Below, piece by piece: positions 1 through 64,000 of a stretch of DNA of 64,000 nucleotides. A program made the translations under genes and the position numbers. The notes under the pieces are model-generated. The model was not told the DNA's origin. It worked only from the letters and a program-made list of their open reading frames with translations, and ran no database searches. The stretch's first letter is position 1, and the number at the start of each line of letters is the position of its first letter. The stretch is from Tropicibacter sp. R16_0 (GTDB taxonomy: Bacteria > Pseudomonadota > Alphaproteobacteria > Rhodobacterales > Rhodobacteraceae). Location of the stretch: NCBI RefSeq assembly GCF_017743935.1, contig NZ_JAGHRE010000001.1:62001-126000 (forward strand). Reading direction: 5' to 3'.

Positions 1-876
1 TTCGAAGGCGGCTACCACGGCATGAGCGCCGAAGCGCAGATGTCGCTGGCCCCGTCGCGCATGGTCAATTTCCCCCAGGCCGTGCCGGACAGCGCAGGGA
101 TCCCCGAAAGTGTGCGTGCCGAAATGCTGATCGCGCCCTTCAACGACCCCGATTACATCCGCTCGCTTCTGGCCGAGCACGGAGATGAGGTCGCGGCCAT
201 CATCGTCGAGCCGCTGCAACGGATCATCCCACCCGCACCCGGCTTTCTGCAGTTGTTGCGCGAGGAGGCCGACAAATACGGCATTGTCCTGATCTTTGAC
301 GAAGTGGTGACGGGGTTCCGCTTTTCCTACGGCGGGGCGCAGGAGCTTTATGGCGTAACACCGGACGTGGCGACCCTGGGCAAGGTTATCGGCGGTGGCT
401 TCCCTCTGGCCGCAATCGCAGGGCGCGCCGACATCATGGCGCATTTCGACAAGGCAACTGTCGGGGCGGACAAGTGGCTGATGCAATTGGGCACGCTCTC
501 GGGCAACCCGGTGGCGGCGGTTGCGGGCCTCAAGACAATGGAGGTGCTGCGCCGCGACGGCGCCTATGATCAACTGCGGGCGAATGGTCAGCGGTTGATG
601 GACATGGCTGGTGCCGCGCTGTCAGAGCAGGGCATTGCGCACCAGATTGTTGGTGATCCGACCCTGTTCGAGATTGTCTTCACCGACACCCAGCCGCGTG
701 ACTATCGTGATGTGTTCAACGCGGACACGGCCAAAGGGGCCAAGTTCAACGCGGTCCTGATGCAAGAAGGTATCTTCAAGGCACCGGGCAAGACCTATCC
801 ATCTCTGGCCCTGACCGAGGCTGATTTTGAACTGACACAACAAGCGTACAAAGTCGCAGCGGCGGCGTTGGTCTGA
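1..876 (+). CDS. Class III aminotransferase, glutamate-1-semialdehyde aminomutase-like (5' truncated)
   Basis: This is the C-terminal part of a fold-type I, PLP-dependent class III aminotransferase. The reading frame is open from base 1 (FEGGYHGMS), so the gene begins before the window. The metal-free PLP motif IFDEVVTGFR is present, followed by the lysine motif TLGKVIGGGFPLAAIAG, where the Lys should form the Schiff base with PLP. This spacing is typical of the HemL/aspartate aminotransferase family group. The real HemL is normally a housekeeping gene with a highly conserved C-terminus; this one, with a DVATLGKV rather than the canonical HemL context, could instead act on another amino donor. 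The substrate cannot be told from the fragment. The next gene is convergent. Confidence 0.85.
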   Translation, partial: FEGGYHGMSAEAQMSLAPSRMVNFPQAVPDSAGIPESVRAEMLIAPFNDPDYIRSLLAEHGDEVAAIIVEPLQRIIPPAPGFLQLLREEADKYGIVLIFDEVVTGFRFSYGGAQELYGVTPDVATLGKVIGGGFPLAAIAGRADIMAHFDKATVGADKWLMQLGTLSGNPVAAVAGLKTMEVLRRDGAYDQLRANGQRLMDMAGAALSEQGIAHQIVGDPTLFEIVFTDTQPRDYRDVFNADTAKGAKFNAVLMQEGIFKAPGKTYPSLALTEADFELTQQAYKVAAAALV

Positions 877-884
877 TACTGGTC

Positions 885-904
885 CGGGGCCCGCAAGGGC
901 CCCC
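885..904. terminator. Hairpin between convergent genes (likely bidirectional terminator)
   Basis: An 8-bp perfect stem, CGGGGCCC (885-892) with GGGCCCCG (897-904), closes a GCAA loop. It sits in the 34 bases between the aminotransferase stop (876) and the DUF1127 stop (911). There is no T-run on either side, so it may only be a stability element. Confidence 0.55.
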
Positions 905-910
905 GATCAA

Positions 911-1129
911 TTACAGAACGTCAGCCATCACGTGGCGTATGATGTTCTCGCGCTTGACCCCGCGGGCCTCCAGTTCGGCGTCGCTCAGGCAGGACAGATC
1001 CTGAATGCGACGTACTTTCGCATTGGCTTCGCCGATCTGTGTCAGGGACTTGGCGATGCCCACAAAGATGTCGGCCATGGCACCAAGGATCGAAGAAACG
1101 GTGTACGAGCGTGCAACAGTAGCAGCCAT
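911..1129 (-). CDS. DUF1127 domain small protein
   Basis: A 72-residue protein with the DUF1127 pattern near its C-terminus (RRIQDLSCLSDAELEARG, then a short basic tail). DUF1127 proteins are small, arginine-rich and common in alphaproteobacteria; some members bind RNA or affect phosphate and carbon metabolism, but the role of this one is unknown. I chose the ATG at 1129 because the DUF1127 family starts close to this point; the longer reading frame upstream runs through the divergent intergenic region and the FkbM gene on the other strand. An 18-bp perfect palindrome lies about 43 bases upstream of the start. Confidence 0.8.
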   Translation of the reverse strand: MAATVARSYTVSSILGAMADIFVGIAKSLTQIGEANAKVRRIQDLSCLSDAELEARGVKRENIIRHVMADVL

Positions 1130-1171
1130 TGTCTCAAATCTCTCAATTTCGGTTTTGGTTGACCGTAAAGT

Positions 1172-1189
1172 ATGCTGCAGCTGCAGCAT
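1172..1189. promoter_or_regulatory. 18-bp perfect palindrome upstream of DUF1127 gene
   Basis: ATGCTGCAGCTGCAGCAT is its own reverse complement. It lies in the 318-bp divergent gap (1130-1447) between the DUF1127 gene and the FkbM methyltransferase gene, much closer to the former (43 bases from its ATG). The rest of this gap shows no gene I can support. The palindrome is a candidate operator; no known regulator is matched. Confidence 0.4.
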
Positions 1190-1447
1190 TGAGTAGGGGT
1201 GGGATGGGAATAGCCGATGTGCATGCCATGCAAGGGTACATTTCCGGCGCATGTTTTTGCGATGTTGGCGGCCAAGGGCGCGGGGGCCACACGCGGTGGG
1301 TTGGCTTGGCACCGGGGGCGCAGCATCGCCTGATCCGCGATGCCCGACCCGGTGCCTTGCCCCATGAAGCCCCGCCAACGGGTCTTGCGTTTTGGCGCTC
1401 ATCTCCTCAGGATGCTCCAAAAGAAACGGGGCATAAGGACCTGAGCA

Positions 1448-2140
1448 GTGACCGATACCCAAACCGTTGCCGCAGAATGCCTGGGCGTCAAAGTGCCCAT
1501 GACACGGTTTCTGCACGAAAAACGCATCGAGCGGATCAAGGCCGCTCGCTATGAAGGGCAGGAAATCGAAGGCTCGCTTCACGTCGTGACACCCGACGAT
1601 ACGGTCCTCGAAATCGGTGCGGGCATTGGCTTGGTGGGGGCCGTCATCGCCCACAATGGCAAGCCCAAGGCCATCCACTCGTTTGAGGCAAATCCAGAGC
1701 TCATAGACGCCATCAACGAACTCTATGCGCTCAATGACCTGCAAGATCGCATTTCGGTTACCAATCAGGTGCTCATCAGCGCCCAGGACCGACCCGAAAC
1801 GTTGCAGTTTCACATTCGAACAAGCTACCTCGGCTCTTCGTTGCTGAACCCCGGCAACCGCCCATCCAATGTGGTGGATGTGCCTACCGCCTCTTTTTCC
1901 GAGGTTTGCGATCAGATTCAGCCGACCGTGTTGGTCATGGACATCGAAGGGGGCGAGCTGGAGCTGTTGCGCCATGCAGATCTGTCATGCTTTCGGGCCA
2001 TCGTGCTGGAATTTCACCCCGAGGCTTACGACGTCGAAGGCATGCGCGAGTGCAAGTCCATACTGACCGATGCAGGATTCGAGCGTGTCAGCGACAAATC
2101 CACACGCACGGTCTGGACTTGTGTGCGACCCGCAAGCTGA
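1448..2140 (+). CDS. FkbM family methyltransferase
   Basis: A 230-residue Rossmann-type methyltransferase. The SAM-binding motif VLEIGAGIGLVGAVIA is near residue 57, followed by the acidic ribose-binding SFEANPEL, and the FkbM signature VLVMDIEGGELELL is near residue 160. FkbM enzymes methylate hydroxyl groups of sugars or secondary metabolites. The start is GTG at 1448, supported by AAGGAC at 1435-1440; the next in-frame ATG (1499) would remove 17 residues but keep the fold. It is a single gene, not obviously in an operon, and no glycan genes are adjacent. The substrate is unknown. Confidence 0.8.
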   Translation: MTDTQTVAAECLGVKVPMTRFLHEKRIERIKAARYEGQEIEGSLHVVTPDDTVLEIGAGIGLVGAVIAHNGKPKAIHSFEANPELIDAINELYALNDLQDRISVTNQVLISAQDRPETLQFHIRTSYLGSSLLNPGNRPSNVVDVPTASFSEVCDQIQPTVLVMDIEGGELELLRHADLSCFRAIVLEFHPEAYDVEGMRECKSILTDAGFERVSDKSTRTVWTCVRPAS

Positions 2141-2398
2141 CGCCTTGTCGGCGGGCGCAGGCTGATCGCCGAACCCAAATTCAACCTTACGTCGCTTCGT
2201 CGAATTCTCCTTGATCTTGGGATCAGGGCGGACCACCCTCTGCTTGCGGAACGACGTTTCGCAACGTGAAATGACCGCCGAACCTGTCATTGGGAGAGAA
2301 CCCGCCAGCGGCAAGACCTGCCACAGGCGGTGACATGTTCGGCCCAGGGAATTGGCGTGCCTCATCTGCCTGGCGCGCAATCTGTCAAAGGGGAGTAG

Positions 2399-4498
2399 AT
2401 GCCGATGTCAGAGGCAATTGGGTATGAGCTGATCGGGGATATCGCGGTGCTGTCCGCACAGAACCCACCAGTGAATGCATTGGGTTTGGACGTGCGTCAG
2501 GGGCTGGTCGATGGCATGGCCCGCGCCGAGAAGGATGGTGCCAAGGCGGTGCTGATCTACGGCGAAGGGCGCACTTATTTTGCGGGCGCTGACATTCGTG
2601 AGTTTGGCAAGCCGCCGACCGGGCCGTTTTTGCCTGATGTGTGCACACGCATCGAAGCGTCGCCGTTGATTGTCGTCTCTGCACTACACGGCACCGCGCT
2701 CGGGGGCGGGCTCGAAATTGCATTGGGCTCGCACTATCGCGTCGCGGTGCCCTCGGCGCGTGTGGGACTGCCCGAAGTTCTGATTGGTGTCATGCCGGGG
2801 GCGGGTGGAACACAGCGTCTGCCGCGTCTGATTGGTGTCGACGCCTCAGTGGACATCATCACCTCAGGCCGCCAAGTCGGAGCCAAAGAGGCCCTGGAAC
2901 TTGGCATTCTTGACCGTGTCGAAGATGGCGCGCCCCGCGACATCGGTCTGGCCTATGCGCGCGAGCTGATCGACAGCGGCGCGCCCCGCCGCGCTGTCAG
3001 CGAAATGGCGGCGCCCGAGGCAGTGGATTTCGACGCACTTTATGATGTGGTGCTGCAAAAAAGCCGGGGCATGATCGCGCCTGCAAAGGCTGTGCGCGGA
3101 ATTCAGGCCTGCTGCGAGCTGCCGTTTGATCAGGGCATGATCCGCGAACGCGAACTGTTCATGGAGCTCATGGCATCGGACCAGCGCCAGGGCATGATCC
3201 ACGCGTTCTTCTCTGAGCGCGCGGTCGGAAAACTGCCCGAGCTTAAGGGTGTCGAGCCACGCGATCTGAACGCCATCGGCGTGATCGGGGGCGGCACCAT
3301 GGGTGCAGGCATCGCCACGGCGGCGCTGTTGTCGGGGCTGTCTGTCGTTATGCTGGAAATGTCGCCCGAGACGGCAGAGGCGGCAAAAGGCCGGATCGAA
3401 GGTAACCTGGGTGGTGCGCTGAAGCGTGGCAAGTTGAGCCAGGCCCAATTCGAAGACCTCACCACCAAGGCGCTGACGCTGTCGACGGACTATGCCGCCC
3501 TTGGCGACGTGGACCTGGTGATCGAGGCCGTTTTCGAAGACATGGATGTAAAGAAATCGGTCTTCACGCAGCTTGATGCGGTGTGCAAGCCGGGCGCGGT
3601 GCTGGCGTCGAATACATCCTATCTCGACATCAATGAAATCGCGGCCTGTACCAACCGTCCTGGCGATGTGATCGGGCTGCATTTCTTCTCACCTGCGCAT
3701 GTGATGAAACTGCTGGAAATCGTGGTGGCCGACAAAACGGCGCCGGACGTTGTGGCGACCGGCTTTGCGCTTGGCAACCGGATGAAGAAAACGTCTGTGC
3801 GTGCCGGGGTCTGTGATGGCTTCATTGGCAACCGCATCCTGTCGACCTATCGCACCTGTGCTGATCACATGATCCTGGACGGCGCGTCGCCCTATCAGAT
3901 CGACAAGGCGCTGACCGATTTTGGCTTTGCCATGGGACCCTTTGCCGTGGCGGACCTGGCGGGGCTCGACATTGGCTGGGCCGTGCGCAAGCGCAAGCGG
4001 GCCGAGGGGCTCGACCCGCGTGCGCGTGACAGCTCTTATGCGGACAAGCTGTGCGAAGACGGGAACTTTGGACAGAAGACCGGCAAAGGCTACTACGTCT
4101 ACGAAGCAGGCAAGCGCGCCGGTGTTCCCAACCCCGATGTCATGCCCCTGATTGAGGCTGAGCGGGCAGAGCAGGGCCTGACTGCGCGTGAGTTTACAAA
4201 CGAAGAGATCGTGCGCCGCTACATGGCGGCCATGGTCAATGAAGCCGCCAAAGTGGTGGGAGAAGGCATCGCCCGTCGTCCGCTCGATGTGGATGTGACA
4301 CTGCTTTATGGCTACGGTTTCCCTCGTTATCGCGGCGGGCCGCTGAAATGGGCCGATATGGTTGGGCTGCCCGAGCTGTTGGCTGACATCAAGACATGGG
4401 CCGCAGAAGACGACTATTTCTGGCAGCCTGCACCGCTTCTCGAACAACTTGTGGCCGAGGGCCGCACCTTTGATGATTTGAACAAGGAATCTGCATGA
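2399..4498 (+). CDS. Fused enoyl-CoA hydratase / 3-hydroxyacyl-CoA dehydrogenase (FadJ/PimF-like)
   Basis: This 699-residue bifunctional protein hydrates trans-2-enoyl-CoA and oxidises the 3-hydroxyacyl-CoA with NAD+. The N-terminal crotonase domain (about residues 1-190) has the oxyanion motif FAGADIREF and both catalytic glutamates, in GGGLEIA and [14 protein letters not shown]. The dehydrogenase domain begins with the NAD motif [14 protein letters not shown] (about 295), carries the catalytic histidine in [15 protein letters not shown], and ends with the helical C-terminal dimerisation domains ([10 protein letters not shown]). GGGGAG-type Shine-Dalgarno sequence precedes the ATG. First gene of the 2399-10806 operon; its stop overlaps the thiolase start (ATGA). 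Content of the operon suggests PimF, but a general FadJ role is possible. Confidence 0.88.
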
Positions 4499-5673
4499 TG
4501 AAACAGGCCGTAATCGTATCGACAGCCCGCACCGGGTTGGCAAAATCATTCCGCGGGTCGTTCAACATGACCCATGGCGCAAGCATGGGCGGGCACGCGG
4601 TTCAGGCCGCGGTCGAGCGGGCCGGGCTGCAAGGCTCAGACATTGAGGATTGCGTGATCGGCTGTGGCCTGCCCGAGGGGGAAACCGGCGGCAACATCGG
4701 CCGCCAGATCGCGATCCGTGCTGGTTTGCCGGTGACCGCATCCGGCATGACCGTGAACCGCTTTTGTTCATCGGGTTTGCAGGCTATCGCGCAGGCCGCC
4801 AACGCGATCACGCAAGAGGGCGCGGGCCCGATGGTTGCGGGCGGGGTCGAAAGCATCTCGCTGGTGCAATCGAAAATGCGCCCGGCACCCGATCCGTGGA
4901 TCCTGGAACACAAGCCTGCCATCTACATGACAATGATCGAGACGGCAGACATCGTGGCGGAACGCTATGGTCTGAGCCGTGAGTATCAGGATGAATATTC
5001 GCTGCGCAGCCAACAGCGGATTGCGGCGGCGCAAGAGGCAGGCAAGTTCGCTGACGAGATCGTGCCGATGACCACGACGATGGCGGTCAAGAACAAGGAA
5101 ACCGGTGAGATCTCGCAGAAAGAGGTCGTTGTGGACCGCGATGAATGCAACCGTCCCGGCACAACGATGGAAGGGTTGGCAGGTCTTGATCCTGTGCGTG
5201 GCCCCGGAAACGCGATCACGGCAGGCAATGCCTCGCAACTGAGCGATGGCGCGGCGGCTGTTGTCCTGATGGAAGCGGCAGAGGCCGAAAAGCGCGGGCT
5301 TGAACCCCTGGGCGCATTCAAGGGTTTTGCTGTTGCGGGCTGCGAGCCGGACGAAATGGGCATTGGCCCTGTGTTTGCCGTGCCACGTTTGCTGGAACGT
5401 CATGGGCTGAAGGTCGATGATATCGACCTGTGGGAGCTGAATGAGGCGTTTGCGAGCCAATGCCTCTATTCCCGTGACCGCCTGGGTATCGACCCTGAGA
5501 AGTACAACGTCAACGGCGGCTCGATCGCAATCGGTCACCCCTTTGGCATGACCGGTGCGCGGATGACGGGCCACTTGATGCTGGAAGGCAAGCGTCGCGG
5601 TGCGAAGCTGGGCGTGGTGACCATGTGCATCGGCGGCGGCATGGGCGCAGCTGGCCTGTTCGAAATTTACTGA
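4495..5673 (+). CDS. Acetyl-CoA acyltransferase (thiolase, FadA/PimB-like)
   Basis: A 392-residue thiolase that cleaves 3-ketoacyl-CoA with CoA. The nucleophilic cysteine is Cys91 in [11 protein letters not shown]; the second-domain motifs [17 protein letters not shown] (catalytic His) and [10 protein letters not shown] (catalytic Cys) are intact, and the LNEAFA motif is present. Length is normal for the family. It overlaps the upstream fused hydratase/dehydrogenase gene by four bases, as FadA partners usually do, so the two products probably form one complex. The annotation as a degradative rather than biosynthetic thiolase is inferred from the operon. Confidence 0.9.
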
Positions 5674-5683
5674 TTGGTGGGGG

Positions 5684-5739
5684 CCTTTGTCCGGGCCATC
5701 GAGGCTCGGACAAAGGCGGCCCGGCACGGGGTGCCGGGC
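5684..5739 (+). repeat. Two tandem stem-loops in the thiolase/dehydrogenase gap
   Basis: Two perfect inverted repeats lie back to back: CCTTTGTCCG (5684-5693) with CGGACAAAGG (5707-5716), and GCCCGGCAC (5719-5727) with GTGCCGGGC (5731-5739). There is no U-tract. They sit in the only sizeable gap (106 bases) inside the operon and could partly terminate transcription or protect the upstream transcript. Confidence 0.5.
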
Positions 5740-5779
5740 GGTGCGCTTCGCCGCAGATGTTGAGGGAGAAGGATCAGGT

Positions 5780-6970
5780 ATGGATCTGAGTTATTCGGAA
5801 GAAGAACTGGCGTTCCGCGACGAAGTGCGGACGTTTCTGGAGGAAAAGCTGCCCAAGGACATGTCGGACAAGATTCGGCGTGGGGAACATATCGGCAAGG
5901 AAGGCCATGAGCTGTGGCATTCCATCCTGAATGAAAAGGGCTGGCTGTCTTATGGCTGGCCCAAAGAGTTTGGTGGTGCCGAGTGGAATGCCGTTCAGCG
6001 CCACATTTTCGAGGATGAATGTGCGGCTGCTTATGCGCCTCGTATTGTCCCCTTTGGTTTGTCGATGTTGGCGCCGGTGCTGCAAAAGTTCGGATCAAAG
6101 GAACAGCAGGATCACTATCTGCCCCGCATCCTGGATGGCACCGATTGGTGGTGTCAGGGCTATTCCGAGCCTGGCGCCGGATCCGATCTGGCCTCGCTCA
6201 AGACCCGTGCGGTGCGCGACGGTGACCACTATGTGGTCAACGGGCAAAAGTCCTGGACCACCTTGGGTCAATACGCCGATTGGATCTTCTGTTTGGTGCG
6301 CACCGATCCGGAGGCCAAACAGCAAGAGGGCATCTCGTTCCTGTTGATTGACATGAACACGCCGGGCATCGAAGTACGCCCCATCGTATTGCTCGACGGC
6401 ACGCCGGAAGTGAACGAGGTGTTTTTCGACAACGTTCGCGTGCCGGTCGAAAACCTTGTGGGCGAAGAGAACAAGGGTTGGACCTATGCCAAGTATCTGC
6501 TGACCCATGAACGCACCGGGATTGCAGGCGTTGGGTTCAGCCGTGCAGGCCTGGACGCGGTCAAACGCGTGGCGCGTCAAGAGAGCGCCAATGGCCGTCC
6601 GCTGATCGAAAACCCGCATTTCGCGGCCCGAATGGCGCAGGTCGAGATTGACCTGATGGCGATGTCCACCACCAACCTGCGTATCATCAGCCAGGCCGCA
6701 GCCGGGCAGGCCCCGGGGGTCGAAAGCTCGATGCTCAAGGTCAAGGGAACCATCATTCGGCAAGAGATCAACGATCTGGCCCGCCGTGCGGTTGGGCCCT
6801 ATGCGATGCCTTTCGCCTCGGAGGCGGTCGAAGGGGACAACGACCCCATCGGACCGGATTATGCCGGGCCGGTCGCGGCGCAGTATTTCAACAACCGCAA
6901 ACTGTCGATCTTTGGCGGATCAAACGAGATCCAGCGCGGGATCATTGCCAAGGTCAAGATGGGGGGCTGA
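5780..6970 (+). CDS. Acyl-CoA dehydrogenase, large-subunit type (PimC-like)
   Basis: A 396-residue flavoprotein of the acyl-CoA dehydrogenase family, feeding electrons to ETF. The mid-domain FAD/substrate motifs WWCQGYSEPGAGSDLA and GQKSWTT are clear. At the usual C-terminal catalytic position the motif reads FGGSNEIQ with no glutamate, but Glu244 in LLTHERTG aligns with the alternative catalytic base used by isovaleryl-CoA dehydrogenase. The ATG at 5780 (after GGGAGAAGG) gives the standard N-terminus MDLSYSEEE; upstream frame sequence is intergenic. It is followed by a second, smaller dehydrogenase, a pairing typical of pimeloyl-CoA dehydrogenase large and small subunits. Confidence 0.88.
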   Translation: MDLSYSEEELAFRDEVRTFLEEKLPKDMSDKIRRGEHIGKEGHELWHSILNEKGWLSYGWPKEFGGAEWNAVQRHIFEDECAAAYAPRIVPFGLSMLAPVLQKFGSKEQQDHYLPRILDGTDWWCQGYSEPGAGSDLASLKTRAVRDGDHYVVNGQKSWTTLGQYADWIFCLVRTDPEAKQQEGISFLLIDMNTPGIEVRPIVLLDGTPEVNEVFFDNVRVPVENLVGEENKGWTYAKYLLTHERTGIAGVGFSRAGLDAVKRVARQESANGRPLIENPHFAARMAQVEIDLMAMSTTNLRIISQAAAGQAPGVESSMLKVKGTIIRQEINDLARRAVGPYAMPFASEAVEGDNDPIGPDYAGPVAAQYFNNRKLSIFGGSNEIQRGIIAKVKMGG

Positions 6971-6975
6971 GGAAC

Positions 6976-8103
6976 ATGGATTTCAACCTGACCGAAGAGC
7001 GGCAGATGCTGCAGGACACGCTGCGGCGCTTTCTGTCCGAACGCTATACCACGACCGAGCGCAATGCGATCATCGACAGTGATACTGGGCTCAGCGCCGA
7101 GATCTGGGGCGAGTTGGCCGAGCTGGGTGTCATTGGCGCACTGTTCACCGAAGATCAGGGTGGCTTTGGCGGCGCGGGTTATGATATCTCGACGGTGTTC
7201 GAGGAATTGGGGCGCGCTGGCGTGGTCGAGCCGTTTTTGGATACTGTCATTTTGGGCGGTGGGCTGATTGCGGCGCTTGGCAATGATACACAGCACAGCC
7301 TTGTCGAAGAGGTGATTGGCGGTGGTTTGCATCTGGCCTTGGCCCATGGCGAACCTGCCAGCCGCTATGATCTGAGCCGGGTGGAAACCACGGCCAAAGT
7401 CGATGGCGATGATATCGTGCTCGAAGGCCGCAAAGCTGTGGTGATCAACGCTGAGGCTGCCGGGTATTTGATCGTCTCCGCGCGGGAAAGCGGCGGGCCG
7501 TTCAGCTTGGATGGTATCTCGCTTTTCCTGGTGCCCGCTGATGCCTCTGGTCTGACCATGCAGGGCTATCCGATGATGAGCGGTGGCCGGGCGGCCGAGG
7601 TGACACTGGACAACGTGCGCGTGCCAGCTTCGGCTCGGCTTGGCGCCGAAGGGGCCGGTTTCCAGGCGCTCACGGATGTTGTTGCGCGGGCAAATGTTGC
7701 GCTCGCGGCCGAGGCCATGGGGGCAATGGAAAGCGCCACGGAACTGACCCGCGAATACCTGATGACCCGCAAACAGTTTGGGCGACCCATCGGGACGTTC
7801 CAGGCGCTGGCGCATCGCTTCTCGGACCTGCTGATCGAACTGGAACAGGCGCGGTCTGCTGTCACCAATGCCGCTGGTCATCTGGACAGTGATGATCGGG
7901 ATCGTCAGATCGCCGCCGCGCGCAACTTGATCGCCCGCACGGGTCGCCTGGTGGCCGAAGAGGCGATCCAGATGCACGGCGGTATTGCCATGACGCAAGA
8001 ATACGAGCTTGCCCATATTGCCAAGCGGATCGTCATGACAGACCATCGGTTCGGCGATGCAGACTATCATCTGGAGCGATTTATTGGACTCAGCGCAGCC
8101 TAG
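6976..8103 (+). CDS. Acyl-CoA dehydrogenase, small-subunit type (PimD-like)
   Basis: A 375-residue acyl-CoA dehydrogenase family protein beginning five bases after the previous gene. The C-terminal motif QMHGGIAMTQEYELAH lacks the usual catalytic Glu, and the alternative position (VARANVALAAEAMG) is not acidic either. Thus this chain appears to lack a catalytic base and may be the structural partner of the preceding dehydrogenase, as in the heterotetrameric acyl-CoA dehydrogenases of actinobacterial steroid degradation. FAD-binding regions such as QFGRPIGTFQALAHR are kept. The heteromer is my inference; the family assignment is firm. Confidence 0.87.
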   Translation: MDFNLTEERQMLQDTLRRFLSERYTTTERNAIIDSDTGLSAEIWGELAELGVIGALFTEDQGGFGGAGYDISTVFEELGRAGVVEPFLDTVILGGGLIAALGNDTQHSLVEEVIGGGLHLALAHGEPASRYDLSRVETTAKVDGDDIVLEGRKAVVINAEAAGYLIVSARESGGPFSLDGISLFLVPADASGLTMQGYPMMSGGRAAEVTLDNVRVPASARLGAEGAGFQALTDVVARANVALAAEAMGAMESATELTREYLMTRKQFGRPIGTFQALAHRFSDLLIELEQARSAVTNAAGHLDSDDRDRQIAAARNLIARTGRLVAEEAIQMHGGIAMTQEYELAHIAKRIVMTDHRFGDADYHLERFIGLSAA

Positions 8104-8146
8104 CCCTCCTGCTTCGTGGACACGTCAGAAATCCGGTTGTCAGACG

Positions 8147-8518
8147 ATGACCGGATACGAGATCGACCACAGCCGCACGGGCATAAGCCGGGCCTGTTAT
8201 CTGGATATCGGGCCCGAGCATCTGAACTATCACGGCATCCTGCATGGTGGGTTGGTGTCGATGTTGCTGGACGTTGCGTGCGGTCAAACAGCTTCAGCCA
8301 TGTTCTGCCCCGAGGACCCCGCACCCGTTGTGACGGTTGCGTTGAATGTGCAGTTTGTTTCTGCGGGTCGCAGTGGCCGCGTGACAGCCGTCGGGCAGCC
8401 CGCGGGCAACGGGCGGTCGATGGCTTATGTGTCCGGCGAACTGCGCAGTGAAGACGGGGAGTTGCTGGCCATGGCGCAGGGTACGTTCAAACGCAGCAAC
8501 AAAAAGGCCGACCCATGA
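8147..8518 (+). CDS. Hotdog-fold thioesterase (PaaI family)
   Basis: A 123-residue hotdog protein with the PaaI-type motif LNYHGILHGGLVSMLLDVACG and the strand VTVALNVQFVSAG. Such enzymes hydrolyse acyl-CoA or aromatic-CoA esters that would otherwise trap CoA. ATG at 8147 is used; no earlier in-frame start with a ribosome site is present, although the family is often about 15 residues longer. The stop overlaps the next start (ATGA at 8515). In this operon it may serve as a release valve for stalled intermediates. Confidence 0.83.
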   Translation: MTGYEIDHSRTGISRACYLDIGPEHLNYHGILHGGLVSMLLDVACGQTASAMFCPEDPAPVVTVALNVQFVSAGRSGRVTAVGQPAGNGRSMAYVSGELRSEDGELLAMAQGTFKRSNKKADP

Positions 8519-9285
8519 GCCTGGCTTGGATCGAGGATCAGGGCGATCGGCTGGTTGTGGTCAACGGAAACACCGCAAAGCGCGGGGCGCTGACACCTGA
8601 GCTGTATGATGCCATCCGGGCAGCGGTTGATCAGGCCCAGGATGAGCGCATTCGGGCCATTGTGCTGACCAGTGAGGGGCCGTTCTTTTGCGCCGGTGGC
8701 GATCTGAATGTGCTGATCGAACGACGCAAGCTGTCCGAGGACGAGCGGCGCGCGCGCGTCGACATGCTCCACGATGTTATTCGCGCGGTGCGGGGCAGCC
8801 CGGTGCCCGTGATTGCCGCCGTTGAAGGCGGGGCCGCAGGCGCGGGTCTGTCTTTGGCCTTGGCCTGCGATCTTATCGTGGCGGCAAAGGGCGCCAAGTT
8901 CACCGCCGCCTACGTCAAGGCCGGGTTGGTCCCGGATGGCGGTCTGACATCGGCGATGGCTCGGATGCTGCCACGGCCATTGGCGACCGAGATGTGCCTG
9001 CTGGCCCGCCCGGTTGAGGCGGAGCGCATGGCGGCCCTTGGCGTTGTCGCAGAGCTTGTTCAACCGGGTGAGGCGCTGACGGCAGCGCAGCAATTGGCAG
9101 ATGCATTGGCCCGAGGGCCACGCGAGGCGCAGAAAGTGATCCGCGGGCTTGTAGGGCAAGCCTATGAACAGTTCGAGGCCGCGCAATTGGATGCAGAACG
9201 CGACGCCATGGCGCGGGCTGTGGCAGGAGACGAGGCAGGCGAGGGGATCTCGGCCTTTCTGGAAAAGCGCAAACCACGGTTCTAG
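8515..9285 (+). CDS. Enoyl-CoA hydratase/isomerase family protein (PimE/PaaG-like)
   Basis: A 256-residue crotonase-fold protein. The oxyanion motifs FFCAGGDLNVL and EGGAAGAGLSLALACD are present, but the first catalytic glutamate of true hydratases is replaced (GAGLSLA). The second region reads VKAGLVPDGGLTS, with Asp where hydratases have Glu, a pattern seen in enoyl-CoA isomerases and PaaG-like proteins. It may therefore shift a double bond rather than add water, complementing the hydratase domain of the first gene in the operon. Translationally coupled to the thioesterase. Confidence 0.82.
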   Translation: MSLAWIEDQGDRLVVVNGNTAKRGALTPELYDAIRAAVDQAQDERIRAIVLTSEGPFFCAGGDLNVLIERRKLSEDERRARVDMLHDVIRAVRGSPVPVIAAVEGGAAGAGLSLALACDLIVAAKGAKFTAAYVKAGLVPDGGLTSAMARMLPRPLATEMCLLARPVEAERMAALGVVAELVQPGEALTAAQQLADALARGPREAQKVIRGLVGQAYEQFEAAQLDAERDAMARAVAGDEAGEGISAFLEKRKPRF

Positions 9286-9315
9286 CGCTTCGCTTGGACG
9301 ACAGGGGAGGGTCGC

Positions 9316-10806
9316 ATGAGCAAATGGCATGATTTTCTGGATGATCAGATCAAGGTGCGCCCTGATGCTCTTGCTTTGATGGACGATGGCGGGGCCACAT
9401 GGAGTTTCGCCGAATTCGGTCAAGCCGTCGACGCTTTGGCCGAGGAGCTGAAGGGGCGGGGTGCCCGGGCCTGCGACCGGATCATGATCGTGTCCGAAAA
9501 TTGCTGTGCGGCCATTGCCGCGCTTTATGCGTGCTCGCGCATCGGGGCTTGCGCCGTGCCCGTAAACGCGCGTCAGACCGGAGGTGAACTGGCCCGCATC
9601 GTCGAACACGCACGGCCGACTTTGGTTCTGTTGACGACAGCAGCTTCGCCGGATGCGGTGAAGCATGCAGAGGCGATGGAGGCTGAGGCGCTGAACGGCG
9701 CGTTCGGCGCGCTCCACATCGCGGCTCCCTTTGCCACCGATCCGGATGCGGATTTGCATGATGTGGCGGTGATGCTTTTTACGACCGGAACAACCGGGAC
9801 GCCCAAGGGGGTCATGCTGACCCATGACAACGTGCGCTTCGGCGGCATGACTTCGGCCAATCTACGCGGGATGACGCCGGATGATGTGGTCTATGGCGTA
9901 CTGCCGATCACCCATGTGTTCGGCCTGTGCTCGGTGGTCACGGCGGCGAGTTATGCCGGCGCGCAGGTCCGGCTTGAAGCCCGGTTTTCGGCTGCACGGC
10001 TGTACGCGCAACTGCAGGATGGAGTGACCCTGTTTTCCGCCGTCCCGCAAATGCACGCGCTGTTGATGCAATACGCCAAGGAACAGGGCGTCGATGGCGT
10101 GCGAGATTGCGCCTTGCGCTACACCTCGTCAGGGGCTGCGCCTCTGGATCCTGCCTGGAAACGCAAAGCCGAGGCGTTCTATGGCGTTCCGATCCAGAAC
10201 GGCTATGGCCTGACCGAAAGCACCGCCGGGGTGAGCGCGTCGAGCAATGAATTGGGCGATCCGGACATTTCTGTTGGAACCGCCTTGCCGGGTGTCACAG
10301 TGAAGGTTGATGAAACGGTTGAAGGTGGCGGAGAGGGTGTCGGCGAAGTGCTGACAGCGGGCCCCCATGTGATGAAGGGCTACTATCGCAATCCCGAAGC
10401 CACTGCGGCGGCTTTGCAGGAGGGTTGGCTGCGCACAGGTGATCTGGGGTATTTCGACGATCAGGGACGATTGCACATCGCGGGTCGGTCGAAAGAGCTG
10501 ATCATCCATGGGGGGTTCAATGTATATCCTCCCGAGGTCGAGGCGGCGCTGAACGATCATCCACAGGTCATTCAATCCGCGGTGATCGGGCGCACGGTGA
10601 ACGGGGATGAACTCGTCTATGCCTTTGTACAGGCGGCAGAGGGGGATTTTCCGGATGTCGACGATCTGGCGCAATTTGCGGCCGCGCGCCTGGCAGGCTA
10701 CAAACGCCCCTCTCGCATCATCGTGGCAACCGGGCTGCCTGCGGCACCCACAGGGAAGATCCTGAAACACCGGCTGCTCGATCACTTTGCCGACCGCTTG
10801 AGCTAA
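9316..10806 (+). CDS. Acyl-CoA synthetase, AMP-forming (PimA-like)
   Basis: A 496-residue class I adenylate-forming ligase that activates a carboxylic acid to its CoA ester with ATP. Core motifs are complete: the P-loop FTTGTTGTPKGVMLTH, the A5 motif NGYGLTEST, the hinge RTGDLGYFDDQGRLHIAGRSKELII, and the C-terminal catalytic lysine in PTGKILKH. As the last gene of the operon it supplies the CoA ester that the other enzymes consume. The acid is unknown; dicarboxylates such as pimelate are suggested only by the operon composition. Confidence 0.88.
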   Translation: MSKWHDFLDDQIKVRPDALALMDDGGATWSFAEFGQAVDALAEELKGRGARACDRIMIVSENCCAAIAALYACSRIGACAVPVNARQTGGELARIVEHARPTLVLLTTAASPDAVKHAEAMEAEALNGAFGALHIAAPFATDPDADLHDVAVMLFTTGTTGTPKGVMLTHDNVRFGGMTSANLRGMTPDDVVYGVLPITHVFGLCSVVTAASYAGAQVRLEARFSAARLYAQLQDGVTLFSAVPQMHALLMQYAKEQGVDGVRDCALRYTSSGAAPLDPAWKRKAEAFYGVPIQNGYGLTESTAGVSASSNELGDPDISVGTALPGVTVKVDETVEGGGEGVGEVLTAGPHVMKGYYRNPEATAAALQEGWLRTGDLGYFDDQGRLHIAGRSKELIIHGGFNVYPPEVEAALNDHPQVIQSAVIGRTVNGDELVYAFVQAAEGDFPDVDDLAQFAAARLAGYKRPSRIIVATGLPAAPTGKILKHRLLDHFADRLS

Positions 10807-10810
10807 ACAA

Positions 10811-11036
10811 CTCGGGGGTGCTCCCGCGCCCGAGCGATCCTGACTGCGTCAGCCCCGCCAACGGCCTTGGGCCGGGCGCCTCGCCTGCGGCTCGGCGCGG
10901 TCGCGGTAAGACGCGCACAGTTTGTTTGGTCGCAAACGGGTGCTGCAAGCACCCACCGCCGAGCGGAGCGAGGCCCGGCCCAACGGGAGGAGATGCCCCG
11001 TCAGGGGCATCGACGACGGGCGGGAGCGCTTCGCCT
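10811..11036 (+). repeat. Structured intergenic repeat, copy A (between convergent genes)
   Basis: The element fills the 244-bp gap between the acyl-CoA synthetase (+) and rpe (-). Outer stem: CTCCCGCGCCCG (10821-10832) with CGGGCGGGAG (11017-11026). Inner perfect 11-bp stem: TTGGGCCGGGC (10867-10877) with GCCCGGCCCAA (10973-10983). Internal hairpins: GGGTGCT/AGCACCC (10938-10954) and GATGCCCC/GGGGCATC (10992-11011). Sequence blocks are shared with the elements at 16758, 25291 and 34839, all in the same orientation. Function unknown; a bidirectional transcription-stop or mRNA 3'-end structure is plausible. Confidence 0.75.
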
Positions 11037-11050
11037 CTTGAATGGAACCG

Positions 11051-11740
11051 TTAGACGTAGACGCCCTCGGCTGCTGCGCGGACGGCGCGGATGTTCTCGC
11101 CATAAACGTCGGGGTTCGAAACGGAACCGCCGCGGAACACGGCCGAGCCTGCGACCAGCACATCGGCACCAGCCTGGGCCACCAGAGGGGCCGTATTCGG
11201 ATCAACGCCACCGTCGATTTCGATGTGAACGGGGCGGTCCCCAATCATCTCGCGCAGGCGGCGGACCTTGCTGGTCATGTCGATGAACTTCTGTCCGCCA
11301 AAGCCCGGGTTGACGGTCATCACGCAGACCAGGTCCGTCAGATCCAGCAGATGTTCCACGGCTTCGGCCGGAGTCCCTGGGTTCAGCGCGACGCCTGCCT
11401 TCATACCCGCGGCGCGAATGGCCTGCAGGGTACGGTGCGTGTGCGGCCCCGCCTCGACATGTGCGGTCAGTACATCAGCACCTGCATCTGCATAGGCGTC
11501 GATGTAGGGATCAACCGGAGCAATCATAAGGTGTACGTCCATCACTGTTTTCACATGCGGACGGAAGGCTTTGACCGCCATCGGGCCGAAGGTCAGGTTC
11601 GGCACAAAGTGCCCGTCCATCACATCCACATGCACCCAATCCGCGCCTTGCGCTTCGATGGCTTGGATTTCCTGGCCAAAGTTCGCGAAATCGGCGGACA
11701 GGATCGACGGGGCGATCTTGATGGAACGGTCAAAGGTCAT
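11051..11740 (-). CDS. rpe: Ribulose-phosphate 3-epimerase
   Basis: This TIM-barrel enzyme interconverts ribulose 5-phosphate and xylulose 5-phosphate in the pentose phosphate and Calvin pathways. Motifs are classic: APSILSADFANFG, HVDVMDGHFVPNLTFGP (metal His and Asp), DVHLMI, VMTVNPGFGGQKFI, and EIDGGVDPNTAPL followed by VAGSAVF. ATG at 11740 is preferred because AGGTG lies just upstream; a GTG three codons earlier is possible. The gene is divergent from phnC and may share a regulatory gap with it. Ribose-phosphate handling links loosely to the C-P lyase pathway, which yields phosphoribosyl products, but rpe is usually a housekeeping gene. Confidence 0.95.
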   Translation of the reverse strand: MTFDRSIKIAPSILSADFANFGQEIQAIEAQGADWVHVDVMDGHFVPNLTFGPMAVKAFRPHVKTVMDVHLMIAPVDPYIDAYADAGADVLTAHVEAGPHTHRTLQAIRAAGMKAGVALNPGTPAEAVEHLLDLTDLVCVMTVNPGFGGQKFIDMTSKVRRLREMIGDRPVHIEIDGGVDPNTAPLVAQAGADVLVAGSAVFRGGSVSNPDVYGENIRAVRAAAEGVYV

Positions 11741-11968
11741 GAGTGGCACCTGAATGTGAGTGAAACCGAGCGAGTCGCTGGCTCATATAGGCCCAAATGC
11801 TGCGCGCGAACAGAGGAAGAGCAGGATTTGACCCTGTCTCGGAGCTTCCAATCGTCTGGTTTTATCACTGGATCCGCCAATTCGGTCGTTACAAAACCTT
11901 CACCGCTTCGACACATACGTTTTGTCTTTGCCCCTTAGCCACCCGACATCAATCACTGGGGGTGGCTC
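11741..11968. promoter_or_regulatory. Divergent promoter region of rpe and phnC
   Basis: A 228-bp gap between divergent genes with a visibly AT-richer stretch around 11860-11935. A weak resemblance to a PhoB half-site exists (CCTTCACC at 11897-11904), but a good tandem Pho box is not visible. Promoter elements cannot be placed with confidence. Confidence 0.35.
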
Positions 11969-12787
11969 GTGCTGCGGATCAACAAACTTACCAAACGCTT
12001 TGGCGCAAACACCGCTGTCGATGCGGCGACGCTGGATGTGGACAAGCCCTGCATGATCGGGATCATCGGTCGCTCTGGTGCGGGTAAATCGACACTCCTG
12101 CGCATGCTGAACCGCCTCGAAGAAACAACCGAGGGCACGATCACGTTTGAGGGTCGAGACGTCACCGCCCTCAAAGGCAAGGACAAGCGCGCCTGGCAGG
12201 CCGAATGCGCCATGATCTTTCAGCAGTTCAACCTGGTGCCACGTCTTGATGTGGTGTCGAACGTTCTGCACGGCACGCTCAACCGCCGCTCGACGCTGTC
12301 GACCATGTTCAACCTCTTTCCCATGGCCGACATTCACAAGGCCATCGACATCCTGGATCGTCTGGGCATCGCCGAGCATGCCCCCAAACGGGCCGAAGCT
12401 CTCTCAGGTGGCCAGCAGCAGCGCGTGGCCATTGCGCGCGCCCTGATGCAAGACCCCAAGATCATCCTGGCGGACGAACCCATTGCCTCGCTAGACCCCA
12501 TGAACGCCCAGGTGGTGATGCAGGCCCTGCGCCGTATCCACGAAGAAGACGGTCGCACGGTGATTGCCAACCTGCACACGCTGGATACAGCACGCCGCTA
12601 TTGTGACCGCGTGGTCGGCATGCGCGACGGGCGCATCGTGTTCGACGGCTTGCCTGAACAGCTGACCACGGGTGTCGCCCGCGAGATCTATGGCGCTGGC
12701 GCCGATTTCTCCGAGGCCGCGACCTCGACCGAGATCGACACACTGGAAGCCGCTTCAACGGCAAACCCCGTCAAAGAAGCGGTCTGA
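11969..12787 (+). CDS. phnC: Phosphonate ABC transporter ATP-binding protein
   Basis: A 272-residue ABC ATPase that powers phosphonate import. Walker A is GRSGAGKST (about residue 35), the signature [15 protein letters not shown], and Walker [14 protein letters not shown]. It starts with GTG at 11969 after a GGGGGTGG ribosome site. It heads a four-gene uptake operon with phnD and two phnE genes, the usual composition for phosphonate/phosphite importers. Specificity rests on PhnD rather than on this subunit. Confidence 0.93.
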
Positions 12788-12856
12788 TCCGCTCCAATCC
12801 CTTTCATCACCCGGGCCCGATGGGGGGTCGGGAAAACTTAACCGGAGAACCCAAAG

Positions 12857-13759
12857 ATGAAAAAACTGATCGCAGCCCTCGTGGCAACCACAGCCCTGGC
12901 AGCACCAGCCATGGCAGAAGAAATCAAGGAATTCCGCATCGGCCTGCTGGGTGGCGAAAACGCTCAGGACCGTCTGAACAACAACGAATGCCTGCGCGCC
13001 AAGACCGAGGAACTGCTGGGCGTTCCGACCAAGCTGTTTGCCCCTGCCGACTATAACGGCGTGATCCAGGGTCTGCTGGGCGGCACCATCGACATGGCTT
13101 GGCTGGGTGCATCTGGCTATGCAAAGACCTATCTGTCGGACCCCGAAGCGGTTGAGCCGATCCTGGTCAAGGTCAACAACGACGGCGGCTATGGCTACTA
13201 CTCGATCGGTTTTGCCCGCAAGGACAGCGGCATCACTTCGCTGGCCGAAATGAAAGACAAGACCTTTGGTTTTGGCGACCCGAACTCGACCTCTGGCTTC
13301 CTGATCCCCTCGATCGAGATTCCCGAAGAGACCGGCGCGACCATGACCTCGGGCGACTATTTTGGTGAGGTCAAGTTCACCGGTGGCCACGAGCAGACCA
13401 TCGTTGCTGTGAACAACGGTGACGTTGATGGCGGTGTGACCTGGGCTGACGGTCTGGGCGAATGGGAAGACGGCTACAACTCGGGCGCGCTGCGCCGCGC
13501 GGTTGACGCGGGCCTCGTGGACATGAACGACCTGGTCAAAATCTGGCAGTCCAAGCCGATCCCCGAAGGTCCGATCGTTCTACGCAAGGCTCTGCCCGAA
13601 GACGTCAAAGTCAAATTCACCGCTCTGATGGCCTCGCTGCCGTCGATGGACCCCGATTGCGCCTATGGCGTTCTGTCGGGCGAAGCCAAGGGTGTTCAGC
13701 CTATCGGTCATGACGCGTACGAAGTGATCATCGAAGCGCGCAAGCTGAAGTCCAACTGA
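12857..13759 (+). CDS. phnD: Phosphonate ABC transporter substrate-binding protein
   Basis: A 300-residue periplasmic binding protein. A Sec signal peptide of about 21 residues ends in APAMA before EEIKEF. The family fold of type II binding proteins is seen in FRIGLLGGENAQDRL, the GLLGGTIDMAWLGASGYAKTY region and the conserved FGDPNSTSGFLIP and GHEQTIVAVNNGDVDGG segments that line the phosphonate site. GGAG precedes the ATG. It is followed by a strong intrinsic terminator, so its transcript is probably the most abundant of the operon. Substrates may include 2-aminoethylphosphonate or methylphosphonate; sequence alone does not decide. Confidence 0.93.
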   Translation: MKKLIAALVATTALAAPAMAEEIKEFRIGLLGGENAQDRLNNNECLRAKTEELLGVPTKLFAPADYNGVIQGLLGGTIDMAWLGASGYAKTYLSDPEAVEPILVKVNNDGGYGYYSIGFARKDSGITSLAEMKDKTFGFGDPNSTSGFLIPSIEIPEETGATMTSGDYFGEVKFTGGHEQTIVAVNNGDVDGGVTWADGLGEWEDGYNSGALRRAVDAGLVDMNDLVKIWQSKPIPEGPIVLRKALPEDVKVKFTALMASLPSMDPDCAYGVLSGEAKGVQPIGHDAYEVIIEARKLKSN

Positions 13760-13776
13760 TTTAAGCACCAAGTTCG

Positions 13777-13809
13777 CGGGGCCTGGCACATACGCCGGGC
13801 CCCGTTTTT
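13777..13809 (+). terminator. Intrinsic terminator/attenuator between phnD and phnE
   Basis: An 11-bp GC-rich stem (13777-13787 with 13794-13804, one G-U pair) with a six-base loop is followed at once by TTTTT (13805-13809). It lies inside the operon, 15 bases before the phnE start codon, so it should lower permease expression relative to the binding protein. Confidence 0.8.
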
Positions 13810-13824
13810 GACGGGAGCATTCCA

Positions 13825-14694
13825 ATGACAGACCTGAGTGCAGGGTCCCCTTCGGTCGCAGACATTCGCGACGATTACTCCGCGCTGGTTCAGCGCAAAC
13901 GGGTCTATGGTGGTATTCTCCTGATCCTCTTCATCAGCTTGATGGTGGCGGGGTTCCGCACCGCAGATGCGCGCAACGCGGGGTCCTTTGCGGACGGATG
14001 GCGCCGCATCCTGGATTACCCGACCGAAGTGTTGAGCGAAGCCTGGGAAAAAGTCGCTCTGCTGCCCGGCCATCTGGCGCATTTCATGCCGGCCCTGATC
14101 GAGACGCTGAACATCGCAGCTGCCTCGACCCTGGTCGGTGCTGTGTTGGGTACGTTCCTGTCACTGCTGGCCACGCGCGGCATGGCGCCTTGGCCTGCTC
14201 TTATCCCGGTTTTCCGCCGGATCAGCGACATTTGCCGAGCCATCCCCGAGATCGTGATTGCGCTGGTGTTGATCTTTGTTCTGGGCGGCGGTCCGGTTCC
14301 GGCGATGATCGCCATCGCCATTCACACGGCCGGTGCTTTGGGCAAGCTGTTCTCGGAAGTGAACGAAAACGCCTCGCTGAAACCGGTTGAGGGGCTGCAG
14401 TCGGTCGGCGCATCCTGGGCGCAGCGGATGTATCTGGGGGTGATCCCGCAGGTTGGCCCGAACTATGTCAGCTATGCGCTGCTGCGGTTCGAAATCAACA
14501 TTCGCGCTTCGGCCATCCTGGGCTTTGTTGGCGCTGGTGGCATCGGCTATGAGCTGCGCAACTCGATGTCCTGGGGGCAGGGGCGCTATGACGAGGCCGC
14601 CGCCATCTTCGTCCTGCTGTTTGTCACAATCGTTCTGGTCGACCAGCTGTCTGGCGTCCTGCGTAATCGCCTGACCCACGGAGCCGCAAAATGA
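13825..14694 (+). CDS. phnE: Phosphonate ABC transporter permease (first)
   Basis: A 289-residue inner-membrane permease. After a cytoplasmic N-terminus there is a membrane helix around residues 30-48, then the permease core beginning LIETLNIAAASTLVGAVLG. The cytoplasmic coupling loop that contacts PhnC is visible as EGLQSVGASWAQRMYLGVIPQ (the EAA-type motif). GGGAG precedes the start. Its stop overlaps the next permease gene by four bases (ATGA), so the two are coupled and likely form a heterodimeric channel. Confidence 0.92.
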   Translation: MTDLSAGSPSVADIRDDYSALVQRKRVYGGILLILFISLMVAGFRTADARNAGSFADGWRRILDYPTEVLSEAWEKVALLPGHLAHFMPALIETLNIAAASTLVGAVLGTFLSLLATRGMAPWPALIPVFRRISDICRAIPEIVIALVLIFVLGGGPVPAMIAIAIHTAGALGKLFSEVNENASLKPVEGLQSVGASWAQRMYLGVIPQVGPNYVSYALLRFEINIRASAILGFVGAGGIGYELRNSMSWGQGRYDEAAAIFVLLFVTIVLVDQLSGVLRNRLTHGAAK

Positions 14695-16061
14695 GCACCT
14701 TTGCAACCAATCTGCCCGTCGAGGCGCTCAAGTCTAAGGCCGACAAGATCTTTGTTCGCAAGCGCATCATGAACTTTGGCCTGCCGATCCTGGTGCTGCT
14801 GTATCTGGCCTATGTGTTCTTCGCCTTCGACGTACCGGGCCTTTATGAAAAAGCCAGTTGGAAGAACGGCAAGACGCTGGTTTCGGACAGCTACAGCTAC
14901 AAGACCCATGTGACCCGCGACAACCGCAATGGCGAGGTATCCGTTGCGATCGAGGGTGAGCGCAAAGGGGAATATCCCGAAGGCATGTCGCCCGACTGGG
15001 TCGAGATGGGCGCAACCACTGTGATCGACCTGGAAGACGGTCATGTTGTGACCTTTGGGGCCGAGAGTATCGAATATGACGTGCCGGGCTATGGTCTGAT
15101 CCGCGCTACGCCGGATCGTCGCAAGGGCGTGCAGGCCGAGCTGCCCGCAGGGGATGTGCCAGATTGGATCAACGTGTCCAAAAACCGTCTGGCGGTGACC
15201 ACGGAGGCGGGCCGTCTGACCGTCACGCGCAACCGGTCCGAAGTGTTCCGCTATTTTACCGGCTGGGAGCTGTTCTGGTTCACCCTCGACAGCCCGTATT
15301 ACGGCAAGGGGCCGGGCGAGCTGATGGGTCTGGCCTTTGCGGGCGAAGCGGGCGCGATCTGGAATGATTTCTGGACCAACAAGATGTGGCGGCATCAGGA
15401 TGTGGCCTGGGCCATTTTCGAGACGATCCTGATGGCTTTCCTGGGCACGCTCGGCGCAGGCCTGGTGGCTTTGCCGCTGGCCTTTATGGCGGCGCGCAAC
15501 TTCAACCCGCTGGGGCCGCTGCGTTTTGGCGTGCGTCGGGTGTTCGACTTTGTCCGTGGTGTCGATGCGTTGATCTGGACCGTTGTGCTGAGCCGGGCCT
15601 TTGGTCCGGGGCCATTGACGGGCGCGCTGGCGATCCTGGTGACGGATACCGGCACCTTCGGCAAGATTTTCTCGGAAGCGCTTGAAAACGTCGACAAGAA
15701 ACAGATCGAGGGTGTGCAATCCACCGGGGCCAACGCGCCGCAGCGCTATCGGTTTGGGGTGATCCCGCAGATCACGCCAGTGCTGATCAGCCAGCTCTTG
15801 TATTTCCTGGAATCCAACACCCGCAGCGCGACCATCATTGGCGCGATCACCGGAGGCGGTATCGGCCTGTTGCTGACGCAGGCGATCATCACCCAGAAGG
15901 ATTGGGAAGAGGTTGCATACTACATCGTGCTGATCATTCTGATGGTGATGTTCATGGATTGGTTCTCGGGCTGGCTGCGCCGCAAGTTGATTTCGGGCGA
16001 AGTCAAATCACCGCGCAAGCGCAAGGCGGATCCAAAGGCGAAGCCCTTCGTTCTGCCCTGA
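14691..16061 (+). CDS. phnE: Phosphonate ABC transporter permease (second, with extra periplasmic domain)
   Basis: A 456-residue PhnE-type permease, about 170 residues longer than its partner. The permease core is in the C-terminal half, with the coupling loop EGVQSTGANAPQRYRFGVIPQ. The additional length lies between the first membrane helix (about residues 25-43) and the second, roughly residues 46-190, and is rich in strands and charged residues, so it should be a periplasmic domain. Such long second permeases are known in alphaproteobacterial phn operons; the role of the extra domain is not known to me. Last gene of the uptake set. Confidence 0.9.
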   Translation: MSTFATNLPVEALKSKADKIFVRKRIMNFGLPILVLLYLAYVFFAFDVPGLYEKASWKNGKTLVSDSYSYKTHVTRDNRNGEVSVAIEGERKGEYPEGMSPDWVEMGATTVIDLEDGHVVTFGAESIEYDVPGYGLIRATPDRRKGVQAELPAGDVPDWINVSKNRLAVTTEAGRLTVTRNRSEVFRYFTGWELFWFTLDSPYYGKGPGELMGLAFAGEAGAIWNDFWTNKMWRHQDVAWAIFETILMAFLGTLGAGLVALPLAFMAARNFNPLGPLRFGVRRVFDFVRGVDALIWTVVLSRAFGPGPLTGALAILVTDTGTFGKIFSEALENVDKKQIEGVQSTGANAPQRYRFGVIPQITPVLISQLLYFLESNTRSATIIGAITGGGIGLLLTQAIITQKDWEEVAYYIVLIILMVMFMDWFSGWLRRKLISGEVKSPRKRKADPKAKPFVLP

Positions 16062-16131
16062 AACTGAGAAATCGAAGCGTCGCTGATGGAGATGATCTGT
16101 CAGTGACGTTTTCCTTGAGAAAGACCACAAT

Positions 16132-16752
16132 ATGACCCAGCCCCGGCTGAAGCCTGACGCGCCCTTCCTCCACCCCGATTGCCAAATCCACGACAGCCAG
16201 TTTGGAGCCTATGTCGAGATCGGCGCAGGCACCCGGCTGAACAACACGATCTGGGGGGATTACTCTTATTGTGATCGAACCTGTGATGTGGCCAATGCCC
16301 AGATCGGCAAATTCTCCAACATCGCCAGCTTCACCCGGATCGGGGCGACAGATCACCCGATGGAAAAAGCCTCCCTGCACCATTTCCACTATCGCTCGGC
16401 GGATTACTGGACGGATGTTGAGCATGATGCGGACTGGTTCGCCTATCGTGCCAGCCGAATGGCGCAAATTGGCCATGATACCTGGATCGGTCACGCGGCC
16501 ATCATCAAGCCCGAGGTCACAATCGGCCACGGCGCGGTGATCGCATCCGGAGCTGTTGTGACCAAAGATGTGGCCCCCTACACAATTGTGGCAGGCGTTG
16601 CAGCCACCGAAGTGCGCCGCCGGTTCCCTGAACAGGTTGCCGAACGCATGATGGAACTCGCCTGGTGGGATTGGGGCCATGAGGTCCTGCGCGACCGACT
16701 CGCTGACTTTCGCGCGCTGAAGGCCGAGGCGTTCTTGGAGAAGTACGCTTGA
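16132..16752 (+). CDS. Phosphonate metabolism hexapeptide-repeat transferase
   Basis: A 206-residue left-handed beta-helix protein. Hexapeptide repeats are seen in IGAGTRLNNTIWGDYS and again in IGHDTWIGHAAIIKPEVTIGHGAVIASGAVVTKDV. The central WF/HH-rich loop (HHFHYRSADYW) is typical of the acetyltransferase-like family that accompanies C-P lyase genes. Acetylation of an aminophosphonate before cleavage, as PhnO does, is an attractive role but unproven here. It lies 70 bases after the transport genes and is convergent with phnF. Confidence 0.83.
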   Translation: MTQPRLKPDAPFLHPDCQIHDSQFGAYVEIGAGTRLNNTIWGDYSYCDRTCDVANAQIGKFSNIASFTRIGATDHPMEKASLHHFHYRSADYWTDVEHDADWFAYRASRMAQIGHDTWIGHAAIIKPEVTIGHGAVIASGAVVTKDVAPYTIVAGVAATEVRRRFPEQVAERMMELAWWDWGHEVLRDRLADFRALKAEAFLEKYA

Positions 16753-16757
16753 GCCAT

Positions 16758-16960
16758 TCGGGGGCACTCCCGCGCCCGCGCTGATCCCGGCTTCGCCGAA
16801 ATCGCTGGCGGCCTTGGGCCGGGCGCCTCGCCTTCGGCTCGGCGCGCCCGCGCGTGGGGCGACTGTTTTGCCACAATTGCCAACCGCCGCGCGCAGCGCG
16901 GCCCGGCCCAACGGGAGGAGGGCATCTTAGATGCCTGATCGACGGGCGGGAGCGCTCCGC
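16758..16960 (+). repeat. Structured intergenic repeat, copy B (between convergent genes)
   Basis: Second full copy, occupying the gap between the hexapeptide transferase (+) and phnF (-). Outer stem CTCCCGCGCCCG (16767-16778) with CGGGCGGGAG (16943-16952); inner stem TTGGGCCGGGC (16814-16824) with GCCCGGCCCAA (16901-16911). The hairpin next to the right outer arm is GGCATC/GATGCC (16921-16935), different in sequence from copy A but equal in place and shape. A further hairpin CCGCGC/GCGCGG is at 16887-16901. Confidence 0.75.
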
Positions 16961-17671
16961 CTATGTTTCCCCCAAGGTCAGCGTGACGTGATCGCCGGCG
17001 AACCAGGTGCGCCCAAACTCGACCGGCGCCCCATGCGGGTCGACATTGACGCCCACCGATTGCATCACTGGCGCCCCTTCTGGAACGCGCAGGTGCAAGG
17101 CTTGCGTTGCACTGGCGCGACGGGCCGTCAGTCGGGTCCATTTGCGGGTGTAGTCCGGGATGCCGAGCCCTTGCAGTGCGCGGGTGACGGATTGGGTGTC
17201 TTCGAGGGCCTGCAGCATGTCGGGAAAGCGGCCAGCTGGAAAGACACTCTGGAACACCGCGATCGGCAGCCCATCGGCGAGCGAAAGCCCATCATAGACA
17301 TGCACTTGGTCTCCGGTTTCCAAACCCAAAGCTTCGGCTTCTTGTGCGTCGGCCGCGCGTGTGGTTAGCGCCAGGATCTGCTTGCCGGGGATCTTGCCGC
17401 TGGCCGAGATGTTCTGATGGTATCTCACCCGCCTGCCGATGGGATACTCGGTTGGTCGCGCCGCAACGAAGACACCCGCGCCGCGTCGCGCGTGCACCAG
17501 TCCCTGTTCTGATAGTTCGGCCAAAGCCCGCCGTACCGTATGGCGGTTCACGCCATGGGTTGCGGACAGTTGCGCTTCGGTCGGCAGGCGGTCGCCATTG
17601 CGGTATCGGCCCTCGGCAATGTCCGAGGTGAGGCTGGCGGCGATGGTTTTCCAGACGGGCGTGCGGCTCAT
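16961..17671 (-). CDS. phnF: GntR-family repressor of the phosphonate cluster (PhnF)
   Basis: A 236-residue regulator of the HutC subfamily. The N-terminal winged helix (about residues 8-75) reads LTSDIAEGRYRNGDRLPTEAQL then HGVNRHTVRRALAELSEQGLV; the C-terminal UTRA effector domain follows. It is transcribed away from phnG across a 103-bp gap holding an inverted repeat of the GntR type, and thus probably represses phnGHI-JKLN and itself until a phosphonate-derived ligand is bound. Location and family agree with PhnF of other C-P lyase clusters. Confidence 0.9.
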   Translation of the reverse strand: MSRTPVWKTIAASLTSDIAEGRYRNGDRLPTEAQLSATHGVNRHTVRRALAELSEQGLVHARRGAGVFVAARPTEYPIGRRVRYHQNISASGKIPGKQILALTTRAADAQEAEALGLETGDQVHVYDGLSLADGLPIAVFQSVFPAGRFPDMLQALEDTQSVTRALQGLGIPDYTRKWTRLTARRASATQALHLRVPEGAPVMQSVGVNVDPHGAPVEFGRTWFAGDHVTLTLGET

Positions 17672-17698
17672 GTCATCAAATCTTCACAAGATGCAGGA

Positions 17699-17727
17699 TT
17701 GCGGGGCGACCCCTAAATCCGTATGAT
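17699..17727 (+). promoter_or_regulatory. Predicted phnG promoter
   Basis: TTGCGG (17699-17704) and TATGAT (17722-17727) are separated by exactly 17 bases, a fair sigma-70 match. The start point would be near 17734, inside the inverted repeat listed next. Confidence 0.45.
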
Positions 17728-17756
17728 TTGTCTAGTTGTATAGTTGTTGTAGACAA
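17728..17756. promoter_or_regulatory. Candidate PhnF operator
   Basis: TTGTCTA (17728-17734) and TAGACAA (17750-17756) form perfect 7-bp arms around 15 bases that contain the direct repeat TAGTTGT (17733-17739 and 17741-17747). It lies just downstream of the predicted -10 box and about 18 bases before the phnG ATG, the right place for repression by the divergent GntR protein. Confidence 0.55.
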
Positions 17757-17774
17757 CTTCGCCAAGAGGCTAAA

Positions 17775-18233
17775 ATGGCAAATGAGATGAATATCGGCAA
17801 TTCAGCGCGCAAAGCGTGGATGAGCCTTATGGCGTCCGCGCCCGAGGGGGCGATGATGGCGCTATGGGATGCGGTGGATGACCGCCCCAAATTTGACTGG
17901 CTGCGCGCGCCCGAAGTGGGGGGCGTCATGGTGCGGGGTCGTATGGGCGGCACTGGCGCGCCCTTCAATGTGGGCGAGATGACCGTGACCCGCTGTTCGC
18001 TGGTTCTGAAGGACGGCACCGTTGGCCATGGCTACGTGCAGGGCCGCTCCAAGCCCAAGGCCGAAGCCGCCGCATTGATTGATGCCCTGATGCAAACCGA
18101 GGCGGCTGACAGTGTGCAACGTGATGTTCTGTCACCGTTGGCAGATCAGGTGGCCCAAGCCAAGACAGAGCGTGCTGCAAAGGCAGCCGCGACCAAGGTG
18201 GAATTTTTCACCATGGTGCGAGGAGAAGACTGA
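17775..18233 (+). CDS. phnG: C-P lyase subunit PhnG
   Basis: A 152-residue subunit of the PhnGHIJ core complex. The family pattern is seen in ARKAWMSLMASAPEGAMMALW and in MVRGRMGGTGAPFNVGEMTVTRCSL followed by GYVQGRSKPKAEAAAL. With PhnI it transfers the phosphonate to the ribose of ATP, releasing adenine. ATG at 17775 follows AAGAGG; a longer reading frame to 17736 would run into the operator and is not used. Its stop and the phnH start share bases (TGATG). Confidence 0.93.
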   Translation: MANEMNIGNSARKAWMSLMASAPEGAMMALWDAVDDRPKFDWLRAPEVGGVMVRGRMGGTGAPFNVGEMTVTRCSLVLKDGTVGHGYVQGRSKPKAEAAALIDALMQTEAADSVQRDVLSPLADQVAQAKTERAAKAAATKVEFFTMVRGED

Positions 18234-18808
18234 TGCAGACGCAAGCAACGCAATTTGCGGGCGGGTTTTCCGATGCGCCGATCGACGCGGCCCACGCTTT
18301 TCGCGCGGCCATGACGGTCATGGCCTGTCCGGGCAAGATCCGCACCCTGACTGGCGCGCAAGCGCCTGCCCCCCTGTCTCAGGCTGCAGCGACCCTGTTG
18401 CTGACACTTTGTGACCCGGAAACGGGGGTTTTTCTGGCGGGCGAGGCGGACACGCCTGACGTGCGCCAATGGTTGACCTTCCACACAGGCGCGCCTTTGG
18501 TCGATGCCGGGCGTGCTGACTTTGCAGTGGGCACCTGGACGGATCTTCAGCCGATCAATGCCTATCGGATCGGCACATCCGAATACCCCGATCGCTCAGC
18601 AACCTTGATCGTCGAGTGCGCTGAGCTGTTGCAAAACGGCGCCGTGCTTTCGGGCCCCGGCATCAAGGACACCGCACATCTGAACTTGCCGGACATTCCG
18701 GCGTTTCAGGCCAATTCCACGCTCTATCCGCTAGGGTTGGATTTCTTTTTCACCAGCGGCACCCAAGTCGCGGCACTGCCGCGCAGCACGCAAATCGCAG
18801 AGGGCTGA
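18233..18808 (+). CDS. phnH: C-P lyase subunit PhnH
   Basis: A 191-residue PLP-transferase-like fold protein without catalytic lysine, a structural member of the core C-P lyase complex. Recognisable segments are FAGGFSDAPIDAAHAFRAAM near the N-terminus, MACPGKIRTL, ATLLLTLCDPETGVFL and LSGPGIKDTAHL. Start overlaps phnG by one base, and phnI begins three bases after its stop. Confidence 0.93.
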   Translation: MQTQATQFAGGFSDAPIDAAHAFRAAMTVMACPGKIRTLTGAQAPAPLSQAAATLLLTLCDPETGVFLAGEADTPDVRQWLTFHTGAPLVDAGRADFAVGTWTDLQPINAYRIGTSEYPDRSATLIVECAELLQNGAVLSGPGIKDTAHLNLPDIPAFQANSTLYPLGLDFFFTSGTQVAALPRSTQIAEG

Positions 18809-18811
18809 GGC

Positions 18812-19906
18812 ATGTATGTAGCTGTCAAAGGTGGTGAACGTGCCATCGAAAACGCCCACGCCTGGCTGGCCGAGGAACGGCGCGGCGACACGTCAGTGGC
18901 GGAACTGTCTATCGCCCAGATCCGCGAACAGCTGAGCCTTGCGGTGAATCGCGTGATGGCCGAAGGGTCGCTGTTCGATCCTGACCTGGCGGCGCTGGCG
19001 ATCAAGCAATCGCGCGGCGATCTGATCGAGGCGATCTTTCTGATCCGCGCCTACCGCACCACCCTGCCTCGGTTTGGGGCCAGCTTGCCGGTGGAAACCG
19101 GCGATATGGCGTGCGATCGCCGCATCTCGGCCACCTTCAAGGATGCGCCGGGCGGACAGGTTCTGGGGCCGACGTTTGATTACACCCATCGCCTGCTGGA
19201 TTTCAAACTGGCAGCAGAGGGTGAGGTTGCGCCTGCCGAGCAAGGCACGCCACGCGAAGAAGCCACGCCGCATATCACCGAGTTTCTGCAGGGCGAGGAT
19301 GTCATCCAGCGGGAACCCAGCAGCGACGCGGTACCGGGCGATCTGACCCGCGAACCGATGGAGTTTCCGGCCAACCGCGCTTTACGTCTACAGTCGCTCA
19401 CGCGTGGGGACGAGGGGTTCATCCTGGGCATGGCCTATTCGACCCAACGTGGCTATGCGCGCAACCACGCCTTTGTGGGCGAGCTGCGGATTGGCAAAGT
19501 CGCGGTCGAGATGGAGATCCCCGAGCTGGGCTTTGCCATCGAGATTGGCGAGTTGGAGCTGACCGAATGTGAAACGGTGAACCAGTTCCAGGGCTCCAAA
19601 ACCGAACCGCCACAATTCACGCGCGGCTATGGCCTAGTCTTTGGGCAGTCCGAACGCAAATCCATCGCCATGGCCTTGGTCGACCGGGCGCTGCGGTGGG
19701 AAGAGCTGGGTGAGGACAACCTGGGCGCCGCGGCACAGGACGAGGAATTTGTACTAAGCCACTCCGACAACATTCAGGCGACCGGATTCCTGGAACACAT
19801 CAAGCTGCCGCATTACGTCGACTTCCAGTCCGAGCTGGAACTGGTCCGCAAGCTGCGTCGTGAGGCGGAAGAGCGCACCGCCGGATATCAAGAGGCCGCG
19901 GAATGA
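18812..19906 (+). CDS. phnI: C-P lyase subunit PhnI
   Basis: A 364-residue core subunit; alone in vitro PhnI acts as a nucleosidase, and with PhnG/H/L it makes the 5-triphosphoribosyl phosphonate. The N-terminus MYVAVKGGERAIENAHAWL and the segments LRAYRTTLPRF-like IRAYRTTLPRFGASLP and GMAYSTQRGYARNHAFVGELR are diagnostic. Stop overlaps the next gene (ATGA), which is unexpectedly a HAD hydrolase rather than phnJ. Confidence 0.94.
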   Translation: MYVAVKGGERAIENAHAWLAEERRGDTSVAELSIAQIREQLSLAVNRVMAEGSLFDPDLAALAIKQSRGDLIEAIFLIRAYRTTLPRFGASLPVETGDMACDRRISATFKDAPGGQVLGPTFDYTHRLLDFKLAAEGEVAPAEQGTPREEATPHITEFLQGEDVIQREPSSDAVPGDLTREPMEFPANRALRLQSLTRGDEGFILGMAYSTQRGYARNHAFVGELRIGKVAVEMEIPELGFAIEIGELELTECETVNQFQGSKTEPPQFTRGYGLVFGQSERKSIAMALVDRALRWEELGEDNLGAAAQDEEFVLSHSDNIQATGFLEHIKLPHYVDFQSELELVRKLRREAEERTAGYQEAAE

Positions 19907-20499
19907 AAGCCGTCGTCTTTGATATCGGCAATGTGCTGATCCGGTGGGATCCCTACCTGGCGTGGCTGGACGACTTGGGCAGCCGCAGTGCGGTGACCGA
20001 ATTTCTGACGCGGGTTGCGTTCTTTGACCGGAACCTGCGGGCAGACGGGGGCGAAACCTTTGCCGATCTGGCGGCCGAGCTGGACAACGCCGAAGATCAG
20101 CGCCGCCTGAGCGCCTATGTCGAACGCTATGCAGCCACTGTGCCTGACAAGATCGAGGGCACTTGGCACTTGCTCTACCAGCTCAAGGAACGGGGCAGGC
20201 AGGTGCATGCCATCACCAACTGGTCAGCTGAAACCTGGCCTGTTGGCGTCGGCGCGCATCCCGAGTTGGGCGAGGTCTTTGATGTCACGGTCGTGTCCGG
20301 ACAAGAGAAGCTGCTGAAACCGCAGCCAGAAATCTTTCACCGCCTGTGCGAACGCGCAGGACTGACACCACAAGACTGCATCTTTGTCGATGACACGCTG
20401 AAAAACGTCGAGGGTGCGCGCGCCGTCGGCATGGACGCCATTCATTTCACCACGCCCCAGGCTTTTGAGGCGGCCTTGAATGAAAGAGATTTGCTATGA
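19903..20499 (+). CDS. HAD-superfamily hydrolase inserted between phnI and phnJ
   Basis: A 198-residue HAD subfamily IA phosphatase-like protein. Motif I is FDIGNVLIRWD (nucleophile Asp in the first position of D-I-G, which replaces the common D-x-D second Asp by Gly), motif II is the Thr in AITNWS, motif III the Lys in KLLKPQPEIF, and motif IV FVDDTLKNVEGA. The DIG form of motif I is also seen in epoxide-hydrolase-N-domain-like and alpha-D-glucose-1-phosphatase-like HADs. It overlaps both neighbours by four bases, so it is made together with the C-P lyase. A phosphatase for a pathway phosphate ester, for example a phosphoribosyl product, is possible but untested. Confidence 0.88.
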   Translation: MKAVVFDIGNVLIRWDPYLAWLDDLGSRSAVTEFLTRVAFFDRNLRADGGETFADLAAELDNAEDQRRLSAYVERYAATVPDKIEGTWHLLYQLKERGRQVHAITNWSAETWPVGVGAHPELGEVFDVTVVSGQEKLLKPQPEIFHRLCERAGLTPQDCIFVDDTLKNVEGARAVGMDAIHFTTPQAFEAALNERDLL

Positions 20500-21368
20500 G
20501 CGAATACAATTTTGCCTATCTGGATGAGCAGACCAAGCGGATGATCCGCCGCGCCATCCTCAAAGGCCTGGCAGTGCCGGGCTATCAGGTTCCCTTTGCC
20601 AGCCGTGAAATGCCAATGCCCTATGGCTGGGGCACCGGCGGCGTACAGGTGTCAGCGGCGACGCTGACGCCCGAGGATACGTTCAAGGTAATTGACCAAG
20701 GAGCGGATGACACCACCAACGCGGTCTCGATCCGCAAGTTCTTTGAGAACACCGCAGGCGTAGCCGTGACCGAAGAAACGGAAAAGGCCACCGTCATACA
20801 GACCCGCCACCGCATCCCCGAGGCCGAACTGACCGAGGATCAGATCCTAGTCTATCAGGTGCCGATCCCGGAACCCTTGCGCTTTCTGGAGCCACGCGAG
20901 ACCGAGACGCGCAAGATGCACAGCCTTGAGGAATACGGGCTGATGCACGTGAAACTCTATGAGGACATCAGCCAGCACGGCGACATTGCCACGTCTTATG
21001 CCTATCCGGTGATGGTGCAGGACCGCTATGTGATGGACCCATCGCCCATTCCCAAGTTCGACAATCCCAAGCTGGAAATGTCGGCGATCCAGCTCTTTGG
21101 TGCGGGCCGCGAGCAGCGCATCTATGCCGTGCCGCCGCACACCAAGGTGGTGAGCCTGGATTTCGAGGATTACCCGTTCGAGGCCACCAAAGCTGATCAC
21201 GCCTGCGACCTGTGCGGCAGCGAGCACAGCTATCTGGACGAGGTGATCCTGGATGACGCGGGCAACCGGATGTTTGTCTGCTCGGACACCGACTATTGCC
21301 GCTCGCGCCGCGCGGCGGGCCACATCGGCCGACTGGGTACTGATCTGGAAACGGGGGACGCAGCATGA
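20496..21368 (+). CDS. phnJ: C-P lyase catalytic subunit PhnJ (radical SAM)
   Basis: A 290-residue protein that cleaves the carbon-phosphorus bond by radical chemistry. The four essential cysteines form CX2CX21CX5C near the C-terminus, starting in ACDLCGSEHSYLD and ending CSDTDYCRSRRAAGH, the same spacing as in the Escherichia coli enzyme, so the [4Fe-4S] site and the catalytic Cys appear intact. The N-terminus YNFAYLDEQTKRMIRRAILK is also diagnostic. Coupled by ATGA overlaps on both sides. Confidence 0.95.
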   Translation: MSEYNFAYLDEQTKRMIRRAILKGLAVPGYQVPFASREMPMPYGWGTGGVQVSAATLTPEDTFKVIDQGADDTTNAVSIRKFFENTAGVAVTEETEKATVIQTRHRIPEAELTEDQILVYQVPIPEPLRFLEPRETETRKMHSLEEYGLMHVKLYEDISQHGDIATSYAYPVMVQDRYVMDPSPIPKFDNPKLEMSAIQLFGAGREQRIYAVPPHTKVVSLDFEDYPFEATKADHACDLCGSEHSYLDEVILDDAGNRMFVCSDTDYCRSRRAAGHIGRLGTDLETGDAA

Positions 21369-22135
21369 CACCGCTGTTGCAAGTCAAAGGCATCGAAAAA
21401 CGCTATGGCGCGCGGATCGGATGCAAAGATGTGAGCTTTGACCTCTACCCTGGCGAGGTTATGGGGATCGTGGGCGAAAGCGGCTCGGGCAAGTCGACGT
21501 TGCTCAACTGTCTGGCAGGCCATTTGGACTCCGATGCAGGGCAGGTCATCTTTGACACCCGCGCTGACGGGCCGGTGGACACGCTGCAAATGTCCGAGCC
21601 CGAGCGGCGGATGTTGGGGCGCACCGATTGGGCCTTTGTCCATCAGCACGCCCGTGACGGGCTGCGCATGTCGGTGAGTGCTGGCGGCAACATCGGCGAG
21701 CGGCTGATGGCAGTCGGCGATCGCCACTATGGCGATATCCGCGACAAGGCGATCGACTGGCTGGGCCGGGTTGAAATCTCTGAAAACCGCGTCGATGACC
21801 GCCCGACCGCGTTTTCCGGCGGGATGCAGCAGCGTTTGCAGATTGCCCGCAACCTGGTGACAGGACCAAGGCTGGTGTTCATGGACGAACCCACAGGTGG
21901 CCTGGATGTCTCGGTTCAGGCGCGTCTGCTCGATCTGCTGCGCGGTCTGGTGCGTGAGATGGGGCTGAGCGCCATCATTGTGACCCATGATCTGGCCGTG
22001 GTGCGCCTGTTGGCGGACCGGTTGATGGTGATGAAAGACGGACATGTGGTCGAGGCTGGTCTGACCGATCAGGTGCTCGACGATCCACAACATGCCTACA
22101 CGCAGCTGCTGGTCTCCAGCGTGCTGCAAGTGTGA
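21365..22135 (+). CDS. phnK: C-P lyase ABC-type ATPase PhnK
   Basis: A 256-residue ABC ATPase that docks on the PhnGHIJ core rather than on a permease. Walker A GESGSGKST, signature FSGGMQQRLQIARNL, Walker B LVFMDEPTGGLDV and switch His in VTHDLAVV are complete. The order J-K-L matches other phn operons. Confidence 0.93.
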   Translation: MTPLLQVKGIEKRYGARIGCKDVSFDLYPGEVMGIVGESGSGKSTLLNCLAGHLDSDAGQVIFDTRADGPVDTLQMSEPERRMLGRTDWAFVHQHARDGLRMSVSAGGNIGERLMAVGDRHYGDIRDKAIDWLGRVEISENRVDDRPTAFSGGMQQRLQIARNLVTGPRLVFMDEPTGGLDVSVQARLLDLLRGLVREMGLSAIIVTHDLAVVRLLADRLMVMKDGHVVEAGLTDQVLDDPQHAYTQLLVSSVLQV

Positions 22136-22147
22136 GGGGCGAGAGAG

Positions 22148-22828
22148 ATGATTGAACTCGAAAACGTAAGCAAGAGCTTTACGCTGCACAACCAAGGCAG
22201 CGCCGTCATCCCGGTGATGGAAAGCGCAAATCTGAAGGTGAACCCCGGTGAATGCGTCGCCCTGACCGGGGCCTCGGGTGCTGGGAAATCCACGCTGATG
22301 CGGGTGATCTATGGCAACTACCTCGCGGCCTCGGGCCGTGTGATGGTGGGGGGCGTGGATGTGGCCCAGGCCGAGCCGCGCGAGATCCTGGCCCTGCGCC
22401 GCGAGACTCTGGGCTATGTCAGCCAGTTCCTGCGCGTGGTGCCGCGCGTGCCCACGCTCGAGGTGGTGGCCGAGCCGCTGCTGGCCGTTGGTGTCGACAA
22501 AGCTGAGGCGCTTGAGAAGGCAGCCGGTCTTTTGGCTCGTCTGAACATACCCGAGCGTCTGTGGACCCTCAGCCCCACCACTTTTTCGGGTGGTGAGCAA
22601 CAGCGGGTGAACATCGCGCGCGGCTTTGCGCATGAGTACCCGGCCATGCTGCTGGATGAACCCACCGCTAGCCTTGATGTCACCAATCGCGAGACCGTGC
22701 TGACCCTGATCGAAGAGGCCAAGGCGCGCGGCACTGCCATCGTCGGCATTTTCCACGATGTCGAGGCACGCGAGCGGGTCTGCGATCGTGAGGTCAACGT
22801 TTCGCATTTCACGCCGGAGGCTGCATGA
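22148..22828 (+). CDS. phnL: C-P lyase ABC-type ATPase PhnL
   Basis: A 226-residue ABC ATPase, partner of PhnK. Walker A GASGAGKST, signature FSGGEQQRVNIARGF and Walker B MLLDEPTASLDV are present. PhnL stimulates formation of the ribosylated intermediate by PhnI. It starts 12 bases after phnK with GAGAGAG in front and overlaps phnN by four bases. Confidence 0.93.
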   Translation: MIELENVSKSFTLHNQGSAVIPVMESANLKVNPGECVALTGASGAGKSTLMRVIYGNYLAASGRVMVGGVDVAQAEPREILALRRETLGYVSQFLRVVPRVPTLEVVAEPLLAVGVDKAEALEKAAGLLARLNIPERLWTLSPTTFSGGEQQRVNIARGFAHEYPAMLLDEPTASLDVTNRETVLTLIEEAKARGTAIVGIFHDVEARERVCDREVNVSHFTPEAA

Positions 22829-23373
22829 CACTGGCAACAGTCATAGCCGTCGTTGGGCCGTCTGGCGTGGGCAAGGACAGCGTGATGGAGGCATTGGCCG
22901 CGCGTGCCGATGGCCTGCAGCTGGTGCGCCGGGTGATTACCCGGCCAGCAGGCGAGGACGGCGAAGATTTCGCACGCGCAACCGAGGCCGAATTCGACGC
23001 GGGCCTGGCAGCGGGAGATTTCCTGCTGCACTGGGACGCACATGGCATGCGATATGGCATTCCGGCGGCGATCCACGATCAGCGCCGTCAGGCGCGCGGC
23101 CTGCTGGTGAACCTCTCGCGCTCGGTACTCTTGGACGCGCAAGAGCTCTTTGGCGACTTTGTGGTGGTCTCCCTCACGGCATCCCCCGAGGTTCTGGCGG
23201 CCCGGCTCGACACCCGCGCTCGCGAGAGTGTCGAGGACCGGCAACGCCGGCTGGACCGCGCGCGCCTGAAGTTGCCCGATGGTCTGCGCCGGGTGATCGA
23301 GGTCGACAACTCCGGCGTATTGGACCAGACGGTCGAGACGATCTTGTCCCGGCTTCAGCGGGAAAGCGCGTAA
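22825..23373 (+). CDS. phnN: Ribose 1,5-bisphosphate phosphokinase
   Basis: A 182-residue guanylate-kinase-fold enzyme that phosphorylates ribose 1,5-bisphosphate to PRPP, the last step of the C-P lyase route. The P-loop is VVGPSGVGKDSVM and RRVITRPA follows, as in PhnN. The reading frame overlaps the convergent DUF1045 gene by 19 bases at the 3' ends. It ends the phnG-N transcription unit. Confidence 0.92.
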   Translation: MTLATVIAVVGPSGVGKDSVMEALAARADGLQLVRRVITRPAGEDGEDFARATEAEFDAGLAAGDFLLHWDAHGMRYGIPAAIHDQRRQARGLLVNLSRSVLLDAQELFGDFVVVSLTASPEVLAARLDTRARESVEDRQRRLDRARLKLPDGLRRVIEVDNSGVLDQTVETILSRLQRESA

Positions 23374-24038
23374 CGATGGATCATCTGGAACCGGCCATCG
23401 CTGCGCTCGCCCACAAGCGCCAGATCGCTGATCACAAAGGGTTTGGGCAGCATCGGGGTCAGAATTTGGTTCAAAGCGTCCTGAACACCGGGCAGCTCGG
23501 GCTTGGGCAGCTTGCCGGTCAGGGTGATGTGAAAGCGGAACTCGTCCATCACATAGGGATAACCCCATTGCAGCAGGTTGGCCTCTTGCGCGGGGTTCAG
23601 ACCCGCGGCCCGGCGACGTTCCAACTCTTCCGGTGGGGCAGGGGCGCGAAAGCTGTCCAATTCCCGCACAACTTGCGCCGCGAGATCCCCCAACTCGCTG
23701 GTATTGCCCATTGGACGCAGTGCCAAAAACCGACCCAACCGCGCCAGCTCCAACCCGTCCAACCAAACGGGGCCAAGCGTGTCGGCCAAGTCGCCGCACG
23801 CGCGTTCCAGCGCCTCAACCGTTTGCCACTCGGCCAGGCGAAACGGCGGTTTGATGGTCCCGTGCAGCCCGTATTTATGCGGCGTTGCCGTGATCTGGGA
23901 CACATCCAACCCTGCGAGATCAGGATGGGTCACCGTCTCACCGGTTTCCATGTCCCACCCCAACCAACTGGCCCCAAAGCGGGTCCACTCCGCATCAGCG
24001 GGTGGCGCAAAATAGATCGCGTATCGCGAGAATGTCAC
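23355..24038 (-). CDS. DUF1045 phosphonate metabolism protein (2H phosphoesterase-like)
   Basis: A 227-residue protein of the DUF1045 family found with C-P lyase genes. Two HxT/S-type motifs, KYGLHGTIKPPF and FRFHITLTGKL, about 110 residues apart, mark the 2H phosphoesterase fold, which opens cyclic phosphates. The window has no phnP, the usual phosphoribosyl cyclic phosphodiesterase, so this gene is a reasonable functional substitute; that is inference. It is convergent with phnN (19-base overlap) and divergent from phnM, from which it is separated by 53 bases. Confidence 0.87.
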   Translation of the reverse strand: MTFSRYAIYFAPPADAEWTRFGASWLGWDMETGETVTHPDLAGLDVSQITATPHKYGLHGTIKPPFRLAEWQTVEALERACGDLADTLGPVWLDGLELARLGRFLALRPMGNTSELGDLAAQVVRELDSFRAPAPPEELERRRAAGLNPAQEANLLQWGYPYVMDEFRFHITLTGKLPKPELPGVQDALNQILTPMLPKPFVISDLALVGERSDGRFQMIHRYALSR

Positions 24039-24091
24039 ATTGGCCTCCTATGTCGTGGCCTTCCCAATAGCTCAAACCACGTGAAGTTCAG

Positions 24092-25234
24092 ATGACAGAA
24101 GAATTGATCCTTGCCAATGCAACGCTGATTTTCCCCGACGAGACCCGCACCGGGTCCTTGCGGGTGGTGGGCGAGCACATCGAAGCCATCGACAGCGGTA
24201 CATCCGTGCCCGCAGGCGCCGTGGACTGCGAGGGGGATTTTGTCTGCCCGGGTCTGATCGAGCTGCACACCGACAACCTGGAACGGCACATCCAGCCGCG
24301 CCCCAAGGTCGATTGGCCGCATGCGGCGGCCATCATCGCCCACGATGCCGAGCTGGCAGGCACCGGCATCACCACGGTTTTCGATGCCATGCGTGTGGGT
24401 TCGATCCCCTCAGGCAAGGCGCGCTATGGCAGATACGCGCGCGACCTGGCCACCGAACTGCTGGAGTTGCGCGCCGCCGATGCGCTCAAGATCAGCCATT
24501 TCCTGCATCTGCGCGCCGAAGTGTGTTCACAAACCCTGGCGGACGAGCTGCGCGAGTTTGGCGAAGAGGATCGTGTGGGTATTGTCTCGCTGATGGATCA
24601 CACGCCGGGGCAGCGGCAGTTTCGCGACATGACCAAGCTCGAGGCTTATGTGAAGGGTAAGCATTCCATGAGCGATGACGACTTCCTGCAGCATGTCGCG
24701 CAACTCAAGGGGTTGCGGGATCAGTATGGCGATCTGCACGAGGCCGAGACTGTGAGACAGGCAGGCGTTTATGGCGCGGTGTTGGCCAGCCACGATGATA
24801 CCACGGCCGAACAGGTGGCGGTGTCGGCAGGCCACGGTATCCGACTGGCTGAGTTTCCGACAACGGTCGAGGCTGCTCGGGCCTGCCATGAACATGATAT
24901 CAAGGTGATGATGGGCGCGCCGAACCTTATTCGGGGCGGTTCGCACTCGGGCAATGTGGCGGCGCGGGAACTGGCCGAGCTGGACCTGCTGGACATCGTC
25001 TCGTCAGATTACGTGCCGTCGGCACTGCTCTTGTCGGCGGTGAAACTGGGCGAAATCTGGGGGGATATGGCGCGCGGGATCAAAACGGCGACGCAAGCGC
25101 CTGCGCAGGCCGTTGGTCTGGGCGATCGCGGCGCCTTGCGCGTTGGTGCCCGGGCCGACCTGCTGCGGTTCCGCATGCGAGCCGGGGTTCCGGCCTTGCG
25201 GGCGGTCTGGTCGCGCGGGATGCAGGTGGCGTGA
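24092..25234 (+). CDS. phnM: Triphosphoribosyl phosphonate diphosphohydrolase PhnM
   Basis: A 380-residue amidohydrolase-superfamily enzyme that releases pyrophosphate from the triphosphoribosyl phosphonate before C-P cleavage. The metal motif appears as GLIELHTDNLERHIQPRP, and later metal/active-site residues in SLMDHTPGQRQ, ASHDDTT and MMGAPNLIRGGSHSGN. The C-terminus closes with GLGDRGALRVGARADLL. It is separated from phnG-N by the reversed DUF1045 gene, so it needs its own promoter in the 53-bp gap. Confidence 0.94.
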   Translation: MTEELILANATLIFPDETRTGSLRVVGEHIEAIDSGTSVPAGAVDCEGDFVCPGLIELHTDNLERHIQPRPKVDWPHAAAIIAHDAELAGTGITTVFDAMRVGSIPSGKARYGRYARDLATELLELRAADALKISHFLHLRAEVCSQTLADELREFGEEDRVGIVSLMDHTPGQRQFRDMTKLEAYVKGKHSMSDDDFLQHVAQLKGLRDQYGDLHEAETVRQAGVYGAVLASHDDTTAEQVAVSAGHGIRLAEFPTTVEAARACHEHDIKVMMGAPNLIRGGSHSGNVAARELAELDLLDIVSSDYVPSALLLSAVKLGEIWGDMARGIKTATQAPAQAVGLGDRGALRVGARADLLRFRMRAGVPALRAVWSRGMQVA

Positions 25235-25290
25235 CGTCAGGCGCTCTCGTCCTGTGATGCGGCCAGGACAGCAGAAACCGGGTGCGTCTT

Positions 25291-25383
25291 GCGAGGCTCA
25301 TCCGGCTCAGTCCGGATGAGCCAGGCCCAACCAGAGGAGGTGTCCCGTCAGGGGCATCGACGATGGGCGGGAGCCTCCCCGTC
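25291..25383 (+). repeat. Structured intergenic repeat, copy C (partial)
   Basis: The right part of the repeat lies between phnM (+) and the methyltransferase (-): GGCCCAACCAGAGGAG, then a hairpin TGTCCC/GGGGCA (25341-25356, one G-U pair), then GGGCGGGAG. The left half is replaced by a perfect 11-bp hairpin, GGCTCATCCGG (25295-25305) with CCGGATGAGCC (25312-25322). No T-run follows. Confidence 0.6.
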
Positions 25384-25395
25384 TTTCGCGCCGCT

Positions 25396-25872
25396 TCAGG
25401 CGCGGTAGAACAGGTAGCGGTCCGGCGCGATGGTTTCGGGGCCTTTGATCTGTTCGAACCCGACCAGCGGTTGACCCGACACCAGCAGTCCGCCGGGCTG
25501 CATCACGGCGGCGATCAGCGGGCTCAGTCGTGCGGATTCGGCGACATCGTCTTCCTTGATCCCCATGCCAAAGTCGTAATGTGCCAGGGCAATGCTCTGC
25601 CCATGCTCGGCCAGTTTGATCAGCATCGGCTCTGCCTCTCCCTGCAGGAAATCCTCTTCAGGGGGGACGCAGGACGGGTGACATTGCAAGACGCGGTCCA
25701 TCACCCAGATGCGGCGGCCCGGCAAGATCTCGCGCAGGTGGTCATAGGTCCGACCATTGCCAAGCCCCATGTCCAATACATCGCCGTCCAGTTCAGCAAC
25801 AGCTTGGGCTGCCCAATTCAACCCGTCCCGTTGGGCAGTAAAGCGGCGCAACATCGAATCCAATCGGCTCAT
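25396..25872 (-). CDS. Small SAM-dependent methyltransferase (Methyltransf_17-like)
   Basis: A 158-residue protein with the SAM-binding motif VLDMGLGNGRTYDHL near residue 32 and the acidic second strand RRIWVMDRV. It ends VSGQPLVGFEQ and an R-rich tail-like YLFYRA. It is clearly paralogous to the gene at 41150: both share GLGNGRTY, the HPS/HPD block before PPEE or PPDE, and the final LFYRA or CFVYRR. It is the last gene of the seven-gene glycan operon and overlaps the deacetylase-like gene by four bases. The substrate is unknown. Confidence 0.72.
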   Translation of the reverse strand: MSRLDSMLRRFTAQRDGLNWAAQAVAELDGDVLDMGLGNGRTYDHLREILPGRRIWVMDRVLQCHPSCVPPEEDFLQGEAEPMLIKLAEHGQSIALAHYDFGMGIKEDDVAESARLSPLIAAVMQPGGLLVSGQPLVGFEQIKGPETIAPDRYLFYRA

Positions 25873-26648
25873 GGGGTGGGGTCCTTTTTCAGGGTTTCGG
25901 CAAGCGTCCAGACACGCGCGGGTCCGTCCATCAGGCGGAGCAGCACCTCGCGGGTGAATTGCCAGATGTCTTCATCATGAACCAGGTGATGGGTCAACAG
26001 CCCGTAAGGTTCGCTATTGTCGGCCATGCCGGTTCGGCGGTCTTCAAGGTGCTGAACCAGTTGGGCGATCAGGTGCTCATGTGACACCAGACCACGGGTG
26101 CCGCGCCAATCAATCGGATCGAGATGCGTGTTGATCTGCCACAGTCCGGGGGCGGCCAAGGTGGCCTTGCGTGGGGTCGCCGTGGACAGAACCCTATAGC
26201 CGAGCGCTGGCAGTTCCCGCACGACCTTCTTATCAATCCGGTTCCAAGGGGGTACAAACATGGGTGCCAGTGACGGCCCGAACAGCGCTTGCAGCTGCTC
26301 CAATCCGTCCTTGGCATCCCGAGTTGTCGCCTCTATGGGACGATGCGCGCGAAACTCAGCCTTCTTCTCGGACGCGGGTGCGTGGTTCTGATGCGCCCAG
26401 CCATGAACCACAGGGATCATGCCGGGGCTCGCCGTAAGTCTCGTGGCCAAGGCCTTGGACGCATGCGCGGGGATCACGGCCAAGTGTACCGGAACTCCAA
26501 GCTCTTCGGACATCGCGCATAGCTGCTCCAACTCGGCCGTGGGTTCGATGGCATCGTCATCCCGCCACCAGAGCGGAAGAGTCAGATCTTGCTCTCGCCA
26601 CAGCGCCAGCTCTCTGTTCAATGGCGACCAATCCGGGGTCATAGACAC
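25869..26648 (-). CDS. Polysaccharide deacetylase-like protein
   Basis: A 259-residue protein that resembles the NodB/CE4 fold. The metal-binding Asp pair is likely in LWWRDDDAIEP (about residues 26-36), a His motif in VVHGWAHQNHAP, and the PP/W motif in MFVPPWNRIDK. These correspond in order to motifs 1-3 of carbohydrate esterase family 4, but the HxxxH pattern is altered (HGWAHQNH). It has no signal peptide, so it would act in the cytoplasm on a lipid- or nucleotide-linked sugar. It overlaps the flanking genes (10 and 4 bases). Confidence 0.72.
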   Translation of the reverse strand: MSMTPDWSPLNRELALWREQDLTLPLWWRDDDAIEPTAELEQLCAMSEELGVPVHLAVIPAHASKALATRLTASPGMIPVVHGWAHQNHAPASEKKAEFRAHRPIEATTRDAKDGLEQLQALFGPSLAPMFVPPWNRIDKKVVRELPALGYRVLSTATPRKATLAAPGLWQINTHLDPIDWRGTRGLVSHEHLIAQLVQHLEDRRTGMADNSEPYGLLTHHLVHDEDIWQFTREVLLRLMDGPARVWTLAETLKKDPTP

Positions 26649-27781
26649 GCCTCCAGTCGGCTTTCGATGATCTTGACGGTCTTCAAGGCACCATTGAACT
26701 CGGCGGCCTGACGTGAACGCAGGGGTGCGGATATGGCATCCTCGATCGAACGTGCGAGGCGACCATCGGTCAGATCAGCACTTGGCAACACCTCGAACCC
26801 CGGCAAATCGGCCAAACTGCGCGCGCGCAGGGTCTGTTCTACCTCTTGTCCGTCATCAAACGGGATCAGAACAGCAGGGGTGCCTGCCTGCAGCAGGTCC
26901 AAAGCGGTGTTGTAACCGCACATGCTCACCGAGGCGGCAGCGTGATGCAGCATCTGTCGGAAATCCGGGCGCGCGGCCTCAATGATCACGTTCTCTGGCA
27001 GCTCGTCTTGTTGCAACATCGAGATCCGCGCTGTGCTGTCGGAGCCACCGACCAACAGGCGCCAGCGTCTGTTGGTGATCTTTCGGGCGGCCTCGATGGC
27101 CGCGCGAAAGATCGGTTCGCCCACCGTTCCGCCACCCGCGCTGACAAGGATTTCTCCGGTGCCAAGGCCGTCGGGATGAACGCTTGCAGCCGGGGGCGCG
27201 ACATATCCGGTGTAGATCAGTTTCTCAGCCAAAGCCTCGGATACGGGCCAGCTGACCTCAAGACGCGTGGCGTTGGGGTCCGAATGGACCAGAACCGCAT
27301 CAAAAAACTCCAAAAGGATCGCGTCTGTTTTCCGGACCTTCTCGGGTCTCGACGGGGGGGCCAGGATATCGCGGATCGAACAACATATCAGCGGGCGTTT
27401 GGGCAAGGCGCGCGCGGCTTTGAGCAGGGCCTGGAATTCATGTCGCAACACGCGTCTGCCAAATGGGAACAGCTCGGTGATCAACGCATCGGGCTGCACC
27501 TCTTGCAGCATTTCCACCATCGCCTTGGATCGCGCAGCCAGATAGGGCGCGTCCGCGACCTCACCCAGATCGGTCAGCAATCGGGTGAAATTTGTGCCGT
27601 CCGACCGGAGCGGAGGCAATTGGCGCAGATCAACTCCACGGCTGTCCAACTGCGGAACGGCAAAACCGCCCGAGATCACCACGACCTCATGCCCTTCTTG
27701 CGCAAAGGCACGGCCCAGCGTCAGGGCGCGGCTCAGATGACCGCTGCCCAACAGGTGGGTGACGGCAATCAGGACCTTCAT
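26639..27781 (-). CDS. GT-B glycosyltransferase, MurG/GT28-like
   Basis: A 380-residue GT-B glycosyltransferase. The N-terminal motif LLGSGHLSRALTLGRAF and the C-terminal nucleotide-sugar segment SVSMCGYNTALDLLQAGTPAVLIPFDDGQEVEQ are typical of GT28/MurG-like enzymes. It is the fifth gene of the operon, overlapping the histidine phosphatase gene by four bases. Donor and acceptor cannot be told from sequence. Confidence 0.82.
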   Translation of the reverse strand: MKVLIAVTHLLGSGHLSRALTLGRAFAQEGHEVVVISGGFAVPQLDSRGVDLRQLPPLRSDGTNFTRLLTDLGEVADAPYLAARSKAMVEMLQEVQPDALITELFPFGRRVLRHEFQALLKAARALPKRPLICCSIRDILAPPSRPEKVRKTDAILLEFFDAVLVHSDPNATRLEVSWPVSEALAEKLIYTGYVAPPAASVHPDGLGTGEILVSAGGGTVGEPIFRAAIEAARKITNRRWRLLVGGSDSTARISMLQQDELPENVIIEAARPDFRQMLHHAAASVSMCGYNTALDLLQAGTPAVLIPFDDGQEVEQTLRARSLADLPGFEVLPSADLTDGRLARSIEDAISAPLRSRQAAEFNGALKTVKIIESRLEACL

Positions 27782-28359
27782 GCAGCGTCCTCACGGATCA
27801 GCCGGACAGGTTCCGCCTGGGGTTCAAACGTTTCAAGGTCGACGACAAACAATCGGTTGCGCTTGATTTTGAACGGGGCCTCGCCGTCAAAATCCCATCC
27901 GTGCGCCTTGGCCAGGATAACCCGCATGATCCCGATGTGACACACGGCGACCGTGTCCGCGGTGCGCGCGCGAACCCAGGGCTCCAGCCTCGCCCACAAC
28001 TCACGCGGGCTTTCACCTCCGGGCGCGCGGTAATCCCATCCCCAATGCTCGATGTGGCGAAACCCGCTGTCCGGTTGCGCCAACAGATCGATGCCACGTT
28101 TGCCTTCCCAGTCGCCCCAGTTCATCTCGGTCAGTTCGGGCGCGGTCAGTGGCGTGCGCCTGGCCACGATCTCGGCGGTTTCGCGGGCGCGGTGCAGGGG
28201 GCTCGACCATAGTTCTGCATCGGCCCACTCGGGTGGCAGGCTGAACTGGGACAGATCGCGGCGGGCCTCGTCATCCAGCGGAATATCGCTGCGCCCCTGG
28301 ATCTGACCCGCACGGTTCCACGCGGTATGTCCATGACGAAGAAGAGCAAGACGGGTCAT
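27778..28359 (-). CDS. Histidine phosphatase family protein
   Basis: A 193-residue phosphoglycerate-mutase-like phosphatase. The catalytic motif LLRHGHTAWNRAGQIQGR is at the N-terminus, and the second histidine in VAVCHIGIMRVIL. ATG at 28359 is used because it places the RHG motif at the usual distance from the start and overlaps the previous gene by ATGA; the longer frame lies in the coding part of the neighbour. In a glycan operon it may dephosphorylate a sugar phosphate. Confidence 0.86.
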   Translation of the reverse strand: MTRLALLRHGHTAWNRAGQIQGRSDIPLDDEARRDLSQFSLPPEWADAELWSSPLHRARETAEIVARRTPLTAPELTEMNWGDWEGKRGIDLLAQPDSGFRHIEHWGWDYRAPGGESPRELWARLEPWVRARTADTVAVCHIGIMRVILAKAHGWDFDGEAPFKIKRNRLFVVDLETFEPQAEPVRLIREDAA

Positions 28360-29435
28360 CGGGAGCCTTTCAAAAGCGGGGCAACGGCAGACCAGAACCG
28401 CGCGGTTGCGGCAGGCCTTAGGTGGGTGTTTGCGATCATCTCGCGGGCGTTTGCACCCCATGTTGCGCGATGGTCGGCATCGTGCAAGAGCGACGTGACC
28501 AGAGACGCAAGCGCCTTTGCTCCGTCTTCTGTTGCAGGGTACCCATCGCCCAGCAGAACATCCCTTACGCCTGGGCGGTCCTGTGCCGCCACCGGCAGGC
28601 CATGCGCCTGTGCCTCAAGGTAAACCATGCCGAAGGCCTCATTCACACCCGGCCACAGGAACAGGGCCGCCGCGCGATAGGCTTTGTCCAGCGCAGTGCG
28701 ATCCAACTGCCCCAGAAACCGCACGCGCGACCCATAGGGGGCCATCAGTGCCTCGACCTGTGAGCGGGCAGGGCCGTCGCCTGCGATGTCCAGCTGCCAA
28801 TCGCCTGTCAGATGCACAAGCGTTTCGGCGATGATCTCATACGACCGCAGCTTGTCGCCTTCGCGCATCATGCCGGTTGCCAGCATCGGACCCGAAAGGG
28901 TGCTGGCCTCGGGCAGATGATCGGCGGGCAGAAACGGCGGGAAATGTACCAGGGTTTGTGTGCCTGCGCGTTCGCGTTCAAGGGTGATCAGGTCGTTGGC
29001 CGTCACGTAGAATATCACTCGGGCCGCGTCGCAGGCATCGTGGGCGGCTTGCGCAAACCCAGACCAGGGACCGGTCAATCGGCTGTAGGCCCGGGTGCTT
29101 TCGATCTGGACGTATGGGATATCCAGCGCCGCACAGACGCGGGGCCCGATCAGATCAGGGGCTTTATAGTAGTTGTGGTAGGTGACCCACAGTTCGGTGT
29201 CTCGGGGCAGGTCGCGGATCAGGCGTTCAACTTCACCCTCCGCTTGACGGCGCAAATCTGCCTGCCGCGCCGTGTCGCCTGCCTTGTCATAGATCTTGAG
29301 CTCCGAGACCAGATCGACCTGCGCGTCGTCGCCCTGTCCGATGGCGGTCATCAAGTTGCGCGCCATCTCACGGTCCCCCGAAGGCACCGCGCTATGGGGC
29401 GACTTCATGGGGGCGTAAAAGGCGACGCGGGGCAT
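28356..29435 (-). CDS. Family 4-type glycosyltransferase (first)
   Basis: A 359-residue GT-B glycosyltransferase of the GT4 type. The N-terminus MPRVAFYAPMKSPHSAVPSGDREMAR fits the GT4 acceptor domain, and the C-terminal EX7E region reads WPGVNEAFGMVYLEAQAHGLPVAAQ, with both glutamates. It lies four bases after the preceding glycosyltransferase and overlaps the phosphatase by four. No signal peptide; a cytoplasmic or membrane-associated enzyme. Confidence 0.83.
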   Translation of the reverse strand: MPRVAFYAPMKSPHSAVPSGDREMARNLMTAIGQGDDAQVDLVSELKIYDKAGDTARQADLRRQAEGEVERLIRDLPRDTELWVTYHNYYKAPDLIGPRVCAALDIPYVQIESTRAYSRLTGPWSGFAQAAHDACDAARVIFYVTANDLITLERERAGTQTLVHFPPFLPADHLPEASTLSGPMLATGMMREGDKLRSYEIIAETLVHLTGDWQLDIAGDGPARSQVEALMAPYGSRVRFLGQLDRTALDKAYRAAALFLWPGVNEAFGMVYLEAQAHGLPVAAQDRPGVRDVLLGDGYPATEDGAKALASLVTSLLHDADHRATWGANAREMIANTHLRPAATARFWSAVAPLLKGSR

Positions 29436-29439
29436 GGGC

Positions 29440-30684
29440 TCAGCCGCCCTGCATCAGCTGGGTCAACCGGGACGAAAGGCGCGCGATGCCCGGAGCCATG
29501 CCGAACTCTCCGACCAGGCGGTCATAGGCGGCTGTGGCATAGGCTTGGGCACGTGCGGGATCGCCTGCCAGATCCTGGATGGCCGCGGTCAATTTGGCCG
29601 GGTCATCTTCGACCAGCAGGCCGTGTGTGCCGCTGTCGATGAATTCGGGAATGGCCGAGACCGGGGTCGACAGGATCGGCAGCATTTGCGAGGCCGCCTC
29701 CATCAGCACATTGGGCAACCCGTCGCGGTCGCCGTCTTTGGCGATCCGGCTGGGCAAGACAAACAAATCGGCGGCGCGCATGGCCTCGATCACCTCGGGC
29801 TGATCACATGCACCGCGCCAGGTGATGCGGTCTGCGACACCTGCCTCTTTGGCTTGCGCCTGCAGCGCGTCTTTCAAATCGCCGCCACCGATGTGTGTCC
29901 AATGCCAATCCATGTCTGCAGGCAATTGTGCAAAGGCTGCGATCAGACGGTCAAAGCCCTTCTTTTCGACCAGACGGCCAACCGACATCATGTGAAAGGG
30001 GCTGGACGTGTCGCGCAACGGGCGCTTGGGCGGCGCGGGAAAGCGGGTCAGGTCGAGGCCGTGATAGACCAGATCAACCCGGGCCGGATCATCTGCCATC
30101 TCGCGCAGGTGCTCAGCACCAAAGGCCGTGCAAGTGGCACCAAAGACGGCGCCATGGGTGTCGGCGCTTAGCTTTTCGCGCTTTTCCCATTCGTCAGACG
30201 TCCAGATATCCTTTGCATGGGCGGCAAAGCTCCACGGCAGGCCACGCATGATGGCTGCGTAACGCGCGACCGACGACGGGGTATGCATGAAATGGGCGTA
30301 AAGGCCTTGGGTGCACTCAGGCAATTCTGCGGCCAGAACACAGGCTTGGCCGAAGCGTCGGATGCGGTTGTGAGTCCGGTCGCGCGCCAGATCAGCGCGC
30401 CAGACGCGATAGGCCTCGGCATAACCGGGCAGCTGTTGAGCTGCTGCGCGCGCGCGCCAGATCCGCTCGGGGTCTTCGTACAGGTATTCGGGCAGGTACC
30501 GCACCTGCGCCTTGATCCGGTCGTGCAGCGGGTGGCGCTTTTTGTCGGTGGGATAGCGCAGTGACCAGATGTCAAACGCGTGGCCGCTGTCTTCGAGCGC
30601 GACCAGTTCCTGAGCGATGAATGTCTCGGACAGGCGTGGCCAACCTTTGACCACGATCGCCAGAGGCGGATTTGGGGACGTCAT
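29440..30684 (-). CDS. Family 4-type glycosyltransferase (second)
   Basis: A 414-residue GT4-type glycosyltransferase. The N-terminus IVVKGWPRLSETFIAQELVALE is typical of exopolysaccharide GT4 enzymes, and the C-terminal EX7E motif is in GDRDGLPNVLMEAASQMLPILSTPVSAIPEF. The middle segment MMSVGRLVEKKGFDRLI begins the nucleotide-sugar domain. Start overlaps the preceding gene by four bases (ATGA). Confidence 0.86.
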   Translation of the reverse strand: MTSPNPPLAIVVKGWPRLSETFIAQELVALEDSGHAFDIWSLRYPTDKKRHPLHDRIKAQVRYLPEYLYEDPERIWRARAAAQQLPGYAEAYRVWRADLARDRTHNRIRRFGQACVLAAELPECTQGLYAHFMHTPSSVARYAAIMRGLPWSFAAHAKDIWTSDEWEKREKLSADTHGAVFGATCTAFGAEHLREMADDPARVDLVYHGLDLTRFPAPPKRPLRDTSSPFHMMSVGRLVEKKGFDRLIAAFAQLPADMDWHWTHIGGGDLKDALQAQAKEAGVADRITWRGACDQPEVIEAMRAADLFVLPSRIAKDGDRDGLPNVLMEAASQMLPILSTPVSAIPEFIDSGTHGLLVEDDPAKLTAAIQDLAGDPARAQAYATAAYDRLVGEFGMAPGIARLSSRLTQLMQGG

Positions 30685-31910
30685 TGAGCGGCGTGTTCCG
30701 TCTTGTTGGTCAGCAGGGCGTTCACCCGGCGCGTGACATAATCGAGCCCGTCGAGCAGCCCCGACGAGATGGCCTGCGAGGGTTTGGGCTGCGTTGCCAG
30801 TCCGCGAATGGCCTGAATCATGGTGTCTGGCGTCAACCCGTCGCGGGTTTCATCCAGCATGCGCACCAGCCCCAGGTCCTCGGCGCGGGAGGCGCGCAAC
30901 CATTGTTCCAGACGCGGCGTGGTCCGGGGCACGATCACGGCGGGTTTGTCAAAGGACAGCACCTCGCAAAAGGTGTTATAGCCCCCCATGCAGATCACGC
31001 CCTGGGCGCCTTTGAAGATGGTTTCAATCTGCGATTCGAATCCCACTGCGGTGACGCGCCCATTCAGCGCATCGACGCGGGTTTCAAAATCTTCGCGCAG
31101 CTCACCCGACAGGAACGGGCCATAGACCAGGACCGCGCGTGGGGCGAGTTCGGGGTCTTTTTCATAAGCGCTGAGCACCAGGTCGACCATGGCCTTGCCG
31201 TCACCGCCGCCGCCCGGCGTGATCAGAACATAAGGCTGCTCGGGTGGCTTGCCGTCGGCGTTGGCTTCGCGTCGTAGATAGCCGGTCCAATGCATCCGGG
31301 CCTGGGCATCGGCCGAAAGCGGCAGGCCCGCAGTTGGATCATAGATTGAGCGCAGGCCATAAACCCAGATCTCGTGATAGAACCGCTCGGTCGCGGTCAC
31401 GGCATCCTTGCGTTCCCATTCGGCCGCCAGAACTTCTGGCTCGTCCAGCACATCGCGCAAGCCCAAAACCAGTTTGGTTTTGCCTTCACTTTGCAGCGTC
31501 TCAAGCGTCGGCAATAGCTCGCCGCGAAAACCGGTGGGTTCCTTGTCGACGATCAGAACGTCGGGCTCATATTGTCGGGCTGTGGTGCAAATCAGGCCGG
31601 ACCGCAGATCGGTCACCTCTTCGATGCCCATTCCAATTGTTTGCGAGGCATAAGATCCGTCGCTGCGTTTGGTGACGCCGGGGAGACGTACGTGATCGAC
31701 TCGCCGCGGAAAGGTGAAACGGCCCGCAACAGGCGACCCAGTCAGGATCAAGGCAGACGCCTCTGGATCTGCGGCCGTGATGGCGGCCGCCAAGGCGCGG
31801 GACCGTCGCAAATGACCCAAGCCAAAGGTGTCGTGACTGTACAGCATGATGCGCGGCGCTCGGCACCCGCCCTTGTGTACTGTCTTGATTGCGTCCCCGC
31901 CCATGTTCAC
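30681..31910 (-). CDS. Predicted glycosyltransferase (COG4671-like), first gene of glycan operon
   Basis: A 409-residue GT-B protein with the N-terminal motif RIMLYSHDTFGLGHLRRSRALA and the C-terminal GVICMGGYNTFCEVLSFDKPAVIVPRTTPRLEQ, both conserved in the COG4671 predicted glycosyltransferases. GTG at 31910 is supported by GAGG eight bases upstream; an ATG two codons later lacks one. It heads a run of seven genes (31910 to 25396) with almost no gaps. The COG4671 family has no firm biochemical function known to me. Confidence 0.8.
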   Translation of the reverse strand: MNMGGDAIKTVHKGGCRAPRIMLYSHDTFGLGHLRRSRALAAAITAADPEASALILTGSPVAGRFTFPRRVDHVRLPGVTKRSDGSYASQTIGMGIEEVTDLRSGLICTTARQYEPDVLIVDKEPTGFRGELLPTLETLQSEGKTKLVLGLRDVLDEPEVLAAEWERKDAVTATERFYHEIWVYGLRSIYDPTAGLPLSADAQARMHWTGYLRREANADGKPPEQPYVLITPGGGGDGKAMVDLVLSAYEKDPELAPRAVLVYGPFLSGELREDFETRVDALNGRVTAVGFESQIETIFKGAQGVICMGGYNTFCEVLSFDKPAVIVPRTTPRLEQWLRASRAEDLGLVRMLDETRDGLTPDTMIQAIRGLATQPKPSQAISSGLLDGLDYVTRRVNALLTNKTEHAAQ

Positions 31911-32467
31911 GTTGTAGACCTCGGAATAGCTCCGGACAAATTGGTTGCTTCGAGCGCACCGTAGCGAATTGTGCGGCGAATTCCAAAGCCTCGAATTTGG
32001 GCAGCATTCATTTGGTCATTTGCCACGTGCGCTGCTGCCACATCATCTGCTTCGCCACTTTGAATGAACGGCGCTTTGATGCAGGTCAATCCGAAGTTTT
32101 CAGCCAAGCTGGATAGAGCGCAGAAACAGGCGGACAGTTGGGCAACAGCTGATCCGAAGTGCGCCCAGTCGATGGCGTCGTGCGAGGGGCGTGCCGTCAT
32201 GGCCAAGTCCTATGGTCGGCCGATCTGCGTCGGCTGTTATCCTTCGTGCAGGCACGGTATGAACGTCACAGCCGTCTTGCCCTTCTGTGTGCTCTACTAT
32301 TTGACCCGAACGAGATTGAAAATACGATATTGCTCATGAAAAAGGTGGATCGGTCACGTGACACCGTTGTTTACCCAATGTCGGCACTGTGTAAGCAAGC
32401 CATTTGAACAACATGCACCTGTCCGATAGGTTCTCTGCCAGGTTCAGTTAACCAAAGAAAGACCTCC
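31911..32467. other. 557-bp divergent intergenic region
   Basis: This gap lies between the glycan operon (-) and mscS (+) and is visibly poorer in GC than its surroundings. Short reading frames on both strands (for example 31907-32206 minus and 32064-32339 plus) have no recognisable domain or convincing ribosome site. I see no RNA gene. It may hold promoter elements and degraded sequence. Confidence 0.5.
32301..32328 (+). promoter_or_regulatory. Possible promoter for mscS
   Basis: TTGACC (32301-32306) and TACGAT (32323-32328) are 16 bases apart, about 140 bases before the mscS ATG. The match is moderate and the leader long. Confidence 0.3.
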
Positions 32468-34831
32468 ATGCTGACCATTGTTCTTCGCATTCTTGCAATG
32501 TTGGCGCTGTTCTTCGTGGTGTCCACCACAACCGCACATGCCCAGTTGTCACTTTATTCTGGCGCGGGTGGCTCCAGCAGCAGTGAAACCCCGGCGGACA
32601 CGGATCTGGCAACGGCCATTCGTGAAGCAACCGAAGCCGGTGCCAGTGTCATCGTCATCGACAGTTCCGGCAACCTGGCAACGGCGGGGCAAACACCCGG
32701 TGCCGATGGAGAGGGCGAGAAGGCTGACCCGATGGGCGAAGCCTCGCAGCTGATGCAGGCGCAATCGCAATGGGCCGAGTTCCGCAAAGCGCTGGAAGCG
32801 CGCCTTGCAGCTTTGCCTTATTCGATTTTCGAGGTGCAATATATCCTGCGCCAGACCAGCCCCGACGGTCAGATCAGCACTTACCTGTGGGTTTTGGCAA
32901 TCAACATCGTCCTGCTTCTGATTGGGCGATGGTTGTCCGTGGAAATCTATGGAAAGCGGGTTGCCAAGAAATACGTGGTGTCGCGGATCAAGGAAAACCC
33001 GGTCGGGTATCAGGACAAGATGCCGTTCCTGGTGTTCCGGTTCGTCATGGGGATCGGTGGCACGCTGTTTGCGATGCTGTTTGCCACGATCATTGGCTTG
33101 TTGGTCTTTGGCGAGTCCGAAGACATTTCGATCCAGTTCACTGTCACGGCGATTTTCACGGCGTATTTCTTGTCGCGCACTGTTTCCGATCTTTGGCGGA
33201 TGGTCTTGTCGCCATTCCTGAGCCAATACCGTATCCCTCCGTTTTCGGACAAGGATGCCAAGCGGCTGTACATTTGGGCGTCGGTTCTGGCGACCTATGA
33301 CATTTCGACGGTGCTGTTCTCTACCTGGGTCGCGGATTTTGGTCTGAACTACAACGTCTACGCCATGGTTTATGGTGTGCTGACAGCAGCGGGTGCTGCG
33401 TTCAACGTGCTGATGATCCTGTTCAACGCCAGGGCCATTACAGAGGCCATTCGCGCGGGTCGCAGCAAAGAGCAGGTCTCGTGGATCCTTTGGGCGATTT
33501 CGATCGCATGGGCTCCGGTGCTGATCCTGTATATCGCGTTCAGCTGGTTCTCTCTGGCGTTGGATCTGGTGCTGGAGAACCCGATTCCGATTCCGCTGAT
33601 TGCCGGCACCTACGGAATATTCATGTCCGTCGTCGTTGCCTATGGCGCGATGAACTACATGTTGGAGCGGTACTTCAACCGGTCACGCAAGGTGCAGCAG
33701 ATCAACGCTGAACTGGCCGAAGCCGAGGCCAGTGAAGACCCCCAACCGGCTCCGCCGATGGAGTTGGCGCATTCGATCTCGACCTATGAGGATCTGGCAC
33801 GTCGGGTGGCGGGCATCCTGGCCTTTGTGGTTGGGGCCTATGCCCTGCTGGTGATCTGGAACCCCGATGCCGATTGGACCCAGGATCTGCCGATGGAGCG
33901 GGTTCTGGACGTGATGATGATCCTGTTCATCGGCTATGTCGTCTTCCACTTTTTCCGCATCTGGATTGACAGCAAGATCGCCGAAGAAGGTGGAGACATG
34001 GAAGAAGGCGAACTGGGGGACGAGGGCGGTGGCTCATCCGCCAGCCGTCTGGCGACCCTGTTGCCGCTGTTCAGGGGTGCGATCCTGGCCGTTGTTGTAG
34101 TATCGATCGTTTTGATCGTGTTGCTGGAGATCGGCATCAACGTGAGCCCGCTGTTCGCGGGTGCGGGTGTTGTTGGTCTGGCGGTGGGTTTCGGCTCGCA
34201 AACGTTGGTGCGGGACATCTTCTCGGGCGCGTTTTTCCTGCTGGACGACGCGTTCCGCAAGGGGGAATACATCGACATCGGCGATGTGAAGGGCACCGTC
34301 GAAAAGATTTCGGTCCGGTCGTTCCAGTTGCGCCACCATCTGGGTGCGCTCAACACCATTCCCTTTGGTGAAATCAAGGTTCTGACGAACTACTCGCGTG
34401 ACTGGGTGATCATGAAGTTGCCCCTGCGGGTGACCTATGACACCGACGTGGAAAAGGTGCGCAAACTGATCAAGAACCTCGGGAAAGAGCTGCTGACCGA
34501 CCCCGTGATCGGCGACAACTTCATCCAGCCTCTGAAATCGCAGGGTGTGATCGAGATGCAGGATTCCGCAATGATCATCCGGGTCAAGTTCATGACCAAA
34601 CCGGGCGATCAATGGCTGGTGCGCAAACGTGTGTATCAAGACATCCGCGAGTTGTTTGCCCGCGAAGGCGTCAAGTTTGCACACCGTGAGGTCACGGTGC
34701 GTCTGGCAGACGAGAAAGAAGCGGGCGATCTGACCCCCAAACAGCGCGAGGCTGTGACAGGTGCTGTTCAAGCGGCCATTGACGAGGATTACCTTGACGA
34801 TATCGGACCGGGGGGCGGCGACCGCGACTAA
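32468..34831 (+). CDS. Large MscS-family mechanosensitive channel
   Basis: A 787-residue inner-membrane channel protein. A signal peptide (MLTIVLRILAMLALFF to AHAQ) is followed by a periplasmic segment, about eight membrane helices in the middle, and a C-terminal MscS core from roughly residue 560. The pore helix and beta domain are recognised by AGVVGLAVGFGSQTLVRDIFSG, then EYIDIGDVKGTVEKIS and LNTIPFGEIKVLTNYSRDW. Length and layout match the larger MscK/YbiO-type members, which open on membrane tension to release solutes during osmotic downshock, of use to a marine cell entering fresher water. Confidence 0.9.
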   Translation: MLTIVLRILAMLALFFVVSTTTAHAQLSLYSGAGGSSSSETPADTDLATAIREATEAGASVIVIDSSGNLATAGQTPGADGEGEKADPMGEASQLMQAQSQWAEFRKALEARLAALPYSIFEVQYILRQTSPDGQISTYLWVLAINIVLLLIGRWLSVEIYGKRVAKKYVVSRIKENPVGYQDKMPFLVFRFVMGIGGTLFAMLFATIIGLLVFGESEDISIQFTVTAIFTAYFLSRTVSDLWRMVLSPFLSQYRIPPFSDKDAKRLYIWASVLATYDISTVLFSTWVADFGLNYNVYAMVYGVLTAAGAAFNVLMILFNARAITEAIRAGRSKEQVSWILWAISIAWAPVLILYIAFSWFSLALDLVLENPIPIPLIAGTYGIFMSVVVAYGAMNYMLERYFNRSRKVQQINAELAEAEASEDPQPAPPMELAHSISTYEDLARRVAGILAFVVGAYALLVIWNPDADWTQDLPMERVLDVMMILFIGYVVFHFFRIWIDSKIAEEGGDMEEGELGDEGGGSSASRLATLLPLFRGAILAVVVVSIVLIVLLEIGINVSPLFAGAGVVGLAVGFGSQTLVRDIFSGAFFLLDDAFRKGEYIDIGDVKGTVEKISVRSFQLRHHLGALNTIPFGEIKVLTNYSRDWVIMKLPLRVTYDTDVEKVRKLIKNLGKELLTDPVIGDNFIQPLKSQGVIEMQDSAMIIRVKFMTKPGDQWLVRKRVYQDIRELFAREGVKFAHREVTVRLADEKEAGDLTPKQREAVTGAVQAAIDEDYLDDIGPGGGDRD

Positions 34832-34838
34832 GGATCAA

Positions 34839-35036
34839 GGGCGGGGCGCTCCCGCCCTCTTGGTGCCTTTCTGACGAAAGACCCCTCGGGGTTGGGCCGG
34901 GCGCCTCGCCTTCGGCTCGGCGCGGTTGCGTTGCGCGGCTGATCGGGCGTGCCCTCTCAGTCGGTGTAGAGCGCTCTATTTCGTTCCTTTTGAAAATGCA
35001 CCGGGAGGAGGGGCAGCGACGAGGGCCAAGCCCCCG
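34839..35036 (+). repeat. Structured intergenic repeat, copy D (diverged)
   Basis: Fourth copy, between mscS (+) and the peptide permease gene (-). It opens with a perfect hairpin GGGCGGG/CCCGCCC (34839-34857), keeps the conserved core from GTTGGGCCGGGC (34891 on) through the TTC-loop hairpin, and ends with CGGGAGGAGGGG and a GAGGGC block near 35020. The middle (34930-35000) is unlike the other copies and AT-richer. Confidence 0.65.
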
Positions 35037-35045
35037 TCATCTGGC

Positions 35046-36200
35046 CTATTGCTGATACGGATCGAGGCTGTCGCGCAGACCGTCGCCCAGGAAGTTGAAC
35101 GCCAGCACCACGATGATGATCGGGATCATCGGGATCGCCGTCCAGGGATAGATCTCGATCGAGGCCAGGTTCTGCGCGTCATTCAGCATCACACCCCAGC
35201 TCACCGCAGGTGCCCGCAAGCCAAGGCCCAGGAAGCTGAGTGCCGTTTCACCCAGGATCATCGCCGGGATCGAGAGGGTCGCACTGGCGATCAGGTGGCT
35301 CATGAAGTTGGGCAACAGGTGCTTGCGGATCACCCGACCCGAGCTTGCCCCCATCATCTCGGCCGCGCGCACGTATTCCTCTTCGCGCAAGCTCAGGAAC
35401 TTGGCGCGGACTGCACGGGCGAGGCCCGGCCAATCAAGAATGCCAAGGATGATCGAGATGATGAAGAAGACGGCCACCGGCCCCCAGTTCGATGGCACCG
35501 CCGCCGACAAGGCCAGCCACAGTGGCAGTTCGGGCAGCGAGCGCAGGATCTCGATCACGCGGTTGATGACCCAGTCGATGCGACCACCAAAATAGCCCGC
35601 GATAGAGCCGAGCAGGATGCCCAGGAAGAAGGACACCGAAATACCAATCAGACCGACGGTCAGTGACAGCTGCGCGCCATAAAGGATGCGGCTGAACACA
35701 TCGCGGCCCAGGCGGTCAGACCCCCACAGGAACAGCGTTGCGCCATCGGGCGCACAGAACAGATGGGTGTCGCTTTTGATCAGGCCCGCAAGCTTGTATT
35801 CGGCGCCCTCGCAAAAGAACTCCAACGGCATCGGGGTTGAGGTGTCGGGTTTGAACACCCACTGGAACGTCTCCAGATCCGCCTCGGCTGTGATGGGATA
35901 GACAAAGGGACCCAGGAACTCTCCCTCGTGCACCCAATGTACTGCCTGTGGCGGAGCATAAAGGTGGTCCGAGTTCCGCTCATTCGCGCCATAGGGGGCG
36001 ATGAAGCCCGCAAAGGGCAGCATCAGATAGCACAGCAGCAGGAAGACGCCCGAGACCAGGCCCAGCTTGTGGGTCTTGAACTTGCGCCAGACCAGCACCC
36101 AATTTGGCGCGTCCAGATCGCGGCGTTCCAGCTGTTGGATCGAAACCTGCGGGTCGTATGGCGCGTCATCGACGTAGCGCCCGTCGGGGAGTTTGGTCAT
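35046..36200 (-). CDS. Peptide-type ABC transporter permease (OppC/YejE-like)
   Basis: A 384-residue permease of the OppC/DppC family. The N-terminal membrane helix is at about residues 48-70, followed by an extended periplasmic region, unusually long for OppC (about 120 residues, with GSDRLGRDVFSRILYGAQLSL closing it). The coupling loop reads EYVRAAEMMGASSGRVIRKHLLPN and the C-terminus NFLGDGLRDSLDP is typical. Long periplasmic insertion resembles the YejE/microcin C importer group. It overlaps the OppB-like gene by four bases. Confidence 0.88.
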   Translation of the reverse strand: MTKLPDGRYVDDAPYDPQVSIQQLERRDLDAPNWVLVWRKFKTHKLGLVSGVFLLLCYLMLPFAGFIAPYGANERNSDHLYAPPQAVHWVHEGEFLGPFVYPITAEADLETFQWVFKPDTSTPMPLEFFCEGAEYKLAGLIKSDTHLFCAPDGATLFLWGSDRLGRDVFSRILYGAQLSLTVGLIGISVSFFLGILLGSIAGYFGGRIDWVINRVIEILRSLPELPLWLALSAAVPSNWGPVAVFFIISIILGILDWPGLARAVRAKFLSLREEEYVRAAEMMGASSGRVIRKHLLPNFMSHLIASATLSIPAMILGETALSFLGLGLRAPAVSWGVMLNDAQNLASIEIYPWTAIPMIPIIIVVLAFNFLGDGLRDSLDPYQQ

Positions 36201-37225
36201 GACTCGCGCCCTTCATATCTGATGCGCGGATCAAGCATGACCAGCAGGATGTCTGATATCATGGTGCCTATGAGCGTAAGCAAGGCCACAAACATCAGGA
36301 TGAATGCCGACAGGAATTGATCCTGTGTCTTGAGTGCGGTCAGCAGAGCCGGGCCAATGGTTTGCAGGCCCATCACCACCGAGACCAGAACCGAGCCTGA
36401 GACCATCGAGGGCAGCAGGTTACCGATGTCGGCCACAAAGGGGTTGAACGCCACGCGCAGGGGATACTTGGTCAGCATCCGGCTGGGGGCCATTCCCTTG
36501 GCAATCGCCGTTTCCACGTAAGGCTTGCCCAACTCGTCCAGCATATTGGCGCGCAGACGTTGCATCATGGCAGAGGCGCCTGCGGTGCCGATCACGATGG
36601 TTGGCACGATCAGGTGGACCATGATGGACTTGGCCTTTTCCCAGGTCAGCGGCTGGCCCTCGAACGAGGGGTCCATCAGGCCACCGATTGGAATGTTCAG
36701 GTATTTGCGCCCGTAGTAATACAGGATCAGCGCCAGCAGGAAGTTGGGCGTCGCCAAGCCGAGATAGCCGACAAAGGCCGAGGTATAGTCGATCCATGTG
36801 CGCGACTTGGCTGCTGCGATCACGCCCAAGGGCAGGGCCAGCGCATAGACAAAGACGATTGCGGCCATGTTGACCAGAACCGTCAGCCAAAGGCTGTCGC
36901 CAACGATCTCGCGCACTGGCCGGTCGAATTCGAAGGACCAGCCAAAGTTGCCTTGGATGAGGCCTGAGAAGCCATGAGGACCGGGCATGAAGCCCATCCA
37001 GATCATGTATTGCTCCCACAGCGCACGGTCCAAAGCGTATTCCTTGCGCAGGAACTCGGCCTTGGCCACACCGGCGGATTGGCCAGAGGCCTTGAGCTCG
37101 GCGATCTGGTTCGACAGGTAGTCGCCGGGGGGCAGGTTGATGATCACGAACACCAGCACCGACACCACCAGCAGGGTCAGCAGCATGGTGCCAAATCGAT
37201 AAATTGCGTAGCGCAGGATGCTCAT
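36197..37225 (-). CDS. Peptide-type ABC transporter permease (OppB/YejB-like)
   Basis: A 342-residue permease of the OppB/DppB family with the N-terminal helix RYAIYRFGTMLLTLLVVSVLVFVI (at its start), a periplasmic loop, and five further membrane helices. The coupling loop is visible as YVETAIAKGMAPSRMLTKYPLR. It is coupled to the downstream permease gene by an ATGA overlap and follows the binding protein after 13 bases. Confidence 0.88.
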   Translation of the reverse strand: MSILRYAIYRFGTMLLTLLVVSVLVFVIINLPPGDYLSNQIAELKASGQSAGVAKAEFLRKEYALDRALWEQYMIWMGFMPGPHGFSGLIQGNFGWSFEFDRPVREIVGDSLWLTVLVNMAAIVFVYALALPLGVIAAAKSRTWIDYTSAFVGYLGLATPNFLLALILYYYGRKYLNIPIGGLMDPSFEGQPLTWEKAKSIMVHLIVPTIVIGTAGASAMMQRLRANMLDELGKPYVETAIAKGMAPSRMLTKYPLRVAFNPFVADIGNLLPSMVSGSVLVSVVMGLQTIGPALLTALKTQDQFLSAFILMFVALLTLIGTMISDILLVMLDPRIRYEGRES

Positions 37226-37238
37226 TCAGCTTGTCCCG

Positions 37239-39155
37239 TCACTCGGCCATGAAAAATTCATCAGGGCGGTGGACGCCGAAATGCGCGCCGGGGTCCCAGG
37301 CCCACAGGCCCTTCTTGGGCACATTGCGCATCCGGTTCGACACGACGATGGGCTGCGGGGCCTCGGCCAGGATACCGATGCCGAAAAGCTGTTCGGAGTG
37401 GATATCAAGCATCTCGGTCCAGGCGGCGGCGCGCTGTTCGTCGGTATCGGCGCGGTCCCAATCCAGAGCCAACTCCATCAGGCGCTGTGCCTCTGGCATA
37501 TCGGGGGCTTCGCCGACGTCACCGTTCGTTTGGTAGTGCTGACCCCATTTGGGCCAGGCCAAGAACTCCTGATGGCGCGGCGCAAGGTAATCGGGAGAGG
37601 TGTAGGCTTGCGGGATGCCATTGTCCCAGCCGAACCAGACCGAGGCCATGGTGTTGCCCGCATAAACCCGATTACGCAGGATATCACGATCCAAGGGGCG
37701 CATGACCAGTTTCACACCAATCTCGCGCCAAGTATCGGTCACAATTTGCAGCGCGTTTTCAACCTCTTGCCGCTCACCTGCCGTTTCGATGACGATCTCC
37801 ATCGGGCGACCATCTGGCAGCAAGCGGATGCCGTTGCCATCGCGTTTGTCCAGCCCGGCCTCGTCCAGCAGGGCGTTGGCGGTTTCGGGGTCAAAGGCAG
37901 CCCAGGCGTCGCGCAACTCCTGTTTGAAAAAGGGCGAGGCAGGCAGCACGGTCATTGAGCCGGGCTTGGCCAGCTTGAAATATAGCGCCTGATTGATGGT
38001 TTTGCGGTCGATGCCAAGCGACAGCGCACGGCGCACGCGAACGTCGCGCATAATCTCGCGCCAGACCGGATCGGCATAGTTCAGGTTGGGATAGATCGCG
38101 ATCTGCGAGGCCACGCCCGTCTGCCACAGGTTGGTTTTGTAGTTCCCGTCAGTTTCGCCCTTTTTCAGGATTGAGGTGTCGCGAAAGTCCAGCCCCCGCC
38201 CTTGCAGGTCGACCTCACCGGCGTTGGATTTGGCCGCGACCAGACCGGGGGCGACGATCTCCATCTCGACGATGTCGATATAGGGCAGCTGCACGCCGTT
38301 GCTGTCGATGCGGTGATAGTACGGGTTGCGGACAAAGTTGTGGCGGATCTTCTTGCCCGCGCTGGCATTGATCCAGGGCTGCAAGGTGGGCAGTTCGGAA
38401 TTGTCGAACTTGTACATGTTGTCGCGCTTGTTGTGCAGCGCGGCCCAGCTTTTGACCCGGGCGTCTTCAACCTTTTCAGCCAAAGCGTCAGCGTCGGCGA
38501 AATCGCCATGGTAATCCTTCAGGAAATGTGCCGGGCGGTAGATGAACGGTGGGCGCGCCTGGGCCAGCGATTGCAGGAAGTTGGGGTTCGGATGTTCCCA
38601 CTCATACACAACAGTCAGCTCATCGGGGAACGAGACCTTGGGCAACTCCCCCTCGATGCGCAGGAAATCAAGCGGACCAGCGGGGCTGAGCAGCGGGTTG
38701 TTGGCAACGTCTTCCCACCAGTACTTGAAATCGTCCGAGGTGAACGGCGCGCCGTCCGACCATTTGTGGCCGGGGCGCAGGCGCAGGGTGAACTTGCGGT
38801 TGTTTTCGTTCTCGTAAGACGCCAGCAGATCCGGCACCAACTCGTAATTTTCATCATAGCCGACCAGACGGGCATAGCCGTAAACAACCATCTGTCGGAT
38901 GTCCTTGGACCGGGTCACCATGGTCGACAGTGTTCCGCCTTGCTGACCGAATTCACGGCCTTTGGCCTCCATATCAACAATGATCGGTTCGTCCGGGATG
39001 CGCTCGTTCACCGGAGGCAGATCACCGGCATCAACTTCGGCCTGCCAGAAGGTGCTTTCCTGTAATGGTGGGATAGGGTTCGCTCCGGCAGGCATCAGGC
39101 TGGCGATCACCAGCGATGCGGCAAGAAACAAAGAGCGGCGTTTGGGTTCAAACAT
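37239..39155 (-). CDS. Peptide-type ABC transporter substrate-binding protein (SBP_bac_5)
   Basis: A 638-residue periplasmic binding protein of cluster C. A signal peptide (residues 1-25, ending PAGA) is followed by the family pattern YARLVGYDENYELVPDLLASYE, FTLRLRPGHKWSDGAPFTSDDFKYWWED and DVRVRRALSLGIDRKTINQALY. It is about 100 residues longer than OppA/DppA, like the YejA group. Start overlaps the preceding ATPase gene by eight bases. The ligand could be an oligopeptide or another bulky solute. Confidence 0.87.
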   Translation of the reverse strand: MFEPKRRSLFLAASLVIASLMPAGANPIPPLQESTFWQAEVDAGDLPPVNERIPDEPIIVDMEAKGREFGQQGGTLSTMVTRSKDIRQMVVYGYARLVGYDENYELVPDLLASYENENNRKFTLRLRPGHKWSDGAPFTSDDFKYWWEDVANNPLLSPAGPLDFLRIEGELPKVSFPDELTVVYEWEHPNPNFLQSLAQARPPFIYRPAHFLKDYHGDFADADALAEKVEDARVKSWAALHNKRDNMYKFDNSELPTLQPWINASAGKKIRHNFVRNPYYHRIDSNGVQLPYIDIVEMEIVAPGLVAAKSNAGEVDLQGRGLDFRDTSILKKGETDGNYKTNLWQTGVASQIAIYPNLNYADPVWREIMRDVRVRRALSLGIDRKTINQALYFKLAKPGSMTVLPASPFFKQELRDAWAAFDPETANALLDEAGLDKRDGNGIRLLPDGRPMEIVIETAGERQEVENALQIVTDTWREIGVKLVMRPLDRDILRNRVYAGNTMASVWFGWDNGIPQAYTSPDYLAPRHQEFLAWPKWGQHYQTNGDVGEAPDMPEAQRLMELALDWDRADTDEQRAAAWTEMLDIHSEQLFGIGILAEAPQPIVVSNRMRNVPKKGLWAWDPGAHFGVHRPDEFFMAE

Positions 39156-40920
39156 GACAGCGTACCTTATGGCCGGGTTCCAGCTCCACCAATGAGGGTA
39201 CCATGGTGTCGGTAAAACGGAAGGCTTCGGCCCATTTTTCAGGAGAGCCGGCGCCTTGGGCGACCAGTTTGAGGTTGATGGGGCGCTCGATATCCGGCTC
39301 GGGTTGAGCCGCGATCAAGGCTTTGGTGTAAGGATGTTGGGGATTATAGAACAAAGTATCGGGTGGGGCCTGTTCGACGATCAAACCCTGTCGCATCACG
39401 GCGACCTCATCAGCGATACGGGCCACAACGGCCAGATCGTGCGAGATGAAGAGATAGCTGAGGCCCAGCCCCTCTTGCAGTTCTTCCAGCAGGGTCAGGA
39501 TCTGCTCCTGCACTGACACGTCCAAAGCCGATGTCGGTTCGTCACAGACGATCAGCGAAGGATCCAGCATCATGGCGCGCGCAACGGACAGGCGCTGGCG
39601 TTGCCCGCCCGAGAACGCATGCGGATAACGTTTCAGCATGTCCGAATTCAGGCCGACGCGCTGCAACATCTGGGCCGCCTTGTCGCGCTGTTCGGATTTG
39701 GTGCCAATGTTGTGGATCTCGAGCGGCTCGGTCATCGCATCCTGCACGCGCATACGCGGGCTGAGCGAGCTGTAGGGGTCTTGAAACACCATCTGCGCGT
39801 CGCGTTGGAAGGCGGTGCGGGTGGCGCGGTCCATCTTGTGGACGGTGACCGGATCCGCGCCCGGTGTCGCGCGGAACAGAACTTCGCTGCCCTCATCCGG
39901 CAGCTCCGCCCCAAGGGCAATGCGGGCCGCCGTGGTCTTGCCCGAGCCGCTTTCGCCCACAATGGCGAGCGTCTTGCCGCGTGGCAGTTTCAGGTCGACA
40001 CCCCGGCAGGCATGCACCAGAACGTCCGGCTTCCAGGCCGAGCCTGAGCGCATGGTGAACGTCTTGTTGACCTTGTTCATCTCCAGGATCAGGTCGTCGT
40101 CGGGCAGCGGGGGCGCGAGCGTTGCCTCTGCCGGAATGGCGGGGGCCGCGTTGAACAGTTGCTGCGTGTAAGGGTGCGCGGGGGATTTGAGCAGCGGCTC
40201 GGCGGCACCAGCCTCCATCACGCGGCCCTTGTGCATGACAACGACCTTTTCGGCCATGTTCGCTACCACGCCCAGATCATGGGTCACCAGGATCAGCGCC
40301 ATGCCGGTTTCCTGTTGCAGTTCCTTGATCAGGCCCAGAACCTGCGCCTGGGTGGTCACGTCCAGGGCGGTGGTCGGCTCGTCCGCAATCAGCAGATCGG
40401 GTTTCGACACCATCGCCATCGCGATCATCGCCCGCTGGCGCATGCCACCCGACATCTCGAACGGATAAGACCGATAGGCGCGTTCAGGGTCGGGAAAGCC
40501 CACCCGCTCGAAGGTTTGCAGAACCTGACGCTTGGCCTCTTTCTCGGATGCGCCACGGTGCAGCCACAGAACTTCGCTCACCTGATTGCCGATCCGATGC
40601 AGCGGTGACAAAGAGCGCATGGGTTCCTGAAAGATCATCGAGACCTGATCACCGCGTACATCCCGCATCTTGCGTTCGGACATCTCGGACAGCGTCAGGG
40701 GCCCTTTTTCCGTGTTCAGCGTGATCCGACCCGACCGGATTTGCGCGGCCCTTGGCAGGATGCGCAACACAGCACGGCAGGTGACAGTCTTGCCTGATCC
40801 GGACTCCCCGACCAAGGCAAGCGTTTCACCGGGCATCACGTCAAAGTTCACGTCTTTGACGACGGCATCACCGGACCCGAATCCAATGCTCAGATTTTCG
40901 ACAGATAACAAAGGGGTCAT
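39148..40920 (-). CDS. Fused double ABC ATPase of the peptide-type importer
   Basis: A 590-residue protein with two ABC ATPase domains in one chain, equivalent to OppD plus OppF (YejF arrangement). The first half has Walker [11 protein letters not shown] and signature [15 protein letters not shown]; the second has Walker [16 protein letters not shown] and signature [15 protein letters not shown], each followed by Walker B ([26 protein letters not shown]). It is the first gene of the operon, reading away from the methyltransferase gene at 41150. Confidence 0.92.
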
Positions 40921-41010
40921 TCAGGCTGTCCACCCGACTGGCCGGTACGCAACATCAGTCTATCGATCCCCCTGGTCATTCTGCGTCACTTTCGCGCGCG
41001 TACCCCCCTC

Positions 41011-41042
41011 TAGTCAAACCCGAAATTGTGACTAAACGTCAC
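41011..41042. promoter_or_regulatory. Inverted repeats in divergent promoter region
   Basis: In the 229-bp gap between the ABC operon (-) and the methyltransferase (+), TAGTCA (41011-41016) pairs with TGACTA (41029-41034), and GTGAC (41028-41032) with GTCAC (41038-41042). The arms overlap, so only one can form at a time. Possible operator; no regulator gene is adjacent. Confidence 0.3.
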
Positions 41043-41149
41043 GAAACAGGGAGAATTAGGGCAACTGTGCCTACACAAGCGCACCCGGATTTGGCATGAG
41101 GGGGGTAGTTGCGGCCCAATGGGCCGGTTGCGCCAAAGGAGTACCGCCC

Positions 41150-41647
41150 GTGAGCGAAGACGTCAGCCGCCTTGATCTTTTCATCGACCGGATGGTCTCG
41201 CAGCGCGCTTGCCTGGATTTTGCGATTGCCGAAACGGCCGCAATGACGGGTCCTGTGTTCGAGTTGGGTCTGGGTAATGGCCGCACCTATCACCACATGA
41301 AAACGCACATCAAAGGGCGTGACACTTACGTTTTTGAACGCGCCGTGGCCTCGCACCCGGATTCGACGCCTCCGGATGAGATGCTGATCCTGGGCGATGT
41401 GCGCGAAACGCTGCCTGCCTCGGTCGAGCGCTTTGGGGCCACTGCCAGCCTGATCCACGCAGATCTTGGGGGGCACAACCGCGAAAAGAACGATGTGTTT
41501 GCCCGGTTTGTGTCGCCGTTGATCGAACCCTTGCTGGCGCCCGGTGGGCTGATGGTGTCGAGCGATCGGATGTATTTCGAAACCCTGACCGAACTGCCGT
41601 TGCCGCCTGGCGCAGTCGAAGGGCGCTGTTTCGTCTATCGCCGCTAG
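41150..41647 (+). CDS. Small SAM-dependent methyltransferase (Methyltransf_17-like), paralog of 25396
   Basis: A 165-residue methyltransferase-like protein with FELGLGNGRTYHHMKTHI as SAM motif and YVFERAVASHPDSTPPDE after it. GTG at 41150 has AAGGAG at 41136-41141 with an eight-base spacer, far better than the ATG at 41096, which would add 18 residues absent from the paralog. It lies ten bases before ackA and is presumably cotranscribed. Function unknown. Confidence 0.72.
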   Translation: MSEDVSRLDLFIDRMVSQRACLDFAIAETAAMTGPVFELGLGNGRTYHHMKTHIKGRDTYVFERAVASHPDSTPPDEMLILGDVRETLPASVERFGATASLIHADLGGHNREKNDVFARFVSPLIEPLLAPGGLMVSSDRMYFETLTELPLPPGAVEGRCFVYRR

Positions 41648-41657
41648 GGGGGCAGAT

Positions 41658-42806
41658 ATGGCCGGGCTTCTGACGCTGAATGCGGGGAGTTCCTCGATCA
41701 AGTTCGGGGTTTACCTTTCGGCACCCGAGCCCGAACTGTTGCTGTTGGGTCAGGTCGAAAACCTTGGTCCCGTCGCGCAACTGGTGTTCAGCCATCCGGA
41801 CAAGAAGACGGTAGAGATCGGGCCTGCTGATCACGTGACAGCCGTTCAGGCGATTCTTGAAGCCATTCAACCGGCATTAAAAGGCCATCTGGTCACAGGC
41901 GTGGGCCATCGCATCGTGCATGGTGGCAAGACCTTTACCGGGCCGGTGGAACTGACGGATCAGGTCATGGGGCAGTTGGAAACACTGGTGCCGCTGGCGC
42001 CGTTGCACCAGCCGCATAACCTGGCCGCTGTGCGCGCGGCCCAGGTTGCCTTTCCGGACGCCATTCAGATCGGCTGTTTCGACACTTCGTTCCATCAAGG
42101 CCATCCCTTTGTGAACGATGCCTTTGCCATTCCCCGGCGGTTTTACGAAAAAGGCGTGCGACGGTACGGGTTTCACGGGCTGTCCTATGACTATGTGACC
42201 GACACGCTGACTCGCGAACATCCAATCCTGGCGCGGGGGCGGGTGGTGATCGCGCATCTGGGCAACGGTGCATCCATGTGTGCCGTCAAAAAGGGAAAGA
42301 GCATAGGCTCGACCATGGGGTTTTCGGCGCTGGATGGCTTGCCGATGGGCACCCGCTGCGGGCAGCTTGATCCGGGTGTGATGCTCTATCTGATGGAACA
42401 GGGGCATGGGGTCGAGGCGCTGACCCATATCCTGTACAAGAAAAGCGGTTTGCTGGGGCTGAGCGAGATCAGCCACGATATGCGCACTCTGTTGGCCAGC
42501 GATGATCCTCGCGCGGCAGAGGCGATTGACTATTATGTCTTCCGCATCAAGCGAGAGCTTGGGGCGATGGTTGCCATCATGGGCGGGCTGAACGCTGTGG
42601 TCTTCTGCGGTGGCATCGGCGAAAACTCCCCGGATATTCGAGCCCGTGTTCTGGACGGTTTGGAGTTCATGGGCCTGTCGCTGGATGCTAAGGCCAATGC
42701 CGCGAACGAACAGGTGATCTCGGATGGGGATGTGCCAGTTCTTGTGATCCCAACCGATGAAGAGCGCGTGATTGCCAGGGCATTGGCAGCCCGCGTGGTG
42801 CCGTAG
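41658..42806 (+). CDS. ackA: Acetate kinase
   Basis: A 382-residue acetokinase-family enzyme that interconverts acetate plus ATP with acetyl phosphate. Signature 1 LTLNAGSSSIKFGVY, signature 2 RRYGFHGLSYDYV, the catalytic residues in FDTSFH, and HLGNGASMCAV and CGGIGENSPDIR are all intact. No phosphotransacetylase gene is next to it; instead it follows the small methyltransferase and precedes a glutathione S-transferase. In roseobacters AckA can act with Pta in sulfoacetaldehyde or acetyl phosphate metabolism; here the partner must lie elsewhere. Confidence 0.92.
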   Translation: MAGLLTLNAGSSSIKFGVYLSAPEPELLLLGQVENLGPVAQLVFSHPDKKTVEIGPADHVTAVQAILEAIQPALKGHLVTGVGHRIVHGGKTFTGPVELTDQVMGQLETLVPLAPLHQPHNLAAVRAAQVAFPDAIQIGCFDTSFHQGHPFVNDAFAIPRRFYEKGVRRYGFHGLSYDYVTDTLTREHPILARGRVVIAHLGNGASMCAVKKGKSIGSTMGFSALDGLPMGTRCGQLDPGVMLYLMEQGHGVEALTHILYKKSGLLGLSEISHDMRTLLASDDPRAAEAIDYYVFRIKRELGAMVAIMGGLNAVVFCGGIGENSPDIRARVLDGLEFMGLSLDAKANAANEQVISDGDVPVLVIPTDEERVIARALAARVVP

Positions 42807-42882
42807 GGTTATTTCCCTTGGGGCTAGGCGCGGGCGCCTGAGGTTGCCATCGTTGCATGGAACCCGACAGAAAGGCCGCCCC

Positions 42883-43512
42883 ATGCTGTTTTATGATTGC
42901 TCTACTGCCCCCAACCCCCGCCGCGCACGGATGTTCATTGCCGAAAAGGGGCTGACGATCGAAACCCGCGATATCTCGATCGCAAAGGGAGAGCAGCTGC
43001 AACCGGAATTCAAAGCTGTGAATCCGCGTGCAACGATCCCCGTGCTTGTCACGGACGAGGGCACGGTGCTGACCGAAAACCTGGGCATTGCCGCATACCT
43101 AGAGGCACATACGCCCGAACCACCGCTCATGGGGCGCACGGCGGACGAAAAGGGGCTGGTGTTGATGTGGAATTCCATCGCCGAGCAACAGGGCGGCATG
43201 CCCGTTGCCGAGGCGCTGCGCAACACGCATCCGGCCTTCAAGGATCGCGCCATTCCCGGGCCCGCAAATCATGCGCAGATCCCTGAACTGGCCGAGCGTG
43301 GATTGGCAAGAATCGATCAGTTCTTTGATGTTCTCGAAGAACGTTTGCAGGACAGTCGCTATGTCGCGTGCGATCATTTCACATTGGCCGACATCTCGAC
43401 CTTTGTGTTTGTCGACTTCGCCCGCGTGGTCAAGAAACGCCTGCCGGAAACCCACACGGCGGCGATGGATTGGTACGAGGCCATCAAAGCCCGGCCAAGC
43501 GCACAGCTGTAA
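42883..43512 (+). CDS. Glutathione S-transferase family protein
   Basis: A 209-residue GST. The N-terminal thioredoxin-like domain (about 1-80) begins MLFYDCSTAPNPRRARMFI and has the cis-proline/glutathione motif ATIPVLVTDEGTVLTENLGI; the helical C-terminal domain follows with the LADISTFVFVDFARVV N-capping region. ATG at 42883 fits the family N-terminus. Convergent with the DUF2189 gene, with only two bases between the stop codons. Confidence 0.88.
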   Translation: MLFYDCSTAPNPRRARMFIAEKGLTIETRDISIAKGEQLQPEFKAVNPRATIPVLVTDEGTVLTENLGIAAYLEAHTPEPPLMGRTADEKGLVLMWNSIAEQQGGMPVAEALRNTHPAFKDRAIPGPANHAQIPELAERGLARIDQFFDVLEERLQDSRYVACDHFTLADISTFVFVDFARVVKKRLPETHTAAMDWYEAIKARPSAQL

Positions 43513-43514
43513 AC

Positions 43515-44327
43515 TTAGCCCTGTACCGGTGGGATCGCGCGCCGGTACAGGTGCCATGTGGTGTGTCCCAGAACCGGCAGCGTCACGATCAGGCCCAGAA
43601 AGGCGGGCGCCAGCGACAGAATCATGACACCCGTGATGATCGCGGCCCAGGCCAGCATCACGACGGGGTTTTCCTTGACCGTGCGAACAGATGTGATCAT
43701 CGCCGTGACGAAATCGGTCTCGCGATCCAAGAGCATGGGCATCGCAATGACGGTGACCGAGAACAACACCGCGGACAGGACAGCCCCCGCGCCGGTGCCG
43801 ATGAGCAGAAAGAGCCAGCCCTCAGGCGTAAAGAAGACAACATTTAGGAACCCGCCAAAGTCCGAAAAGGACGCGTCGCGCAGAATCACGGCCAACCAAA
43901 GGCGGATCTGATAGATCCAGACCCAGAATACAAACAGCGTGACAAAAGCCATCCACCCCATTTCCCGCTTTCGCTGATTGGCCACGACGCCCAGGATATC
44001 TGCCCATCCAAAGCTTATGTTTGCCTCTCGTCTGCGCGACATCTCGTAAAGGCCAGCGGCGGCAAATGGCGCGACCAGGGGGAAACCCGCAATGGCAGGG
44101 ATGATCACCCAAAGCTGACCAAGCTTGAAGAGGCTCCAGATAATCAGGATGCCAAAGGCAGCATAAATCAGGCCAAAGAAGCCGCTCATCACTGGGCGAG
44201 CCAGAAAATCCGCAAACCCGGCCTTGAGCGCGGCGGTGATGTCCTCTGCGCTCAGCGTGTTGACCTGCGGCATAGTCTGTTGCGGCAGGTCTCCCGGTGG
44301 TGTGGGGCTTTCGGTCTTGGACGCCAT
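43515..44327 (-). CDS. DUF2189 integral membrane protein
   Basis: A 270-residue membrane protein of the DUF2189 family, with about six membrane helices (for example FGLIYAAFGILIIW, LWVIIPAIAGFPLVAPFAAAG, the VTLFVFWVWIYQIRLWL pair and VMLAWAAIITGVMILSLAPAFLG). ATG at 44327 is preceded by GGAGGGAGAG; the longer start at 44363 has no such site. Function unknown; such proteins have been linked by name only to the cytochrome c oxidase region in other genomes. Confidence 0.78.
   Translation of the reverse strand: MASKTESPTPPGDLPQQTMPQVNTLSAEDITAALKAGFADFLARPVMSGFFGLIYAAFGILIIWSLFKLGQLWVIIPAIAGFPLVAPFAAAGLYEMSRRREANISFGWADILGVVANQRKREMGWMAFVTLFVFWVWIYQIRLWLAVILRDASFSDFGGFLNVVFFTPEGWLFLLIGTGAGAVLSAVLFSVTVIAMPMLLDRETDFVTAMITSVRTVKENPVVMLAWAAIITGVMILSLAPAFLGLIVTLPVLGHTTWHLYRRAIPPVQG
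43520..43551. terminator. Hairpin at convergent 3' ends of GST and DUF2189 genes
   Basis: CCTGTACCGG (43520-43529) and CCGGTACAGG (43542-43551) form a perfect 10-bp stem with a 12-base loop. It lies in the last codons of DUF2189 and just past the GST stop, and could end GST transcription. Confidence 0.4.
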
Positions 44328-44415
44328 CGCTCTCCCTCCGAAACGGGGTGTTGGGGACAGCATAAATGCCCAACGCGGAAAAGTCAGCTTTCACGCAGGA
44401 CTGCCCTTTCACAGC

Positions 44416-44449
44416 ATTGTACAGAAATGTCTAGACAGGTGTGAACAAT
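44416..44449. promoter_or_regulatory. 34-bp near-palindrome before the methylated-amine operon
   Basis: Two halves of 17 bases agree at 13 of 17 positions about the centre 44432.5. The core TGTCTAGACA (44428-44437) is perfect, and the outer arms ATTGT (44416-44420) and ACAAT (44445-44449) are exact. It lies 41 bases before the dimethylglycine dehydrogenase-like ATG, in the divergent gap with DUF2189. A GntR-type operator is likely by form. Confidence 0.6.
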
Positions 44450-44489
44450 CGCAATAGCGTCGCTTTGACATCAGGTAAGGGAGGGTCCG

Positions 44490-46892
44490 ATGAAGTCGAA
44501 TTATCGCGTGGTTGTCATTGGGGGCGGCGTTGTTGGTGCCTCGGTTCTGTATCATCTGGCCAAATACGGCTGGACGGACGTGTGCCTGATCGAACGCAAG
44601 GTGCTGACTGCCGGGTCCAGCTGGCATGCGGCGGGGGGTATTCATGCACTGAACGCCGATCCAAACATCGCGGCCTTGCAGGCCTATACCATCGACCTGC
44701 TGCCCGAGATCGAGCGCGAAAGCGGGCAGAACATCGGCCTGCACATGACAGGTGGTCTGACAATGGCCGGAACGCCCGATCGATGGGAATGGCTGCAATC
44801 GGCCTATCGCGTGTTCCAATCCATCGGCATTGAGGATTGCCGCCTTGTCACCCCCGAAGAGGCGCGCGAGTTAAACCCGGTGATGTCCACCGATGGTCTG
44901 CTTGGTGGCATGTGGGCCGACCGCGAGGGATACATCGACACCACGGGTACGGTGCAGGCCTATGCGGGCGCGGCCAAGAAATACGGCGCGACCGTTGTGG
45001 AAAACAACCGCGTGCTGGAACTGAACCAGACCGCCGACGGTTGGGAGGTTGTGACCGAAAAGGGTACGATCCAGTGCGAGCATGTGGTGAACGCCGCAGG
45101 CCTTTGGGCCAAGCAGGTGGGGCGCATGGCGGGCGTGGAACTGCCGGTCTCGCCACTCAATCACCATTACCTGATCACCGATTCGATTCCAGAAGTTGCT
45201 GCGCTGGATTTTGAGCTGCCGATGACCGTCGACCTCGAAGGGTTCACTTATATGAGGCAGGACCAGAAGGGGATGTTGGTCGGCATCTATGAGATCGATC
45301 ACGACCACTGGATGGAAGACGGCGCACCTTGGGAATACGGGTTCGAGCTGCAGCAGGAGGATCTGGGCCGGATCGAGAATGAACTGACGCTGGGGTTCCA
45401 GCGTTATCCTTGCCTCAACGATGCGGGCATCAAGACCTGGGTGAACGGCGCTTTCACTTTCTCACCCGATGGCAATCCGCTGGTCGGTCCGGTTCCGGGT
45501 AAACGCGGCTACTGGACGGCCTGCGCGGTCATGGCCGGGTTCTTGCAAGGGGGCGGCGTGGGCAAATCCCTGGCCGAATGGATGATCCATGGCGAGCCCG
45601 AGGCGGATGTCTATGGCATGGATGTCGCCCGCTATGGCGATTTTGCGCAGAACAAACGATACATCCGCGAAACCACCGGGCAGTTCTACTCCCGCCGCTT
45701 CGTGATGACCTATCCTAACGAACAGTTGCCTGCAGGCCGTCCGCTGAAAATGGCCCCAGCGCATGATGCAATGACATCAGCGGGCTGCAAATGGGGCGTC
45801 AGCTGGGACCTTGAGGTGCCTCTCTACTTCGCGGAACCGGGGTTTGAGGAAACGCCAACTCTGAAACGCTCCAACGCACACGACATTGTGGCCGAGGAAT
45901 GCAAAGCGATCCGCGAGAACGTGGCACTGCTCGACATCACCGGGTTCTCGCGGTTTGAGGTCTCAGGGCCGAACGCGACTGCCTGGCTTGATCGGATCAT
46001 GGCGTCAAAGCTTCCAGCTCCTGGTCGGGCCAAGCTGGCTCCGATGCTCAGCGAGACCGGCAAGCTAAAGGGCGATCTGACAGTGCTGAATTGGGGCGAT
46101 GGGCGCTATTGGATCATGGGCAGCTACTATCTGCGCGCGTGGCACATGCGTTGGTTCAACGATCACATGGATGATGGCGTCACGGTGCGGGATCTGGGTG
46201 AAGAGGTCTGCGGCTTTGCCGTCATCGGCCCGAACTCGCAACAGGTGGTCGAGAAGCTGGCAGAACAGGACATTGGCGCGCTCAAATTCATGGGGTGCGG
46301 TCAGTTCGACATCGGGCTGGTGCGCACCCATGTGGCGCGGATGTCAGTGACGGGCGAGAAGGGGTATGAGCTCAACTGCCGCTATGGCGACCACATCGCC
46401 CTGCGCCGGATGCTTCTTGAGGCGGGCGGTGATCTGGGCATTCGCGAGGTCGGGTTCAACGCCATGCTGTCGACCCGGATCGAAAAGAGCTTTGGCATCT
46501 GGTCGGCCGAATTCACCCAAGGCTATACGCCCGGCATGACGGGCATGGACCGCTGGATCGATTGGGATAAGGACTTTGTCGGACGCGACGCCGCCATGGC
46601 CGAGCGCGATGGCAACGGTCCGGGACAAGTGCAGGTCACGCTTGAGATCGAAGCAGATGGAGCCGATGCCAGCGGGTACGAGCCGATCTGGTCGGACGGC
46701 AACCGCGTGGGATTTGTCACCTCGGGCGCATACGGACACCACACCGGTAAATCGCTGGCGATGGCTCTGGTCGATCGCGAGCAGGCCACCGTGGGCACGG
46801 ACCTGAGCGTGCATATCGTGGGGGTCGAGCGGCAGGCCAAGGTCATCGAAGCCTCGCCCTATGATCCCCAAGGCAAGGCGATGCGGGGGTGA
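44490..46892 (+). CDS. Dimethylglycine/sarcosine dehydrogenase-like FAD enzyme with GcvT domain
   Basis: An 800-residue two-domain enzyme. The FAD-dependent oxidoreductase domain opens with VVIGGGVVGASVLYHLAKYG and the His-flavinylation-type region SSWHAAGGIHAL (about residues 45-58). The C-terminal half (from about 430) is the GcvT-like tetrahydrofolate domain, e.g. LLDITGFSRFEVSGPNATAWLDRI and the end segment GHHTGKSLAMALVDRE. Such enzymes oxidatively demethylate N-methylglycines and pass the one-carbon unit to tetrahydrofolate. It starts the operon with an MttB-like and a DadA-like gene; GGGAGGG precedes the ATG. Confidence 0.88.
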   Translation: MKSNYRVVVIGGGVVGASVLYHLAKYGWTDVCLIERKVLTAGSSWHAAGGIHALNADPNIAALQAYTIDLLPEIERESGQNIGLHMTGGLTMAGTPDRWEWLQSAYRVFQSIGIEDCRLVTPEEARELNPVMSTDGLLGGMWADREGYIDTTGTVQAYAGAAKKYGATVVENNRVLELNQTADGWEVVTEKGTIQCEHVVNAAGLWAKQVGRMAGVELPVSPLNHHYLITDSIPEVAALDFELPMTVDLEGFTYMRQDQKGMLVGIYEIDHDHWMEDGAPWEYGFELQQEDLGRIENELTLGFQRYPCLNDAGIKTWVNGAFTFSPDGNPLVGPVPGKRGYWTACAVMAGFLQGGGVGKSLAEWMIHGEPEADVYGMDVARYGDFAQNKRYIRETTGQFYSRRFVMTYPNEQLPAGRPLKMAPAHDAMTSAGCKWGVSWDLEVPLYFAEPGFEETPTLKRSNAHDIVAEECKAIRENVALLDITGFSRFEVSGPNATAWLDRIMASKLPAPGRAKLAPMLSETGKLKGDLTVLNWGDGRYWIMGSYYLRAWHMRWFNDHMDDGVTVRDLGEEVCGFAVIGPNSQQVVEKLAEQDIGALKFMGCGQFDIGLVRTHVARMSVTGEKGYELNCRYGDHIALRRMLLEAGGDLGIREVGFNAMLSTRIEKSFGIWSAEFTQGYTPGMTGMDRWIDWDKDFVGRDAAMAERDGNGPGQVQVTLEIEADGADASGYEPIWSDGNRVGFVTSGAYGHHTGKSLAMALVDREQATVGTDLSVHIVGVERQAKVIEASPYDPQGKAMRG

Positions 46893-46895
46893 TGC

Positions 46896-48455
46896 ATGAC
46901 CACTGACAGCCAAACACGTGGGGAGCCAAGGGGGCGACGCAGGCGCGGGCGGGCCGAGGCCGCGCCAACGCCAAACCGCGAGGTGAACTATCGCCAGTTG
47001 AAGAACCCCTTTCCGCTGATGGAGGTGTTCCCGGCGGATCAAATCGCCGATATGCATGAAACCGCGCTCAGGATGCTCGAAGAGCTGGGGATGAAAGTGC
47101 TGTTGCCCGAGGCGCGGCAGATCTATGCCAAGGGCGGTGCGCGCGTCGATGAAGACAGTGAGATGGTGTTCATCGGTCGCGACATGGTGGAGGCGGCTTT
47201 GGCGACAGCTCCAAAGTCGATCCCCTGCCATGCAGGCGCGCGGCACAGGGATTTCACGCTGGAACTGGGCAGCCTGGTGTTCCAACCCGGCGCAGGCGCG
47301 CCCAATGCCACCGATCTGGTGCGCGGTCGCCGCCCGGCCTCGGGTCAAGATTACCTGGAGTTCCTCAAACTGACGCATCACTTTGACGTCTTCCAGATGA
47401 TCTCACCCCAGGTCGAGCCACAGGATGTGCCGACCCACCTGCGCCACTACTTCACCACGCAGGCGCAGATGGAACTGACGGACAAGTTCCCGTTCTTCTT
47501 CTCGCGCGGGACGCCGCAGGTGATGGACTGTTTCGAAATGCTGTCGATTGCGCGTGGCCTGTCGGATGACGAATTCCGCAGCGCGGCGCATTCCTATACC
47601 ATCATCAACACCAACAGCCCCCGCACGCTGGACATTCCCATGGCGCAGGGGCTGATCGACTTTGCCCGCTATGGGCAGGTGTCTATCGTCACGCCGTTTA
47701 CCCTGATGGGGGCGATGGCGCCGATCACGGTGGCGGGCGCGATCACGCTCAGCCACGCCGAAGTGCTGGCGGCGCTGGTTCTGACCCAGCTGACCAACCC
47801 CGGCGCGCCGGTGTGTTATGGCACTTTTACCAGCAACGTGGACATGAAGTCGGGCGCGCCTGCCTTTGGTACGCCCTCGCATTTCCAGGCCTCTCTGGCC
47901 GCTGGACAATTGGCGCGCCATTTGGGGCTGCCCTGGCGCTCGGCAGCAGGATCAGCCTCGAACCTCAACGATGTGCAGGCGGCGAACGAGAACCAGTTCG
48001 GCCTCTGGGGCTGTTTGATGGCGGGGGCCACGGTGGTGATCCATTCGGCAGGCTGGCTAGAGGGCGGTTTGACGGTGTCGTTTGAAAAGATGATCTGTGA
48101 TGCCGAGGTTCTCAACATGGTGGCCGAGCTCTGCGCCGGGGCGCAGGCGGGCACGGCCGAGATCGGCTATGACACAGCTCTGCGCGAGGTGGACCCCAGC
48201 GGGCATTTCTTTGCCACCAGCCAGACTATGGAGCGCTACAACACCGCGTTTTATGCGCCGCATGTCCATGACTACGCCAATTTCGGCACCTGGACCGAAC
48301 GTGGGGCGGTCGATGCAAACAACCGTGCCACCGGCGTGTGGCAGGGTATTCTGGCGAACTTCCAGCCGCCTAAGCAGGACGGTGACCGCATTGGCAATCT
48401 GAAAGACTTCATCGCACGCCGTACCGAAGAAGGCGGCGCGCCGCCGGAGAGTTGA
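46896..48455 (+). CDS. Trimethylamine methyltransferase (MttB) family protein, non-pyrrolysine
   Basis: A 519-residue member of the MttB superfamily. A basic, disordered N-terminal extension (GEPRGRRRRGRAEAAPTP) precedes the TIM-barrel, in which FPLMEVFPADQIADMHETALRMLEELG and TPFTLMGAMAPITVAGAITLSHAEVLAAL are typical. The gene has no in-frame TAG, so it is not a pyrrolysine-type TMA enzyme; relatives lacking Pyl include the glycine betaine enzyme MtgB. These act on a quaternary amine and hand the methyl group to a corrinoid protein, but no corrinoid-protein gene is seen nearby. It begins four bases after the dehydrogenase-like gene. Confidence 0.87.
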   Translation: MTTDSQTRGEPRGRRRRGRAEAAPTPNREVNYRQLKNPFPLMEVFPADQIADMHETALRMLEELGMKVLLPEARQIYAKGGARVDEDSEMVFIGRDMVEAALATAPKSIPCHAGARHRDFTLELGSLVFQPGAGAPNATDLVRGRRPASGQDYLEFLKLTHHFDVFQMISPQVEPQDVPTHLRHYFTTQAQMELTDKFPFFFSRGTPQVMDCFEMLSIARGLSDDEFRSAAHSYTIINTNSPRTLDIPMAQGLIDFARYGQVSIVTPFTLMGAMAPITVAGAITLSHAEVLAALVLTQLTNPGAPVCYGTFTSNVDMKSGAPAFGTPSHFQASLAAGQLARHLGLPWRSAAGSASNLNDVQAANENQFGLWGCLMAGATVVIHSAGWLEGGLTVSFEKMICDAEVLNMVAELCAGAQAGTAEIGYDTALREVDPSGHFFATSQTMERYNTAFYAPHVHDYANFGTWTERGAVDANNRATGVWQGILANFQPPKQDGDRIGNLKDFIARRTEEGGAPPES

Positions 48456-48468
48456 GAGAGGACGCAAC

Positions 48469-49773
48469 ATGAGTAATCCAGACGCAATCATCATCGGCAC
48501 CGGCGTCATCGGTGCGGCCATTGCATTCGAAATGGCCAAGGCGGGTCGCAACACCCTGTCGTTGGACCGCAATGCGCAAGTGGGCCATGGCTCCACCGCC
48601 GGGTCCTGCGCGATCATCCGGATGCATTATTCGACCTTCGACGGCACCGCCTTTGCCTGGGAGGGGTACCACTATTGGCGCGATTGGGCGGATTATCTGG
48701 GCCTGCCTGAAGGGGCGAACTTGGCGCAGTTCAAACAGACCGGGTGCCTGGTCATGAAAACGGACGCCAACGGTCAGCTTGAGAAGCACATGAAATACAG
48801 CGCCGAGCTCGACTGCCCGTTTGAGGAATGGTCGCCCGAGCAGATCACCGACAAACTGCCCGTCTATACTCTCGACAGTTTTGCCCCGGCCAAACGAATG
48901 GATGATCCGGAATTTGGCCATCCCAACGGGCGCAAGATGGATGGCGCGGTGTTTTGGCCACAAGCGGGTTATGTCACAGATCCGGCGCTGAGCGCGCAGA
49001 ACCTGATGGATGCCGCCCGTCAGCATGGGGCCGAGGTACGCACCGGCGCCGAAGTGGTCGAGATCCTGCAATCAGATGGTCGTGTCAGCGGTGTCAAATT
49101 GGCGGATGGAGAGGTAATTCACGCCCCCGTGGTGATCAACGTGGCGGGGCCCGGGTCGGCCATTGTCAACAAGATGGCGGGCGTTCTGGATGACATGACC
49201 ATCGAAACCCGGCCCTTGCGGCAGGAAGTCGTACATGTGCCCAGCCCCGAGGGGTTCAATTTCGAAGAGCAGGGCACCATCGTGTCGGACAGTGATATCT
49301 CGCTCTATGTGCGCCCCGAGCATGGCAACCATATCTTGATCGGTTCGGAAGACCCTGAATGTGACCCGCATCAGTGGTGCGCGGATGACAAGGACTATAA
49401 CCGCGAGTTCACCGACCAATGGACCACCCAGGCGATGCGCTATGCGCAGAGGGTGCCATCGCTTGGCATTCCGTCAAAAACGCGCGGGGTGGTGGACCTC
49501 TATGATGCCTCGACCGACTGGATTCCGATCTATGACAAATCCAGCTTGCCGGGGTTCTACATGGCCTGCGGCACCAGCGGGAACCAATACAAGAACGCCC
49601 CAATCGCTGGTAAGATGATGGCTGCTTTGGTCGACTATTGCGAGGGCGGAGGGGACCATGATGCCCAGCCGCTTCAGTTCAAACTGCCCTATACCGGGCA
49701 CATGATTGACGTCGGTTTCTATTCACGCAAACGCCCGATCAACGAGGAAAGCAGTTTTTCGGTATTGGGTTAA
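48469..49773 (+). CDS. FAD-dependent oxidoreductase (DadA/sarcosine oxidase beta type)
   Basis: A 434-residue D-amino-acid-oxidase-fold flavoprotein. The dinucleotide motif IIIGTGVIGAAIAFEMAKAG is at the N-terminus, followed by the STAGSCAIIRMHYS region; the C-terminal FAD pocket is in MACGTSGNQYKNAP. It lies 13 bases after the MttB-like gene and probably oxidises an N-methyl amino acid made in this pathway. No partner subunits of heterotetrameric sarcosine oxidase are present. Confidence 0.84.
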   Translation: MSNPDAIIIGTGVIGAAIAFEMAKAGRNTLSLDRNAQVGHGSTAGSCAIIRMHYSTFDGTAFAWEGYHYWRDWADYLGLPEGANLAQFKQTGCLVMKTDANGQLEKHMKYSAELDCPFEEWSPEQITDKLPVYTLDSFAPAKRMDDPEFGHPNGRKMDGAVFWPQAGYVTDPALSAQNLMDAARQHGAEVRTGAEVVEILQSDGRVSGVKLADGEVIHAPVVINVAGPGSAIVNKMAGVLDDMTIETRPLRQEVVHVPSPEGFNFEEQGTIVSDSDISLYVRPEHGNHILIGSEDPECDPHQWCADDKDYNREFTDQWTTQAMRYAQRVPSLGIPSKTRGVVDLYDASTDWIPIYDKSSLPGFYMACGTSGNQYKNAPIAGKMMAALVDYCEGGGDHDAQPLQFKLPYTGHMIDVGFYSRKRPINEESSFSVLG

Positions 49774-49841
49774 TAACTGGATCAGGGGGATGACCGGGCT
49801 AATTGGCAAGGTCTGAACCAGCAGCCGAGGGCCTCCTGATC

Positions 49842-50570
49842 ATGACATCCACCGGACCAAAAGTACTGATCCTGGGCTCTGCGCCCTGCGTGCAAGAAGC
49901 AGCAGATTGGTCGCGTGGGCCCTTTACCCACATCCTGGCCATCAACAACGCCTGGCGGGTGCGATCGGATTGGGATTTCCTGATCCACCCCGAGGATTTT
50001 CCGGAAGAGAACCAGCCCCAGCACCTGCTGCCCAACCAGCAGATCATAACTGCGCAAGACTATGTGCCGGCGCAGAATGCCTATGGCGGGTTTGTCTATG
50101 CTGGCGGCACCATGGCCTTTACGGCGGGTTATTGGGCGCTGCACGCGTTGAAGCCGGACGTGATCGCATACTTCGGTTGCGACATGGTTTATCCTGCGCA
50201 GGGCAACACGCATTTCTACGGCAAGGGGCAGGCGGATCCGCTGCGGAAGGACATCACCCTGCGCTCGCTTGAGGCCAAATCCGCGCGTTTGATGCAATAC
50301 GCCGCCCGCCAAGGGTGTCGCATGGTGCGCCTGTCCAAAGGAGAGAGCCGTTTGGTGTGTCCTTCGACCGACCCGAACCACATGAGCCAGACCCATCTGG
50401 CCGATGCCTCACGCCTGGACCATGTCGAGGCACAAGAGCGCGCGCTGGGCTATTTCGTCCCCTCGGGCCGCTATTGGCAGGTTGCGACCCGGTTCGACCC
50501 AGTAGAGTTGGACCGGATTGACCGACTGTGGCTTGGCAACATACAGCCGCAGGATGTTAAGGCTGCCTAG
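49842..50570 (+). CDS. Conserved hypothetical protein (possible DUF115/sialyltransferase-like fold)
   Basis: A 242-residue cytosolic protein I do not firmly recognise. It begins VLILGSAPCVQEA, a nucleotide-site-like loop, and has DFLIHPEDFPEEN and the segment IAYFGCDMVYPAQGNTHFYGKGQADPLRK; the latter pattern resembles DUF115/6-hydroxymethylpterin kinase-like and bacterial GT29/GT42-like Rossmann proteins. ATG at 49842 is used, with the alternative at 49803 lacking a better site. It is 68 bases after the oxidoreductase, and its TAG stop shares CTAG with the stop of the convergent ferredoxin oxidoreductase gene. Confidence 0.6.
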   Translation: MTSTGPKVLILGSAPCVQEAADWSRGPFTHILAINNAWRVRSDWDFLIHPEDFPEENQPQHLLPNQQIITAQDYVPAQNAYGGFVYAGGTMAFTAGYWALHALKPDVIAYFGCDMVYPAQGNTHFYGKGQADPLRKDITLRSLEAKSARLMQYAARQGCRMVRLSKGESRLVCPSTDPNHMSQTHLADASRLDHVEAQERALGYFVPSGRYWQVATRFDPVELDRIDRLWLGNIQPQDVKAA

Positions 50571-53500
50571 TTCTTTAAGGCGCTCTTAAGGTCTGTGAAC
50601 TTGGCTTTGGCATCTTTGACAGCCTGTTCGCGCACTGGCCCGTATCCGCGAATGTCATCTGCTACGGACAGGATCGCCTGCCAAGCCTCGGTATCCGTTG
50701 CTTGATCCAACAGCCCCTCGTACCATGCCAGCGTTTCGCGATGCATCTTGGCCTCGGAATGGTAGCCGAACGGGTTCAGAGGTGAATTGCGCAAACCTTT
50801 GCCCTTGGCCAGAAGCCCCAGAACCGGCTGCATCCATGGCCCAAATGCGCGCTTTGCGGGGCGTCCGCGACCGTCCTTACCAAAGTTCAGGATCGGCGGG
50901 GCCATGTGGTAGTTGACCTTGAAATTCCCTTCGAACTGCTGGTCCAACTCGTCGGCAAAGGCCTGTCCAGTCATCAGGCGCGCGACCTCGAACTCATCCT
51001 TGTAGGCCATCAGTTTGAACAGATTGCGCGCGGCGATCTTGGCCAGATCATCCGATGTTCTGGCGCGGAGTTGCTCAATCCGGTCGGTGTAGCGTTTCGC
51101 GTAGTCCGCGTTCTGATAGTCGGTCAGGAACGCGGCGCGGCGCGCAATCATCTGGTCCAGAGTTTCTGGCTGTACCTCGGGCGTGATCATATCGTTCAGG
51201 CGCGTAGGATCCGCCGCCATAGCACGCCCCACGGCAAAGGCCAGCTTGTTCTTTTCAACGGCCACACCGTTCAGCAGGATCGCTTGTGACAGGGACATCT
51301 GGTCAACCGGGACCAGCCCCTTTTGCCAGGCAAAGCCCAGCATCATCACATTGGCAAAGACCGCATCCCCCAGCACCTGTTCGGCCAGCGCGTTGGCATC
51401 GAACCCGGCCACATTACCGGCACCCACAACCCGTGAAATCTCAACCTCTCGGGTGTCGACGTTCAACTGCGCATCGCGGCGCAGAACCAGATCGCCGGTT
51501 GGCATCTCGGCCCGGTTCAAGACCACTCGCGTGCCCGCCCGATAATGCGCCGACGCCTTGGGGGCCGAGCTGACCACCACATCGCAGCCGATCACCGCAT
51601 CCGCCGTGCCCTGGTCGATCCGCACCTGGTTCAGCGCCTCGGGCGCAGCACCCAAGCGGATATAGCTGAGCACGGTGCCGAATTTCTGTGCAAAGCCCGT
51701 GAAATCGAGGACTGAGCTGCCCTTGCCTTCAAGGTGCGCAGCCATGGTGATCAGCGCGCCGACGGTCACAACGCCGGTGCCGCCCACCCCCGTGACCAAA
51801 AGGTCAAAAGGGTCCGTGAGTGGTGGAAGCTCGGGGGTGGGCAGACCGGCCTCGATGGTCTCCAGATCCAGTGTCACGGCGCGTTTGCGCCGGGTGGCAC
51901 CTTCGACAGTGACAAAGCTGGGGCAGAACCCTTCGAGGCATGAGAAATCCTTGTTGCAGGAACTCAGGTTGATCTTGCGCTTGCGACCCAGGGGTGTTTC
52001 GCGCGGCTCGACGCTCAGGCAATTCGAGGCCACCGAACAATCACCGCAGCCTTCGCAGACCAGATCGTTGATCCAGGCGAACCGCTTGGGGTCGTCCATC
52101 GTGCCCCGCTTGCGGCGGCGGCGTTTCTCGGTGGCGCAGGTTTGTTCGTAGATCAGGACAGTGACGCCGGGAATATCGCGCAGCTCGCGTTGCACCTGAT
52201 CCATTTCCTTGCGGTCGTGGAATGAGGTGTTAGCCGGGAAATCAGAGCGTGAGAATTTTTCGATGTTGTCCGACACCAAGGCGATCCGATCGACCCCCTC
52301 AGCCCGGCAGGTCTGGGCGATGCCAGATACGCTGACAGGGCCGTCCACAGGCTGGCCACCGGTCATCGCAACCGCGTCGTTATAGAGGATCTTGTAAGTG
52401 ATATTGGTGCCTGCCGCGACCGCCTGACGGATCGCGAGTGAGCCGGAGTGATACCAGGTGCCTTCGCCCAGGTTCTGGAAAATATGCTTGCCACCGTTGA
52501 ATTTGGAGGTAACCACATGCGGCACTCCTTCGCCGCCCATCTGCGCATATCCCACGGTCTGGCGGTCCATCCAACTGGCCATGACGTGACAGCCGATACC
52601 ACTGGCTGCGGTGGACCCCTCGGGCACTTTGGTCGAGCTGTTGTGCGGGCAGCCCGAGCAGAAATACGGCGTCCGGGTGGCACCGGGCACGTTGATCAAC
52701 TGCGGCGGCGTGTCGGTCAGCGCTTTGGCTTTGGCGGGTAGACCCTCTTCGGGGAAAAACGCATCCAGACGCGCGGCGACGATCGGGGCCAGCATCAGCG
52801 GGCTCAGCTCTCCGGTCCAGGGGATCAGCGGCTCACCGTGGCTGTCGTATTTACCGACCATCTTATGCGGTTTGTCACCTGGCCAGTCATAGAAATACTC
52901 CTTGAACTGGCTTTCGATGATGCCGCGCTTTTCTTCGACCACCAACACCTCGGCCTTGCCTTTTACAAAGCGCAGGGCGTTGCGGCGCGCCAGCGGCCAA
53001 ACCATGCCGACCTTGTAGATGTCGATGCCCAATTCACGGCACTTGGCCTCATCCAGCCCCAGCAGGCGCAAGGCCTCCATCAGGTCCAGATGGCCCTTGC
53101 CGGTGGTGACAAAACCGAACTTGGCCTTATCGATGTCATAGACGCGGCGGTCGATCGGGTTGGCCTCGGCAAAGGCACGCACGGCGCGCAGCTTGTGTTG
53201 AATGCGGGTTTCAATTTCGGGCGAAGGCAGATCAGCAGATCGCACATGCAACCCGCCCGCCGGCAGGTCGATCTGGGGCAGCTCAAACACGCGATCAGGG
53301 TGCAGTTCCACCGAGCGCGCGCTTTCCACCGTCTCGCTGATTGCCTTGAAGCCCACCCAAGTTCCGGAAAACCGCGACAATGCCAGCCCGTATTCACCGT
53401 ATTCCAGATACTCATCGATCGACGCCGGGTTCAGCGTCGGCATGAACCAGGACATGAAGGCCACGTCGGATTGATGCGGCATCGAACTGGACACGCAGCC

Positions 53501-53959
53501 GTGGTCATCGCCTGCGACCACAAGCACGCCGCCCTTGGGCGCCGAGCCGTAGGCGTTGCCGTGTTTCAGCGCGTCACCCGAGCGATCCACGCCGGGGCCC
53601 TTGCCGTACCACATGGAAAACACGCCCTCGACCTCGCAATGCGGGTCCAGCGTGGCCTGCTGCGCGCCCAAAACAGCCGTGGCGCCCAGATCCTCGTTCA
53701 CTGCGGGCATGAATTTGATCTTGTCCTCGCCCAACCGTTCCCGAGCGCGCCACATCTCCAGATCCAACGCGCCAAGCGGCGAACCCCGATAGCCCGACAC
53801 GAAACCGGCCGTGTTCAGCCCCGCCTCGCGATCGCGCCGGGCCTGATCCATCATGATCCTCGCCAAAGCTTGGGTCCCGGTCAGGAATACCCGTCCGGTG
53901 GTGTTGGTATAGCGATCCGAGAGTTGATACGGGCGGAGGTTCGGCGCGTGCTGTGTCAT
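50567..53959 (-). CDS. Indolepyruvate ferredoxin oxidoreductase, fused alpha-beta (IorAB-like)
   Basis: A 1130-residue fusion that decarboxylates aryl- or branched-chain 2-oxoacids to acyl-CoA with ferredoxin or another acceptor. The pyruvate-ferredoxin-oxidoreductase-like N-terminal domain contains FVSGYRGSPLGALDLEMW; the TPP-binding region follows (IGCHVMASWMDRQT, MGGEGVPHV); the iron-sulfur cysteines appear in VCEGCGDCSVASNCLSVEP and NLSSCNKDFSCLEGFCPSF; the gamma-type domain starts TGVGGTGVVTVGALITMAAHLEG. ATG at 53959 is used rather than a TTG three codons earlier. It is divergent from an AsnC-type regulator. Confidence 0.87.
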   Translation of the reverse strand: MTQHAPNLRPYQLSDRYTNTTGRVFLTGTQALARIMMDQARRDREAGLNTAGFVSGYRGSPLGALDLEMWRARERLGEDKIKFMPAVNEDLGATAVLGAQQATLDPHCEVEGVFSMWYGKGPGVDRSGDALKHGNAYGSAPKGGVLVVAGDDHGCVSSSMPHQSDVAFMSWFMPTLNPASIDEYLEYGEYGLALSRFSGTWVGFKAISETVESARSVELHPDRVFELPQIDLPAGGLHVRSADLPSPEIETRIQHKLRAVRAFAEANPIDRRVYDIDKAKFGFVTTGKGHLDLMEALRLLGLDEAKCRELGIDIYKVGMVWPLARRNALRFVKGKAEVLVVEEKRGIIESQFKEYFYDWPGDKPHKMVGKYDSHGEPLIPWTGELSPLMLAPIVAARLDAFFPEEGLPAKAKALTDTPPQLINVPGATRTPYFCSGCPHNSSTKVPEGSTAASGIGCHVMASWMDRQTVGYAQMGGEGVPHVVTSKFNGGKHIFQNLGEGTWYHSGSLAIRQAVAAGTNITYKILYNDAVAMTGGQPVDGPVSVSGIAQTCRAEGVDRIALVSDNIEKFSRSDFPANTSFHDRKEMDQVQRELRDIPGVTVLIYEQTCATEKRRRRKRGTMDDPKRFAWINDLVCEGCGDCSVASNCLSVEPRETPLGRKRKINLSSCNKDFSCLEGFCPSFVTVEGATRRKRAVTLDLETIEAGLPTPELPPLTDPFDLLVTGVGGTGVVTVGALITMAAHLEGKGSSVLDFTGFAQKFGTVLSYIRLGAAPEALNQVRIDQGTADAVIGCDVVVSSAPKASAHYRAGTRVVLNRAEMPTGDLVLRRDAQLNVDTREVEISRVVGAGNVAGFDANALAEQVLGDAVFANVMMLGFAWQKGLVPVDQMSLSQAILLNGVAVEKNKLAFAVGRAMAADPTRLNDMITPEVQPETLDQMIARRAAFLTDYQNADYAKRYTDRIEQLRARTSDDLAKIAARNLFKLMAYKDEFEVARLMTGQAFADELDQQFEGNFKVNYHMAPPILNFGKDGRGRPAKRAFGPWMQPVLGLLAKGKGLRNSPLNPFGYHSEAKMHRETLAWYEGLLDQATDTEAWQAILSVADDIRGYGPVREQAVKDAKAKFTDLKSALKN

Positions 53960-53967
53960 GGCTGGCA

Positions 53968-54056
53968 AACAATCGTTGTTGGCGTGGGTCTGAACAATTT
54001 GCCTTGTTTTGGGTGGAATAGCTTTCCAATTTTCGCGGTGAATGATGAAATTTTGG
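53968..54056. promoter_or_regulatory. Symmetric sites in the ior/AsnC divergent promoter
   Basis: AACAA-TCG-TTGTT (53968-53980) touches the ior start codon region, and an AT-rich imperfect repeat, CCAATTTTC at 54026 facing GAAATTTTGG ending at 54056, is centred in the gap. Lrp/AsnC proteins favour such AT-rich dyads. Confidence 0.4.
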
Positions 54057-54091
54057 TTTGATCAACCGGATAGGGGCGATATTTTGGGTGA

Positions 54092-54565
54092 ATGAACCAG
54101 AGTCTTCAATTCGATGACCGCGACCGAAAAATCCTGCGCTTGTTGGAAAAGGACAGCCGGATTTCCAACGCTGATCTGGCCGATGCGGTCGGGATGTCGA
54201 CCTCGGCCCTTTGGCGGCGGGTGCGCGCGCTGGAAGAGGCGGGCGTGATCGAGCGGTATGGGATCGTGGTGAACCCCAAAGCGATGGGGTTCGGGTTTCA
54301 GGCCATCGTCCACGTACAGTTGACGCGACATGACCCTGAAAAAATCGTGGATTTCATCCGTGCTGTTGAGAACGCGTCAGAGGTGCAGGAGTGTTTTGCC
54401 ACGACCGGTCAATCCGACTATCACCTGCGGGTGATCTGTGCGGACCTGGATCACTACAACCGCTTCCTCGAGGATTTTCTGTTTCGATTGCCGGCCGTGG
54501 CCAGTGCGCAAACCAATGTGGTGTTGCGCACGATCAAGGACCACGGTCCGGTTGCCCCTGCCTGA
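54092..54565 (+). CDS. Lrp/AsnC family transcriptional regulator
   Basis: A 157-residue regulator. The N-terminal helix-turn-helix is LLEKDSRISNADLADAVGMSTSALWRRVRALEEAGVI, followed by the ligand-binding RAM domain (for example AVENASEVQECFATTGQSDYHLRVI). It is divergent from the indolepyruvate oxidoreductase gene (132-bp gap) and is probably its amino-acid-responsive regulator and autoregulated. Confidence 0.9.
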   Translation: MNQSLQFDDRDRKILRLLEKDSRISNADLADAVGMSTSALWRRVRALEEAGVIERYGIVVNPKAMGFGFQAIVHVQLTRHDPEKIVDFIRAVENASEVQECFATTGQSDYHLRVICADLDHYNRFLEDFLFRLPAVASAQTNVVLRTIKDHGPVAPA

Positions 54566-54566
54566 G

Positions 54567-54586
54567 GGCGTGATGCGGGTCACGCC
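54567..54586. terminator. Hairpin between AsnC-type gene and lipoprotein gene
   Basis: GGCGTGA (54567-54573) pairs with TCACGCC (54580-54586) across six bases. It starts one base after the regulator stop and lies in the 31-bp convergent gap. Confidence 0.45.
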
Positions 54587-54596
54587 ATCCGATTGA

Positions 54597-54791
54597 TCAG
54601 CATTCGAACCATACTTTGGACGGTTCGTTCGGAACCTCGGTCAGGAATGTTGCACCGGAACAGGTGCTCTGTGCGGCTTGTGTGGCGGACGCATTGACGG
54701 TGCCGGATTGAACCCTGGGCAACGCACTGGTTTGATATGAACAGGCGGAAACGGCAAAAACCGCGACGATAGCTGAAATTCGAATGAGCAA
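54597..54791 (-). CDS. Small putative lipoprotein
   Basis: A 64-residue protein with a lipoprotein signal peptide: MLIRISAIVAVFAVSAC, with the lipobox VSAC placing the lipidated cysteine at residue 17. The mature part, about 48 residues, has two further cysteines (STCSGATF and the C-terminal WFEC), which could form a disulfide. It resembles other very short roseobacter lipoproteins, but I recognise no family. An out-of-frame longer reading frame overlaps it and is not supported. Confidence 0.6.
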   Translation of the reverse strand: MLIRISAIVAVFAVSACSYQTSALPRVQSGTVNASATQAAQSTCSGATFLTEVPNEPSKVWFEC

Positions 54792-54892
54792 AGCAACCCC
54801 CTCTTGGAAACTAGACCTGGAGAAAGGCTAGCCATCTGCCCGACGCCTGGCAATGTTCAGCGTTGATCAGGGATCACGATTGCACGCAAAGA

Positions 54893-54942
54893 CGGCGACA
54901 ATTTCAACATCCTTGACGTATTGCCATCAAAGCGGCGACAAT
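54893..54942. promoter_or_regulatory. Direct repeats spaced 40 bp upstream of the LysM-FecR gene
   Basis: CGGCGACAAT occurs at 54893-54902 and again at 54933-54942, exactly 40 bases apart, nearly four helical turns. A downstream AT-rich stretch contains a 7-bp inverted repeat of AAAAAAT and ATTTTTT (about 55003-55023). The gap 54792-55060 holds no supportable gene. Confidence 0.4.
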
Positions 54943-55060
54943 CAGAGCGTGGTTAACGCCTGGGACCCTCTATTTCTTGTCTTGGGCACGCGTCTTGTAA
55001 AAAATATTGTAGATTTTTTATTCAAAGACTTCGGTTTGGCTGGCTGTGGGAGCAAGCACG

Positions 55061-57382
55061 ATGAAGTTCCGATTGATAAAAGCTTTGACGATGTGTGTTG
55101 GTGCTAGCCTAGGGACGGGCGCGGCACTGGCGGACTCCGATCCATTGGATGCACCGTTACAGATCGTGGAGTTCAAGCAAGGTGATACCCTGCGCGGAGT
55201 TGTCGGAGAACACCTCCGCGATCCTGACCTTTGGCCTGCGGTTCTGAAACTCAACAACATTGGGTCTTCTGCTGAACTGGTACCTGGCACCCAATTGCGC
55301 CTGCCCGTGCGCCAAGTGGCGACAGCGGATGCTGCGCTGTTGTCTTCGTTGCAGGCGATCCAGAAGGCTAATGCAGAAGGCGCGCGGATTTTTGCACCGG
55401 ACGAAATTGGTCAGGCGATCCAAAGCCGGGACGAGGCCGTCACCTCTCGCGAGATCGGCGAATGGCGCGAAGTGGTGAATTATGCGGGGGTGGCCCGCGA
55501 CTTTGCCCGCGAAGCGCTGGATATCTCGATTGCTCAGCGAGATCGGTCCGCCGAGGCTGTTGTGTCTGATGTGCAAGGCAACGTTGAAGGGCGCGCGCCG
55601 GTCGAACCCAGCTGGTCGGACCGCAATCGCAATGACATCCTTGTTGAATTCGAACGCATTCGGACCCTGTCCGCCAGCACGACGCAGGTCACCTTCCGCG
55701 ACCTCAGCCGATTGCGGTTGAACCCGAATTCCAACGCCACCATCCAACGGATGCGCTCGGACCCGTTGACTGGCGGTGAGGTGACCAAAGTGTCATTGGC
55801 CGAAGGGGACTTCTATGCGCTGCTGAACCAGCTGTCCGACAAGACCACGTTCGAGATCGATGTGCCGGGGATCGAAACCACGACCAACTCGGCCGATTTC
55901 TGGATCAAGAACGATCAAAGCGGCGCGCGCTTTGTCAATTATGACTCGCCCGGCCTTGAGATCGAGCGCGAAGGCCAGACGTTTGAGTTGGGCGAGAACG
56001 AGGGCGTGGTGATCGCGGGAACCGGTGCCCAACGGGCCGAAGTGCTGACCAGCCCGCTGTTGAACCTGCCGAGTGTGGGGGAGATCCTGTATTCCGAGAC
56101 GGCGAGCCTGAGTTGGGAAGTATTTTCGGGGGCCGAAGCCTATTGGCTTGAGGTCGCCAGCGATCCCGGGTTCAACCAGATGCAGATCTCGGAATGGGGT
56201 ATTCGTGATACGGCTTTTGCCGCCACGGGGTTGAAACCGGCGCGGTATCACTGGCGGGTCGCGGCGCTCGACAAGCTGGGCCTGCCAGGTGAGTGGAGCA
56301 CACCGCGTGATTTTACCTTGCGGGTCGACAACACGCCGCCCTTCCTGACGCTGATGTCCCCTGCTGCCGGCACCATCGCAACCAAGCCGCAGATCGAAGT
56401 TCTGGGCGCGACCGAGCTTGAGGCGACGCTGACGCTGGATGGCAAACCGCTCAAAGTCGATGGAGACGGCAGTTTTGTGGCTAACGTGGATCTGGCACCT
56501 GGCGAGAACGTCATCGAAGTTGTTGCAATTGATCTGGCGGGCAACACCAGCCGCCGCAGCCAGTCGGTGATCTATCGTCCCTCGGCCGAGGTCGAGATTG
56601 CGCTGTCGGATCAGATCGCCCGCGTGGATCAGGCGCTGGCCTCGCGTACGGATCAGCTTTCTGTATCAGCCAGCACAACAGCTGAACCCGGGGCCGCTGT
56701 GTTGGTGCGCGATGCATCGGATGCCGTGGTGGTCAAAACCCAAGTAGGAGCGGCCGGTTCCATCGGGTTCACCGTCCCGGTTGAGGACGCCGCGCGCGAG
56801 TTCACCATCCAGATCCTCGCGCCAGGTGGCGCGGTTGAAGGGGCACTGCGGTTTGCTGCGCTTCGCGATCAGATCGCGCCCGAGATCACGTTGGACCTGC
56901 CGCCGCCGCGCGCAACCTCGGACGAGGTGTTGTCTGTGACCGGCGCAACAGGGGACGCGGTGCGGTTGACACTCAATGGAACAGATTTGCCTGTCCAGGA
57001 CGGGCGCTTTGACCTGACCGTGACGCTTGCGCCGGGGCCAAACGCCTTTGAACTGGTGGCCGTGGATGCCGTGGGCAATGTCAGCGTTACGCGGCTGAAC
57101 ACGCTGCTGGATGTGGACCCGCCCGAGGTTCTGAGCGTCGAGCTGGGACGTCCACAAGGCGATACCGGCCCGATCGAGATCGATGTTCAGGCGCGCGATG
57201 CATCGGGGCTGCGACAGGCGGCACCATTTGTCATCAGCGTCGACGGGGCCGAAATTGAAGGGTTTTTGCGCTGCGACAGCGTCAGCGGATTGTGCCGGGC
57301 GGTTTTGCCGCCCGAGACCGGCGAACTGGAGCTGGTTGAACTGATCATCGAAGATTACGCGGGGAACACCGCCTTCGAATAA
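55061..57382 (+). CDS. Secreted LysM and FecR domain protein with Ig-like repeats
   Basis: A 773-residue envelope protein. A signal peptide (about 1-24, ending ALA) is followed by a LysM domain (VEFKQGDTLRGVV to LVPGTQLRLPV) that could bind peptidoglycan. A FecR domain lies at about 200-330 (e.g. VTKVSLAEGDFYALL, NSADFWIKNDQSGARF), then fibronectin- or Ig-like beta domains, with repeated TLDGKPL- and TLNGTDLPVQDGRFDLTVTLAPGPN-type segments, to the end. ATG at 55061 follows GGGAGC and is preferred over an ATG five codons earlier. FecR normally senses siderophore signals but occurs here in a scaffold without an associated sigma factor. Confidence 0.83.
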   Translation: MKFRLIKALTMCVGASLGTGAALADSDPLDAPLQIVEFKQGDTLRGVVGEHLRDPDLWPAVLKLNNIGSSAELVPGTQLRLPVRQVATADAALLSSLQAIQKANAEGARIFAPDEIGQAIQSRDEAVTSREIGEWREVVNYAGVARDFAREALDISIAQRDRSAEAVVSDVQGNVEGRAPVEPSWSDRNRNDILVEFERIRTLSASTTQVTFRDLSRLRLNPNSNATIQRMRSDPLTGGEVTKVSLAEGDFYALLNQLSDKTTFEIDVPGIETTTNSADFWIKNDQSGARFVNYDSPGLEIEREGQTFELGENEGVVIAGTGAQRAEVLTSPLLNLPSVGEILYSETASLSWEVFSGAEAYWLEVASDPGFNQMQISEWGIRDTAFAATGLKPARYHWRVAALDKLGLPGEWSTPRDFTLRVDNTPPFLTLMSPAAGTIATKPQIEVLGATELEATLTLDGKPLKVDGDGSFVANVDLAPGENVIEVVAIDLAGNTSRRSQSVIYRPSAEVEIALSDQIARVDQALASRTDQLSVSASTTAEPGAAVLVRDASDAVVVKTQVGAAGSIGFTVPVEDAAREFTIQILAPGGAVEGALRFAALRDQIAPEITLDLPPPRATSDEVLSVTGATGDAVRLTLNGTDLPVQDGRFDLTVTLAPGPNAFELVAVDAVGNVSVTRLNTLLDVDPPEVLSVELGRPQGDTGPIEIDVQARDASGLRQAAPFVISVDGAEIEGFLRCDSVSGLCRAVLPPETGELELVELIIEDYAGNTAFE

Positions 57383-57447
57383 CCAATGACCTGACCGGTG
57401 TGGGGGCATCGATTGGGTTCAGAAGGAACGGCAGAGGGGAACGGAAC

Positions 57448-60400
57448 ATGTGGTGGAAGAAAGGCTGCGCAGCTGCCGCGCTGGCTATGATTTTGTCGCC
57501 CATTCCACTTGTGGCGCAAGTTGCGACGGTATCGGATGGTCTGCTTGTGGTCTATGGCCCACAGGCCCCCGCCCGCGAAGGGGATGTCGACCGACGCGAG
57601 CAGGTTTTCTTCAGCATTCCGGCCGATCTGAAAGACCGTGTTTACGTGCGGATTTTCGATCCCGAAGTTGGCGGTGACAATGATTTCACCTATGGCGGAC
57701 CGGGCGACTCTGAAACCACGTTTCGGGTGTTTGGCGGGGCCGGGGCCTATACCGATGCCGACCGGCCCGAACCCGTCGCAGACGGTGCACGCGAGCCGCG
57801 TCTGATCCCTTATGATCCGGTCACACAGCCAGGCAAGCTGATCCGGGAAAAGGCCTGGGGCGCCGATCGCGCCACCGATGGGCGTTGGGTCAGCCTGGGC
57901 GCACTGCGCGCGCGTCAGGGCGAGATTGTGGAGGGCCGCGCCTATTTCCGCATCGACGTGCAGGGCAGCAAGGGCAACGACGGCAACGGCTATACCCTGG
58001 GTGTCAGCCTGTCCCGCGACCGGGCCCGCGCGCCTCAAGGGCTCGAGATGTTTTCCTATCGTCCAACCGTGCGCTGGTCTGCGGGCGCGACCGCAACGCA
58101 GGTGTGGTTCACACGCAAAACGGACGGACCGTTTCAAGTCCAGAGCTTTGATGGTGCAAATGGTGAATTGGCGCTTGTGACTGACTATGGCGATCTGGGT
58201 TTGCGTATCTCGGGTCAGAATTTCTGGACCTCGGACACCGTCGACACGGATGAGACCAATCTGGCGATCAGCCTGCTGGGCGGGTTCGAGACACCCAATG
58301 ATGTCACTTTGGCTGTTTTTGACGCGGCTGGCGATCCGGTGCCGCTGGACATGCCGCCAAAACTGGCGCCTGAACCATCGCGCCCCACGGCAGTGGGAAC
58401 TGGCCAACCCTTGGCCGATTGCCGCTCGGTTGCGTTTGATGGCAGCCAATCCATCGGTTTGACGCCCTTGGGGTACGACTGGGATTTCGGCGACGGCAAC
58501 ACGTCGACCGAACCCGTAGTGGCGCATCGCTATGCCGATCCGGGCCGCTACACTGCACGCCTGCGCGTCCTCGATCCCGGCACCCGCCCCGGTCGCGGGG
58601 ATGAAGTCACGGTGCCGGTTCACGTCCGCAATGCACCTGTCGCGGTGCCTGGAACGGATATCGTCGTTGCCCCTGGCCAGACGGTAGAGTTTGACGGATC
58701 AAATTCGCAACCATCGGACAGTCCGATCACCGGCTACGGCTGGACCTTTGGCGATGGGGGCAAGGCCGAAGGGGCCAGAACCGCCTATGTCTATAAAACC
58801 CCCGGTCAATACCGCGCTGTGCTGCGCGTCAGGGACGACAGCACCCATCCCTGTAACGTGGGTCTTGCGACCCGCCGGGTGGTTGTGAACTTTGCCCCGG
58901 TGGCCGAGGCCGGAACGGATCAGAGCGCCATCGTCGGCCAGACAGTGATCGTCTCGGGTGGGGCCAGCTATGATGTGGACGGGCTGATCAATACCTACCG
59001 TTGGTCCATGGGCGACGGCACAGTTCTGGAGGGCGAAACCGTCACCCATCAGTACGCGGAAAGCGGATCCTATCAGGTGCTGCTCACCGTCATCGACGAC
59101 AGCGGTGTTGCCAACAACCTGGCCACCGACGGCATGCGGATCGAGGTCAACGCGCCACCCGAACCCACCTTCACCATTCCCGACCGTCCCGTGTCCGTCT
59201 CGGAATTGGCGATGCTGGATGGGTCTGCCTCTTCGGATGCAGACGGGCAAATCCTGTCCTACATCTGGGACTTTGGCGATGGCGCCATGGGCGAGGGGCC
59301 AAAGGTCGACTATGCTTGGACCCGCGCGGGCGAATACACCGTCACGCTGACGGTCGAGGATGACAGTGGCACCGCATCCGCGCTTCAGTCCTTTTCCCGT
59401 ATCATCCGTGTCGATGCGGCGCCGGTGGCGGATGCGGGCCCCGATCAGTTCGTGACCGCCAGCGAAGTTTCTTTCTCGGGCGGCGGTTCGATCGACCCGG
59501 ACGGCACGGTGACGGAATGGCTTTGGGACTTTGGCGATGGTGGCACAGCGTCCGGCCAGAACGTCAAACACGCCTATCTGCGACCCGGCACGTATGAGGT
59601 CGCCCTGACGGTGCGTGATGACAGCGGCGCGCCGCTCAACACCGACCGGGCCACGATGCAGGTCACCGTCAATGCCACACCGATTGCGGACGCCGGCCCA
59701 CCACAAGTGGTGGCCCCGGGTGAAGAGTTTGTGGTCTCGGGTCGTGCGTCGGTCGACCCGGATGGCGAGGTGGCAGACTACATCTGGACCTTCCCGGATG
59801 GGCAAACCGTCCGCGGATTGCGCGCGGCACACACGATCAACGAACCGGGCCTGTACCGGATTGGCTTGGTGGTGCGCGACAATTTCCAGGGCGGCGCGGC
59901 CGAGGATGAGTCCGAGGTTTTCATCACCGTCAACGCCCCACCCGTGGCCGTTGCAGGTGCCGATCGCCTGATCGCACCGGGGGATACGCTGCAATTCGAT
60001 GCGGGCCAAAGTTTTGACAGCGATGGTCAAGTGACCAACTTCCGGTGGGAGTTCGACGATCTGGGTGACCCGCTTGAGGCGCGCACCGTTGAGCGCCATT
60101 ATCCCACGCCCGGTGTCTGGTCGGCGCAGTTGGTCGTCACCGACAACAGCGGCGTTCTGAACAGCACCGCAACCGACGACATGACGATCCGCGTGAATCA
60201 CCCGCCCGTGGCCGAGGCGGGGCCGGATATCGACACCGACAAGCTGTATGTCGCCTTTGATGCCTCGCAATCCAAGGACGCTGACGGCGATGCGCTGATG
60301 TATGAATGGGACTTTGGCGATGGATCTCCGGCCGCTTATGGCACACAGGTGACCCACGTCTATCCGCGTTCGGGCGTGTTCCCGGTGACGTTGCGGGTGG

Positions 60401-62301
60401 ACGATGGCACTGGGCTGTCGAACGCGCGGGCCATCGACGCCACCCGCGTCACCATTCGCGCGCGTCCCTTGGCGGATGCGGGCGGCAACCGTGATGTATG
60501 CTCGGGCGAGCCGATCCTGTTCGACGCTTCGGACAGCGCCGATCCGGATGGCGGCTTGCTGCTTTATGAGTGGGACTTTGGCGATGGCAGCAACTCGGAT
60601 CTGATCAACCCGACAAAGACCTATGAGCTGCCCGGGGTTTATCCCGTAACCCTGACCGTGCGAAACGAGACAGGGACACAATACGGAACCGACATAGACC
60701 GGATCGCGGCCCTGGTGCGCGAGGGGCCGATTGCCGATGCAGGGGGCGACCGGACCGTCTGTTCAAACCAGCGGGTGCGGTTTGACGGCTCGGGCTCGAC
60801 CGATGCAGATGGAGCAGTCAACGCGTTCTCGTGGACCTATGGCGATGGCAACACCGGCAGTGGTGAAAGCCCGGTCCATATCTTCAAGCGTCCTGGCACC
60901 TATGCGGTGACCCTGACGATCACCGGCGAGGCGCGTGGCGCCTGCAGCCCGCTCGACAGTGACGTGGCCAATATCACCGTGATTGCAGCCCCAACGCTTG
61001 AGATCTCGGGATCGGACCGCGCGGCGGCTGGAATGCCTGCAAGTTTTGCTGCGGAATTGGGTCAACTGGGTGGCGCGCAGGCGCAGGGGTTCACTTGGGA
61101 GGTCTCGGATGGCACCACGATGGAAGGCCCGGAGTTGGTCCATACCTTTGCTGAGCCGGGCGAGTATTTCGTCACCCTGCGCACCAATTTGACCGGCGGC
61201 ACCGAAGGCTGCACCGATCTGGCGGTGGTGCGCAAGGTGGTCGTCAACGCCGCCCCCGTCCCTGCCATCGATGTGGTGGCCGAGGTTGCCGTGGGCGAAG
61301 AGGTGCGCTTTGACGGCGGCGGCTCGACCGATGCGGATGGGGCAATCACCCGCTTCCGCTGGGACTTTGGCGACGGTGGCGCGGCGGATACCGTACTGGC
61401 CTCGCACCGGTTCACCGAGCCGGGCGACAAGACCGTGGTCCTGACCGTTTGGGATGACGCGGGCGTCGGCAACTCTGAGCAGAAGCTTGAAAAGGTTATC
61501 CGGGTGACACCTGCCCCTGTGGCCGGATTGGTGGCCGACGGCGCCGTCTGTCCGGGCGTAGACACGCCATGGAGCGTGAATGTGGCCGACGGCACGCAAG
61601 TGATCTGGACCTTCGGTGACGGTACCCAGGCCCAAGGGGCCACGGTCGATCACGTCTTTGCCGCCCCGGGCCAATACCCTGTTCGGGTCAGCATGGATGA
61701 CGGGCGCGGGTTACTCAGCAGTCAGCGCAACGAAGAGACCTATGTGCGGGTCAATTCCGAACCCACGGCCCTGGCCGGCCCTGACCGGATCGTATGTCCC
61801 GGTGACACGGTGACGTTTGATGCAGGTGCCTCGGGTGACCTGGACGGAAAGATCACCGATTGGAGCTGGGAGTTCAGCGATGGCGTGATCCTCGAAGGAG
61901 AGCGGGTCGAGCGTGTCTTTGACAGCCCGGCGGATCTGATGGTGCGCCTGCGGGTGCGCGATGACAGCGGCGCGTTTGGCTGTGACGTCGGCACTGATGC
62001 CGCGCGGGTTCTGATCAACTCGGCCCCGGTGGTGGATGCCGGTCCCGACCGCACGGTGCCGGTGGGGGCCGCGCATGACGTGGTGCGCTTTGCCGAAGAA
62101 AACGCAAGCGACCCGGACGGGCAGGGCACGCAGGTGACCTGGGCCTTTGGCGACGGGACCGAGGCCAGCGGCGCCGTGGTCCGGCACCGATATACGACGC
62201 CAGGCAGCTACACCGTGACGGTGCGCGCGCAGGACAGCACCGGTCTGGTCTGTGGGATTGGTCGTGACACTACGACGATCACCGCTGTGGCACGAGAGTG
62301 A
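57448..62301 (+). CDS. Giant secreted protein with fifteen PKD repeats
   Basis: A 1617-residue protein. Signal peptide about 1-24 (MWWKKGCAAAALAMIL to LVAQ), then an N-terminal beta-rich domain of about 290 residues of unknown type (GGDNDFTYGGPGDSETTFRV). From about residue 315 to the end I count 15 PKD repeats, most with WDFGDG or a variant and YxxPGxYxVxL, of about 86 residues each; several are degenerate (FPDG, FDDLG, VSDG). No sorting signal, membrane anchor or enzyme domain is seen. PKD repeats mediate protein or polysaccharide contact outside the cell. ATG at 57448 has a GAGGGGA site. It sits 65 bases after the LysM-FecR gene. Confidence 0.85.
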   Translation: MWWKKGCAAAALAMILSPIPLVAQVATVSDGLLVVYGPQAPAREGDVDRREQVFFSIPADLKDRVYVRIFDPEVGGDNDFTYGGPGDSETTFRVFGGAGAYTDADRPEPVADGAREPRLIPYDPVTQPGKLIREKAWGADRATDGRWVSLGALRARQGEIVEGRAYFRIDVQGSKGNDGNGYTLGVSLSRDRARAPQGLEMFSYRPTVRWSAGATATQVWFTRKTDGPFQVQSFDGANGELALVTDYGDLGLRISGQNFWTSDTVDTDETNLAISLLGGFETPNDVTLAVFDAAGDPVPLDMPPKLAPEPSRPTAVGTGQPLADCRSVAFDGSQSIGLTPLGYDWDFGDGNTSTEPVVAHRYADPGRYTARLRVLDPGTRPGRGDEVTVPVHVRNAPVAVPGTDIVVAPGQTVEFDGSNSQPSDSPITGYGWTFGDGGKAEGARTAYVYKTPGQYRAVLRVRDDSTHPCNVGLATRRVVVNFAPVAEAGTDQSAIVGQTVIVSGGASYDVDGLINTYRWSMGDGTVLEGETVTHQYAESGSYQVLLTVIDDSGVANNLATDGMRIEVNAPPEPTFTIPDRPVSVSELAMLDGSASSDADGQILSYIWDFGDGAMGEGPKVDYAWTRAGEYTVTLTVEDDSGTASALQSFSRIIRVDAAPVADAGPDQFVTASEVSFSGGGSIDPDGTVTEWLWDFGDGGTASGQNVKHAYLRPGTYEVALTVRDDSGAPLNTDRATMQVTVNATPIADAGPPQVVAPGEEFVVSGRASVDPDGEVADYIWTFPDGQTVRGLRAAHTINEPGLYRIGLVVRDNFQGGAAEDESEVFITVNAPPVAVAGADRLIAPGDTLQFDAGQSFDSDGQVTNFRWEFDDLGDPLEARTVERHYPTPGVWSAQLVVTDNSGVLNSTATDDMTIRVNHPPVAEAGPDIDTDKLYVAFDASQSKDADGDALMYEWDFGDGSPAAYGTQVTHVYPRSGVFPVTLRVDDGTGLSNARAIDATRVTIRARPLADAGGNRDVCSGEPILFDASDSADPDGGLLLYEWDFGDGSNSDLINPTKTYELPGVYPVTLTVRNETGTQYGTDIDRIAALVREGPIADAGGDRTVCSNQRVRFDGSGSTDADGAVNAFSWTYGDGNTGSGESPVHIFKRPGTYAVTLTITGEARGACSPLDSDVANITVIAAPTLEISGSDRAAAGMPASFAAELGQLGGAQAQGFTWEVSDGTTMEGPELVHTFAEPGEYFVTLRTNLTGGTEGCTDLAVVRKVVVNAAPVPAIDVVAEVAVGEEVRFDGGGSTDADGAITRFRWDFGDGGAADTVLASHRFTEPGDKTVVLTVWDDAGVGNSEQKLEKVIRVTPAPVAGLVADGAVCPGVDTPWSVNVADGTQVIWTFGDGTQAQGATVDHVFAAPGQYPVRVSMDDGRGLLSSQRNEETYVRVNSEPTALAGPDRIVCPGDTVTFDAGASGDLDGKITDWSWEFSDGVILEGERVERVFDSPADLMVRLRVRDDSGAFGCDVGTDAARVLINSAPVVDAGPDRTVPVGAAHDVVRFAEENASDPDGQGTQVTWAFGDGTEASGAVVRHRYTTPGSYTVTVRAQDSTGLVCGIGRDTTTITAVARE

Positions 62302-62352
62302 GAGGTGGAATTATGAAGACGTGGTTGGGGATGTGAACTAGGATCGGCGCCA

Positions 62353-64000
62353 ATGAGATTCCCTTTGCGCCTTAAATTCTTTGTTTTTGCTGTTTTGCTT
62401 GCCATCGGTCCCCTGGCCTTGGTCGGGCAGAACCTGACTCAGCTTTCGCGGGATGAACTCAAAAGCGCGGCCAACGAAGATCTGACCACCGTGGCTGCGC
62501 AATTGCGCACGGCTTTTGACAACACGTTCGAAGGGCGTTGGCTGACGCCGTTGATGGTCATTCGCAACGGTGTGGACAGCAACGAATTGGGGGTGCCGCA
62601 GAAAGTGTCCCTGCTGACCCTGGGGTTGGAGGAGCTGCCCCAGGTCGTCGCGTTGCAATTGTCGGTCGAAGGCTCGGATCTGCCCATCCTGGTCACGAAC
62701 GAGGGGTTTGCCAATAAACTCGCACAGGCCGGGTTGGATCCGGTCGGGACCCTTGCGACCTCTCCCGATCTGATCCGTGCGTTCGCAGGCACGGGCCAGT
62801 TCGGCCGCCCCGTTGTGAACCGGGTGCCCGAAACCGGCGATTGGCTGGCAACTCTGGCGCTGCCGCTGACAACGCAGATCGCGGGGCGTCAGGTGACGAT
62901 GGCGGCCAAGATCGAACTGTCGATCCTGGGCGAGATGGTGCGCCGCCACCCCTTTGCGCAGCGCGGCGAGATCTCGATCGTCGATCAGGCCGGGCGGCGG
63001 GTGCTGGGCGACAACCCGGAATTGTTGATCCAGCGCCAAATCGTGGCCTCGACCATGCCGTTGATCGTGGCGGGCGCGCGGGCCGACGCGCTGGAACCCT
63101 ATGTGCGCCCCGATGGTATGGCGATGCTTGGGGCTTATGCCTTTCCCGACTGGTTCCAATGGGCGGTGATCACCGAGTTGAGCGAGGACAACGCGTATGC
63201 GGTGGTCAATGCCATCACGCGACAGATCCTGATCGTTGGTCTGATCGGCTTTGCCATCGCCGCCATAGGGGCGTTGATCTTTGCCCGCCAGCTGACCCGG
63301 CCGATTTTGGCGATCGGGTCAGTGGCGGAAAAGGTGGGCGAGGGGGATTTTGCCGCGCGCGTCGAAAATGTCCGGGCGCGGGATGAGATCGGCGATCTGG
63401 CGCGCCGGATCAATCAGATGATCAGCCATCTGGGTGAGCGGATGGAATTGATGAAATTTGTTTCGCACGGGACAATGTCCGCAATCCAAAAGGCAGAGAC
63501 CGAGGGGATGGAGCGCGGGGGCGAACGTCGCAAGATCTCGGTCATCTTTACGGATATCCGCGGCTATACGGAGTTTTCGGAGCGGGTGCCGCCAGAAGTT
63601 GTGATTGAAGTGCTGAACCAGTATTTCGATGTGCAGGCCGACATCGTGACCGAGTTTGGCGGCGATGTGGACAAGTTCATTGGCGATGCACTTGTTGCAG
63701 TTTTTGAAGGTGATGACATGGAATTGCGCGCGGTGGAGTGTGCGGTGGGGATCACGCACGCCATGGCGCGGCTGCTCGAGCAGCATCCCGAACACAACCT
63801 TCATGTGGGCATAGGCGTGGCCTCGGGTGAGGTGGTGATGGGGGCCATGGGGGCACGAGATCGGATGGACTTTACCGTGCTTGGATCGACCGTGAACCTG
63901 TCAGCCCGCCTCTGTTCCAAGGCCGAACCGGATCAGGTGTTGGTCGATCAAACCACCCGTGATGCAGCGCTGGATAGAAACGGAGTGACCTTTGAGGCGC
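62353..64000 (+). CDS. Membrane class III adenylate cyclase with extracellular sensor and HAMP domain (3' truncated)
   Basis: The first 549 codons are open to the window end. There is one membrane helix at about 6-26, an extracellular region of about 265 residues resembling a Cache sensor, a second helix at about 291-310, HAMP (to about 365) and a class III cyclase domain from about 394. Both metal-binding aspartates are present (VIFTDIRGYTEFS, and GGDVDKFIGDALVAVF, with the purine-recognising Lys), and the DFTVLGSTVNLSARL segment has Thr at the adenine-specifying position and the transition-state Asn and Arg, the class IIIb pattern for adenylate cyclase. It follows the PKD gene after 51 bases. 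Confidence 0.88.
   Translation, partial: MRFPLRLKFFVFAVLLAIGPLALVGQNLTQLSRDELKSAANEDLTTVAAQLRTAFDNTFEGRWLTPLMVIRNGVDSNELGVPQKVSLLTLGLEELPQVVALQLSVEGSDLPILVTNEGFANKLAQAGLDPVGTLATSPDLIRAFAGTGQFGRPVVNRVPETGDWLATLALPLTTQIAGRQVTMAAKIELSILGEMVRRHPFAQRGEISIVDQAGRRVLGDNPELLIQRQIVASTMPLIVAGARADALEPYVRPDGMAMLGAYAFPDWFQWAVITELSEDNAYAVVNAITRQILIVGLIGFAIAAIGALIFARQLTRPILAIGSVAEKVGEGDFAARVENVRARDEIGDLARRINQMISHLGERMELMKFVSHGTMSAIQKAETEGMERGGERRKISVIFTDIRGYTEFSERVPPEVVIEVLNQYFDVQADIVTEFGGDVDKFIGDALVAVFEGDDMELRAVECAVGITHAMARLLEQHPEHNLHVGIGVASGEVVMGAMGARDRMDFTVLGSTVNLSARLCSKAEPDQVLVDQTTRDAALDRNGVTFEA

Follow-up and report, generated by a model that had tools for sequence, protein, structure and literature searches.

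A directional ~90-nt structured repeat unit at convergent gene ends in Tropicibacter sp. R16_0

Convergent gene junctions of Tropicibacter sp. R16_0 carry a directional repeat unit of ~90 nt, which occurs alone or in inverted pairs and holds shared positions across the genus. Each unit consists of a hairpin (H1), the word GGCCCAACGGGA, a second hairpin (H2), the word GACGGGCGGGAG and a short end hairpin, the two conserved words being 12 bases each. Its hairpins covary, and their pairing bears a strand-specific signature. From these features, we propose with even confidence that the unit is an inherited RNA module that would end or protect transcripts just before an opposing gene.

Anatomy of the repeat unit

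We analysed a 64-kb stretch of one contig (hereafter the window). Four convergent gaps (10807-11050, 16753-16960, 25235-25395 and 34832-35045; copies A to D) contain related GC-rich sequence, as a preliminary description had recognized, and the rest of the window is free of the repeat, with zero matches to either unit model at E<=1. That description had counted nine convergent junctions, four of them with the repeat; the four stand, whereas the total falls to seven by the gene caller used here. By the same caller, the three repeat-free junctions have gaps of -19, 2 and -4 bp, and every convergent gap >20 bp carries the repeat.

The copies had been described as a ~200-bp repeat in a single orientation. 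Instead, copies A and B each comprise two different units, termed L-type and R-type, which are inverted and point outwards. In copy A, the L-type unit lies on the minus strand at 10812-10902 (R3, 84.7 bits; R2, 22.9 bits on the minus strand for 10812-10873; H1 by eye); its outer edge bears an end hairpin and CTCCCGC, and an H2-like arm, TTGGGCC and H1 follow. A spacer of variable length and sequence (10903-10955), defined from copy alignments and the orthologous site of A, separates it from the plus-strand R-type unit at 10956-11035 (R2, 80 bits for 10977-11035; H1 by eye), which is arranged as H1, GGCCCAACGGGAGGAG, H2 (ATGCCCC/GGGGCAT) and GACGACGGGCGGGAG. Copy B combines an L-type unit on the minus strand at 16758-16849 (R3, 58.7 bits; R2, 22.9 bits on the minus strand for 16758-16820; H1 by eye) with a plus-strand R-type unit of H2 class GGGCATC/GATGCCT at 16884-16961 (R2, 62.3 bits for 16905-16961; H1 by eye). 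The inverted arrangement shows in cross-matches: on the minus strand, the right-unit model recovers the left unit with 20.5-22.9 bits, and the left-unit model matches right units with 18.6-23.7 bits.

Copy C, previously taken as partial, is a single plus-strand R-type unit at 25293-25382 (R2, 71.4 bits for 25324-25382) with its own H1 (GAGGCTCATCCGG/CCGGATGAGCC), which is still paired in three relatives as judged by eye. Copy D had been read as a diverged copy in the same orientation; it is a single divergent unit on the minus strand at 34840-34925 (R2, 36.2 bits on the minus strand for 34840-34898) and has a 90% identical copy at G000:C36:215655-215747. The sequence beyond it, as far as 35036, could be the decayed remains of another unit. 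The MAFFT alignment placed C and D in the same orientation as A and B, masking the orientation of D.

The inner stem (11 bp) and outer stem (CTCCCG/CGGGAG) of the preliminary description arise from words common to the two inverted units of a pair. RNAalifold, applied to 30 copies, drew a single large fold, built of outer and inner stems plus two arms. We rejected this fold as the main model in favour of local hairpins per ~90-nt unit, because each half has a full local H1 of its own, the H1 type of one unit in a pair shows no detectable dependence on that of the other (chi-square p 0.27) and single units keep the same hairpins. The long-range pairs of the large fold also prefer G.U to A.C on the plus strand, and the fold may still form in a pair.

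Abundance and placement

Model R2 identified at least 149 R-type units in the genome (the best 150 of 2586 candidates were scored), comprising 67 pairs and 82 singles, with singles as numerous as pairs. A blastn search with copy A gave at least 44 genome matches (40 of 179 candidates scored), and 67 genome places were kept with model R1. This abundance is far beyond chance.

Enrichment at convergent junctions had been set beforehand as a test. In a 464-kb sample, units occupy 12/63 convergent, 1/275 tandem and 0/60 divergent gaps (Fisher p about 1e-9); the enrichment persists in the same sample minus the window and its overlap, at 8/55, 1/233 and 0/52 (p 2e-6). Among convergent gaps of 150-400 bp in this sample, 11/12 contain units. 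The distance to the opposing stop codon is short, with a median of 15 nt from the unit 3' end for convergent singles (n=53) and 18 nt from the pair end for convergent pairs (n=50). In 19/82 singles, both neighbours run against the unit ('--'), and therefore none of the called genes transcribes the unit in its sense direction; a search for a tRNA as the missing sense gene in the tandem cases found none in 36 loci.

The positions are shared within the genus. Three congeneric genomes were sampled for 46 copies, and for 43 of these the corresponding junction has a copy here too; no empty site was seen among the 46 positions. Units with other hairpins are also present in other Rhodobacteraceae, where 42 loci comprised 21 convergent, 11 '--' (both neighbours against the unit), 7 '++' and 1 divergent locus, and 2 at contig ends. 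In these genera, 41/42 H2 stems differ from one another and have no fixed start, and the stretch after GGGA varies. A plasmid or phage origin received no support, with one full copy as query returning no plasmid or phage match at E<=1e-5.

Covariation and strand

H1 and H2 change in sequence while keeping their pairing, significantly so against a tree-based null built for this analysis. Covariation was the other test set in advance, and the preliminary description was right that the short hairpin H2 varies yet stays paired; the covariation is stronger than it had claimed. Significant covarying pairs numbered 5/29, 3/13 and 4/14 in three alignments, and an all-pairs covariation test returned four matches, all inside the structure. 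Across the alignment, 96.8% of cells are paired, compared with 25-44% when the structure is slid.

The pairing also differs between strands. Read in sense, the wobble positions of H2 comprise 62 G.U versus 6 A.C (102 distinct hairpins), and L units in their own sense show 12 G.U versus 1 A.C. In H1 of pairs, the tandem G.A site is GA/GA or paired in 81/84 and 85/88 parsed units. Positions 3-5 after GGGAG are pyrimidines only, at 96-98%, and face G in the end hairpin (profile of 147/149 units). The G.U preference is absent from H1 of singles (8 to 13). As the H2 wobble and the tandem G.A sites in H1 of pairs follow the unit's own strand, the base-pair evidence points to selection that sees RNA from one particular strand; between the two partners of a pair, this strand switches.

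Relation to known families

The integron attC site has RYYYAAC and then GTTRRRY around a folded core; by eye, the unit contains GCCCAAC and lacks the later GTTRRRY, and the order is reversed in pairs, so we set attC aside. A known Rfam RNA family was ruled out, since unit cores gave no covariance-model match: the window has 0 matches at the gathering threshold, while 4 loci searched at E<=5 gave 2 sub-threshold matches and 9 searched at E<=1 gave 1, none on a unit core. Two structured RNA motifs of Rhodobacterales, the order of this bacterium, are HRC-8-4 and uORFC-8-2; in the available part of their description, HRC-8-4 has a terminator-like stem with a conserved tip, and the two are found chiefly near cco operons and upstream of cysS rather than in many convergent gaps, which sets them apart by description (PMC8632094).

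The unit resembles GTAG REPs and RAYT-mobilised REPINs in being an abundant extragenic palindrome, often in inverted pairs near 3' ends, but its consensus has no GTAG tag. A RAYT-driven REP was ruled out: RAYT (Y1_Tnp, PF01797) was found in 0/4 genus genomes, with control matches in 5/14.

Closest in kind are the CGTC-tagged REPs, although the unit fails part of their definition, the comparison being with the published description, in its available part. There, these REPs occur mostly in alpha-Proteobacteria as single hairpins of 20-40 bp, with stems of 8-9 bp that begin with two A-T pairs and a tail that is mostly CCA; they form inverted dimers <20 bp from convergent 3' ends without a transposase (Di Nocera et al. 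2013, PMC3733652). The unit likewise lies near convergent 3' ends, with no transposase found, and forms inverted dimers whose variable spacers are able to hold hairpins. It also carries the tag, an unpaired CGTC or TGTC/CCTC beside a stem, as antisense CGTC near one hairpin foot. In sense, GACG precedes the end word in 40/42 other-genus loci, and in Falsiruegeria its A, C and G reach 0.90, 0.86 and 0.92 (73 units; profile excluding minus-strand units). The tag is 0-4 nt from the stem in places and absent from L units. Unlike these REPs, as far as that description goes, the unit is ~90 nt long, with H1, H2, an end hairpin and two conserved words; A-U/U-A come after one further pair in 26 genus singles, TCCCGTTGGGCC in antisense is conserved where a CCA tail would lie, and stems change freely in other genera.

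This likeness suggests that the unit could be a non-autonomous mobile palindrome akin to CGTC-tagged REPs, which spread early in the lineage and survived where insertion was least harmful, with inverted pairs as its dimer form and no required function. Copies did spread, because non-orthologous pairs share spacer sequence, and '--' singles are as natural as '++' singles on this account. Yet tandem 3' ends should tolerate insertion equally, whereas a unit is present in 1/275 tandem gaps, and neutral decay predicts neither compensatory change nor one-strand wobble. The mobile repeat had been an alternative of the preliminary description; the shared, never-empty positions and the absence of RAYT weaken it for the present, while past spread is required. 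We consider it rather unlikely.

Transcript ends and remaining alternatives

Classical bidirectional intrinsic terminators are, like the units, GC hairpins between convergent genes; the units are much longer, have conserved linker words and, in 147/149 element regions, lack a U-tract by a strict detector. This detector, chosen after a loose version fired in 12/59 divergent gaps, fired in 2/67 pairs and 0/82 singles; a GC hairpin directly followed by a U-tract is thus rare among the 149 elements. T enrichment downstream of units is mild, 9-13 nt after GGGAG. Classical terminators occur in 3/12 unit-bearing versus 9/19 unit-free convergent gaps (p 0.27), so unit-bearing gaps are not clearly poorer in them.

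A bidirectional terminator or 3'-end stabiliser, as suggested earlier, is still the best reading of the sequence evidence, and we give it about half of our belief. Against an RNA module stand the '--' singles here and the '--' loci of other genera, the rarity of U-tracts, the lack of a clear deficit of classical terminators in unit-bearing gaps and the lack of G.U bias in H1 of singles.

It is improbable that the unit acts as DNA, as a cruciform or a protein-binding site (for example, for gyrase) handling positive supercoils between converging genes. Gyrase binds some REP dimers, and convergent placement and near-perfect H1 palindromes without strand bias would fit such a role; the wobble in H2 and in L units, together with the tandem G.A sites, instead indicates RNA from one given strand, which is opposite within a pair, and singles are as numerous as pairs. 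More improbable still is a small RNA gene, or an antisense RNA transcribed from a promoter of its own, of which the unit would form the 3' part; '--' singles would require such a promoter. The antisense of GGGAGGAGG is CCUCCUCCC, which we take to be a motif of stress sRNAs of Rhodobacter, but at least 149 units tied to gene 3' ends do not resemble an sRNA family, other genera vary in the stretch after GGGA and no Rfam family matches.

Proposed role

As an RNA module, the unit would work in a transcript entering from its 5' side. It would fold into H1 (often with a tandem G.A site in pairs), GGCCCAACGGGA, H2 and, at the GACGGGCGGGAG end, a short GC hairpin, and so fix the transcript 3' end a few bases ahead of the opposing gene's stop codon, either by terminating transcription or by blocking 3' exonucleases. 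With two inverted units, the junction would work both ways, and each converging message would stop before turning antisense to its neighbour. We infer here that transcripts end at the units, the mechanism by which they end and the reading of the conserved words by a protein. More tentatively, transcript ending may be lineage-specific, with a three-hairpin RNA code (GGCCCAACGGGA / GACGGGCGGGAG), alone or paired in inverted orientation at the opposing gene's border, being read by a putative factor and preventing mutual antisense of converging messages.

Extragenic palindromes are commonly regarded as debris or described loosely as 'transcribed'. In this genome, a single family of them accounts for 11 of the 12 sampled mid-sized convergent gaps and holds its position across the genus. 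Its placement, together with the strand evidence, makes it possible to test directly an old question, namely whether REP-like elements serve as functional 3' ends or are parasitic. Should the conserved words be read by a factor, that factor would add a new component to the way an abundant marine group defines its transcript ends.

Organization and copy number of the repeat

The preliminary description had placed a repeat in four convergent gaps, and related GC-rich sequence indeed lies between convergent genes at all four (10807-11050, 16753-16960, 25235-25395 and 34832-35045; sites A to D). Our simple gene caller, unchecked against annotation, gives seven convergent junctions in the window rather than the nine counted previously; at the remaining three the gap measures -19, 2 and -4 bp. 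With the copies set in a common orientation, the outer parts are conserved and the spacer varies in length, and copies C and D fitted only once each outer part was treated as its own unit. Built from the right part only, the 59-nt model R2 also detected the left part, on the opposite strand, at 20.5-22.9 bits; conversely, right parts scored 18.6-23.7 bits with R3, a left-part model. A pair therefore consists of two related, inverted units with their 5' ends central and their 3' ends outward. Contrary to the preliminary description, the four copies do not share one orientation: according to R2, C is a single unit on the plus strand and D a divergent single unit on the minus strand.

Read in sense, the unit comprises hairpin H1, the word GGCCCAACGGGA, usually GGAG, hairpin H2, the word GACGGGCGGGAG and a terminal pyrimidine stretch able to pair back (GGGCG-GGAG-YGYYY). 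An H2 core of GCATCTNTGATGC, or close to it, recurs beside freely varying stems in several genera (loci L315, L322, L330, L364, L367, L369, L371 and L375 in other genera; L017, L021 and L029 in the window's own genome). A second common H2 class has a GNNA-type loop with a C-G closing pair. Behind unit D, positions 34936-35036 of the window resemble a decayed second unit, and ~60 nt are missing behind its counterpart in another genome of the genus (L187, G003). At the site B orthologue in G001 (L175), the pair has lost the spacer and both separate H1 hairpins, with a single compact hairpin bridging the two word arms.

In the window's own genome (5.24 Mb in 37 contigs), blastn with copy A, scoring 40 of 179 candidates, gave at least 44 matches. 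A covariance model of the full pair, built from 30 copies (R1), gave at least 128, with 150 of 3,647 candidates scored. From the R1 matches we retained 67 distinct places scoring 48.1 bits or more, leaving out opposite-strand duplicates and weaker matches, several of which were later found to be single units. R2 matched 149 of 150 scored candidates, a lower bound given 2,586 first-look candidates. Of these, 67 fall inside the 67 R1 places (one in 61, two in 3, none in 3) and 82 outside. We refer to the places as pairs and to the 82 outside matches as singles, some of which may have a decayed partner unit.

Units lie mainly at convergent gene ends

Pairs occupy 50 convergent, 17 tandem and no divergent gaps. 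Relative to the unit's own direction, 53 of the 82 singles are convergent, 19 have both genes running against the unit ('--'), 10 have both running along it ('++') and none is divergent. An unbiased rate was obtained from 20 systematic 20-kb stretches together with the window, in all 464 kb and 398 gaps, calling units at R2 E values up to about 0.01, with one pair recognised via its left unit. The proposed enrichment at convergent junctions held: units occur in 12/63 convergent, 1/275 tandem and 0/60 divergent gaps (Fisher p 1e-9). The window, chosen for its copies, supplies 4 of the 12 convergent gaps; without it and an overlapping stretch, the counts are 8/55, 1/233 and 0/52 (p 2e-6). Among gaps of 150-400 bp, units are found in 11/12 convergent, 1/38 tandem and 0/24 divergent (Fisher p 3e-11), or 7/8, 1/37 and 0/21 under the same exclusion. 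In convergent singles, the median distance between the unit 3' end and the opposing stop codon is 15 nt. For pair ends the median is 18 nt, with 63 of 100 within 25 nt.

Base pairing and strand signatures point to RNA

A gapless alignment was made of 26 of the 82 singles, chosen for a 16-bp H1 and exact length. Across H1, H2 and the end hairpin, 96.8% of pairs are standard, versus 25-44% when the alignment is slid by 1-3 columns; both partners have changed in 11 pairs, and the end hairpin contributes none of these. Covariation, as anticipated, was significant against a null in which substitutions are permuted along the tree (a custom script patterned on R-scape rather than R-scape itself): 5/29 pairs in the 26 singles, 3/13 in 88 distinct right units and 4/14 in 47 left units. 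Stricter all-pairs tests gave 1, 2 and 1 matches, respectively, all four within the structure.

Wobble pairs in H2 favour the sense reading, with 62 G.U versus 6 A.C in 102 distinct hairpins. Left units, which sit on the opposite strand beside right units, show 12 G.U versus 1 A.C in their own sense. Because paired units occupy opposite strands, a single replication-strand mutation bias cannot explain both biases; binomial p values would overstate certainty, since the cells share ancestry. No G.U preference was found in H1 of singles (8 G.U versus 13 A.C). The H1 hairpins of pairs contain a 2x2 site that reads GA/GA or is completely paired in 81/84 left and 85/88 right units parsed (17 left and 9 right units unparsed and 4 right units unlocated are left out); in antisense, GA/GA becomes a TC/TC mismatch. 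No dependence between left and right H1 types was detected (p 0.27).

Inheritance and distribution

At sites A to D, a unit or pair lies between the same genes in each of the three congeneric genomes (12/12, by eye). We sampled 46 copies, the best-scoring matches of these genomes. Both flanks lie at an element-bearing junction of the window's genome for 43 (20/20, 17/20 and 6/6), including one (L154) that matches over 38 nt alone, in a 900-bp gap. No empty site was seen among the 46; three copies had no counterpart among the loci compared and could represent empty sites, because those loci were mostly picked for carrying elements. Flanks are 73-95% identical. Spacer sequence common to non-orthologous pairs shows that copies spread in the past.

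Across the family, R2 matched 20/159 genomes at E≤1e-4 with 34 candidates scored in each, and two of the 20 belong to this genus; R1 matched 17/394 at E≤1e-6 (six scored each). Six of the R2-matched genomes outside the genus hold at least 33, 39, 31, 15, 12 and 8 R2 copies at E≤1e-5 (150 candidates scored). The 42 top-scoring loci of other genera comprise 21 convergent, 11 '--', 7 '++' and 1 divergent, plus 2 at contig ends. The first word is exact in 35/42 and the second in 39/42, a constancy partly selected because R2 rewards those words. The changing yet paired hairpins (39 distinct H1, 41 distinct H2) are not a product of that selection, and H2 again favours G.U, 17 to 4. The exact two-word pattern occurs in 27 stretches of one collection of 84,980 species genomes, including Tropicimonas, Mangrovicoccus, Ruegeria sp. 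HKCCD8929 and uncultured Rhodobacteraceae. A full copy had no match in plasmid and phage collections. Draft-genome contigs often terminate within some 300 nt of a unit, as though these palindromes interrupted assembly (first 300 bases of C3, C6, C7, C10 and C11 in G018, and C89 and C102 in G064).

Relation to known elements and proposed role

A RAYT-driven REP was rejected, as RAYT occurs in 0/4 genus genomes. No Rfam family reached threshold in the window, and selected loci gave sub-threshold matches alone. CGTC-tagged REPs come nearest, and for these the portions of PMC3733652 consulted describe CGTC beside a hairpin, inverted dimers whose spacers may hold hairpins, positions ≤20 bp from convergent 3' ends, no transposase and a mostly alpha-proteobacterial distribution. 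Against that partial description, the unit departs in size, tail, fixed words and stem freedom, and we therefore do not file it there; Rhodobacter, Ruegeria and Roseobacter are words absent from that paper's main text. The word GGCCCAACGGGA did not occur in the literature searched, and no title on Rhodobacterales repeats, motifs, terminators or REPs described the unit (mostly judged by title).

A strict U-tract terminator detector, applied to elements with short flanks, found 2/67 pairs and 0/82 singles. Over whole convergent gaps it found 3/12 with a unit versus 9/19 without (p 0.27); as this is not significant, we make no claim that units stand in for classical terminators. Unit-free tandem and divergent gaps gave 19/143 and 1/55. 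T is mildly enriched 9-13 nt after GGGAG (0.25-0.42), perhaps partly owing to opposing stop codons there.

The most likely role of each unit is to set the 3' end of a transcript running through it in sense, shortly ahead of the opposing gene. This end would arise by termination or by blocking exonucleases, with the conserved words possibly read by a putative factor; in a pair, each unit would serve one of the two converging transcripts. The '--' singles are the weakest point of this 3'-end reading, because no called gene drives them; they can be accommodated if units also block stray antisense transcription that would run into the 3' end of a gene.

Several short unit-free convergent gaps carry terminators of the A-tract, GC hairpin and T-tract type (L338 3053-3160 and 10268-10396, L345 5614-5681, L356 5436-5504). 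Convergent 3' ends in this genome thus seem to come in two kinds.
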